From a virus: a stretch of DNA of 41,368 nucleotides. A program made the position numbers and the translations under genes. A model generated the notes under the pieces. That model was not told the origin of the DNA, searched no databases, and saw only the letters and a program-made list of their open reading frames with translations. This document shows, piece after piece, positions 1-41,368 of the stretch. Every line of letters begins with the position of its first letter. Positions within the stretch are counted from its first letter, which is position 1. The stretch is from the IMG/VR virus record IMGVR_UViG_3300010150_002363, positions 1 to 41,368 of that record. One strand, written 5' to 3'.

Positions 1-1
1 T

Positions 2-577
2 AAAAAAATAAATGTCTTCTTCTCAGCATCTGATAGTTTTAATCAAGCCAACTTAGGAAAAAACATGGATGAGATTGTAAGTGAGTTGGATTTAATGCTC
101 CAAAATACCGACACTAAAAATGTTAGAGCATACGTTTCTTGTGCCTTCGGAGCACCTAATGAAAGCGTAGATGAAAGAAAAGTATTGAAGGCTATGCAAG
201 CAGCACAACACATGGCTGACACTGTTGTTCTTTGTGATACAGTCGGTAAAGCCCACCCTTCTCTTATCTTCCGAACTCTTGAGTTGTCAAAACATATTGA
301 TTCTGAGATAGCACTCCATTTACATCACAGAAAGGACAAAAAAGACAATATGTTTGTAAACATTCAAACTGCTTTAGAATGGGGTATCACCGAATTTGAC
401 ACCAGTATTGGTGGATTAGGAGGTTGTCCCTTCGTTCATGGTAGTGGTAGCAATCTTTCAACAAACGACATGGTTCGATATTTAGATAAAATGGGCTATG
501 AATCGGGGTTAGATATTGCTGAACTTAATGAAATAGCAAAAATCTACAGTAAACCTCTTTTGAGTAGCAAGTGGTAA
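2..577 (+). CDS. Hydroxymethylglutaryl-CoA lyase-like protein, 3' part
   Basis: The reading frame is open from the first bases, so the true start lies upstream; the ATG at 65 is internal, because residues before it (VFFSASDSFN) already match the family. Seen: a segment RAYVSCAFGAP followed by a CDTVGK strand; the metal-binding His-x-His at 317-325 (HLHH); and the family signature GGLGGCPF with the loop cysteine at 425-427, then a GSGSNLST stretch supplying the conserved Asn. Known for the family: a TIM-barrel enzyme that splits HMG-CoA into acetyl-CoA and acetoacetate in leucine breakdown, or a related aldolase-type reaction. Odd: the residue after His-x-His is His, not the usual Asp, and the following YGQA-type segment is replaced by a Lys-rich stretch, so substrate use may differ. 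It lies 24 nt before the next gene on the same strand, so it appears to be carried by the virus; a host flank cannot be excluded. Confidence 0.8.
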   Translation, partial: KKINVFFSASDSFNQANLGKNMDEIVSELDLMLQNTDTKNVRAYVSCAFGAPNESVDERKVLKAMQAAQHMADTVVLCDTVGKAHPSLIFRTLELSKHIDSEIALHLHHRKDKKDNMFVNIQTALEWGITEFDTSIGGLGGCPFVHGSGSNLSTNDMVRYLDKMGYESGLDIAELNEIAKIYSKPLLSSKW

Positions 578-601
578 ATAGGTCAATCAAGAGGTCAAAC
601 T

Positions 602-1834
602 ATGTGGGGGTCAGCATTAATAGAAGACGACTTTGGTGAAGTTGTATCATTTACCCCTGTTCCTTATGAGGAAGTAAAACCAATTAAGAAGCAACACCAC
701 TTTGCTCCTAATGGAGATGGTTGGTTTGAATCTTCTCTTGGTTGCAACGCTGAAACACTGGTAAAGCGGCTAAGAAAAGCACGAAGAGGTAACAAAGACA
801 ATCGTGATGAGATTGATAGTTTTATCAAAGATGTTCGCACTATTAAGTCACTTGAAACCGACATAACAATCAAATCACTTTCTTGGTCTGATGGATATGA
901 AAATATCATAAAACAACTCGGTCTTGATGACCGTAAACTCAAGAGCCTACGCAAGTTTGGCGAGTCTCGATGTGTCAATCTTGAGCGTGCTTGTATAATG
1001 TGGGATAACGCCGAACAGACTCTAAAGATGTTAGATGAACATGAAGATGTTTGGGGGGTTGAAGAGCAACAGGCTTGGGCTGGCTCTATGCGAGATAGAA
1101 GCGAGGCTCGTAAAATGTGGTCTACTACGCTACATCCAACAGAAAAATTAAAAAAATCCGAGCGAGATTTTCTACAGTTTGCTGCAAATGAATTGATGCA
1201 AAAAGGGCCGATGAAGGCTACCACCATACGTAGTAATTTTTCTGATGCTGGTATGTTAAAGAAAGCACAAACAGACAGAAAACTCACAACGCTCATAAAT
1301 ATGTATGGAGAAAACTACGATATTGTCAAAGGAGCAGTGAGAAACACATACGTCGTTATATCCAGTGATGGTTTGGTTATGAAAGATGTATGGTCGTATA
1401 GTGCTGGTTTCATTGACGCTGATGGGTACATTACAATTACTGAGCGTGGTGAGCCTCGGGCTGGTATGATTGCTACTGGGGATAGAGGAAAAGTTCATTG
1501 TGAAGATTTATTCAAAACACTGGAATGTGGCATTTTGTCTACTGATAATAAAGTATACAAAGACAACCAAAGAAGCCAACATCGTTTACAATTTTATTCT
1601 AAGGCTGACTTACGAAAGTTACTTGGTGGGGTGTCCCCTCACTTGAAAATGAAGTCCATTCAAGCGAAGGCTGTTTTAGCCTACATTGATGAAAAAGATA
1701 AAACTCGTAAGCAAGAACTCAAACGCTTAGTGCGATACGAAAACTGGAAAGATGACAAAAAGAAATCTCGTGCTCTGTTAGATGGTTGGGGAATTGACAT
1801 GGACACTATAGGAAAATACAGGGAGGGTCTATGA
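602..1834 (+). CDS. Protein with C-terminal LAGLIDADG endonuclease-like domain
   Basis: 410 residues. The C-terminal third carries one LAGLIDADG-type motif, SAGFIDADGYI, at about residues 267-277. It is followed by a pattern typical of that fold: a strand with TGDRGKVHCEDLFKTL, a Tyr/Arg-rich strand, KADLRKLLGG, then a long helix to about residue 360. The upstream part (about 185-260) looks like a winged helix: a helix with FAANELMQKG, a recognition-helix-like stretch, and a final strand TYVVISSDG. The first 180 residues are helical, Trp- and charge-rich, and unrecognised. LAGLIDADG proteins are homing endonucleases or maturases, or derived DNA-binding regulators. The gene sits just before the portal, where many tailed viruses keep a terminase subunit, so recruitment into packaging is possible but unproven. 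GAGGTCA at 591 supports the ATG at 602. It overlaps the portal gene by 4 nt. Confidence 0.65.
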   Translation: MWGSALIEDDFGEVVSFTPVPYEEVKPIKKQHHFAPNGDGWFESSLGCNAETLVKRLRKARRGNKDNRDEIDSFIKDVRTIKSLETDITIKSLSWSDGYENIIKQLGLDDRKLKSLRKFGESRCVNLERACIMWDNAEQTLKMLDEHEDVWGVEEQQAWAGSMRDRSEARKMWSTTLHPTEKLKKSERDFLQFAANELMQKGPMKATTIRSNFSDAGMLKKAQTDRKLTTLINMYGENYDIVKGAVRNTYVVISSDGLVMKDVWSYSAGFIDADGYITITERGEPRAGMIATGDRGKVHCEDLFKTLECGILSTDNKVYKDNQRSQHRLQFYSKADLRKLLGGVSPHLKMKSIQAKAVLAYIDEKDKTRKQELKRLVRYENWKDDKKKSRALLDGWGIDMDTIGKYREGL

Positions 1835-3603
1835 TGGCTGAAGAAAATCAAAGTATTGTAAGTCGTTTTCTTTCTACATTAGCAAGCCCGTTTAGACGAA
1901 GGACTACCCCTCAACCGCAGATGCCTCTGTATACCACTGGTATACAAGAGCCAGTTTTAGCACAAGGTATTACTCTACCAGCACTTTATGCTGTGTCAAA
2001 TGAAAATTTAATTCTTAGAACCGTCATTACAAAACTTGGTCAAGAAGTATTCCGTAGAGGTTATTTTTGGGAAAAGAAGTTTCGTATGAAATGTACTGAA
2101 TGTGAAGAGGAGTTTCAGCATGAAGTCGAAGTATGTCCTTCTTGCAACGGTGAAGTTCGCAAACCTGACCCCGAGCAGGTTGTGTACGGTAAATGGTTAC
2201 TACAACAAGAAAACTCTATGGAACAGGGTTTTATGCAAATTCTTCATGAAATTGAGCGTGATTTGAATATCGTAGACGACGCATTCCTATTGATGATTAA
2301 AGAGTATTATGTTGATGAAAAAACTGGAGAAGTGCAGTTTTACAGAGTCAAAGAACTCATTCGTGGTGACCCTATCTTTATGAGAATTATCGCTGACAAG
2401 CGTGGTGTTCGTGGTGGTCGATACAAGATTTGTCGTATTCATCGTGACCAAGTTGCATATCCCGGTCAAGAGCCAAAGTGTCAAGTTTGTGGTGCTCGCT
2501 TAGTTGATGCTCATTATGTCAATATGGCAGGTTCGGGTAAGAATCAATACTTCATGAAAGGGGAAGTTCTTCATCTTTCAAAATACAATCCCGGTAAATT
2601 GTACGGACGTGCTCCTGTGAACACGCTTTGGCGACAAGCCATGACTCTAACCGCTATGGACAACTACATCTACACTGCCTATCAAAAGCGTAGGATTCCA
2701 AAGGGTATTGTAAGCGTTACGACGGACAATCTTGAATCAATGAAATCGTTTTGGAAAGGTGTTGATGAAAAGATGGAGCGTGACCCTCATTACATTCCAA
2801 AAGTTGGTATTGAATCAGCATCGGGTCGTGGTGGTGTCAATTGGATTAAGTTCATGGACACACTTGAAGAGATGCAATACATTGCTGTGCGTGACGAGAT
2901 AAGAAACCGTATCGCTGCTTTCTATGGTGTCTCTTCTATCTTTATGATTGACAATGGTAAATCAGGTGGTTTAAACAACGAAGGTCTACAGATTCTTGTA
3001 ACAAATCGTGCAGTAGAATATGGACAAAAAGTGTATACTGATGTTCTATTCCCTCGTATGCTTCGTGAATTAGATATTACTGATTGGAAACTGACTCTTT
3101 ATCCAAACGAAGAAGAAGATGAAATCACAAGATTGCGCCGTGATGAAATGGAAGTTAATCTTGCTCAGCGTATGCAAATGCTTGGGTATGAACCTGAGTT
3201 ACTTGAGGAAGGTGACAGAGACGTTCGCTTTAGTTACCGCAAGAAACCTCCTCAGCCACCTCAGCCTGAAGGACAACCTCCACAACAAAAACCCGGCGGT
3301 ATGCCTCCGCCTATGCCTCCGCCACAAGCGGGTGGTATGCCTCCTCAGATGATGCAGGGTGGTAGAATGCCTCCTCAAATGATGCAGGGTGGTAGAATGC
3401 CTCCTCAGATGATGCCTCCATCTCAACCCGGTGGAGAAGGAATGGGTATTCGTACTCCACGCTCACCAGCAAGACCTCAACAAAGAGGTAGTCCCGGTGC
3501 TGGAGCACCTGTAAGTAGTGTTCAACAAAGAGGAATGCAACCGACTATTCCTCAACAAAATGCACAACGAATGCAAGATAGCAGACGGCTTCGTGGGGCG
3601 TAA
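1831..3603 (+). CDS. Portal protein with two inserted zinc ribbons
   Basis: 590 residues. The body matches phage portal proteins: an N-terminal region with an NENLILRTVITKLGQEVFRRG helix, a clip-like middle (VLHLSKYNPGKLYGRAPV), and the characteristic segment from about 330 to 420 containing VRDEIRNRIAAFYGVSSIFM and NNEGLQILVTNRAVEYGQ, followed by a charged helix. The portal forms the dodecameric DNA channel at one capsid vertex. Two metal-binding knuckles are inserted: C88/C91/C102/C105 and C201/H204/C217/C220. These are absent from ordinary portals. The last 110 residues are a low-complexity Pro/Met/Gln/Gly tail with tandem copies of GGRMPPQMMQ. ATG codons at 1831 and 1834 both follow the strong Shine-Dalgarno GGGAGGG; either could be used. 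The 4-nt overlap with the preceding gene implies translational coupling. Confidence 0.88.
   Translation: MMAEENQSIVSRFLSTLASPFRRRTTPQPQMPLYTTGIQEPVLAQGITLPALYAVSNENLILRTVITKLGQEVFRRGYFWEKKFRMKCTECEEEFQHEVEVCPSCNGEVRKPDPEQVVYGKWLLQQENSMEQGFMQILHEIERDLNIVDDAFLLMIKEYYVDEKTGEVQFYRVKELIRGDPIFMRIIADKRGVRGGRYKICRIHRDQVAYPGQEPKCQVCGARLVDAHYVNMAGSGKNQYFMKGEVLHLSKYNPGKLYGRAPVNTLWRQAMTLTAMDNYIYTAYQKRRIPKGIVSVTTDNLESMKSFWKGVDEKMERDPHYIPKVGIESASGRGGVNWIKFMDTLEEMQYIAVRDEIRNRIAAFYGVSSIFMIDNGKSGGLNNEGLQILVTNRAVEYGQKVYTDVLFPRMLRELDITDWKLTLYPNEEEDEITRLRRDEMEVNLAQRMQMLGYEPELLEEGDRDVRFSYRKKPPQPPQPEGQPPQQKPGGMPPPMPPPQAGGMPPQMMQGGRMPPQMMQGGRMPPQMMPPSQPGGEGMGIRTPRSPARPQQRGSPGAGAPVSSVQQRGMQPTIPQQNAQRMQDSRRLRGA
3331..3417 (+). 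repeat. Tandem 27-30 bp repeat in the portal tail
   Basis: Three consecutive near-identical units starting at 3331, 3358 and 3388 encode GG(R)MPPQMMQ, the first lacking the Arg codon and the last diverging to PPS. The units differ at only a few bases, which suggests recent expansion by slippage. The region is proline- and methionine-rich and probably disordered. Confidence 0.85.
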
Positions 3604-3648
3604 GGCTATTTAGGGTGGTATCACTACGAATGCAATAGAGGCGAGACT

Positions 3649-3996
3649 ATGGACTTAAAGAAAATGAATCCTATGGCACGAAAACTAACTGTTCACACAG
3701 ATGCTTTTAACAAAGCACTGGAGAGTAGTGACCCATTTGCAGCACAACAACATCTTAATGAAATTATGAAGTTTGCTGGATTTTTGAACGAAGATATTTA
3801 TTCGGCTGTTAAAAAAGCGGAAAATCACGTTGCGGTTGTTACACCCGGAGAATCGACTCTGATGAAGATGAATGAGAGTGGAGACAAATTCAATCTCGCT
3901 CAACGAGGCGATGTTCTACCCGGTACAATTGTGTCAGGTCGTGTAGGTCGTGGTTTCACAAAGCATACTGGTACTTTTGGTCGCTACGTTAGATGA
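3649..3996 (+). CDS. Small protein of unknown function, portal-distal
   Basis: 115 residues, not recognised. The first 65 residues look helical (MARKLTVHTDAFNKAL, QQHLNEIMKFAGF). The remainder is a β-rich, basic segment ending in a Gly/Arg-rich stretch (GRVGRGFTKHTGTFGRYVR) that could bind nucleic acid or serve as a capsid contact. GAGGCGAG at 3638-3645 supports the ATG. It lies 45 nt after the portal gene and 10 nt before the next gene. Its place between portal and protease suggests a minor head or assembly protein; this is inference from position only. Confidence 0.7.
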   Translation: MDLKKMNPMARKLTVHTDAFNKALESSDPFAAQQHLNEIMKFAGFLNEDIYSAVKKAENHVAVVTPGESTLMKMNESGDKFNLAQRGDVLPGTIVSGRVGRGFTKHTGTFGRYVR

Positions 3997-4006
3997 AGGT
4001 GTTTAA

Positions 4007-4354
4007 ATGTCTAAAGAATCTACTGCTGAGCGTTTAATGAACACTTTGATTTCTAAAATGGAAACAATGGATGGAGATTTACAGATGCTCAAAACTGAAA
4101 ATCAACAACTTCGTAACGCAGTGAGTGACCCCATTTCTATGCTACGCAAAGCAGGTTTTATTCCCGCTTCTACTCCACTAAGCCAAGATGTATCTACAGA
4201 TGCATTTAGAGGTGATATTGGAGTTGAAAGTCAAATGGACTCAGCATTACTTAAGAGTCAAAATGAATACTCAAACAATGATATTCATTTGATGTCTTGG
4301 GATGAGATACATGAAATGGCTGAACAAGCAAAATCAACTGAGGTGACACAATGA
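4007..4354 (+). CDS. Small coiled-coil protein with capsid-targeting-like C-terminal motif
   Basis: 115 residues, not recognised as a named family. Residues 5-40 form a predicted coiled coil (heptad-like leucines and methionines in MNTLISKMETMDGDLQMLKTEN). The middle is polar and probably flexible. Residues 96-105 read MSWDEIHEMA, ten residues from the C-terminus. Nearly the same peptide, MSWDEVHQLA, closes the protease-scaffold protein encoded at 10710-12098. Scaffolding proteins of tailed viruses often bind the capsid protein through a short C-terminal helix, so this protein may be an auxiliary scaffold or a cargo protein recruited to the procapsid (inference). AGGTG precedes the start, and the stop overlaps the next ATG as ATGA. 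Confidence 0.72.
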   Translation: MSKESTAERLMNTLISKMETMDGDLQMLKTENQQLRNAVSDPISMLRKAGFIPASTPLSQDVSTDAFRGDIGVESQMDSALLKSQNEYSNNDIHLMSWDEIHEMAEQAKSTEVTQ

Positions 4355-5151
4355 AACCTATAGCATCCCCAATAAGCAGAGAAGTATATGACCTAATGAA
4401 CAAAGCACAGTTTATGATAGACCGTATTGATTATATCTCCAAAGAAGAGAAATGCAAAGAATGCGGTTGTAAAATGGCTGAGAAGGGTTGCAACAAAATG
4501 GGTTGCAACGCTATGCAAAAGGACATGAAAGAAAAAGCCAACACCTTCACAATTGCCGATGCTCAAAAAAGAAACATGGGTGAATCTCCTGAACCACGAG
4601 GAGAGCGACAGTTTCCTGATGAAGTAGATGAGTCACCGATGAGTGAACTGGATGCTCAAGAAGACACTGGTGAAAGCGATTTTAGAATGAACGAAGGCCC
4701 ACCTCGACAACAAAAGCGTGGTGAAAGACGTGGTGTTGGAATCAAGCGACCCGGCTTCCGTGGCCCACCTATGCCTCTGACTGATAAATCTGCTACAGGT
4801 GATGTAGAAAGACAAGAAGACGCTCGTATGCCAAGCCTTGCCTCAAGAGGATTGAATACACTACATGCAAAAGTCAAAAAATCAGTTGCCGAAGGTTCTC
4901 AACCCGGCTTCTCTACATCGTATAACTCCTCTCCAATGGATGTCATGTTTGTGTCCGAAACAGGCGGTCAGACAAGAAACGCCTACTACACCACAAATCA
5001 ATATCCATACAACGCCGAAGATGTCGCCAACAAAGGTGCTACATCAGTGCAAGTAAGTCTTGACAAGTTAGCCACTATGTTGAATCCTCACGACGGTGGC
5101 GGAGTAAGTCGTCTTGACAACAACGGGGTTCTCAGCAACAACCCCTATTGA
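4351..5151 (+). CDS. Cys-cluster protein of unknown function
   Basis: 266 residues, unrecognised. A compact cysteine cluster at C35, C38, C40, C47 and C52 (KCKECGCK, then GCNKMGCNAM) probably binds zinc or another metal. Residues 70-160 are polar, Pro/Arg/Glu-rich and look disordered. The C-terminal 80 residues are Ser/Thr/Asn/Tyr-rich (NAYYTTNQYPYNAEDV) and end in LSNNPY. The start is fixed by TGAGGTGA at 4339-4346, four bases before the ATG, and by the ATGA overlap with the preceding gene. The position between portal and protease suggests a minor head protein. Confidence 0.7.
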   Translation: MKPIASPISREVYDLMNKAQFMIDRIDYISKEEKCKECGCKMAEKGCNKMGCNAMQKDMKEKANTFTIADAQKRNMGESPEPRGERQFPDEVDESPMSELDAQEDTGESDFRMNEGPPRQQKRGERRGVGIKRPGFRGPPMPLTDKSATGDVERQEDARMPSLASRGLNTLHAKVKKSVAEGSQPGFSTSYNSSPMDVMFVSETGGQTRNAYYTTNQYPYNAEDVANKGATSVQVSLDKLATMLNPHDGGGVSRLDNNGVLSNNPY

Positions 5152-5161
5152 GGGGGTTTTT
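5140..5161 (+). promoter_or_regulatory. GC-rich hairpin with T-run overlapping a ribosome binding site
   Basis: AACCCC (5140-5145) can pair with GGGGTT (5153-5158), leaving a 7-nt loop that contains the stop codon of the preceding gene. The right arm contains AGGGGG, the likely Shine-Dalgarno for the TTG start at 5164, and runs into TTTTT. It resembles either a weak intrinsic terminator or a stem that hides the ribosome site until ribosomes finishing the upstream gene open it. Structure is inferred from sequence only. Confidence 0.4.
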
Positions 5162-5163
5162 GA

Positions 5164-8100
5164 TTGATTGAAACTCCTACAGACTGGTATTACAGAAGTC
5201 GTAACGAACTGCTTAAGTCAGTTATAGACGGTATAGACATTCCTTACGCTGTTGGTGACTTTCACTTTGCTAAGATGAATTTAGAAAATCATGGTGTTCG
5301 TATCGAAGAGACACCTATGGATGAAATCTGCGACTCCTTGCTTAAGCAAGTTAAAAAAAAGCGACACCGATTCGATAAGAAGCAAAAGGGTGTATTTAGT
5401 TTTGAACGAGGCTCAGAGATGCGACTCGGTGAGCATCCGTGGCAAGGACGCATGACAGAGCGTTCTTTGTTTGATTTGGCCTCATCATTTCCTCATGCCG
5501 AGTTTGCTCAAGGACAGCATTATTCTGAGTCTCATCCTCATCACAAAGACCACCACCCTTTGCGTCAGAAGCACGCCATAACTGGTAGGTCAAAAATGAT
5601 AGAAAAGTTACGACGCTTCTACTTAGCATCTAAACCCGGTGGTATGAGTTTGGCTCAACGATATAAAGAAGCCGAAAAGGGTAAAGAAAACTATGAGCAA
5701 AAACAAAACAACTTGTCGGTAGTTGGTAAGACGAAGTTTGACAATGCGGTAAATAAAGATGTCAAACACTACAATCATCTCGGGCCTTTGAAAGACAATT
5801 ATGCTCACGACCTTTATCTCCGAGACTTTGAGCGATGGAAAGGAGAAAACCCAGCCTCCGTTAAAGAGATGATGAACAAATATCCCATACCCGATGAACA
5901 TGAGCACGCTCTACAATTGATGCACTTTGAAGATGCATCCGACAGATGGGAGGGTGACCAATATCACAGTGAAATGCACGACCCAAAGGAAGGTATGACG
6001 GAACAGGAGATTCATGACCATCTTTACAGCGGTAAGAGTGATTCTGAACTTGAGCCAAAAGCGCTTAGAGAAGCGCTTGGCTACGAGGGTTATCTCTATG
6101 GTTTGGAATTTTTATCTCCGCTTGAAAGACAGAAAGTTATCAATCACGTTCACGGAGTTGGTACAGACGCTCACGATGCTCAAGACATTGACTTAGGTGG
6201 CGGTATGCGTATTAGCGCTGGTCGTATCAAAAGAAATCTTGCTCAAAGATTTACTGGTGAATTTGACCACTACATGCGACCTCAACACATGCATGGTGCG
6301 AATGTTAGGAAACACTATGAGACAATTGAAGATATACCCTTTGGGGAGTCAAGATTCATTAATCAATCCTTAATACAGGCGATGCAAGACATTCCTTTCG
6401 ACAGTGATAACCAATCTTCGACATCTGTGTATGACAATCTTCTATCGGAATACAACGAACTTCTTACTGAGCATCAAGATGCTTTTGACGTTGGAACGTA
6501 TGAGAAACCACCTGAAGATGAAAATTTCATCAACCAACTTCCAATTAGTGCGATGCGACAAGGTGCAAAAATTCATGAGGGTGCAAAAGCCCATCCAGTT
6601 CATCATGGTGAAGGTATTCTTCAAGAGTTGAAGACACTTGATGAAAAAGAGCAAAATTTTGTAAATGTAAAAACAATGCTGGGTCTTATGGGTTACAACG
6701 AAGATATGACTGAAATGGACTCACATCCTTTGTTACTTGGGTATGAAGGAGCGCTTGTCTCTCAGCCTAAGATAAAACAAATTATGGACAGAGCAAAAAA
6801 GTTGGCTGAGGAAAATAGAGAGCAAAAGCCAATTCGCAATCATGATTGGTTTCATCACGGAGGGTCAAACGGTTATGACATCACTGACATTCCAGTAAAT
6901 GAAAGAGAGCATTACTTAACTGACGATAATAATAATATCATCGGACTCGGTGCTCACTTTGCTGATGAGTTTCATCATCAAGGCGGTATGGGTAGAAACG
7001 TCTTGCATTACTTAGAAATGATACATGATTCTTCACCAAAGGATGCTGAAGGTTATTCTGTCATTGGTAAAGTGGATGGTAATGAATTTATTCCTAATCC
7101 AAAAACAATAGGGCTTTGGGGTCGATACGTTCCTTCTCTGTATTCAAAAGAGATAAAAGAGCACATCGGAGGGCATGGTATCACTTCCCTGTGGGATTCT
7201 TCAAATCACATTCATCGTAAACCAAGAAACAACAAGAACATGCCTTTTCGACAAGCATCTTCTCTAAACGGAGAATATGCAAATGCAATTCGCTACATGA
7301 GTGAAAAAGAAAGGGAAATCTACTACAACGGCTCTGCTTGGAATGTTCATAAAGATGGTGCAAATCACTTCGGCACAAATCCAATTAACGCTATAGGCGG
7401 TATGGGTATGCAAGTTACACAATCGCATACAAACTCAGTAAGAACTCATCGTAATGCAACAATGGGTGGTCGTCTTCATCCTCCTCATGAACCTATGAAA
7501 AAGAATCGTCGTCTTAGTCGAAAAAATTTACCCGCTGGGTCAAAACTTAGTCACAACGAAGGTAGTAAAGAATTGTTTCGTGTTCATCAAGGACACAAAA
7601 CAAAGAAAACTGATGCAAAAAGAGCATTAACTGAGTCACAACGAACCGCTATTCAAGAATTAGACGATGAGTATGATAACATTAGTGAAGAGATAATGAA
7701 CTACGAGCAAGGTAGCGATGAATACGCACGAGCCAATCTCCGACTGCATGAAATAGAATCTCAAATTGATGACATCAATACATTGGCTCAGCCTGATTTT
7801 GTTAATGCATTTGAACATTTAGGCAATCATTCAGAGAAAAAAGATGAAAGTGACATGAACGCTATCTTGGCTATGGCTCAAAAAATGAAACCTGAATATG
7901 AAAAAGCAGACTCTGATGCTTTTAATCCTGAGTTTCCTGATAAGTTCATAGCAAATACTTCTCGTTTATTCAAAGATGCTAACCTTGCTTTGATGCGATT
8001 ACCTCACGAAGCGCATGGTTTAGAAACGCATGGCTATGGTGAAGTTACGAGAGAGCAAAAAAGCGCCAGTGAATTGCTTTCTCAAGGCGATAATGTTGTA

Positions 8101-10665
8101 TCACCTCATCACACCATAGCAAGCGTTTTGGGTGCTGCTGGTAAAGAGATTCTACCTACACACTCTCCTGAAAAGGTTCGTTCCCTTCTCAATTTACCAA
8201 ACGATGATGCTCATAATCACATGATTACAAGACTGCTTGAAGGAATGAATGCTCCCCTCAAAGTTTTACGACATGGTGATTTGTTAGGCTCAGGTGTTAG
8301 TTTCGCTGGTGAAGAAGCAAATGATATGTTTACCACTGACGACCATCATGAAGCAATTAATTCTATTTTAAGAGAGCACGTTCGGACTCGACCATCGGCT
8401 AAAGAAGACCCTACTGGTAGAGTAAAGGCTGATAGAAAATTTTCTGGTGTTTTTCACGATAAGTATGGAAAGAGTTTGACGCAGTTAGAAACGCTCTTTA
8501 GACCCAATCAAGAAAATCAACTCAACTTACATGGTCTAAGTCGTGTTCAACTTTCAGAACGTAAGAAAGACTACGGTAAGAAAATGAATGCTATTGGTAG
8601 CCTAAAGGGAAATATGAATCAGCCAATTAACAGCGCTAAGAGTAGGGTTCACGACCTCTATGTATTCGACCCAACAAATGCACAAACAATGGACAAGGTA
8701 GTAGCGCCTTCTACGAAAGTCAAAGAAGCACAGTTTGATTCATTCCCAATTCACCCTGTTACGAGTGGTCGAGGTGTTAGCGTTCAAGATATGTTTGCAT
8801 CAGGTACGATGGATAGTGGTTATGCACAATTACACCCATCTGTTGGTGCTGAATTTCCCGGTAATAAAACCATCATGGTGGGTACAAACACTGAACCTCA
8901 GTTTTTGCATAGTATTCCTGAAGAGTTAATGACTGCTGTTCACGGTCAAGATGCTGTTCAGCAAGTATTGTCATCGGGGTATCAAGTTCCTGTTGCTTCT
9001 ACCAATATGAATCGTCCTGACATTACTGGTCTACCTCCAAACATTGACCCTATGGCTATTTCGACAAGCGACCCATCTGAAACACTGATGGTGTTGATGA
9101 ATCCTGACGCTTTGTTGAAAGAAGACAAGGCTCGTCCTCCTCCTATTCTACCAATGCATCGTATCTTTAGTCTCAAAGATTTTGAAGCGCTACGAGGTTT
9201 TAGCGGCGATTGGGTTGTCTCAGCATTTTATGATGGTAAGCGTATGATAATCATAAGAAAGGGAAGTCGCTTTACTGCTTACGATGGAGACAACAACGCA
9301 GTACCTATCAACGAAGAGCACAAAGCAAGCCTCAAAAAACTGACCGAGAAGAATTACATTATCGACGCAGTGCAAATGAAAGACAACATCCACATCATTG
9401 ACTTGCTTGACTACGATGATACAAATGTATCGGACATGACAGTAAGAGAACGACTCAAAGTTCTAAGAGGACAGTTTGACAGTCATGATAAAATTTTAGT
9501 TCCCGGCCCATTTGATACTCGTATTACAGAAGACGGTGGACTTGAATCTACAGTAGAAAGCCTACAACAAGAACATAAGCAGTTGTTGCTTCGTGATGGA
9601 AACTCAACATATATGCGAGGAGAACGTAGACATCCAAAATGGTTCTTGCTTCGTAAAAACAAAAATGTCAGTTTCATCATCTTAGATGTACGAGGTAAAG
9701 GGCCGTACACTTATCGTTTAGGAGCCGGCCCACTTGACTCTGAAGGATTTGGTAATCGAGGTGTTGATTATGAAGGGAAACAATATCTTGATGTTGGGAC
9801 TATCAAAAGTCCCAAGCCATTCAAAGAAGGTGAGACGGTTTCTATATCGGTATCGGGTGTTAAAAAGCGGAATCGAAATGGGAAAACAATCTATGATGTA
9901 ACCTCTTCAAAGATATTAGGAGAGGCTGATGCTGAGAGTCCAGCGAGTCTTGAGACGCTATCTCTACTGGCAAAATCTCACCCAGTTATCCCAGTTCCAT
10001 ACGATATTACTCTCAAAAATGACAAAATATCTATTATTTTTGATGGGTTAGACGAGGTTATTTACAAATCAGAATCCAGTCATACTGGAAATTGGGCGCA
10101 TTCACCACAGTCAGTAATAGGTGAATTAGGCCAGTCTGACTACACATTACAACTGGCTGAAAGTGTTAAACCGCTATGGAAGCAAGCCGTCTCGTTGATG
10201 ATGAAAGGAGTCGATAAGAAAGAAGATAGTGTGGTTGAGGAGATTATTCCTGACAAAACCTATCACTCTATGCATTCTAAAAAAGACAGAAGACATAGTG
10301 AAAAACAATCGGCTGGGGTCATTGATGCTGATGATGAAATGAACATCATGAAGCCGGGTATGAAAACAATGCTCAAAACAATTACTCGTATCGCTGACTT
10401 GACAGAACGACTTGACACTTTACAAAAAGAAAAAATGACTGGTGGGGCGAGTAGAGGTGGACTTGGTATAGACGTAGGTAGTGCTATTGAATCTCCAAGA
10501 GGGCCAACCAGTCTTACCAGTGAAGAAAGTGTCCCTGATTGGGACATGATTGAGCGCCCTACTGAGGATTCGGAAGAAGAATACGAACATTTGCGTAACA
10601 AACGCCTAAAACGAAAAAAGGGCAAGCAGTACAACGATTCAGACGATGAGGATGAAGAAGAGTGA
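5164..10665 (+). CDS. 1833-residue head-region protein with inactivated DNA-ligase-like module
   Basis: The TTG start follows the in-frame stop at 5161 and AGGGGG at 5151-5156; no ATG lies near. Residues 1-1300 are unrecognised, largely helical, charged and His-rich (a His cluster at about 119-136). Residues about 1326-1498 follow the adenylation domain of ATP-dependent DNA ligases, and 1500-1590 the OB fold. The catalytic residues are gone: motif I reads FYDGKR (Phe1355 where Lys carries AMP), motif III reads DAV at 1401-1403 where DGE is expected, motif IV reads HKQLLLRD, and motif V reads WFLLRK. Ligation is therefore unlikely; nick, end or nucleotide binding is possible. The C-terminus is acidic (SDDEDEEE). 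Its place between portal and protease genes suggests an internal or vertex virion protein or an assembly factor. The role is inferred. Confidence 0.8.
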   Translation: MIETPTDWYYRSRNELLKSVIDGIDIPYAVGDFHFAKMNLENHGVRIEETPMDEICDSLLKQVKKKRHRFDKKQKGVFSFERGSEMRLGEHPWQGRMTERSLFDLASSFPHAEFAQGQHYSESHPHHKDHHPLRQKHAITGRSKMIEKLRRFYLASKPGGMSLAQRYKEAEKGKENYEQKQNNLSVVGKTKFDNAVNKDVKHYNHLGPLKDNYAHDLYLRDFERWKGENPASVKEMMNKYPIPDEHEHALQLMHFEDASDRWEGDQYHSEMHDPKEGMTEQEIHDHLYSGKSDSELEPKALREALGYEGYLYGLEFLSPLERQKVINHVHGVGTDAHDAQDIDLGGGMRISAGRIKRNLAQRFTGEFDHYMRPQHMHGANVRKHYETIEDIPFGESRFINQSLIQAMQDIPFDSDNQSSTSVYDNLLSEYNELLTEHQDAFDVGTYEKPPEDENFINQLPISAMRQGAKIHEGAKAHPVHHGEGILQELKTLDEKEQNFVNVKTMLGLMGYNEDMTEMDSHPLLLGYEGALVSQPKIKQIMDRAKKLAEENREQKPIRNHDWFHHGGSNGYDITDIPVNEREHYLTDDNNNIIGLGAHFADEFHHQGGMGRNVLHYLEMIHDSSPKDAEGYSVIGKVDGNEFIPNPKTIGLWGRYVPSLYSKEIKEHIGGHGITSLWDSSNHIHRKPRNNKNMPFRQASSLNGEYANAIRYMSEKEREIYYNGSAWNVHKDGANHFGTNPINAIGGMGMQVTQSHTNSVRTHRNATMGGRLHPPHEPMKKNRRLSRKNLPAGSKLSHNEGSKELFRVHQGHKTKKTDAKRALTESQRTAIQELDDEYDNISEEIMNYEQGSDEYARANLRLHEIESQIDDINTLAQPDFVNAFEHLGNHSEKKDESDMNAILAMAQKMKPEYEKADSDAFNPEFPDKFIANTSRLFKDANLALMRLPHEAHGLETHGYGEVTREQKSASELLSQGDNVVSPHHTIASVLGAAGKEILPTHSPEKVRSLLNLPNDDAHNHMITRLLEGMNAPLKVLRHGDLLGSGVSFAGEEANDMFTTDDHHEAINSILREHVRTRPSAKEDPTGRVKADRKFSGVFHDKYGKSLTQLETLFRPNQENQLNLHGLSRVQLSERKKDYGKKMNAIGSLKGNMNQPINSAKSRVHDLYVFDPTNAQTMDKVVAPSTKVKEAQFDSFPIHPVTSGRGVSVQDMFASGTMDSGYAQLHPSVGAEFPGNKTIMVGTNTEPQFLHSIPEELMTAVHGQDAVQQVLSSGYQVPVASTNMNRPDITGLPPNIDPMAISTSDPSETLMVLMNPDALLKEDKARPPPILPMHRIFSLKDFEALRGFSGDWVVSAFYDGKRMIIIRKGSRFTAYDGDNNAVPINEEHKASLKKLTEKNYIIDAVQMKDNIHIIDLLDYDDTNVSDMTVRERLKVLRGQFDSHDKILVPGPFDTRITEDGGLESTVESLQQEHKQLLLRDGNSTYMRGERRHPKWFLLRKNKNVSFIILDVRGKGPYTYRLGAGPLDSEGFGNRGVDYEGKQYLDVGTIKSPKPFKEGETVSISVSGVKKRNRNGKTIYDVTSSKILGEADAESPASLETLSLLAKSHPVIPVPYDITLKNDKISIIFDGLDEVIYKSESSHTGNWAHSPQSVIGELGQSDYTLQLAESVKPLWKQAVSLMMKGVDKKEDSVVEEIIPDKTYHSMHSKKDRRHSEKQSAGVIDADDEMNIMKPGMKTMLKTITRIADLTERLDTLQKEKMTGGASRGGLGIDVGSAIESPRGPTSLTSEESVPDWDMIERPTEDSEEEYEHLRNKRLKRKKGKQYNDSDDEDEEE
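9139..9930 (+). other. Ligase-like nucleotidyltransferase plus OB-fold region (catalytically dead)
   Basis: Landmarks within the large protein: PILPMHR lead-in (about residue 1326), motif I FYDGKR (1355-1360), strand YIIDAV (1398-1403), IIDLLDYDDTNVSDMTVRERLKVLR corresponding to the family's FDLLY-x-DG-x-DLT-x-LPL-x-ERR segment, motif IV region 1470-1478, NSTYMRGERRHPKW (about 1480-1493) corresponding to the SPY-x-x-G-x-R-x-x-x-W segment, then SFIILDVRGKGPYTYRLGAGPL opening the OB fold. The overall order and spacing match the family, while every catalytic position is substituted. Confidence 0.75.
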
Positions 10666-10709
10666 TGCCGCTTTATTTATGTAGGTGAACAAACAGAGGA
10701 GTAGTTAGT

Positions 10710-12098
10710 GTGTTGCGAACTCAACGTAGAAACAGTATCGAACTCCTCAAGGGGTCTAATGACCTCATTGTGGCAGGGTATGCTTCAGTTGAACTCGTAG
10801 ACAAGCAAGGGGATTTAATTACAAGGTCGGCATTGAAAGACGCTTTCAAAAAATTCATGTCTGACCCAAAGTATCGAAACGTCCAATTAGCACATTCAAA
10901 CATTCAAGTCGGAGAAGTAATATCAAATTATACAGATAATCAAGGGAGGTTGTGGAAAAGCGAAGTAGACGATGCCGGAATGTTTGTTGTAGTCAAATTA
11001 AGAAACGACATCGAGAAGGCTCGTGAAGTATCAAGTGAAATCCGAAAAGGAAACCTAACAGGTTTTAGCATCGGAGGACAAGCATTCAAACGAGTAAACA
11101 AAAGCGACAAATCCCACGGCTCATATCAAGAAATATCAAAACTGGAACTACACGAAATCACAATATGCGAAAAAGGAATTAACCCCGAAGCCACATTCAA
11201 TATACTAAAAGAAGACAAAAACAAGGTGAACAAAATGACCGAAGAAGTAATGGAACAAATGAACGATGTATTAAGCCGCTTAGAAGGCCGACTGGACTCT
11301 ATGGAGAAAGGAGAACTACCCCCTGCGCTACAAGCCGCTATGGAAAAGAAAAAGAAGGGTAAGTCTGATTCCGATGACCCCAAAGACGACAAACAAGAGA
11401 AGGGTACTTACATGGATAAAGACGAAGACGATGAGAAGGACAAGAAAGACGACAAAAAGAAGTCTGAGTTCTCTGATGTTATCACATCTGAATACCTTGA
11501 CTGGATGGAAAACACACTCAAGTCTGCTGGTGTAGACACTGGTGCTGCTCGCACTCACTTTGATACAGTAGCAAAGGCAAACCTCGGCTCCACTCCTGAA
11601 GCAATTGGCGATGGTGCTGATTACTTTGCTGGACAAGTCAAGGGTCGTGCTCAAGAAGGAGGCAACCCATCTACTAACGCTATCCAGCGTGCTGGACTAA
11701 GCGGTGGTGGCAGTGTCGAAAAGTCTGACTTTATCACTGGTCGTGACATCGACTCTCACCGAATCGAAGAAGCATACGGTGTCTTCAAGGCTGCAAAGCA
11801 AGAAGAAGCGTTCCGTAAGTCTCTTGAAGCAAACTTTGAAGGTCGCTTCGCTCAAGAATCCGCTGAAGAAATCTCAAAAGCACAAGCACAAAACTTTGAC
11901 GCTCGTGCTCCTCTTGATGAAGTCATGAAGGCTCTCGGAGCACTCAATGAGCGAATCGACAATCTTTCAGGTGGCGCTGGCGAAACAATCGCTAAGTCTG
12001 TCAACCCAGCACTCGAAGTACCAAGTACACAAGACTTGGCAAACATGAGTTGGGATGAAGTTCACCAACTGGCTGGAGGGCTATACCGCAGCGAGTGA
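10710..12098 (+). CDS. Capsid maturation protease fused to scaffold domain
   Basis: 462 residues. The first 170 match the XkdF/HK97-type prohead serine protease: VAGYASVELVDKQGDLIT, then AHSN with His62, FVVVKLRNDIEKAREVSSEI, then GFSIGG with Ser120, and a closing strand KLELHEITICEKG. The rest is a helical, highly charged scaffold: a coiled coil at about 175-200, a Lys/Asp-rich linker, then an Ala/Glu-rich C-terminal half ending with MSWDEVHQLAGG (446-457). In this family the scaffold part organises capsid proteins, and the protease then digests it inside the procapsid. The GTG start at 10710 is supported by AGAGGAG at 10695-10701. It lies 39 nt before the major capsid gene. Confidence 0.88.
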   Translation: MLRTQRRNSIELLKGSNDLIVAGYASVELVDKQGDLITRSALKDAFKKFMSDPKYRNVQLAHSNIQVGEVISNYTDNQGRLWKSEVDDAGMFVVVKLRNDIEKAREVSSEIRKGNLTGFSIGGQAFKRVNKSDKSHGSYQEISKLELHEITICEKGINPEATFNILKEDKNKVNKMTEEVMEQMNDVLSRLEGRLDSMEKGELPPALQAAMEKKKKGKSDSDDPKDDKQEKGTYMDKDEDDEKDKKDDKKKSEFSDVITSEYLDWMENTLKSAGVDTGAARTHFDTVAKANLGSTPEAIGDGADYFAGQVKGRAQEGGNPSTNAIQRAGLSGGGSVEKSDFITGRDIDSHRIEEAYGVFKAAKQEEAFRKSLEANFEGRFAQESAEEISKAQAQNFDARAPLDEVMKALGALNERIDNLSGGAGETIAKSVNPALEVPSTQDLANMSWDEVHQLAGGLYRSE

Positions 12099-12110
12099 AA
12101 ACTCACAAAC

Positions 12111-12137
12111 AACAAAAAAAAATGGAGATGAAATAAC
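12111..12137 (+). promoter_or_regulatory. A-rich translation leader of the major capsid gene
   Basis: A 27-nt leader: AAC, a run of nine A, then TGGAGATGAAATAAC directly before the ATG. GGAG is the Shine-Dalgarno. The first 21 bases match the leader at 13324 at 20 positions. A-rich unstructured leaders favour strong translation, as expected for the most abundant virion protein. Confidence 0.65.
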
Positions 12138-13313
12138 ATGGCACGAAATTATGTAAGAACAGTAACAGATATGGAAAGATACTACTACGGAGCAGGTAAC
12201 TCAATGGGTTACACATACACTGGTAGCGAACTTCTCAAAGCCGACGCACCAATGCTAAGTACCACCGCTGGAACATACCAAGCAATCTATGGTCGCAAGG
12301 TTTGGTCGCAACTCAACCAAGAATTTAACGCATTTTCAATTATGCCAAAGAAGCCGTGGGAACGCAGTGGATGGAGAGTCATTACTGACAAACCAAACTC
12401 AGGCACAGTTCACGGTGGTATTGCTGAGAACGGTACACTACCTGAGACTGTTAAGCCAGTCTTCCAACACGTTGCCGCAAAGCCAAAGACCATCGCTCAC
12501 TCATTCGATGTAAGCGAAGTCGCTGTTTTCCTTGCTGACAAGGACGACGGTATGGGTGACATGCGCTCAGTTCTCAAAGAAGAAATGGGTAAGCACCACG
12601 CTGAAATGGTAAACAAGATGCTCTTGACTGACTCTTCCACAGTAGCAGGTAACAACTTTGAATCTCTTGACCGTATCACTGCTGCTGAAGCCGCTGATGG
12701 TTCAGGTTCAGCAACAACTTTGAAGACCACATCCGGCAACAACCACGCTGATGACGGTGACCTCGACATCTACAGCATTGACCGAAGAACAAACACTTGG
12801 TCAAGCGCTGAAGTAAACTGCGCTGCTGACACTCAAGCATCAAACAAGCGTGTTCTATCACTCGACCACCTCGACACCACATTCCAACAAGTTTGGGAAC
12901 GTGGAGGTAACCCGAAGGTCATCCTAACTGGATATGACACTTTGATGCGTCTACAACAACTCCTCCAAGCGCAACAGCGTTTCATGGAAGAGAAGCGTGT
13001 CACCCCTACCTACAACGGTGTAAAGGGTGTTCCGGGTATCGAAGCAGGTTTCATTGTCGCAACCTACAACGGTGTTCCAATCATTCCTTCTAAGGATGTT
13101 GTGAAGACAGACGGAATAAGCCGTATGTATCTTTTGGACACTGACTACATGTACTTCAGTACAGCGATTCCTACTCAATACTTTGAGTCAGGTATCGAAA
13201 CTGGTGACCCATTCGCAATCAACCGCCTCGGTCAAGAGGGACTTTACCGAACAATGGGTGAAGTATGGACAACTTTCTTTGGAGCACAAGCAAGCATTCG
13301 TGACTTGAAGTGA
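12138..13313 (+). CDS. Major capsid protein (HK97 fold)
   Basis: 391 residues. The gene follows the protease-scaffold directly, as in HK97-type modules. Family-like features: an N-terminal arm, then WSQLNQEFNAFSIMPKKPW and WRVITDKPNSG leading to the E-loop; a long spine-helix region MGDMRSVLKEEMGKHHAEMVNKMLL (about 138-162); a variable insert at 165-235; then the P/A-domain sequence RVLSLDHLDTTFQQVWERGGNPKVILTGYDTLMRLQQLL; and a C-terminal strand set (MYLLDTDYMYFSTAIPTQYF). The protein assembles the icosahedral shell. No cysteine pattern for cross-linking is evident, and self-cross-linking cannot be judged. The start is fixed by GGAG in the A-rich leader. Confidence 0.88.
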   Translation: MARNYVRTVTDMERYYYGAGNSMGYTYTGSELLKADAPMLSTTAGTYQAIYGRKVWSQLNQEFNAFSIMPKKPWERSGWRVITDKPNSGTVHGGIAENGTLPETVKPVFQHVAAKPKTIAHSFDVSEVAVFLADKDDGMGDMRSVLKEEMGKHHAEMVNKMLLTDSSTVAGNNFESLDRITAAEAADGSGSATTLKTTSGNNHADDGDLDIYSIDRRTNTWSSAEVNCAADTQASNKRVLSLDHLDTTFQQVWERGGNPKVILTGYDTLMRLQQLLQAQQRFMEEKRVTPTYNGVKGVPGIEAGFIVATYNGVPIIPSKDVVKTDGISRMYLLDTDYMYFSTAIPTQYFESGIETGDPFAINRLGQEGLYRTMGEVWTTFFGAQASIRDLK

Positions 13314-13323
13314 GGACACAAAA

Positions 13324-13350
13324 AACAAAAAAACATGGAGATGATTAAAT
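13324..13350 (+). promoter_or_regulatory. A-rich translation leader of the decoration gene
   Basis: AAC, seven A, C, then ATGGAGATGATTAAAT before the ATG. It is nearly identical over its first 21 bases to the leader of the major capsid gene at 12111, whereas other genes here have compact TGAGGTGA-type or overlapping starts. This suggests matched high expression of the two proteins. Confidence 0.65.
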
Positions 13351-13737
13351 ATGGCAGCAGAATTAACATTAAGCGGAACAGCAACAGCAACCCTTGTGGG
13401 TGCTTGGGAACTACGAGCAGGGTCACACGACACCACAGAATACTTGGCTCGTGGTGGAACTTATCCCGGAAGCATTGATTCATTCAACGCACTACAAACA
13501 GACGCAGCAAACGGATATGCACCAGCACCAAAGTTGGCACTAATCAACGTGACAGGTGGAGCAGACGGAGAGACAATTATTCTCGGCGGCGGAGCAACAG
13601 CAATTCTAAGCGTTACAGCAACACCAGCAGAGGCAACACCTGTTCTTACAGGATGTATCTTCTCCGGTCTAACTGCAACACTACAATACGCAAGCGGTTC
13701 AGCGAACGTTACAACAGTAATGATACTCTACAACTGA
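13351..13737 (+). CDS. Probable capsid decoration or stabilising protein
   Basis: 128 residues, rich in Ala, Thr and Gly with alternating β-strand patterns (LTLSGTATATLVGAWEL, ETIILGGGATAILSVTAT, TVMILYN). No named family is recognised. Small β-rich proteins encoded immediately after the major capsid gene are commonly trimeric decoration proteins that sit on the shell. Its leader copies that of the capsid gene, which implies similar dosage. Alternative: a minor head protein. The function rests on position, composition and the shared leader. Confidence 0.65.
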   Translation: MAAELTLSGTATATLVGAWELRAGSHDTTEYLARGGTYPGSIDSFNALQTDAANGYAPAPKLALINVTGGADGETIILGGGATAILSVTATPAEATPVLTGCIFSGLTATLQYASGSANVTTVMILYN

Positions 13738-13748
13738 GGTGAGGTAAC

Positions 13749-14126
13749 TTGCCTACAGTAACCTACATGGGTCGTTCTTGGTCTACAAGGAACATTGACG
13801 GCAACTATCCTGATTTCAAAAAGGGTGTTCCCTTAGAAGTCACAACAGCGTGGCTTGACAAATGGGGTCATCGTCTTAGTGATGACTTTATTATCAAAGG
13901 CTACGATTCTGTTGATGAAGGAAATGACGACATCCCTGACGCTGGTTGGAAGCGTGGCGACATTGTAAAATGGCTCGCTAAGTATGACATCAAGCCAAAA
14001 GGCTATGCAACAAAAACTACTCTACTTGAACTTGTTGAGACTGTTATGAGTCCTGACGGTGTTCAAGAAACAGAGGCACTAATTGAAGAAAGTGCAGAAG
14101 AAACAGAAACAACAGGAGATGAATAA
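13749..14126 (+). CDS. Small protein with SAP/HeH-like helix pair and acidic tail
   Basis: 125 residues. The TTG start is supported by TGAGGTGA at 13735-13742, whose TGA is the previous stop codon. The N-terminal 60 residues resemble short structural domains (TYMGRSWSTRNIDG, KKGVPLEVTTAWLDKWG). Residues about 63-98 (GWKRGDIVKWLAKYDIKPKGYATKTTLLELV) have the helix-extended loop-helix pattern of SAP/HeH domains, usually nucleic-acid binding. The tail is Glu/Thr-rich. The same layout, SAP-like helices plus acidic tail, recurs in the protein at 19437-19958. Likely a minor head or neck protein; the function is unknown. Confidence 0.7.
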   Translation: MPTVTYMGRSWSTRNIDGNYPDFKKGVPLEVTTAWLDKWGHRLSDDFIIKGYDSVDEGNDDIPDAGWKRGDIVKWLAKYDIKPKGYATKTTLLELVETVMSPDGVQETEALIEESAEETETTGDE

Positions 14127-14128
14127 AT

Positions 14129-14443
14129 ATGACAGTATCAATAGACCCCCGACCAACTTACTTTGGTGACCGAATGGTTGTCACAGGAACATACGCAGCA
14201 ACTGACACAAGCATTGATTTGAGTGGTTTGCTCGCAAGTATTGACATGGCTACAGTTACCCCTACAGGGCCTCTTGCTCCAGCAACACTTGAAACAGGCG
14301 GTAACGCTGATGCTTCTGACGCAGCGCCTCACACCTTTAGTGAGTTTGCTACAGTAGATGGGACTACAATCACTGTTCACACACCAGCAGCGGCACAGGC
14401 CACTATTGGTGGAACTTTCTTCGCAATTGGTCGTCGCTCTTGA
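14129..14443 (+). CDS. Small β-rich structural protein
   Basis: 104 residues, unrecognised. It is rich in Thr, Ala and Gly with strand-forming segments (RMVVTGTYAATDTSIDLSG, TVDGTTITVHTP, GTFFAIGRRS). It has the look of a small virion β-sandwich such as a decoration or neck component, but no family match can be claimed. The ATG is preceded by AGGAG at 14115-14119, and the previous gene's stop lies two bases upstream. Confidence 0.65.
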   Translation: MTVSIDPRPTYFGDRMVVTGTYAATDTSIDLSGLLASIDMATVTPTGPLAPATLETGGNADASDAAPHTFSEFATVDGTTITVHTPAAAQATIGGTFFAIGRRS

Positions 14444-14454
14444 GGTGACGACAC

Positions 14455-14628
14455 ATGGCAAAAACAGTAACAATTCTTGGGCCTTTTCCGCCGAAGGATT
14501 TTAACGACGACACAGCGAGAACTGCTATAGCAGCAGAGATTAGCACCGCTATTAGTAGCAATACTTGTGTATCATGCGACCCGCATCATGTTCTTGGTAA
14601 CATTTACATATTTGTCACTACCAGTTGA
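14455..14628 (+). CDS. 57-residue protein of unknown function
   Basis: Short gene between two well-spaced neighbours. TGAGGTGA at 14441-14448, whose TGA closes the upstream gene, lies six bases before the ATG. The product begins MAKTVTILGPFPPKDFNDDT, continues with an Ala/Ser-rich helix (AIAAEISTAISS), then CVSCDPHH and a final strand NIYIFVTTS. The CxxC followed by His-His might bind a metal. No family is recognised. Without it there would be a 200-base gap in an otherwise fully packed operon, which supports it being real. Confidence 0.7.
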   Translation: MAKTVTILGPFPPKDFNDDTARTAIAAEISTAISSNTCVSCDPHHVLGNIYIFVTTS

Positions 14629-14643
14629 GTGTGAGGAGTATGT

Positions 14644-14943
14644 ATGTCGTTAGCCGAGCAAACAATTGACCTGAGTGATATTGAAAGATTTCAAAAGCAG
14701 GGTATTCGTTCTGACGCACAAACCCTTCTTGGTAAAGTCATTGACGAAGAAAACCCACTCAAGGGTATTACTTCACAACAGCGTAAGCGTAATCTTGAGG
14801 CCAGTGATGTTTTGAACATTGGCTCAGGTACTCGATGCCAACACTGTGGTATGCTTCACTTTATGTGGCGAGAAACATGCGGTAGTTGCGAGAAACCAAT
14901 GGAATACAACCTTGCTTCTATAGACGAGGAGGCAAGAGCATGA
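14644..14943 (+). CDS. Small zinc-ribbon protein
   Basis: 99 residues. The N-terminal 60 are helical and charged (DLSDIERFQKQGIRSDAQTLLGKVIDEENPLKG). A four-cysteine zinc ribbon occupies C65, C68, C79 and C82 (CQHCG, then CGSCEKP). It lies among head-completion genes, so it could be a neck assembly factor. Zinc knuckles also occur in the portal of this virus. GAGGAG at 14633-14638 precedes the ATG. The stop overlaps the next start as ATGA. Confidence 0.72.
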   Translation: MSLAEQTIDLSDIERFQKQGIRSDAQTLLGKVIDEENPLKGITSQQRKRNLEASDVLNIGSGTRCQHCGMLHFMWRETCGSCEKPMEYNLASIDEEARA

Positions 14944-15053
14944 CCCGTTGCACTCTTCTTGATGCTTGGTTTGATGCTAAGTCGAAAGAAGTCGATGAGG
15001 CTGAAGATAAAACCAAAAAGTGTTTTGTAACGGGGGATAAGAAATGCCAATAG
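14940..15053 (+). CDS. 37-residue ORF, possible minor protein
   Basis: Starts within the stop of the zinc-ribbon gene (ATGA) and ends inside the first codons of the next gene, so it exactly bridges two genes. The product is charged (SKEVDEAEDKTKKCF) with three cysteines and no recognised domain. The double overlap is the hallmark of translational coupling and supports expression. Its function may be no more than to carry ribosomes across the gap. Confidence 0.5.
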   Translation: MTRCTLLDAWFDAKSKEVDEAEDKTKKCFVTGDKKCQ

Positions 15054-16606
15054 TGTTTAATCCCGGTGAGGCTGAAACACGACCACTTGACCCTTCGGCT
15101 ATTGTCTACACTACTGCACAGAAAGTTGCAGATTTCCTTTCAATAGGCCCACAGGAAGCCGTTTTAGTCAGTGCTGACAGCACTACTACTGCCGTTTTCG
15201 TTACAGGTGCTGATTACAGAACTGTGGGTTTTTCAAAAGATGACACCATTCTCATTTACTCTGATGCTGACCCATTAGGAACAGAGCGAGTTATCACAAC
15301 AATTAGTAGTAGTGCTAATGGTGTTCAACTCAATTTCAGCGATGTTATCACTTCTGCTGATTATCAGGCTGCTGATAACACCTACGTTCAAAACACAGCA
15401 TCGTTTACCAACGGTAAAACTCGTGGTATGAAACGCTCAATTGTAGAGGCTCGTATCAAAGAAGCCCAAGACAAGATTGACAACATTACACACAACGCTT
15501 GGCGACCTTATCTCGTGAGTGCTGAATACATTAACTTCGACACATACAAACCATACCGACGACGATATTACACAGATTATGTTGGTACTGCTCCACTTTT
15601 GTTTAGAAATGTACAACAGATTCTTCGTCTTGAACTATGGCAAGGTGACGACTATCGAGAGATATGCAGCGCTGAGGCTCGTATTCATATTCCTGATGAC
15701 GTGAGAGCGCTCACAGGAGCAATCGTAGTATCAACAGGTAATGGCTCTGCTGCTGAATTAGAGATAGGAACAGGTAACACTCAATGGCGTGCCGATTTTG
15801 ACCCCGCTACAACAGCACAGAATCTTGCTGACCTTATCAATAAAGAAGACAGAGTAAGTAAAGCGGCAGTACCATTCGTACCATCGTACAAACTGGAAGG
15901 TTCTTCAAGCGACATCAATGTCGATAACGAGTTTCTCGCTACAGCAAACGCTGATTATGGGACTGGTATTATCAAACTTACCAGTATGCGTGCTGGTAAG
16001 GGGGGTGAGACGTGTTCTATTGTTACCACCGACAGTAACCTTTCAATTAAGCAAACCACTAATCACAAAGCAACCATCGTTGATGTTGTTGGTACTACAG
16101 TCAATGTAGACGACACAAGTTCTTTTGTTCACGCTGGTGTTTGCGTTAAGGGTGATACAGTGTTCCGTTATACTGGTAAAACAGCAACATCCTTTACAGG
16201 ATGTGTCCGTGTCACTGGTTCAGCATTAGGAGATATTAGCGGTGAGATTAGCCAAGATACCTTCAACATCGACCTACAAGGTGGTTCGAGTAGTGGTGAC
16301 GTAGGGCGACTACGAGACTGGTGGGCTGATTACGAAATGGGTATTATTTACTTTAACAACTCCTATCCTTTCTTTGAATGGAATGCGATTAAGTGCTCTT
16401 ACATCTACGGTGAGCGTTATCTTGAGAAGGCTATAGAAGAGGCTGCTACAAAGATGGTGGCTTGTGATGTTTTGATGTCAGATGACCGAAGCGTTTTGAT
16501 TCCTGAAGGGACACAGAATGTTGATTTAACTTCTAAGATTCAGTTACTAAAGGCTGAAGTCGATGCTATTTTGGCACGCTACGTTGAGATTACCGTATTT
16601 GAGTGA
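15044..16606 (+). CDS. Head-tail connector (adaptor-like) with large insert
   Basis: 520 residues. The ends fit gp6-like adaptor proteins: an N-terminal helix TAQKVADFLSI, a long helix RSIVEARIKEAQDKIDNIT followed by WRPYLVSAEYIN, a strand pair around LLFRNVQQILRLELWQG, and a C-terminal block GIIYFNNSYPFFEWNAIKCSYIYG leading to the helix EKAIEEAATKMVACDVLMSDD. This pattern of a strand, then VxVxYxYG, then a helical bundle is typical of connectors that bind the portal underside. Residues about 50-115 and 240-410 are extra β-rich inserts; ordinary adaptors are only about 100-200 residues. GGGGGAT precedes the ATG at 15044. Confidence 0.6.
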   Translation: MPIVFNPGEAETRPLDPSAIVYTTAQKVADFLSIGPQEAVLVSADSTTTAVFVTGADYRTVGFSKDDTILIYSDADPLGTERVITTISSSANGVQLNFSDVITSADYQAADNTYVQNTASFTNGKTRGMKRSIVEARIKEAQDKIDNITHNAWRPYLVSAEYINFDTYKPYRRRYYTDYVGTAPLLFRNVQQILRLELWQGDDYREICSAEARIHIPDDVRALTGAIVVSTGNGSAAELEIGTGNTQWRADFDPATTAQNLADLINKEDRVSKAAVPFVPSYKLEGSSSDINVDNEFLATANADYGTGIIKLTSMRAGKGGETCSIVTTDSNLSIKQTTNHKATIVDVVGTTVNVDDTSSFVHAGVCVKGDTVFRYTGKTATSFTGCVRVTGSALGDISGEISQDTFNIDLQGGSSSGDVGRLRDWWADYEMGIIYFNNSYPFFEWNAIKCSYIYGERYLEKAIEEAATKMVACDVLMSDDRSVLIPEGTQNVDLTSKIQLLKAEVDAILARYVEITVFE

Positions 16607-16611
16607 TAAAC

Positions 16612-16944
16612 ATGTCAAGAGAGCAAAAGGAATTTTTGGCTACGCTAACGGAAGAGATGTCCGATGCAAAGTATCAGAAAGAGTTGCGTGCTCTCATTAC
16701 TCAACGACCTCAAGTATACAGAGAAAAAGTTGAGGCTCAGGAATTAGGTATGAGTAGTATTAGAAAAACTGATGATGGTTACAAGAAAGGTAGCCAACCA
16801 GCCCCTCAAAATGAAGTCGATGCTGCTTTAGAAAGGGCTGACAAGCGTATGCTTCGTGAGTCACCAATGTTGATTGAGCAAAAGTTAGTGTTCAAAGGTG
16901 GTCTGTTACTACCTGACGAAATAGCATACAAGAAGGAGAAGTGA
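16612..16944 (+). CDS. Small neck-region protein of unknown function
   Basis: 110 residues from the ATG at 16612; a GTG at 16603 overlapping the previous stop is an alternative start giving 113 residues. The sequence is helical and highly charged (SREQKEFLATLTEEMSDAKYQKELRALI; AALERADKRMLRESPMLIEQ) and ends in a short strand and a Lys-rich tail. No family is recognised. It sits between the connector and a tail-terminator-like gene, so a role in neck assembly is plausible. Confidence 0.6.
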   Translation: MSREQKEFLATLTEEMSDAKYQKELRALITQRPQVYREKVEAQELGMSSIRKTDDGYKKGSQPAPQNEVDAALERADKRMLRESPMLIEQKLVFKGGLLLPDEIAYKKEK

Positions 16945-16948
16945 TAAC

Positions 16949-17395
16949 ATGGTTGCTACATTTACTGAATCTCTTGATATGGTTATCTCTACATTAGAAG
17001 ACTGGAATCGTGCGAACACTGGTAACATCAAACCAGTCATCGCTGACATAGCGACAGTCGGTGCTGAAAGAGGTAAAAGAATTGATTTATCCCGCCACGA
17101 TTACATCTTATGTTATGAGACGGCTCACAATGAAGAAGCCCCCGAATTACTCTATGATTTTGTCACAACTCGTCTAAACATCACGGTAGATGCTCGTACA
17201 GCAAGAGGGCGTAAGCATCTACAATTGATGGAGAACGAAGTACGAAGATTGATTCACGCAGTAAGAAAAGGAGACGGTGTAAACTTTGACCGCATGGTTT
17301 ACAAGACCCGAACCGACTTGTCTGATAGGTCAAAGGTTTTATTTCGGATGACCTTTCAGATAGAAGTAGTTATCTTTGCGGAGTTAGTGCCTTGA
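16949..17395 (+). CDS. Probable tail terminator or neck protein
   Basis: 148 residues. It begins with a helix ESLDMVISTLEDW, followed by strands around KPVIADIATVGAERGKRIDLSRHDYILCYET, a central strand DFVTTRLNITVDART, a long helix RGRKHLQLMENEVRRLIHAVRKG, and a closing strand pair KVLFRMTFQIEVVIFAEL. This α/β layout and length resemble tail terminator proteins that cap the tube at the head end, and the gene lies directly before the tail tube as those genes do. The match is by fold pattern and context, not by a diagnostic motif. AAGGAG precedes the ATG. Confidence 0.5.
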   Translation: MVATFTESLDMVISTLEDWNRANTGNIKPVIADIATVGAERGKRIDLSRHDYILCYETAHNEEAPELLYDFVTTRLNITVDARTARGRKHLQLMENEVRRLIHAVRKGDGVNFDRMVYKTRTDLSDRSKVLFRMTFQIEVVIFAELVP

Positions 17396-17406
17396 GTTGA
17401 GCCGAC

Positions 17407-19425
17407 ATGCCATCTACAGTATACAAAGGAGATTTAACCGAAATTTCATTCGGTCATGAGACAGCGTTAGAATTGAAACATGGTGGCTTTGGCTCATCGT
17501 TTTTGTTCAAGCATGTATCTACGGACAGCAACTCAAACACCAGCGTCATTGGTTTTGAGGGCGGTGGCGCTTCTTTACCTTGTACTGGGGGGCTTTTGAA
17601 ATACCCAGTCGGTATGCTCGTTGGGTGCAAGATTTCAATTGTCGGTATTACAAACTTTACACTCGATGATTCTCACAATACTGGGCGCACTTATACTGTC
17701 TTAGAACACAAGAATCACAACACCAATAAAACTCAACTGACTGTTACCCCTGCTTTGAAAACAGGCACGAGTGTTGATTCAGGCACAAATGATGTGCTTA
17801 TCATCAATTCTTTTGGTACACCAACTTTTGATGCAAACATGGCTGGGTGGAACATCACGGCAGCCTCCAGCAGCGAGCGTGTGCTTACTGACCAATTCCT
17901 CGGTCTTGCCGCTGCTGTAACCCTACCTGAAACTAAGGTAGACCTCAAGCGATACCACATTGTTGGTCTTGGTCGTGACACGGCTATACAAGTGCCGGGT
18001 CGTTTCTTGAACGAAGGTGGGTCATTTGAAGTCAATCTACACAATCCACGATGGTTGTATTACTGCTTGGGCATGGAGTCTATATCTTACATGGCAAACG
18101 GCGCTGCTGCAAATCTGTATGACTCACTTATGAGTGCTACTCGCACTCTAAACGGTGCTGTCGAAAAAGGACAGTCTCTCATTACAGTAGACGGAGCACT
18201 TGAGTTTACCGATGCGGCAAATCCTCTTGGTGCTGCTGATAGTGCTGCCGCTGGTGATTACATTCTCATTAGAGACACAACAGTAGAGGACATCATAACG
18301 CACCGTGAAGGTACAACAGCAACTGGTGCTGCGTTTGGAGCAGTGAACATTGAAGGCGATGACTTCTTTGATACAACTCAAAAGAATGAGATTCGTAGAA
18401 TCGCTGCTATTGATGGTAACACTATCTTCCTTGATGATGGTCTTTGTTACAGCCACGCTGATAGTTGTCAAGTGCGTATCATTCGCTTTCAAGGAGACGG
18501 CGGAGGAGCAACCAACACAGGTAGTCCTCATCGTGAATCAACAGGGGCTATTACATTCCCAATCAGTCGTTTGCTTTACTCCCGTGACTCTGTGCCATCG
18601 TTTGCTATGGAAGTTAGTATTCGTCGTAGCGACGTTGAAGGCGCTGATGCTGATGTTACAGACGGTGGAGCAACAGACCCTAAGCAACTCACTCGTGTGT
18701 TCAAGGGATGCAAGGTCAAGGACTTCTCTATGACTGCTGATACTGACGCTGCTCTACGATTGAGCGTGAACTTTGACTCTTCTCTTTGCTACACCGATAC
18801 TGGTCGTCTTGAAACCAGCGGTTCAGCCACTGATTTTTCAAGTGGAACAAAGGGTGACCGATACAAGACACATCGCATGTTTGAAGAAACAGCGAGCACA
18901 CTTGCTAAGCGAAAAGAGGCTGGTATTGAAAAAGGCACACAGAAGCCTTTCATGTTTTACAACGGAACAGTCGTTATCGCTGGAGTAAACGTCGCTCAAG
19001 TTGTTTCGTTTACCATCACTGGTAACACTGGTGTGCAACAATTCTACACCATCAATGGCGCTGCTACAAGCGACAGTGTTACTGACCAAATCCCATTCGG
19101 TGGCTCTCGTAACGCTTCTCTCGCTGTAGAAGGTAAGACTGAATATAGCATGGACTGTGAGATTATAGTTGAAGACCCTGTGATGTATCACAAAGTCCGA
19201 CGTGCTATAGACCACCCATCACAAGATGGAAACCTCATTCGTTTGTCTTTCACAAAGCCCGGTTCAGCCTCGACTCGTGAGCAAATTGACATCATACTGG
19301 ATGACTTCTACATCGTAGAAGCACCACTTCCAATTCCTGAAGATAAGGGTGTTATTAAATCAGCCCTGAAGATTCTACCAAAGGCTTTGCGTGTCGTTTC
19401 ACGAGACAGCATACTACACTCTTGA
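17407..19425 (+). CDS. Major tail tube protein, extended
   Basis: 672 residues, longer than most tube proteins (about 150-350). The C-terminal half has typical tube features: TKGDRYKTHRMFEETAS, PFMFYNGTVVIAGVNVAQVVSFTITGNTGVQQFY, a long β-hairpin-like segment, and the closing block LIRLSFTKPGS then REQIDIILDDFYIVEAPLPIPEDKG. The N-terminal half contains a β-rich insertion (VGMLVGCKISIVGITNF) and segments VDLKRYHIVGLGRDTAIQVPG and NEGGSFEVNLHNPRWLYYCLG that look like tube-domain strands, so the protein may carry domains displayed on the tube. It forms the DNA-conducting tube. Its position before the chaperones and tape measure agrees. No strong Shine-Dalgarno precedes the ATG (only TTGAG). Confidence 0.78.
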   Translation: MPSTVYKGDLTEISFGHETALELKHGGFGSSFLFKHVSTDSNSNTSVIGFEGGGASLPCTGGLLKYPVGMLVGCKISIVGITNFTLDDSHNTGRTYTVLEHKNHNTNKTQLTVTPALKTGTSVDSGTNDVLIINSFGTPTFDANMAGWNITAASSSERVLTDQFLGLAAAVTLPETKVDLKRYHIVGLGRDTAIQVPGRFLNEGGSFEVNLHNPRWLYYCLGMESISYMANGAAANLYDSLMSATRTLNGAVEKGQSLITVDGALEFTDAANPLGAADSAAAGDYILIRDTTVEDIITHREGTTATGAAFGAVNIEGDDFFDTTQKNEIRRIAAIDGNTIFLDDGLCYSHADSCQVRIIRFQGDGGGATNTGSPHRESTGAITFPISRLLYSRDSVPSFAMEVSIRRSDVEGADADVTDGGATDPKQLTRVFKGCKVKDFSMTADTDAALRLSVNFDSSLCYTDTGRLETSGSATDFSSGTKGDRYKTHRMFEETASTLAKRKEAGIEKGTQKPFMFYNGTVVIAGVNVAQVVSFTITGNTGVQQFYTINGAATSDSVTDQIPFGGSRNASLAVEGKTEYSMDCEIIVEDPVMYHKVRRAIDHPSQDGNLIRLSFTKPGSASTREQIDIILDDFYIVEAPLPIPEDKGVIKSALKILPKALRVVSRDSILHS

Positions 19426-19436
19426 GGTGACCTAAC

Positions 19437-19958
19437 ATGATAACACCAGCACTACGAGCAAAAAACTACGCTAAACTTTCTCATGAAGAGTACGCTCTTT
19501 GGTATGCTTCTCAAATTGGTGTAACCGAAGGTGACATTATCGCCGCTGGTAAAAAACGCTCACTGGGGCTCATTGAAGAGGCTGTTACTGCACTTTTGCC
19601 TATAGTGGTCAAAGAAGAGGTTGCTGATGAGGTAACAGAAACAGTATATGAAGCAACATCAAACTTGGCTACTCCTGAAGATATTGGTGACAGTGAAGAT
19701 TTTCCAACAGAACTTACCTATGACGCTATGACCGTCAAAGAATTAAAGGCACTTTGTAAAGAGCGTGGGCTACCAGCCTACGGTACAAAGGCAGAACTCG
19801 CATTACGCTTGAAACGTGATGACGAGGGTATATCCGAGTCCACGACTGAGACTGAAGCCCCCGAAGAATCGGCTGCTGAAGTAGAGTCGGACACCCCCGT
19901 TGAAGAGACGGCTGTGACCACAGGTGAGACTAATGACCAAAACGATAGTAGCGAATAA
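19437..19958 (+). CDS. SAP-domain protein with acidic tail
   Basis: 173 residues. The N-terminal helices (KLSHEEYALWYASQIGVTEGDIIAAGKKRSL) resemble a short helical domain. Residues about 96-126 (MTVKELKALCKERGLPAYGTKAELALRLK) are a clear SAP domain, a DNA- or protein-binding helix pair. The last 45 residues are Glu/Thr/Ser-rich and disordered. TGAGGTGA at 19423-19430 supports the start. SAP-like motifs occur in some tail or head accessory proteins, but the role here is unknown. The 3' end overlaps the next gene by 26 bases, so expression of the two is probably linked. Confidence 0.75.
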   Translation: MITPALRAKNYAKLSHEEYALWYASQIGVTEGDIIAAGKKRSLGLIEEAVTALLPIVVKEEVADEVTETVYEATSNLATPEDIGDSEDFPTELTYDAMTVKELKALCKERGLPAYGTKAELALRLKRDDEGISESTTETEAPEESAAEVESDTPVEETAVTTGETNDQNDSSE

Positions 19959-20310
19959 GAATTTTTTAATGAGAAGGCACGACGAACAAAAACACGAAAT
20001 CAGCGTAGACCCTGATGACCCTAATGTCATCATGGAAGTTTGGTTGCGTGATGTTTCTTTCTTTGATATTCAAAAAGCCGCACAAGAAATGTTTAACATT
20101 GACAAAAATGGTCAAATGTCTCTTAACCTTGAGGGGTATTACAAATATGCTTTTTCACACTGGGTCGTGCGAACTAATCCAGTTATGTCAAATGATGACT
20201 TGATGAAACTCAAAGGCCACATTGGTGAACAAATCTCTGCATTATTGCCGAGTCCTAACGAACTTGGAGAGATGATGTCAGGGGGGTTTACCAAAGGCGG
20301 GAACAAGTGA
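19933..20310 (+). CDS. Tail assembly chaperone-like protein (first of pair)
   Basis: 125 residues from the ATG at 19933, preceded by AGGTGAG at 19922-19928 inside the end of the upstream gene; a GTG at 19924 is a weaker option. The sequence (NFLMRRHDEQKHEISVDPDDPNVIMEVWLRDVSFFDIQKAAQEMF) is like the small proteins located between tail tube and tape measure genes, which coat the tape measure during tail assembly. It ends LGEMMSGGFTKGGNK and overlaps the next gene as GTGA. In many siphoviruses the two chaperone products are joined by a programmed frameshift. Confidence 0.62.
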   Translation: MTKTIVANKNFLMRRHDEQKHEISVDPDDPNVIMEVWLRDVSFFDIQKAAQEMFNIDKNGQMSLNLEGYYKYAFSHWVVRTNPVMSNDDLMKLKGHIGEQISALLPSPNELGEMMSGGFTKGGNK

Positions 20311-20585
20311 TTGAAGATTTTCTTCATCGCAAAAAAATAGAAAGCCCTGCCGATTTAGAACTCTCACTTGAAATGCAAGCCTATATTGTAGCAAAACATT
20401 ATTCAGTTTCGATTAAAGAGGTACAAGAAATGAGTCCACAACAATTCTATCAGTCTTTTACATGGGCTATGGTTGGTCGTAGACAAGAAGAAAAAGCCCA
20501 CAAGCGGGACAAACAATCTGCAAAGAGTGGTGGTCGAGAAACAGTATCTCTTGACTATGACTTCCTCAACAGGGAGGACTTCTGA
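20307..20585 (+). CDS. Tail assembly chaperone-like protein (second of pair)
   Basis: 92 residues; the GTG start overlaps the previous stop (GTGA). Helical: SPADLELSLEMQAYIVAKHYSVSIKEVQEMSPQQFYQSFTWAMVGRR, then a Lys/Arg-rich segment and SLDYDFLNREDF. The size, the helical content with a 'qmspqqf' turn, and the position immediately before the tape measure fit the gpT-like half of the chaperone pair. It lies in the -1 frame relative to its partner, as expected for gpG/gpGT systems, but no canonical slippery heptamer is visible at the junction, so reinitiation at GTGA is the simpler reading. Its last base is the first base of the tape-measure ATG. Confidence 0.6.
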   Translation: MIEDFLHRKKIESPADLELSLEMQAYIVAKHYSVSIKEVQEMSPQQFYQSFTWAMVGRRQEEKAHKRDKQSAKSGGRETVSLDYDFLNREDF

Positions 20586-21901
20586 TGGTAGCACTGGCTG
20601 GCTTAACCGTTGCTCTCAGTGGGTTGTCAAGCGGAGCAGGTGCGATTGCGAATATCTTTGGTACTCTTGCTGGTATTTTCGGCACTGCTATATCAGCAGT
20701 TACTGGTGCTTTTGGTGCTGCTATAGCGTTTATTAAGGAAAAGTTTCAGGTGATAAAGGACTGGTTTGATGAAAATATCATGCCAATTTTTGATATGCTG
20801 TGGGAGGTAGCAGGGCCAGTCATACAGGCAATTGCTGATTTTGTTATAGACACTCTTGGAGTTGCATTTGAAACTTTGAAAGTAGCATGGGATGTCTTTT
20901 TACTCGGTATGCAAGTATTATGGGATGAAGTAATCACACCATTATGGAACAGTGTCGGCCCAGTTATGGAGGCTGGTATGACTGTCTTAGGTGTGCTTTG
21001 GGATAACTTTGCTACTGGAATGAAGTTGTTGTGGGATAATTTAATTGTCCCTCTTTGGGATGCAGTTGGTAATCCTATACAGACTGGTATTGCTCTCATA
21101 AAGACGCTGTGGAAAGGGTTGACAATTTACTTTAAAACAGCGTGGGACTTAGTAGTTATGCCACTTTTCAAAATGTTCAAAAAAATAGCGTTACCTATTT
21201 TAGAACTCATAGGAACAACATTCGGTATTATCATAGATGGTATGGCGTGGGTATGGGATAATATCCTGTCACCTATCCTAACGCCTATTTTTGAGCCACT
21301 TTTCGATACCTTTACTTTCTTAGCAGATAATTGGGATTTGATAATGTCTACAATGGTTTCAGCCTACAACAATTATCTAAAACCACTTTTTAGTGCATGG
21401 TCGTCGGTTATGAATGTCATTCTCACACCTCTTAAAATGGCTTGGGATGCTATTTCCGATGGTATTTCTTGGGCTTGGGAAAATGTCATATCTCCTGTTT
21501 TTGATGCACTTTCAGCCGCTGTTGAATGGGTGGCTGATTTACTTGAGCCAGTTTTAGATGCTATAGATTCTATAGGAGATTTCATTGGAGGAGGAATTGA
21601 TGCAGTAGGAGGAATGCTTGGATTCGCTGAAGGTGGTATAGCATCCGGGCCTTCCAGTGGTTATCCTGTAACTCTTCACGGCACTGAGGCTGTAGTGCCT
21701 TTACCTAATGGTCGTTCTATTCCTGTTGAAATGACAGGCGGCGGCGGTGGCGGTGGCGGTAACACCTTCAACATCAGCATCAATGCTTCAGGAATGACAG
21801 ACAGAACAAATAAGCGTGAGTTCGCAAGACAGTTAAGCAATACTATTCAACAAGAAATTTCTCGTGCAAGCGGTGGTTCAACAATGAGGTCAGGAAGATG
21901 A
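20585..21901 (+). CDS. Tape measure protein, short
   Basis: 438 residues. The N-terminus is a Gly/Ala-rich hydrophobic helix (LSGLSSGAGAIANIFGTLAGIFG). Residues 55-340 are repeated amphipathic helices with Trp-Asp and Pro-Leu-Trp landmarks (LLWDNLIVPLWDAVG, MAWVWDNILSPIL). The C-terminus carries the classic tape-measure ending FAEGGIASGPSSGYPVTLHGTEAVVPLPNG, then a glycine run and NTFNISINASG. The protein sets tail length and may enter the host envelope during infection. Using the usual 0.15 nm per residue, the tail would be only about 60 nm (a rough estimate). The ATG overlaps the preceding stop, and the 3' end overlaps the next gene as ATGA. Confidence 0.82.
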   Translation: MVALAGLTVALSGLSSGAGAIANIFGTLAGIFGTAISAVTGAFGAAIAFIKEKFQVIKDWFDENIMPIFDMLWEVAGPVIQAIADFVIDTLGVAFETLKVAWDVFLLGMQVLWDEVITPLWNSVGPVMEAGMTVLGVLWDNFATGMKLLWDNLIVPLWDAVGNPIQTGIALIKTLWKGLTIYFKTAWDLVVMPLFKMFKKIALPILELIGTTFGIIIDGMAWVWDNILSPILTPIFEPLFDTFTFLADNWDLIMSTMVSAYNNYLKPLFSAWSSVMNVILTPLKMAWDAISDGISWAWENVISPVFDALSAAVEWVADLLEPVLDAIDSIGDFIGGGIDAVGGMLGFAEGGIASGPSSGYPVTLHGTEAVVPLPNGRSIPVEMTGGGGGGGGNTFNISINASGMTDRTNKREFARQLSNTIQQEISRASGGSTMRSGR

Positions 21902-23127
21902 GCGACGGCTACGGCACACCAATTCGCCTTCACTTCGATGCTGGTCTACTGGATGGCGTTCCTTTCATTGGTGGAGGTAATGGAGCCTTTCCTCCTATGG
22001 AACTTCAGGCTCTTTCTATTGCTCTCAGTGTAGAGCGAAAAGTAGGTGGTATGCCTATTCCTCTTTTCGGAGGAAAGCGCATAGGTATTGACTTGAATAT
22101 GGTCAATTCTACTATTGTTATTGAAGGTATCTTTACTGACGACGATGTAAACCGACGCTCATCGGCTGCTACAGCCGCTACTGCTGTCATTGACTTTGCT
22201 GTAAATCAGGCTGAAAATAACACAGTAGGACAATTTAATCAAGTAGCAGACCGAGTTTTTTACGATAATCTTCGTGAATTAACTTTGACGGAACAAGACG
22301 GAACAGTGTTGGAGATTTTCTTTATAGCAGGTAGTGGTGATTTTTCTAATCCCGGTGTATCAAATGTCTCATCAAGCGATTCTGACCCCGGCCCTTCAGG
22401 GACAAAAATTTACACACACACTACACTCACCCCTCCAGCAGTCATAGCCCAGTCAATCATCACAGCATTGGGCGGTAGCCATCTTAATTCAACAATCAAT
22501 GGTTCTGTATCGACATCTGAATTCGCACCTGCTGCTGGTAGTTCAAAACTTACGCTTACGCAAGGCACAACAGGGAGTATGCCTACTTCCGCTTCTATAG
22601 AATTTAGGGCTGGTGGCGACTACGCTCCATATCACAGAGTATTCAGTGGAGGCACGAGTGCTACAGATTTGAATAACAAATCTGCTGGTGATAAAGTGCA
22701 AGACTTGTATGGTATTTTACATAACACAGATAGAGGTACTGCCGCTTTACTTGCTGGTATAGCAGTAGGTGTAGCCACAGGTGGTACTGCTCTTATCGCC
22801 GCTGGTGCTATAGCGGCTACAGGCACTCAGGCTTTTTTCAACGGAGACTATCCTATTGGTTTACAGATACCTTACAACTCAATGATTACCGCTGAAAATG
22901 GTAAAAAATACAGCGTGCGTAACTTTTTGATTCGCACTGGTATTTTCAAATCAACAGGGGATAAAGTATCTGATAACAATAGAGGTAGTGCTAATCAAGA
23001 GTTTAGCACTACTGACGATGCTACTGGTATTCAAGGCACGATACAGAAGTTAGATGTAGGCTACAGCGCTGGGGAGCAGCATTACACATATCAAATGGTC
23101 TTTGCACCAATTGACATGATTATTTGA
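21898..23127 (+). CDS. Distal tail / baseplate protein
   Basis: 409 residues. It begins with an extended β segment (IRLHFDAGLLDGVPFIGG, LQALSIALSVERKVGGMPIPLFGG, IGIDLNMVNSTIVIEGIFTDDD) and ends with strands resembling those of distal tail proteins (GIQGTIQKLDVGYSAGEQHYTYQMVFAPIDMI). The central part has a β insert (150-235) and, at about 280-310, a Gly/Ala-rich hydrophobic stretch (LLAGIAVGVATGGTALIAAGAIAATG) that could be a membrane-active helix. Being encoded directly after the tape measure is the usual place for the distal tail protein that connects tube and fibre. ATGA overlap; GAGGTCAGGA precedes the ATG. Confidence 0.6.
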   Translation: MSDGYGTPIRLHFDAGLLDGVPFIGGGNGAFPPMELQALSIALSVERKVGGMPIPLFGGKRIGIDLNMVNSTIVIEGIFTDDDVNRRSSAATAATAVIDFAVNQAENNTVGQFNQVADRVFYDNLRELTLTEQDGTVLEIFFIAGSGDFSNPGVSNVSSSDSDPGPSGTKIYTHTTLTPPAVIAQSIITALGGSHLNSTINGSVSTSEFAPAAGSSKLTLTQGTTGSMPTSASIEFRAGGDYAPYHRVFSGGTSATDLNNKSAGDKVQDLYGILHNTDRGTAALLAGIAVGVATGGTALIAAGAIAATGTQAFFNGDYPIGLQIPYNSMITAENGKKYSVRNFLIRTGIFKSTGDKVSDNNRGSANQEFSTTDDATGIQGTIQKLDVGYSAGEQHYTYQMVFAPIDMII

Positions 23128-23132
23128 GGTGA
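23125..23132 (+). promoter_or_regulatory. Stop-embedded Shine-Dalgarno TGAGGTGA
   Basis: TGA at 23125-23127 ends the upstream gene, and GAGGTGA is the ribosome site for the giant gene four bases downstream. Exact copies occur at 4339, 13735, 14441 and 19423; in the last three the TGA is again a stop codon. It matches the complement of the usual 16S rRNA 3' end. Confidence 0.75.
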
Positions 23133-23136
23133 CGAT

Positions 23137-26100
23137 ATGCCAATCATGCTTCAATCTAACCACGCTTTATTCTTTGATGGTGTGAGTGATAGCGTCATTA
23201 TACCACAGGGAAACTTCAGTAAGTTAGGAGAAGACTACGACAAAGAGACAGCCATCACCCGTAAAAGTTCAGCGTCTATAGTTTCTCATGCAACAGGGCG
23301 AGGGATGATTGCTGACGTATTAGGAAATGGCTTGGCTATCGAAGCGTGGGTTGTTCCCGACTGCGGTGGTGTGGTTCTTATGAAAGATGGTCAGTTTCGT
23401 CTTAGCATAGGAAGTGTTGATACTCCCGGCCCAGTTGAGTTTGAGGCTAATCTTTCTTCTTCTATTGGTTCAATGAAAGTTTTTCTTCGTAGTGCTCAGC
23501 CTGAGACAAATGGGTACGATGGACAAGTTTACCCAGTGACTACATTTGATGGACTGGACGACTCTTACAATCGTTTTGATAGCGGTAAAGATAAAGCAAC
23601 ATCGCTAAGCCAAAACCAAAGACCACTCTATCATCTTGTTGCTTGTATCAACAATGGTAAGGCTGAAATTTATATCAACGGCGACTTGGTGGCTCAACAA
23701 ATTATTCCTATTGATGCAACTTTGGTATCGAACAACTCACACGTCTACATTGGTGGTAAAGGTGGTGAATTTAGAGGCGTAATCGAGGGTATTCATGTCT
23801 CTTCATCGTTTAGCAACGAGATGACAACTCGTAACCCATCAATGGTTGGTGATAAGACGGTATCGTTGTATAGATTTGAAGAGCCAGTGACTCCGTTGAA
23901 AGATGTCTACACTATTACCGGCACCTCAGCAGATAGCAACCTCACTCTCCTTGCTATTGATTCTACTGATGCACAGGCTTTGGCTGACGCTTTGACTGGT
24001 AAAACAATTACTGACTCTTCTGTTGATTTTACAGTCTCTCCATACTCAACTGGTGACTACTCTGTTATCGACAGATACAGTACACCCGGTACAACTATCA
24101 ATCATCTCGTACCTCACGTTCCTTACAATCTCCTCATCAATCCCGGCTCAATCAATCAAGACTCAAAGAAGCCAAACGGTAAACCACCTGAGCGTGTAAG
24201 GCTCCATAGCATAGACATCAACAATGGTAAATTATTGGTATCGAGTATTCACTTGGATTTCAAAACAACAACCAATACAAATGGACTGCGACCTATTTTA
24301 CATTCTACACACACACCGGCTAACGGAGCAAACTCATTCGTTGTAATCTCAGCCGATTGTCTGATTGAAAACGGCACTGGTCGTCCATATCAGCCACCTC
24401 ATCTTGCTACACAGTTGATTGACAGAGCAGGTCAGATGTTGATTGATGAGGGTCAATACGAGCAACACGCTATGGTGTATTCCAGCCGCATGTCTACAAC
24501 TGCTGTCGATACAAATAACCCGTTTGCGGTGGCTTGGCCTACCGATTTAGATGAAAGTTTTCAGATAGGACACTCAGGTCGTCATACGCTCAACCATGTT
24601 CAAGGGCATCATTACCTTAGACTGATGCCTCGTGCCAATGAAGAAACGCTTGACCAACAGGCTGGTAATTCTGATATTCTTACCCTAACATATGATGCTG
24701 CTTCAAAAGGTATTGACTCAATGTTCCCTATCAACTCTCAAGTTGATTACTACAAAGACACAGCATCTTTTGAAACTTTAAGAGTGGTCAATGACAGTAT
24801 TGTCCACGAGATTGTCTCTAATGGGCTAAGCGGAGCAGACAGAACGCTGATAGCACTTGGCGGTGCAAGTGCTACAAGCAACGACTTTGACCCACTTCCG
24901 TTTGTTTTGAAAGGGCCAGTGCCTCAAGACATGAACAACATTGATGCAAATGTTCGTAAGTTTCACTTGCACCCATCAAGAGATAGTCGTGTAGCCTTAT
25001 TGCACGTTCCTACACTTGCCAGTCGTGGGCTTGCTCCGTATGTCGAAGTTCATTACAACGCTATTGATTTCACAGGGGCTTCAATGAGTAAAACAGCACC
25101 AATGCTCATGATTGAAAAAACAGTACCAGCGTCGAATTATGTAGTCTCCAGTGGTGTGTATGTTTACGACGATATAGCAACCGATGTCGCTGCTGGTAAC
25201 GCTACACTCTATGCCGCTGGTGGTTACATTGATGTCGGAAAGTCAAAGGAAGGTAATTTAGGTTCAGTCAATTTCAGTCACTCGTTAGTAGGCGACATTA
25301 GCGAGGGCTTTGAAGCCGATGTTGAATTAGATGAACGACTCACACCTGCTAATTTCACAGCATCAGGAACTGTAGGGAACACAACTCCTCAGAATCTAAC
25401 AGCATCTCATACCACAAAAGCCCAGCACGATTCTGTATTTCATCGTATACTGATTGAAAGAGTAGCGGATAGCGGCTCTCTTACTCTATCTTCCGAGTTC
25501 AACCGCATGACACCTCATACGGTTCACGGTAGCCCAAGTGCTGGTCAATTCGACATAGGTGTAACTTCGTCAGCGTCTCCTATTCACGAGATATTTGATA
25601 TTATCGACAATGTTGAAATTAAGAATAGTCCTACAATTACACATCGTTTCTTCGTTCAACCTTCTGATAGAGCACGTACAAATCAGTTGCAGTATGTTTA
25701 TTCTAAGAGAGACAGACCTAACTCCAGCAACATAGCCACTGTTATGTTTTTGATGGGACGCTCTAAGTTGCGTGGTATTGAACAAGTAGAAGACGAAAAT
25801 GGACGCTCCACACTTGTTCACTGCGTTGGTCTTTCTGACGTTGCTTCTACCCGAAGTATCAATGAGTTAGGCTCAGGTAGCCCTGACTCTCATGTGGTCA
25901 AAGAAATAGACCCCAACGCACCCGTTGTTAGTGTCACGTTAGGAGGTGTAGGTCAGGGAGCATATGATACAAAACCATCTTTTGACATAAGCACACTGGC
26001 TCATCTACCATACAGTAGCCGAAGAGGATTCTCTTGCCTTGCTACCAAAGTAAGGGTAGATTTGAGTACCAGTAACGGAACTCAGTTTATCGAAGTGTCT

Positions 26101-29100
26101 CCTCTCAATAATGACTCTCCTGATTTAGCGAGTTGGGGAACTTATCCTTTTCCAAAAATAGGTAGAATTTATTTGAAGAATGGAGCAAACGCAGAGTATC
26201 AAAGTAAGACTGGTGCTTGTTTCTTATTCTCTGATTCCCATGTTTCTACTCGTCGCTTCCTTTTACCTAATGGTAACGCTGTTGCTACGTTCCAAGAATG
26301 GGTGATTGGTAGTGGTTTGCGTAAAGACGCCAGTGCTTTATCAGGTACACAGTCTCAAGATTTCCCTCTTGGTGAAATCATCATGGGAGACGGACACTTC
26401 TTTATTGAAAATCTACAGTCAGACGGTACAACAGTCAATGACCGAATGTTTCAATCAATGGACAACGTATCTCACGATTACCAACTTGGAACTCAATTTG
26501 CTTCAACTCGTGCTTTGGTCGAAATTCCTTTGTTTAGAGGGCAGTTCTTTATTGATAAAAAGAACAACAGTTATCCAAGCCCTGATAATTCGTTAAAACT
26601 ACACATCGACCCTACTATGACTGCTCATACATGGAACCCATCTCCAGTTGGTCGTAGATACCAAGACCTTCCTCCATCTGATAGAAGCGCATACGGGGCG
26701 TATGCCAAGAGTATTCTTACTAATGAAAGAAAGAATCAATCAAACATTGTAAACTTTGAAACGCTTTCAAGTGCTTATCGTGTTTACGTCAGTAACCCAA
26801 CCATGTTTCCAGCAGGTGATGTAACAACATCTAACACCAAACACTTCAATGTCGATAATGTATTGTTGTTCCGTAGGGTGTTTCTTCCTTCAGGAGAGTG
26901 GGCTATGTACTCTAATAACCCAACGACTGATGGTTACATAGAAATTGTAAAAGAAAAGTCCTATGTGTCTAAGGGTTTTATATCTGGATTAGTAACAGGT
27001 ACACCTCTAATTATGGGTAACTCATACGACTCTGAGGTCTTAGTCCCACTAAAAGGAGATGCTCTCAACGTCGCTGCTGATTTCGAGAATAGAAGTGAAT
27101 ACTACTATGACTCAGCCAGTGTAAAAACACAAGGCGGTAACGTCGATTATGGTTTGCGCCAGTATGTGAGTGCAGTTGAGTTTAAGGCAGGGCCACTATC
27201 AAATCCTCACGCAGCAAGAGTACAAAGTGGTCGAGCAACGGGGACTATTCTGAGTGTAGAGCCAATTATGAATGGCTCGGTGTATACTGGTTTTGCTCAT
27301 CTTATCATGAGTCAAGAAGATGTAAACAAGTTTCCATCTATTGAAAGACAACCAAACGACATCAACTCCGATTATGAATGGAAGATGGGACAGGCTCACT
27401 ACAGTTTGGAAATTGGCACAAACACATTCGTATATTTTGGAGAGGGCAATAAAAACAAAAGCACATTGGTTAGTGGTGGACTGACGCCTACTGATTCTCT
27501 TGATACACTGTCGAGTATTATAGTAATGACAAAGGAAAACAACGCAACTCCTTCTTATCTCAAGAATGATACACTAAAAGGCGAAGTAGCAACATTAACA
27601 AAATACGGTTACGATGTTTTCTTTTCAAGTGATAAATACAACACAAAGTTAGACAACACCGTAAACAAATCACACACTGGTAGAGCCGTGTTTTACTCAT
27701 CGCCGTGGGAGATAACGGGTCTTACTGCGACTGATACGCTGGCTCTTTCCTCTGCTACAAAATCTCAACTTGTACAAGCCAATACACTTTATTTGAATGT
27801 CAAACCTAACGATTGGATTTATGCTGAGCATGAAATCGGTGGAAGTGCTGTTACTGTGACGCTATTAGGTCAGGTTGATTACATCGTTGAAGGAGCGATT
27901 AAAGGAAACCCAGTGACAGTACCAGCAGTTGATAGTCGGATTCACCTTAAGGCGGCGGTTACTGGTGATAATTTAGCCAGTCTCAATAATATGATTGCTC
28001 AAGCGAGTAGTTCACCCACCTCGGACAAGGTATACATCAGAACTGGATGTCATTCGATGATGAAGAATGATGAAGAGGCTTGCTTAAACAGAACGTGGTT
28101 GTTCCCCTATGCTCAAGGTGGATTGCGTCGTGGTGACACTGTATGGATGAACATGACCTACAACAACCCTCACGCTGTTCAGGGTATGTTCGCTAAGAGT
28201 CGTGGTGTGCTCAATGAAGCACTTGTTTGGAAAGGCTTCAACGGCGGTCAAGGACTCATGGCTACAGAGCCTCGTGATTCGATTCCTCTTGAAAACTTCT
28301 TGATTGGCGATAGTTGTATTGAAACGGCTCGTAACTTTGTTCAGCACGTCAATAAAACCATTGAGTTGAACTACACTAATCTCGGTATTAGTAACCCACC
28401 GACCATAGCCTATCTTGACCCGTATCTTGCTACAGAAGGTCATGCTCGTGTCTTACTATATGACGTAGCGCATGACCGTGAGTTCGTCGCTTTCCAAGAC
28501 ATACACATGCAAGTTCAAACCTCACCAAAGGCTGCTGAGTTAGGCTTTGAACGACTATCATCATCACTCAATGTAGCAGACGGAACAGATGAAATTGACT
28601 TAAGCAACTATTCTATCAAATACAATGGTGGTGCTCAGAATCCATTCATCACTCAAATAGATGTTGCTAACGGTTATCCTTCTCAAAACAAATACATCAG
28701 AGAGTATCAGCACTCTAACTTTATGGAAAGTGCTTACGCTCACAATATCGCTAACAACATGTCGAATGAGACGCTACAACCAGTTACAGGAATTGTAACA
28801 AGGCTTGAGCCCATTGGTGCAACTTTTCAGCATCGACAAAATGGAACTGGTTATGCAACGGCCACTAACGTAGCGACAACAAGCATAAACGCTGGTGGAA
28901 CAGGTCTAAGAGTCAATATCACAGCCGCTTCAGGACAAATCACTGACATACAAGTACATACGGCTGGTAGTGGTTATAACAATTCAAGAGGAGGACGTGA
29001 AGCCAAAGTCAGAATTTCAGGTGGTGGTAATAATGCAGTTTTCAAAGTGTTCACAACCAATACGAGTGTCGTCAATGCTACAACTGCTATGACTCAGGCT

Positions 29101-32100
29101 GCTCTTTACGGTAAAGCACATGGTCATTTTATTCATACTGGTTATCACACTGGTGGCCCGTTGGCTAAGAAACGCACGCTCGGTGACAGTATTACATCTC
29201 GTACCAATAATGCAGTTGCTATTCCCTATCACGCAAATAAGGAGCATGACAAAACAAGAAAGTTATTTTCATCCAATGACATTTTGATTAAGGCTTTAAT
29301 GCAACATCGAGTTTCAAAAGGTAAGTCTTTGTCACTAAAAGATGGCGGTAGCGGTTATAACAACGGCACATTCTACAACGTAAAGACAACTACAAACGGT
29401 CAAGGTCATGGTATGACCGTCGATGTTACTATCTCAGGAGCAGCAGTCGTTACTGCTGTCATAAACAGACAAGGAGACACTTCCTATGAAGAAGGCGATA
29501 CCATCTTTATCTCTGACCGAAGCCTCCACATTCTACCATTAGCCACTGCCAATGTAAGCGGTGATGGAAAAGGTAGTTTCACACTCTTCATGAACAGAAG
29601 AAACGAAGAAACGTCTACACTGTTTGATACACCCGATGGGACTCGTGTTATTCCAGCATTCCTTGCCCTCAAGGGCGTTCGTTCAGAGGCTCTTGACCTG
29701 TCTAACATGAGTGAAACAAGACTACAGCATTTACCTCAGTGGACTCAGATGGACTTTACGAGAAGAATGACCATCGACTTGGGTGAAGTTGCAGTTAGAG
29801 ACGGTATCACGAGCGTTGAAGCAGCGGCTACTGAAGTTGTGCGTATGATAAATCAGGCTGCTGCAAAGAAAGGGCGTACACACAGTAACAACACAAACAA
29901 ACAATACCCCGTAAAGATTGCTGGTGAGGCTGATTTTGCTACAACTGGTTCTACTCACGACCCTGTTGTATGGTGGGATGAAGATAAAGCGTTTGAATCG
30001 CACGATAAAGGAACACACATGGGTTACGTTCGTGCTCATCTTGGTCGAGTTGTTAGAGACATAGATGGTAACGAAGAAGGATTTTCAGTCATTATTCACA
30101 GTACAGTTCCCGGTGCTACTGGTCGTAACTTTGCGGTGTGGCTCGACAACAGCAAAGGGCAAGTTCCTTACAAGCCTGAATTTATGATTGGTCACGGTGG
30201 TCGGTTCAGAACATTTTGGTGTTTGCCTGATGAACTGAGTGGAGAAAACATGCACCCAGCACCGATGCCGCTTAATAAACACGGTAGACCCTTTGCTCCA
30301 ATTACTTCTTTAAGACAGTACACACAGCCTGATGAATCAATGCAAGTAGTTGCGTCAAAAGGTGAATTTTCCAATAATCACGATGAGACTACTACACCAA
30401 GACTGCGTGCCGTATCAGCACACAGCGGTAGCGGTCAGAATCACAACACACTAAACACAGAGTCGCTTGAAGTTGAAGGCTTCAACACTTCTTTCACAGA
30501 GGGTCTACGTGTAGGAACAAACGCTGTAGCACGAATAAACTTCGGTGGCCTTGTTTCTGCTGGTATTCCCGGCTTTGCACCCGATGCTGGTCAGTGGGGC
30601 TTTGGTAGAAAGGGTAATGATAAACTTGCTAATGATTACGGCCAACTCACAAAAGTATCGAACACAGACCCTGCTACTTCTTATACTGGTCACATTCCTA
30701 CTGCTCAGGTATTTCCTGACAGTATAGGTGATTCATCTATGTATGCTATGCGACTGCAAGACCACAGAGGAGTAGAGCATGGTATACGCTACATCTACAA
30801 GAACATAGGAGAAAAATTCGCTTTAGATAATACGCTTCTACCAAAGACGTTAGAAAATGAAATTGTCGTCTACTTTAATCACAAAGACTGCTCGCAAGGT
30901 GGATTTACCATCGGTAAGCACATGCATGGGATAAGTGACCCAACAGGTCGATTCCCAGCCATACCTGATAACGCAGCGCTTGCAAATTGGAGAGGTAACT
31001 TGTGGCGAGGAGCACCTGCTCCCAACGCTTCTTACAACACAGATGTTGTTTACAATACAACAGATAAGACAATTACAGTTACACTCTATGCCCCATACGA
31101 TGATTGCCCTCACCACGACTTGCTGGGTTACATGGGATTCCCTGTTGAAAACGGTGTTATTCACTTATCTGACCCTTACAACGATATAGGCGAAGTAAGT
31201 TCACTAAGCGCTGGTTCAGGATATGGTGCTGGTCTATCAGGAGCAGTGGCTACAGGGACTGGGGATGGTAGCGGGATGACACTAAGTATCGACACAAACG
31301 GTAGTGGAGAAGTTACTGCTGTTGTGATTACTTCTCTTGGTGAAGGTAGTTATACGAACGGCGAAACAATTACTGTTGTCGGTCAAGGTGGTACAAATGC
31401 GACGTTTACGTTCTCTAACTCACTTAGCGGTAACTGGGGTAACATGTTTTCCTATACTCACCGTACAAGAGACAACAATGCTGGTAGAACTGGGACACAT
31501 GTATTCCACGGTGTAACTGGTGACACATACAGTTCTCAGCATAAAATTCACACTCACAGTAGCACTGCACCAAAACTCACTATCGGTAACTATGTTGTTG
31601 GTGAAGAAACAGATGCTATTTCCGCTTTGATAACTCCAGTCGCTAATTGGACTACACTTGTTACAGATGAATTAATGGCAGCCGTAACTGCCGCTGCTAT
31701 CAATTTATCAGACCCTAACGAGGGAACTACATTTGATTGCACCGACATGTACGCCGCTGATGGTCGCACCTTTGGTGAATGGGGAATTACAGAAGAATCA
31801 ATCAGCATCAAAGCCTACAATACAAAAGGTAACATCGAGTCTATATCGAACTTCTTCACAGCAAATCTTTCACAAGACGTTGGTATCAGAGCCAGTCATA
31901 TTGAATATGGTGAAGTCGAGAGTCTAAAACTAAACGGTGACGGAGTTACAGTAGGAGGAGATGGTACAAGACCTATAGGTGATGGTCTAATCGCTAAAGG
32001 TCGTAGCATAAACTGTGGTTACATTCCTTCGACAATCATACAAATTACAACAAAGGGTAGAGGTCATAATGCGAACACCGCTACGCCAAACATTGTAGAC

Positions 32101-35100
32101 TCACAAAACAATCCTATTAACACCAACACATGGCGCAAGAATTTGATTGGTGAAAACTTTATCGAATCAAGTGGTGATTTGATTCTACCAAATCTTGATA
32201 ATCCAACGCTAAAAATGACTAATGTTCACTCTGCTTCTATAATGGCTTTACACAGCGATAATGAAATGTGGCATTTTGCTAAACCAGCAGGTCAAGAAGC
32301 ATCTGTTAATCACTATGAAAACGGGCAAACTCATGATTACACAAGAGTAGATTCTTTTGGAAATAAAACATCTATTAGTTACGGTATCGAAACAGCGGTT
32401 ACAGAGGGTCAAAATGTAAACAGTGGTGGATTTGTTTCTGAAAAGGCATTCAGCCAATTATCTGACGAAAACTTACGAAGTTCAAAATGGCCTTCAGCAA
32501 TTCCGAGTCCAGCCGAAACACTTGTTATTCAAAAATACGCTGACAAAAGAGCATATTTGTTTGCTGGTAAACGCTCTCTTGGTAGCGTGCATTCCTTACC
32601 AATCATTCACTTTACTGGTGCTCGTGACGGGCCTGATAACTATGTACCACTCTACTTTGGTGGTGGCTTTAGTGGTGCTACAATAGACATCAATGACGGG
32701 ACTAAGAACGATTACTCGGAGCATAATACACATCCGTATGCTAACGGGCCAACAGGTTCTGCTGGTATTCAGAATGCTAATGAAGTTCTCTCCTCTTTTT
32801 CTACGCTTGACTGCAACGCTATCATGGCTTTCTTCCCAGCAACTGCACTGTTAAAGCAACATCATGGTAGCATCAACCCACCAGTTTACAACAAAGACAA
32901 CATTCTTTCTCAAGACCTAAAGCGAGGAGCATGGGCTGGTGTAGGTTCAACACATCCTAACCTTGCTCCATATGCTGCTGGTGTCCATATGCAAGTGCCA
33001 TCTCCTATGGTGTTGCGCTTCGCACATCCAACGGCTCGCTATAACGACCATCGTGACGGTGTAGAAAACAAAACAACCTACATCATTTTCGGGCCGGGAC
33101 AAGCATTCCCACTAACACAAGAAGTAACCAGCCCAATAAATACCTTTGAGCCTCATCCGGGTCACGCTGTAAGCACTGGTAACACTTGGTCAAGAGTTCC
33201 TAATATGACAAACAGTAGACCATTCCTACCAAATCACATTCAAAATAGTACAGGTGAATATATGCCTGAGCGTGCGGCTACACAGTTGGCTAAGCACCGA
33301 TTCCATTACAGACAGGTGTTAAACTGGGAGTCACCAGTTGGTATACCCGATACCGTATTTTTGCGAGAGCGACCTGAGAATGGTAGAAACTACGGTAACT
33401 CGCTCACTACCAACGCCTTTGAACACTACAGCACTGCTTCCAATTTCACAGATGACGTAGCAAAAGCATACGCTGTCGTTCAACCCAGTAGACACGCTAT
33501 GTTCTATGGCGGAGGTATGGTCAAGAACTCTGATTTGTGTTGGCACATGGATAATGGCAACCATCCCGGTGGTTCTTGGATGGATAATCAAATTACTATG
33601 AACCCACCAAGAGAAAGCGATAGCCTAAGAGTTGCGCTTGCTACTGGAGCCACTCAAATTAACAAGACTGCGTTTAGAGTCGCTGGAACTTTGGCTACAA
33701 GAATGCTTTACTCTAACGATAACAGTTCATCACCTGATTTTGCAGCAGAAACATTAGTTCATGGCGATGTAGACCACGAATACATTGTTGTAGACGCTAC
33801 ACGTTGTCAGAACGGAGAAGAGTTGGCTTGCTTACTGGGCGCTGCTATCAATACGTTTCCCGGTAAAGGTGCTCTCAAGGCTATTGGTGGTACGTTCATG
33901 CCATCAATGGGCAACTCTACTCGTCAAGACCGATACGGTTGGTTAGAAGCGAGAACAACAAATATCCGAAACGACGTTTACGGCGGAGCAACACCAGTTG
34001 GTACGGTTACTGGAGCCACTGATGTTGCTGGTCATGGTTACTCAAACAACGTGGTAAGCACCACTCCTATGGTAAGAACCGTTACAGCACCCGTTACATT
34101 CACTGCAAATGTTACCAGCGGTGTTGCAGCCATAGCCGTTACTGGAACATTCCCCGCTACAATACAAGCAGGTCAATCCATAAGTGGAACTGGTATACAA
34201 GCCAACAGCGTAGTTGCTTCTGTTGATTCAGTGGGAGGCACTGTTACAGTGAACCCCGCCCCTAATGTTTCAAACTCGGGTGTGACTATTACCTATATTC
34301 ATAATACACTTGGTAACACGGCATCAAGTGCATCAAATTTGAAGAGTGGTGATTGCTTCATTGACCTCGTAGTTTTGGCTGGTGCTGGTGTAGATGAACA
34401 GGCAAATGCTAATCGTGTTCCAGCGTCAGGTTGGTTGCGAACAGAGGCTAATCACGACTACGGTGGTGCTGTAAGTAGTTCAGTCAAATCATCAGCGTGG
34501 GCTTCTTATCACAGTCGTGCGTTCTATAGAGATGGTACAGATTTGTTTTGTCGATTCTACTTATCAAATAACAAACTTACAGGTCTAAAAGCCTTTGAAG
34601 ACGGAGAGGCTTGGCGCATTTATGCAAATACTTCAACGGCTTTCAATAGCACCAGTGGTTCAAATGTAGGTGGTGTAACGCTCCCACACCCTGCTGTAAA
34701 CACAACTGGTAATCCCACTGTTGGAACAACAGTATGGATATGGTCAAAGAGTGGAACTATTGGGGTGGATAACTCAGCAAGTAGTCGCTTTACAACTTAT
34801 GGTATTGGGGCAACGCACTTTAGCGGTATCGCTGATGCAATAGACAGAACAAAGCCAGTCGGAGCAGTAGGATGGCATGGAGAGCGATATTCGTATCTAA
34901 ACACATTATCAGTAGACAGTGGTTTCTCCGCTGGTCTTGGGGCTTGGCACTCTATGCTTGGATTTTCACCGTATGGCGGCTCTTCATCTTGTGCTAACGT
35001 ACTTGGTCATCTACCTCACACAACACCTCTACCTAACTCTCCTGAGAGTATGCCACCAACAGATATACCGGGTCGTAGTCTTACTAACTTCCCAAGTGAT

Positions 35101-38100
35101 GGTGATAGTGAGGCTGACTCTGTATCTTACGGCGTTGATGACCCAATAGCGTTTGGTACATATGTTGTAGGCTGGGCTGACGGTGCTCAGTTTAACAACC
35201 CACCAGTTATGCGAGACATGCCTGAGATACAGAAAGAGTTGATTCATGCTCAAGGCACTTACTCTCGTGCTTTGTTGGTTGTAGCCCACGAGGGCGAACT
35301 TAGTTTGGTGGCAAGAAAGGACAGAGACAACTACACCTCTACAGGTGATTACTTGTTGGCTGGAGGCACTACCCAATGGGACGAACGATTCCACCACAGT
35401 GACCGCTTTGTAGCACCTGCTAACGCTGGGCCTAACGTAGAGGCTTTGATTGCCGATAACACAGCGCCTCCTACCATTAGTGACTACACTGCAAGCGGAG
35501 TGTTAGATAGTAGCCCATTCAACGCTCAGATACATTTACACGGCTCAATTTCAGCAGACACATCTTTGTCAAACGCTGAGCCGTGTCTTGCTGAAACTGG
35601 TGATTTGTTCTTCGACATTGACAAGAACGTAGGTATTCTAAATCATAAGGAAGCAGCGGGTATAGCAAACAGAAACCTTGCTACTGATTTTATTACAAAT
35701 TCCAACCCATCGACGCAGATGACCTCAACCACTCATGCTACTCAATCAGGTATCTTTTGGGCTGGTGATGTCAATGCTTACGATGTATTAAAGCGCAGTC
35801 CTCACAAAAACTTCAGTACAGAGCATGTTGTATGGAAACGAATGGATGGTGGGACAGTCACTATGCCGACATCCAATGCTCGTGGTTTAGGAGCAGTGCC
35901 GTGGATTACTCGTGTTAAAGATGCAGTAGTAGGAGGCGCTGCTGGAACTGCTCATCAGATGGGTGAGAAGTTGTATGGTAACATACGATTTTCTTTTGAG
36001 ACAACAAACTCGGCTATGATGCCAGTTCTACAGGCACAAGAGATAGCGCACCCTACGTTAGCGAAAGAGCACCCTATTGCTATCGGTAACGTACTTGAGA
36101 TACCAAACGAAGAAATACAGTTTGAAGATATTAGTGTTGTAGATGACACAGGACAAGTGCATACGCTTGAAGGTGGTTCGCCGTTGGGTATCGTCATCAG
36201 AGCATATAAACCTGCATCGACAAGATTAGCAAGTGGTCTACAGCCTGTCCCTGCAAACAGCGGCATACCTCCGAACTTTGAAATTCAATTGCCTGACCCC
36301 GAATCTATTCCCGGCAACATTCTTATTCGCAGTGGATTCGACCCAATTCAAGCATATCAAACAGAAACATTTGGTGACGGTGGTATGATTCACCCTGATT
36401 TGGGAGCAACACATCTTGGTCATCTGTTTGACAACGTGGTCAAATCTCCAAGAAAAGGGCCAACTATGAACGAAGTAGGATGGGAGCACATCTCACAAGA
36501 CGAGAACTTCCCTGAGTCTACTCGTGACGGCTGGGTGACGGCGACTGGTAACAACACACTACGCAGTTCCTATGAGCAGCAAGACAGAGCACTGTATTTC
36601 CATATAACAAAGATGGGTCACAGCCACACTGAAAAGTTCCCGACAACTTACACTCACTCCGCTGGTGTGGTTAATCAAGCCCTTACAGTAGATTCCTACA
36701 CTTCGACCTCAATTACAGCGAGCGCTACTATCAACGAAAACATATTCTCTACTGGCTTTGGAACACAAGAAGTAGCCGATAACCGACGATTCATACGAAT
36801 CAGCAATGCAACAGGTGAAAGCGTTATTGCTTCGTATGAGTCAATAAGTTCAGATGTGTTTGACGACCTTGTTGGTGACATTGATTTTACTCAATTTATG
36901 GCTGATAATTTTGCTGTTGGTGCATTGACCATCACACCGTCATACTACGTCCCTGCTGGTAGTGCTCGTATATTTGCTGCACGCCGACTGCGTGACCATG
37001 CCGAGGTAAGCGGTAACAGTCCTGACATGGCTCATACAGAATACTTTACTGGTAACGCACTAACAACTATTCACTCAAGATACAGTAGACCACAACTCAC
37101 TCCAATGCCTATACCTCGTATGGGTCATCACTTTGTCAATGCTACCATGCCAATGATGCCGGGTCATTGGGCGCATCCAGCCTATCAAGGATTATACGAA
37201 AAAGCGAACAGCGACCATTTAGCGTTAGTGCGTGACGAAGATTATACGACACTGGCTGACAACTTGGTCGAGGTAGACGGTACAACAAACAATCAGACCT
37301 CTGTTCCTACGGCAGTTAAAGACAGGTTATTCCCACTCAACCCAGCACTGAGAGTAGGTTCACTCACAGCCAATCCGTCAGGCCCAAGCGACATTCACGG
37401 TGGTGCATTTACGCTAATGTTTGAGACAAAAATCAAGTATGACGGCTACGGTATACTTGCGTCAAAAGGTACTGCTGGAGATATGAACAAGGCTGGTGGT
37501 CACTCGATTGTCCTTGAGGCTGGTGGTAACTATACTCAGGCTAACCACTTCCCTGACCCTGCCGAAGTTGGTGCGTATCAAATCGTCATTCAGCCAAACT
37601 TACGCTCGCAACAGGTAACTGGATTCCACTTGAACAACTCTTCAGCAACTACTCTACCCGATGTTTCCACTCCTTCAAACAACACTGCTGTTCTTACCAG
37701 TCAGCAAGTGAGTCTCGTCATCGGTATCAAGTACGACGAAGAACGACACTCAACCTTGACAGACGGTGCTAACATTGGTGGTGTCACGCTTATTCTTGCT
37801 GAGGCTACGCTGGCTGACGTAAGAGGCTGTGAGATATTCTTGAATGAGGTCATCCTTGACCACGACCCTGACCACGGTAGTCAGTTGGCTAACATTCCAC
37901 CAATGCTGCTTTATAATCCACTTGGAGTTCAAGGGTCGGAAAGTCCTTCGTTTACAAGGCGAGGTCATCCATATCACCCGACAACTCCTGACGTAGCGTT
38001 CAAAGACGCTACACCCGGCTTTACTACAAGCATACCGTGGTGGAGTATTATGCATCAAGGCACTCCGTCTGACGCATCGGCTGTTGGTTTCAGACACCTT

Positions 38101-41100
38101 TCTTTGTATCGTATCGACAACTATTATCAGTTCTGTCGAGCAAGTTATGGTGCAGTCGCTGCTCAATTGACGTTGGCTGGTTACCCAAGTATCTATCCTG
38201 ACATCTACTCCAAGATTATGGAGAACGTAAGCCTCGCTCCTACATGTAAGGTCGTCGGAGCGCATTCTTCAGCGACTGCTATCCAAGTTGATGACGCTTC
38301 TCTGTTCCCTGAAAAACCGTATTACGAACAAAAACTGCAATACATTGACTCTTCTACGGGAAAAACTGTATCGTTTAGTTATACAACTCGGCAAGGCTTG
38401 AGTCACAGTTCAGCGACCATGAATGAGCCTGATGTGTTTCATCTACCAACGGGAGTTACCATAGCCGATGGCACAAAACTAACACTGAGTAAATCATATT
38501 CTACAAAATCAGTAAACGACATCTTCACTAAAGATAACGAAAGTGTTTTGACCAAAAATCTCAGTCAGTTGCTTACAGGAACGAGAGACACAAACAGTCT
38601 TTTCTCAACTGACTCATATCTATGTGCTTGGAGTCCTAACTTGGGTCGGCCTCATACATTCTACTCAGATGCCAGCCGAACTTGGATTACAAACGGTGAC
38701 AATCATACATTAGACAGAGCCGTTAATAACGCCGCATACAACAGTATGCCACAGCACTTTGAGACAATTCACTACCAAGATGTCAATTATACAGCAAGTC
38801 ACGGCCCACTTACATTACAAATGAAGACACCTGTTCCACCTAAAGCACTTGCTGGGACTGTTAGTTCGGTTACAACTACAACTGTTACCGTTATCACAAT
38901 GAGTGACACAGTTACTGGGGTGAGCAACCAAGATGTCTTGTTTGCTAATGGGCGAGTTCTTGGTAGAGTAAACGGCGTTAGTGGTGCAGACATCACTCTT
39001 TACTCTGAGATATTTGAGAGTAATCTTGCGGCAGGTGACAAGGTATACCTTGATGGTGATGGTGAAATTCTAAGCGGTACAGACATCAACTCCATCAGTG
39101 GTTTGTCGGCTCAAGGTGGGGCTTACATGCTTACCAATTACTGGCCTTGCGGCAGTCGTGGTGGGCCACTGATTAGTCGATTAGACGGTTACGCTATGTC
39201 ATCAGCAGCGTGGCACGTTCCACAAAGTTACGCACATAATGCTGGTATACATTGGAAAGATGACGATGATGACGGTAGTTATGCGGTTGCTAATGGTGTG
39301 AGCACTACTTCACTTAGCAGTATACGAACATATCCGTTTGGTTATCGTTTCGGACTACGACAGGCTTGGAACAGACCTCAATGGGGTCATTATGGTATGC
39401 GAGCATTCCAAGAGCAAGCCACACACTCAGGTGCAAGCAATCTTGCTGTTGGTTACAAAGCAGGGCCACTGGTTGAGTATGAAACTATAACAAGTAACGG
39501 GTGGCTTTACGCTGGCGGAGACAGCACACAAAGCAGTACCAACCTACCGACTACCTATGTTGGTATTCTTGAGCGTGGAACAACTGCTGCTGGTATGCTG
39601 AATGCCGACAAATACGAATGGCAGGTGCGTTACAGCGATGGACGACGAATGACGAGAGGATTTGGATGCGCTCTACGCACTTTGAAGAATGCCAGCACTG
39701 TGATACGAGATTGGTGGGGCGATTCCGCTGGTATGGGTAAGAACTTCTACAAAGATGCTGTATCGTATTATCTCATCGACTGGTGGGGTAACACTCGTGG
39801 TGAGGATATTAGGCGTATGCCTGTTCGTAGTTTTGGTATCAATCCATCATGGGATGCTGGAGATGCATACGAGTATGATAGAACTAATGGTAGAACACCT
39901 TACGCCCGTATATGGAACAATAACAAGCCTATCTTCAATCTCAAGGGAATAGCCGCTGACTCAGATACATCATCGGGTGCAGTATTAGCATCTCCAACGG
40001 TTACAATACCTCGCTTTGGTGGTAGAAAGAACACTGGTAACAACAATGCAGACACCACGTTGGTCGATGTGTTTGCTCCTACCAACGCACTACGAGTAGG
40101 AGACATGGGTAACGGACGTGGTGTACGATTCCCAACACAATTCAATGAGGACAGACTGGTTGAACTCAGTGCAGTGTACCAAAACTCAGGTGTTGTCTTA
40201 TCAAGCAACACTGCTGAACCTACATTCGGTCAAGGCTTGATTCGACCAAGAAACGATGCACTACAACCAAGTGAAATTGTCAGAGGTATTAGTGCTCGGT
40301 TGGAAGTCGATGAGGACGGACTACTCAAACCTGAAGCAACAGTCAGCGACAAGGTAGAATCCATCAGCGGGACATCGGTTCACAAGGATGCTGTTTCTCG
40401 CTCGTCACCACGAATTGGTATCGACGGAGACACCGTAGAATCCTTGACTGGCAGCAACGCCAACATGGTAGCCATCAACTCAGAAGCACACAGTCTACAC
40501 ACTAACAGAGGTGTGGGTCAGAGAGTTGTGCTACATGGTGGTATGCAGTCAGGCTCTCAAACGCTTGGCGACTACGACCTGACAGCCTTGTCCTTCGCTG
40601 CTCAGCCTCATGGTGGTGTGATGCGATTCAGCCACACAAGTAACTTCAAGCCTATGGGTGGAACTTACATCTTGGAGGCTCGTAGTTTCGCCAGTCCATT
40701 CGATGATACAGGTTGGGGACGAAGTGGTATGAGTGGTACAAAGACAAGCAACCCATACCAAACAACAAGTTCAGTAGCCAGTCAGACAAACATGGCTGAT
40801 GATTCAGTGCAGTTTATGCTGCGACCTATACGACTCCTCGACAACCAACACATAGCGGTATTCAGACCAGCATTGGCTTTGCACACTGATAGCAAGCAAA
40901 ACGGTAGCACTGCGTTCACTGCTACTGCTGGTGGTAAGTATGGAATGTTTACCTACTCAACTCCAAACGGTAGAGCAAGCAGCGGGTCATACATGCGTGC
41001 TACCAATCCTAACACATCAGCGCCATACCAACCAGTGTATCTTGTTGAGAGCAGTAGCGACACTGTGCCAGTATCGAAAGGGCCGAAGTTACCGGGAACA

Positions 41101-41316
41101 GAGGTTACTGGCTTTGATAAGACGACACTGAAGAGCACTGTTACTCGACTTGTCATCAGTGAAAACACATTACAGCACTTCAAGAGTGATGCTCCAAGAA
41201 GAACTGGTGAGAGTAAAGACTACACCGTCAAACCAAGATTCAGTCAATCGTTGCACAGCAAGGGACATAAGGAAGATGTATCGTTCAATACATCAGACCA
41301 CAGTGGTGATGCATGA
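23137..41316 (+). CDS. Giant tail / receptor-binding protein (6059 residues)
   Basis: One open frame of 18.2 kb, 44% of the window. Modules seen, by approximate residue: 8-230 a laminin-G/concanavalin-like domain (ALFFDGVSDSVIIP; KAEIYINGDLVAQQ); 1905-1975, 2065-2128 and 2686-2764 three glycine-rich modules built on GSGYNNG or AGSGYGAG with a later acidic or glycine-rich turn and short strands, a type common in marine phage tail proteins; 3651-3723 a β-domain with the pattern TANVTSGVAAIAVTG, then GQSISGTGIQANSVV; 4755-4913 a second laminin-G-like domain (FTLMFETKIKYDGYGILASKG); 5037-5100 and 5240-5310 small β-modules; and a Trp-rich C-terminus. Most of the rest is β-rich and unrecognised. 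It probably forms a baseplate hub or fibre that recognises host surface glycans (inference). No signal peptide or catalytic motif is evident. Confidence 0.78.
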   Translation: MPIMLQSNHALFFDGVSDSVIIPQGNFSKLGEDYDKETAITRKSSASIVSHATGRGMIADVLGNGLAIEAWVVPDCGGVVLMKDGQFRLSIGSVDTPGPVEFEANLSSSIGSMKVFLRSAQPETNGYDGQVYPVTTFDGLDDSYNRFDSGKDKATSLSQNQRPLYHLVACINNGKAEIYINGDLVAQQIIPIDATLVSNNSHVYIGGKGGEFRGVIEGIHVSSSFSNEMTTRNPSMVGDKTVSLYRFEEPVTPLKDVYTITGTSADSNLTLLAIDSTDAQALADALTGKTITDSSVDFTVSPYSTGDYSVIDRYSTPGTTINHLVPHVPYNLLINPGSINQDSKKPNGKPPERVRLHSIDINNGKLLVSSIHLDFKTTTNTNGLRPILHSTHTPANGANSFVVISADCLIENGTGRPYQPPHLATQLIDRAGQMLIDEGQYEQHAMVYSSRMSTTAVDTNNPFAVAWPTDLDESFQIGHSGRHTLNHVQGHHYLRLMPRANEETLDQQAGNSDILTLTYDAASKGIDSMFPINSQVDYYKDTASFETLRVVNDSIVHEIVSNGLSGADRTLIALGGASATSNDFDPLPFVLKGPVPQDMNNIDANVRKFHLHPSRDSRVALLHVPTLASRGLAPYVEVHYNAIDFTGASMSKTAPMLMIEKTVPASNYVVSSGVYVYDDIATDVAAGNATLYAAGGYIDVGKSKEGNLGSVNFSHSLVGDISEGFEADVELDERLTPANFTASGTVGNTTPQNLTASHTTKAQHDSVFHRILIERVADSGSLTLSSEFNRMTPHTVHGSPSAGQFDIGVTSSASPIHEIFDIIDNVEIKNSPTITHRFFVQPSDRARTNQLQYVYSKRDRPNSSNIATVMFLMGRSKLRGIEQVEDENGRSTLVHCVGLSDVASTRSINELGSGSPDSHVVKEIDPNAPVVSVTLGGVGQGAYDTKPSFDISTLAHLPYSSRRGFSCLATKVRVDLSTSNGTQFIEVSPLNNDSPDLASWGTYPFPKIGRIYLKNGANAEYQSKTGACFLFSDSHVSTRRFLLPNGNAVATFQEWVIGSGLRKDASALSGTQSQDFPLGEIIMGDGHFFIENLQSDGTTVNDRMFQSMDNVSHDYQLGTQFASTRALVEIPLFRGQFFIDKKNNSYPSPDNSLKLHIDPTMTAHTWNPSPVGRRYQDLPPSDRSAYGAYAKSILTNERKNQSNIVNFETLSSAYRVYVSNPTMFPAGDVTTSNTKHFNVDNVLLFRRVFLPSGEWAMYSNNPTTDGYIEIVKEKSYVSKGFISGLVTGTPLIMGNSYDSEVLVPLKGDALNVAADFENRSEYYYDSASVKTQGGNVDYGLRQYVSAVEFKAGPLSNPHAARVQSGRATGTILSVEPIMNGSVYTGFAHLIMSQEDVNKFPSIERQPNDINSDYEWKMGQAHYSLEIGTNTFVYFGEGNKNKSTLVSGGLTPTDSLDTLSSIIVMTKENNATPSYLKNDTLKGEVATLTKYGYDVFFSSDKYNTKLDNTVNKSHTGRAVFYSSPWEITGLTATDTLALSSATKSQLVQANTLYLNVKPNDWIYAEHEIGGSAVTVTLLGQVDYIVEGAIKGNPVTVPAVDSRIHLKAAVTGDNLASLNNMIAQASSSPTSDKVYIRTGCHSMMKNDEEACLNRTWLFPYAQGGLRRGDTVWMNMTYNNPHAVQGMFAKSRGVLNEALVWKGFNGGQGLMATEPRDSIPLENFLIGDSCIETARNFVQHVNKTIELNYTNLGISNPPTIAYLDPYLATEGHARVLLYDVAHDREFVAFQDIHMQVQTSPKAAELGFERLSSSLNVADGTDEIDLSNYSIKYNGGAQNPFITQIDVANGYPSQNKYIREYQHSNFMESAYAHNIANNMSNETLQPVTGIVTRLEPIGATFQHRQNGTGYATATNVATTSINAGGTGLRVNITAASGQITDIQVHTAGSGYNNSRGGREAKVRISGGGNNAVFKVFTTNTSVVNATTAMTQAALYGKAHGHFIHTGYHTGGPLAKKRTLGDSITSRTNNAVAIPYHANKEHDKTRKLFSSNDILIKALMQHRVSKGKSLSLKDGGSGYNNGTFYNVKTTTNGQGHGMTVDVTISGAAVVTAVINRQGDTSYEEGDTIFISDRSLHILPLATANVSGDGKGSFTLFMNRRNEETSTLFDTPDGTRVIPAFLALKGVRSEALDLSNMSETRLQHLPQWTQMDFTRRMTIDLGEVAVRDGITSVEAAATEVVRMINQAAAKKGRTHSNNTNKQYPVKIAGEADFATTGSTHDPVVWWDEDKAFESHDKGTHMGYVRAHLGRVVRDIDGNEEGFSVIIHSTVPGATGRNFAVWLDNSKGQVPYKPEFMIGHGGRFRTFWCLPDELSGENMHPAPMPLNKHGRPFAPITSLRQYTQPDESMQVVASKGEFSNNHDETTTPRLRAVSAHSGSGQNHNTLNTESLEVEGFNTSFTEGLRVGTNAVARINFGGLVSAGIPGFAPDAGQWGFGRKGNDKLANDYGQLTKVSNTDPATSYTGHIPTAQVFPDSIGDSSMYAMRLQDHRGVEHGIRYIYKNIGEKFALDNTLLPKTLENEIVVYFNHKDCSQGGFTIGKHMHGISDPTGRFPAIPDNAALANWRGNLWRGAPAPNASYNTDVVYNTTDKTITVTLYAPYDDCPHHDLLGYMGFPVENGVIHLSDPYNDIGEVSSLSAGSGYGAGLSGAVATGTGDGSGMTLSIDTNGSGEVTAVVITSLGEGSYTNGETITVVGQGGTNATFTFSNSLSGNWGNMFSYTHRTRDNNAGRTGTHVFHGVTGDTYSSQHKIHTHSSTAPKLTIGNYVVGEETDAISALITPVANWTTLVTDELMAAVTAAAINLSDPNEGTTFDCTDMYAADGRTFGEWGITEESISIKAYNTKGNIESISNFFTANLSQDVGIRASHIEYGEVESLKLNGDGVTVGGDGTRPIGDGLIAKGRSINCGYIPSTIIQITTKGRGHNANTATPNIVDSQNNPINTNTWRKNLIGENFIESSGDLILPNLDNPTLKMTNVHSASIMALHSDNEMWHFAKPAGQEASVNHYENGQTHDYTRVDSFGNKTSISYGIETAVTEGQNVNSGGFVSEKAFSQLSDENLRSSKWPSAIPSPAETLVIQKYADKRAYLFAGKRSLGSVHSLPIIHFTGARDGPDNYVPLYFGGGFSGATIDINDGTKNDYSEHNTHPYANGPTGSAGIQNANEVLSSFSTLDCNAIMAFFPATALLKQHHGSINPPVYNKDNILSQDLKRGAWAGVGSTHPNLAPYAAGVHMQVPSPMVLRFAHPTARYNDHRDGVENKTTYIIFGPGQAFPLTQEVTSPINTFEPHPGHAVSTGNTWSRVPNMTNSRPFLPNHIQNSTGEYMPERAATQLAKHRFHYRQVLNWESPVGIPDTVFLRERPENGRNYGNSLTTNAFEHYSTASNFTDDVAKAYAVVQPSRHAMFYGGGMVKNSDLCWHMDNGNHPGGSWMDNQITMNPPRESDSLRVALATGATQINKTAFRVAGTLATRMLYSNDNSSSPDFAAETLVHGDVDHEYIVVDATRCQNGEELACLLGAAINTFPGKGALKAIGGTFMPSMGNSTRQDRYGWLEARTTNIRNDVYGGATPVGTVTGATDVAGHGYSNNVVSTTPMVRTVTAPVTFTANVTSGVAAIAVTGTFPATIQAGQSISGTGIQANSVVASVDSVGGTVTVNPAPNVSNSGVTITYIHNTLGNTASSASNLKSGDCFIDLVVLAGAGVDEQANANRVPASGWLRTEANHDYGGAVSSSVKSSAWASYHSRAFYRDGTDLFCRFYLSNNKLTGLKAFEDGEAWRIYANTSTAFNSTSGSNVGGVTLPHPAVNTTGNPTVGTTVWIWSKSGTIGVDNSASSRFTTYGIGATHFSGIADAIDRTKPVGAVGWHGERYSYLNTLSVDSGFSAGLGAWHSMLGFSPYGGSSSCANVLGHLPHTTPLPNSPESMPPTDIPGRSLTNFPSDGDSEADSVSYGVDDPIAFGTYVVGWADGAQFNNPPVMRDMPEIQKELIHAQGTYSRALLVVAHEGELSLVARKDRDNYTSTGDYLLAGGTTQWDERFHHSDRFVAPANAGPNVEALIADNTAPPTISDYTASGVLDSSPFNAQIHLHGSISADTSLSNAEPCLAETGDLFFDIDKNVGILNHKEAAGIANRNLATDFITNSNPSTQMTSTTHATQSGIFWAGDVNAYDVLKRSPHKNFSTEHVVWKRMDGGTVTMPTSNARGLGAVPWITRVKDAVVGGAAGTAHQMGEKLYGNIRFSFETTNSAMMPVLQAQEIAHPTLAKEHPIAIGNVLEIPNEEIQFEDISVVDDTGQVHTLEGGSPLGIVIRAYKPASTRLASGLQPVPANSGIPPNFEIQLPDPESIPGNILIRSGFDPIQAYQTETFGDGGMIHPDLGATHLGHLFDNVVKSPRKGPTMNEVGWEHISQDENFPESTRDGWVTATGNNTLRSSYEQQDRALYFHITKMGHSHTEKFPTTYTHSAGVVNQALTVDSYTSTSITASATINENIFSTGFGTQEVADNRRFIRISNATGESVIASYESISSDVFDDLVGDIDFTQFMADNFAVGALTITPSYYVPAGSARIFAARRLRDHAEVSGNSPDMAHTEYFTGNALTTIHSRYSRPQLTPMPIPRMGHHFVNATMPMMPGHWAHPAYQGLYEKANSDHLALVRDEDYTTLADNLVEVDGTTNNQTSVPTAVKDRLFPLNPALRVGSLTANPSGPSDIHGGAFTLMFETKIKYDGYGILASKGTAGDMNKAGGHSIVLEAGGNYTQANHFPDPAEVGAYQIVIQPNLRSQQVTGFHLNNSSATTLPDVSTPSNNTAVLTSQQVSLVIGIKYDEERHSTLTDGANIGGVTLILAEATLADVRGCEIFLNEVILDHDPDHGSQLANIPPMLLYNPLGVQGSESPSFTRRGHPYHPTTPDVAFKDATPGFTTSIPWWSIMHQGTPSDASAVGFRHLSLYRIDNYYQFCRASYGAVAAQLTLAGYPSIYPDIYSKIMENVSLAPTCKVVGAHSSATAIQVDDASLFPEKPYYEQKLQYIDSSTGKTVSFSYTTRQGLSHSSATMNEPDVFHLPTGVTIADGTKLTLSKSYSTKSVNDIFTKDNESVLTKNLSQLLTGTRDTNSLFSTDSYLCAWSPNLGRPHTFYSDASRTWITNGDNHTLDRAVNNAAYNSMPQHFETIHYQDVNYTASHGPLTLQMKTPVPPKALAGTVSSVTTTTVTVITMSDTVTGVSNQDVLFANGRVLGRVNGVSGADITLYSEIFESNLAAGDKVYLDGDGEILSGTDINSISGLSAQGGAYMLTNYWPCGSRGGPLISRLDGYAMSSAAWHVPQSYAHNAGIHWKDDDDDGSYAVANGVSTTSLSSIRTYPFGYRFGLRQAWNRPQWGHYGMRAFQEQATHSGASNLAVGYKAGPLVEYETITSNGWLYAGGDSTQSSTNLPTTYVGILERGTTAAGMLNADKYEWQVRYSDGRRMTRGFGCALRTLKNASTVIRDWWGDSAGMGKNFYKDAVSYYLIDWWGNTRGEDIRRMPVRSFGINPSWDAGDAYEYDRTNGRTPYARIWNNNKPIFNLKGIAADSDTSSGAVLASPTVTIPRFGGRKNTGNNNADTTLVDVFAPTNALRVGDMGNGRGVRFPTQFNEDRLVELSAVYQNSGVVLSSNTAEPTFGQGLIRPRNDALQPSEIVRGISARLEVDEDGLLKPEATVSDKVESISGTSVHKDAVSRSSPRIGIDGDTVESLTGSNANMVAINSEAHSLHTNRGVGQRVVLHGGMQSGSQTLGDYDLTALSFAAQPHGGVMRFSHTSNFKPMGGTYILEARSFASPFDDTGWGRSGMSGTKTSNPYQTTSSVASQTNMADDSVQFMLRPIRLLDNQHIAVFRPALALHTDSKQNGSTAFTATAGGKYGMFTYSTPNGRASSGSYMRATNPNTSAPYQPVYLVESSSDTVPVSKGPKLPGTEVTGFDKTTLKSTVTRLVISENTLQHFKSDAPRRTGESKDYTVKPRFSQSLHSKGHKEDVSFNTSDHSGDA

Positions 41317-41368
41317 TGGGTTTACTCAAGGACAAGCGAGCAACAGCCGACACGGATGTTGTGATGAA
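41313..41368 (+). CDS. Start of a following gene, truncated by window end
   Basis: ATG codons at 41313 and 41316; the first overlaps the giant gene's stop as ATGA, the coupling used repeatedly in this operon. Eighteen codons are visible (MMGLLKDKRATADTDVVM), too few to assign a function. By position, another tail or adhesion-associated protein is likely. Confidence 0.6.
   Translation, partial: MMGLLKDKRATADTDVVM

What the first reader, a model, noticed from the sequence alone, without database searches (positions are those of the whole stretch)
1..41368. Complete absence of four 4-base palindromes: GATC, AGCT, CTAG, CGCG
Reading all lines and line junctions by eye I found no occurrence of these words. 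With a GC content I estimate at 43%, a random sequence of this length would hold roughly 150 each of GATC, AGCT and CTAG and about 90 CGCG. Other 4-base palindromes (GTAC, CCGG, GGCC, TCGA, GCGC, ACGT) are present, so this is specific. Codon choice shows the pressure: TTA rather than CTA before G, GAC rather than GAT before C-starting codons, and TTG rather than CTN after codons ending in AG. Phages are known to lose restriction sites of their hosts. Zero sites for several motifs suggests a host lineage with several restriction-modification systems and a virus without its own DNA protection. The motif set could be used to identify the host.
Basis: partly seen in the sequence, partly recalled or inferred. 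Interest (0 to 1): 0.85.

Follow-up and report, generated by a model that had tools for sequence, protein, structure and literature searches.

The report
Archaeal virus purged of restriction sites
This is a piece of a virus that very probably infects abundant, uncultured ocean archaea, and it and its relatives have erased whole sets of short DNA words that host cutting enzymes would recognise, leaving a readable record of defences in hosts nobody has grown.

Summary
The window is very probably a magrovirus of Poseidoniales archaea (inferred from gene content and thermosome relatives). Among 94 non-redundant relatives, with 15 or more sites expected, AGCT is zero in 92 of 94, GATC in 90 of 94, CCWGG in 51 of 51. 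CGCG, CTAG, ACGT, GTAC, TCGA, GGWCC and GCWGC are purged or kept by lineage, with 4 to 11 changes each on a 61-row tree. Best reading: elimination of type II restriction sites. Purging of several words is already in print for haloviruses (PMC7230728); new here are a shared core of three words across a clade and mosaic turnover of the rest. Open puzzle: recognisable cognate nucleases are rare in host genomes.

The parts
1..41368 (.). Whole virus record, free of GATC, AGCT, CTAG, CGCG, CCWGG and GGWCC; CCAGA 0, TCTGG 2
   Evidence: synonymous-shuffle null; record extent
65..577 (+). C-terminal part of an HMG-CoA-lyase-like gene (5' end lost at the contig edge)
   Evidence: Pfam HMGL-like 9.6e-9; homologues in 11 of 15 long relatives
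602..1834 (+). ORF with an HNH-type match, beside the portal gene
   Evidence: phrog_5046 8.1e-8
1831..3603 (+). Portal protein
   Evidence: phrog_18178 1.8e-60; tblastn to 11 annotated records, haloviruses and methanogen viruses
5164..10665 (+). 1833-aa virion-module ORF present in all 15 long relatives, no family match
10710..12098 (+). Capsid maturation protease
   Evidence: Peptidase_S78 2.2e-10
12138..13313 (+). Major capsid protein, 33-34% identical to HVTV-1, HCTV-5 and HCTV-1; used to collect relatives and for the tree
17407..19425 (+). Tail tube protein
   Evidence: Phage_tube_2 5.9e-8
23137..41316 (+). 6059-aa ORF, 44% of the window, equally free of the words
   Evidence: same-length ORF in G012
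8443..8447 (+). One of two surviving TCTGG sites
26983..26987 (+). Second surviving TCTGG site

Best explanation
The window is part of a head-tailed virus of marine Poseidoniales archaea (a magrovirus) that survives orthodox type II restriction mainly by having no recognition sites. Point mutations that remove a site are selected whenever the virus meets hosts carrying the matching enzyme; because one uncut-protected site can be enough to lose a genome, selection drives the count to exactly zero. GATC, AGCT and CCWGG are a nearly permanent pressure on the whole clade; CTAG, CGCG, ACGT, GTAC, TCGA, GGWCC, GCWGC, CCAGA and several 6-base words come and go as lineages meet different host R-M genes. 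For some site it instead methylates itself, since the longer record of this virus carries a cytosine methyltransferase. Shown: zero counts, lineage turnover, fitting classes of R-M genes and mild depletion of GATC and AGCT in putative hosts, the viral methyltransferase gene. Inferred: the host, that R-M enzymes are the agent, and what the methyltransferase protects.
For: Exact zeros against a null that keeps the proteins. Zero counts in 94 non-redundant loci where at least 15 sites are expected: AGCT 92 of 94, GATC 90 of 94, CCWGG 51 of 51, CGCG 32 of 75, CTAG 30 of 92, ACGT 27 of 86, GTAC 17 of 94, TCGA 12 of 93, GGWCC 9 of 66, GCWGC 9 of 83; AATT, ATAT, CATG, CCGG, TATA, TGCA, TTAA none. ACGT is all-or-none: 27 zeros, none between 0 and 0.5 of expectation, 59 above. 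Record G002 (103 kb): AGCT 0/505, GTAC 0/471, GATC 0/348, CTAG 0/313, TCGA 0/272, ACGT 0/259, CGCG 1/158. CCSGG is 2.5-fold enriched where CCWGG is zero. Changes on a 61-row capsid tree: CTAG 11, ACGT 9, GTAC 9, CGCG 7, CCWGG 0. Displaced counts go to transversion and transition neighbours alike. Putative hosts: top cellular hits of the viral thermosome are Poseidoniales or untyped Euryarchaeota genomes, 37-40% identity. In 145 Poseidoniales genomes, over cut-off: PF00145 16, PF02086 19, PF01555 81. EcoRII-C lies next to a C5 MTase in G040 and RE_Eco47II next to a C5 MTase in G025. Host GATC 0.53 and AGCT 0.49 of expectation are the lowest of 14 four-base palindromes counted in 37 pooled loci. 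The same logic (purge or methylate) is published for archaeal tailed viruses (PMC8651126 section 9).
Against: Cognate nucleases look too rare for universal core words: DpnII family 0 of 145, EcoRII-C 1 of 145, Eco47II 1 of 145; no nuclease for AGCT was searched or identified. CCWGG is only mildly depleted in hosts (0.82). Hosts with Dam-type genes do not agree: G023 has GATC 15/111, G024 38/110, but G020 68/90. Two of the seven GATC-bearing virus loci differ much from the rest in being only half depleted (17/49, 26/71), so regain is not all-or-none; no PF02086 gene was found in those records (0 of 7), and why GATC returned is unknown. CGCG and CTAG have many intermediate values. EcoRII-family nucleases also have other specificities (Ecl18kI is a hit too). 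The host assignment does not rest on CRISPR spacers.
Confidence: 0.84

Rival explanations
1. The virus itself carries sequence-specific nucleases that shred host DNA, and its genome lacks the sites so as not to cut itself.
For: Exact zeros fit self-protection; the core words are shared by almost all members as a core gene would be; a PD-(D/E)XK gene is in G002 and G012 and its cluster in 10 of 15 long records; a homing-endonuclease model and an SNF2 helicase match in G002; putative hosts keep the words as targets; the Apasviridae profile mentions restriction enzyme-like nucleases (PMC12999244, whole text).
Against: In 10 long records no gene cluster is present exactly where CTAG, CGCG, GTAC, ACGT, GGWCC or CCAGA is zero, though several miss by one record for CGCG, GTAC, ACGT and GGWCC. 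No type II nuclease family among 58 of 98 ORFs of G002. Eighteen different words are zero somewhere in the clade. The test cannot reach the core words, which are zero in all ten, nor TCGA, zero in one.
Confidence: 0.07
2. A mutational or structural bias (deamination of methylated sites, cruciform avoidance) removes palindromes.
For: 6-base palindromes outside the purged 4-mers are low in 11 long records (ratio 0.37 to 0.66), as they are in HCTV-1 and HVTV-1 (0.47, 0.43).
Against: Seven 4-base palindromes are never zero; the same word is zero in one lineage and near expectation in a near relative; displaced counts go to transversions as well as transitions, e.g. CCCGG at wobble phase 26 observed, 4 expected.
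Confidence: 0.03
3. The agent is another host defence with short motifs: phosphorothioation (Dnd), or nucleases that cut modified DNA such as Mrr at methylated GATC.
For: One of 90 ORFs near host methyltransferases matches DndC (by its sequence probably L264:2424-3551, beside a Dam-type gene in G040). PMC7230728 (passages) names both phosphorothioation at GATC and Mrr action on methylated GATC as possible causes in haloarchaea.
Against: This could explain GATC, hardly AGCT, CCWGG, CTAG, CGCG and the W/S-degenerate pairs.
Confidence: 0.05

Closest known systems
HF1-group haloviruses (PMC7230728; passages seen)
   Same: Several words purged at once in archaeal tailed viruses: GATC and CTAG zero in seven isolates, AGCT zero in HRTV-7, GGWCC absent in all viruses but HRTV-7, twenty-one 6-base palindromes absent; read as diverse host defences
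   Different: A different virus group and host; there two 4-base words are common to the group and three at most zero, here three core words plus up to five further 4-base palindromes, with repeated gain and loss along a tree
Purge-or-methylate rule in archaeal tailed viruses (PMC8651126, section 9 read)
   Same: GATC absent where no Dam MTase is encoded; HCTV-1 and HVTV-1 (first 50 kb) have 0 GATC; G012 likewise combines purging with a methyltransferase gene
   Different: HCTV-1 has two zero 4-base palindromes (GATC, CATG) and HVTV-1 one (GATC), both with CTAG low (10/45, 11/51); both carry deazaguanine genes and HVTV-1 an annotated DNA methyltransferase
Restriction-site elimination in phages (PMC6286503, passages and first part of the discussion)
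   Same: Sites of orthodox type II systems nearly excluded in non-temperate dsDNA viruses
   Different: There 3.9% of all tested pairs, 7.5% in one subset, are eliminated; here 4 to 7 four-base palindromes at once and three words in almost a whole clade
Magrovirales (PMC12999244, PMC10768690; both read whole)
   Same: ~100-kb genomes with PolB, clamp loader, chaperonin, HMG-CoA-lyase-like gene
   Different: Neither profile mentions word purging; the Aoguangviridae profile labels an HsdS gene; the group (A, B or other) of the window was not determined

Membership tests
Restriction-site elimination (anti-restriction strategy) | Observed/expected below 0.1 with at least 15 expected | tested here: met
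   AGCT, GATC, CTAG, CGCG, CCWGG, GGWCC all 0 with 35 to 197 expected
Restriction-site elimination (anti-restriction strategy) | Host encodes the cognate R-M system | tested here: inconclusive
   R-M genes of fitting classes exist but are rare or of unproven specificity
Restriction-site elimination (anti-restriction strategy) | Virus does not methylate the purged site itself | tested here: inconclusive
   G012, the same virus population, carries a complete C5 MTase of unknown site; PF00145 in 1 of 27 viral records, PF01555 in 0 of 16, PF02086 in 0 of 11; records are fragments
Restriction-site elimination (anti-restriction strategy) | Non-temperate virus | tested here: inconclusive
   no integrase family among Pfam matches of 58 of 98 G002 ORFs; not tested in G012
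Magrovirales | Capsid and portal related to Druskaviridae | tested here: met
   marine origin not shown by any search
Magrovirales | PolB, clamp loader, chaperonin and HMG-CoA lyase-like genes in a ~100-kb genome | tested here: met
   Pfam matches in G002; G012 has the PolB, clamp-loader and thermosome clusters, the window the HMGL-like gene
Magrovirales | Direct match to an exemplar (OR863078, ON649702, PP497039) | not testable with these tools
   exemplars not in the collections
Virus of Poseidoniales | CRISPR spacer, provirus or shared tRNA | not tested
   only thermosome relatedness; no tRNA in the window

The most novel reading that the evidence does not exclude
The missing words are a readable, time-layered barcode of the restriction enzymes in uncultured ocean archaea. 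The three core words reveal a restriction pressure against GATC, AGCT and CCWGG that is almost universal in Poseidoniales but is not explained by the R-M genes recognisable in their genomes, so either an unrecognised class of nuclease or R-M islands systematically lost from metagenome-assembled genomes is at work; half-depleted words (GTAC and ACGT in this window) record past exposures, and a viral cytosine methyltransferase marks the one word that this virus learned to methylate instead of erase.
Probability: 0.38. Interest if true: 0.8.

Novelty: new member of a known kind. Interest (0 to 1): 0.57.

Why it matters
[quoted passage not shown] A clade whose genomes show, word by word, which restriction specificities it has met would let defence repertoires of uncultured hosts be inferred from virus sequence, lets gains and losses of R-M pressure be placed on a tree, and gives a cheap flag for chimeric virus contigs. 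It also poses a sharp question: what acts on GATC, AGCT and CCWGG throughout these hosts?

Tried and rejected
Correction made on re-checking: my motif scan and the family searches then available suggested no viral DNA methyltransferase. A PF00145 search of 27 viral records found a complete C5 methyltransferase and a second partial one in G012, the window's own longer record. The motif scan had missed it. The claim was withdrawn. A homologue (66% identity) lies in L393/L394 and an amino-methyltransferase-like ORF (about 30% to the host one) in L365; 20 host C5 and 62 host amino-MTase-like proteins were compared with 284 fetched viral loci and pieces, many of them redundant. L393 purges ACGT, GCGC and GCWGC, so if the two methyltransferases share a site it is none of these.

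Also on re-checking, PMC7230728 and PMC3622292 were opened (passages): purging of several words in haloviruses is in print. Novelty and interest were lowered for that (interest from 0.66 to 0.57, novelty from new variant to new member).

Virus-encoded nucleases as the cause: see rival 1. One 80-aa cysteine-rich cluster (c67) is present exactly where CTAG is present in 10 records, but with 324 clusters and 7 words this may be chance.

Dam methylation as reason for GATC regain: PF02086 in 0 of 11 records, of which 7 bear GATC, 2 bear AGCT and 2 neither. Six of them were scanned ORF by ORF for methyltransferase motifs: two short ORFs of 104 and 109 aa in G172 matched, too short to be methyltransferases.

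Conserved host methyltransferase (about 318 aa): 29 of the 30 best-scoring loci fetched have the same neighbours, which by sequence look like phosphoglycerate kinase and an aminopeptidase (not searched). Hosts with it (17 loci) have lower GATC, AGCT, CGCG, CTAG, ACGT and CCGG than hosts without (17 loci), but ancestry confounds this. Its nearest solved relative is a putative methylase. Whether a nuclease lies near was not tested beyond 1.5 kb.

Deamination or general palindrome avoidance: rejected. Assembly artefact: unlikely, because relatives of the same collection hold the words; record G013 has all 12 GATC and all 23 AGCT sites after base 58,919, which marks a foreign tail.

Gave nothing: thermosome scan with a wrong protein; phmmer of the ORF beside a host Dam gene, of the Eco47II-like ORF and of the short G012 methyltransferase-like ORF; Rfam and tRNA scans of the window. 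PADLOC on 39 G002 proteins matched mainly one SNF2 helicase to ZorD/DpdE/DrmD models, and a homing-endonuclease model (25 of 47 families shown).

Literature: searches; term searches in PMC10160649, PMC7962313, PMC12451623 and PMC5628999 found nothing on palindrome or restriction avoidance in magroviruses. The two main magrovirus papers, PMC5434244 and PMC11706807, are not held, so absence from print is not claimed.

Full report
OBSERVATION. GATC, AGCT, CTAG and CGCG have no occurrence in the 41,368-base window, and no other tetramer has three or fewer. Shuffling synonymous codons over 23 genes gives 110, 197, 102 and 50 copies; the lowest of 200 shuffles were 86, 169, 81 and 34. Further words: CCWGG 0, GGWCC 0 and CCAGA/TCTGG 2 (shuffle means 47, 35 and 76). 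GTAC and ACGT are at about half of expectation. CCSGG and GGSCC, one mutation from purged words, are enriched 2.5-fold and 1.6-fold. That displaced counts go to neighbours follows from the zeros; what is informative is that they go to transversions as well as transitions.

WHAT IT IS. The window is the whole of a virus record with portal, maturation protease, capsid and tail tube genes, a 6059-aa ORF and the end of an HMG-CoA-lyase-like gene. Among 50,697 annotated phage records the capsid and the portal each match 11 records, all haloviruses or methanogen viruses. Record G012 (79 kb) matches window 4570-41368 at 99.992% and adds the replication half. Relative G002 has PolB, clamp loader, thermosome, SNF2 helicase and PD-(D/E)XK matches. 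These are traits of magroviruses as given in two ICTV profiles. The thermosome's best cellular relatives in a capped list are Poseidoniales or untyped Euryarchaeota genomes, at 37-40% identity. That this is a magrovirus of Poseidoniales is well supported but inferred.

THE CLADE. Capsid and thermosome scans (each capped at 80 loci) gave, with the long records, 202 sequences of 8 kb or more; 94 remained after removal of near-duplicates, with G012 standing for the window. Zero counts where at least 15 are expected: AGCT 92 of 94, GATC 90 of 94, CCWGG 51 of 51, CGCG 32 of 75, CTAG 30 of 92, ACGT 27 of 86, GTAC 17 of 94, TCGA 12 of 93, CCAGA 10 of 44, GGWCC 9 of 66, GCWGC 9 of 83, CTSAG 5 of 76, GTWAC 4 of 90, AGWCT 3 of 89, and GCGC, CGWCG, CASTG and GGCC in one or two; AATT, ATAT, CATG, CCGG, TATA, TGCA and TTAA never. 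One of the records counted as non-zero, G013, has its GATC and AGCT sites only in its last 4.4 kb. ACGT is all-or-none (27 zeros, nothing up to 0.5, 59 above); CGCG and CTAG have many intermediate values. G002 lacks six 4-base palindromes and has one CGCG. Of 6-base palindromes outside the purged 4-mers, 9 of 25 testable ones are zero in the window and 25 of 41 in G001, 8 of 32 and 7 of 34 in two haloviruses, and 0 of 52 to 61 in six pools of putative host loci, where pooling hides genome-specific zeros.

TURNOVER. On a capsid tree of 61 rows (quick method; 13 of 58 inner branches open) the fewest changes between zero and non-zero are CCWGG 0, AGCT 2, GATC 3, GGWCC 4, GCWGC 4, TCGA 5, CGCG 7, CCAGA 8, ACGT 9, GTAC 9, CTAG 11 (one of the two AGCT-positive rows is the chimeric G013). 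G001, 96% identical in capsid, has CTAG but no ACGT. In 21 gene pairs, none of 34 alignable CTAG sites of G001 is unchanged in the window (21 synonymous, 13 with amino-acid change) and none of 30 ACGT sites of the window in G001 (15 and 15). That none survives follows from the zeros; for scale, 42-43% of background 4-mers, 22 of 73 TGCA and 33 of 69 CATG sites are unchanged.

VIRAL METHYLATION. PF00145 matches 1 of 27 viral records: G012, with a complete C5 methyltransferase (L082:17171-18202, 343 aa, 1.4e-50) and a 227-aa ORF that matches positions 2-79 only (PADLOC MTase_II). A 66% identical homologue lies in L393/L394 and an amino-methyltransferase-like ORF in L365. PF01555 matches 0 of 16 records and PF02086 0 of 11 others. 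Of five motif hits, only the one in G002 was followed up (no methyltransferase family). So methylation is rare in the clade but present in the window's own virus, and it coexists with the purging of at least six words. An ArdC-type domain is in G002; by its HExxH motif it is probably cluster c70, found in G002, G005, G006, G008 and G011 but not in G012.

HOST SIDE. In 145 Poseidoniales genomes, matches over cut-off are PF00145 16, PF02086 19 (10 with E under 1e-20), PF01555 81. Of the 30 best PF01555 loci fetched, 29 are one conserved methyltransferase in one neighbourhood. Nucleases: RE_Eco47II 1 of 145, EcoRII-C 1 of 145, DpnII 0 of 145; the first two adjoin C5 methyltransferases. Some methyltransferase loci hold phage genes and may be foreign contigs. 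Putative host DNA keeps the words: in 37 pooled loci (650 kb) GATC 0.53, AGCT 0.49, CGCG 0.68, GTAC 0.77, CCWGG 0.82, CTAG 0.95 of expectation. These loci were chosen by hit rank and title; several titles say only Euryarchaeota and one Rhodobiaceae, and 25 of the 36 genomes checked bear handles of the order sample or are its centre. Dam-type genes do not track GATC cleanly: G023 15/111, G024 38/110, G020 68/90.

READING. Zeros, palindromic and W/S-degenerate words, lineage turnover, synonymous escape and a purge-or-methylate mix fit elimination of type II sites. What does not fit easily is the near-universality of three words against the rarity of recognisable cognate nucleases in host assemblies. 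Loss of R-M islands in binning, or unrecognised nucleases, would explain it; neither is shown.

PRECEDENT. Site elimination in lytic phages (PMC6286503), GATC purging or methylation in archaeal tailed viruses (PMC8651126), and purging of GATC, CTAG, AGCT, GGWCC and many 6-base words in HF1-group haloviruses (PMC7230728), also GATC and CTAG in PH1, SH1 and HHIV-2 (PMC3622292), are in print. The kind is therefore known; this clade adds a shared core of three words, more words at once and mapped turnover.

Noticed in passing
L082:16491-18202 (G012, same virus as the window, outside it): A complete C5 cytosine methyltransferase and a short methyltransferase-like ORF side by side, unique among 15 long relatives; site unknown.
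   Followed up: partly
long relatives, e.g. L088:10736-12280 (G002); none in the window: A short peptide like AFDxAWxLLK recurs in unrelated viral proteins: 71 hits in 58 proteins of 24 clusters against 0.4 in shuffles; 35 of 71 lie within the first 30 residues. Perhaps a virion-cargo or assembly tag.
   Followed up: partly
window 23137-41316: A single 6059-aa ORF fills 44% of the window; its cluster is in all 15 long relatives.
   Followed up: no
L139-L140 (record G013, from about 58.9 kb): All 12 GATC and 23 AGCT sites of this record lie in its last 4.4 kb; the tail is probably a chimeric join. Word content can flag such joins.
   Followed up: partly
L310:1255-2211 and orthologues in Poseidoniales: A conserved TSPPY-type DNA methyltransferase in a fixed neighbourhood, at 60-100% identity in 19 of 36 genomes; function and site unknown.
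   Followed up: partly
cluster c67, e.g. G001 22933-23181: An ~80-aa cysteine-rich protein present in exactly those of 10 long records that keep CTAG; may be chance.
   Followed up: no
window, GTAC and ACGT: Both stand at about half of expectation while near relatives have one or the other at or near zero (L005 GTAC 3/54, G001 ACGT 0/192), as if a past purge were decaying or one were under way.
   Followed up: no
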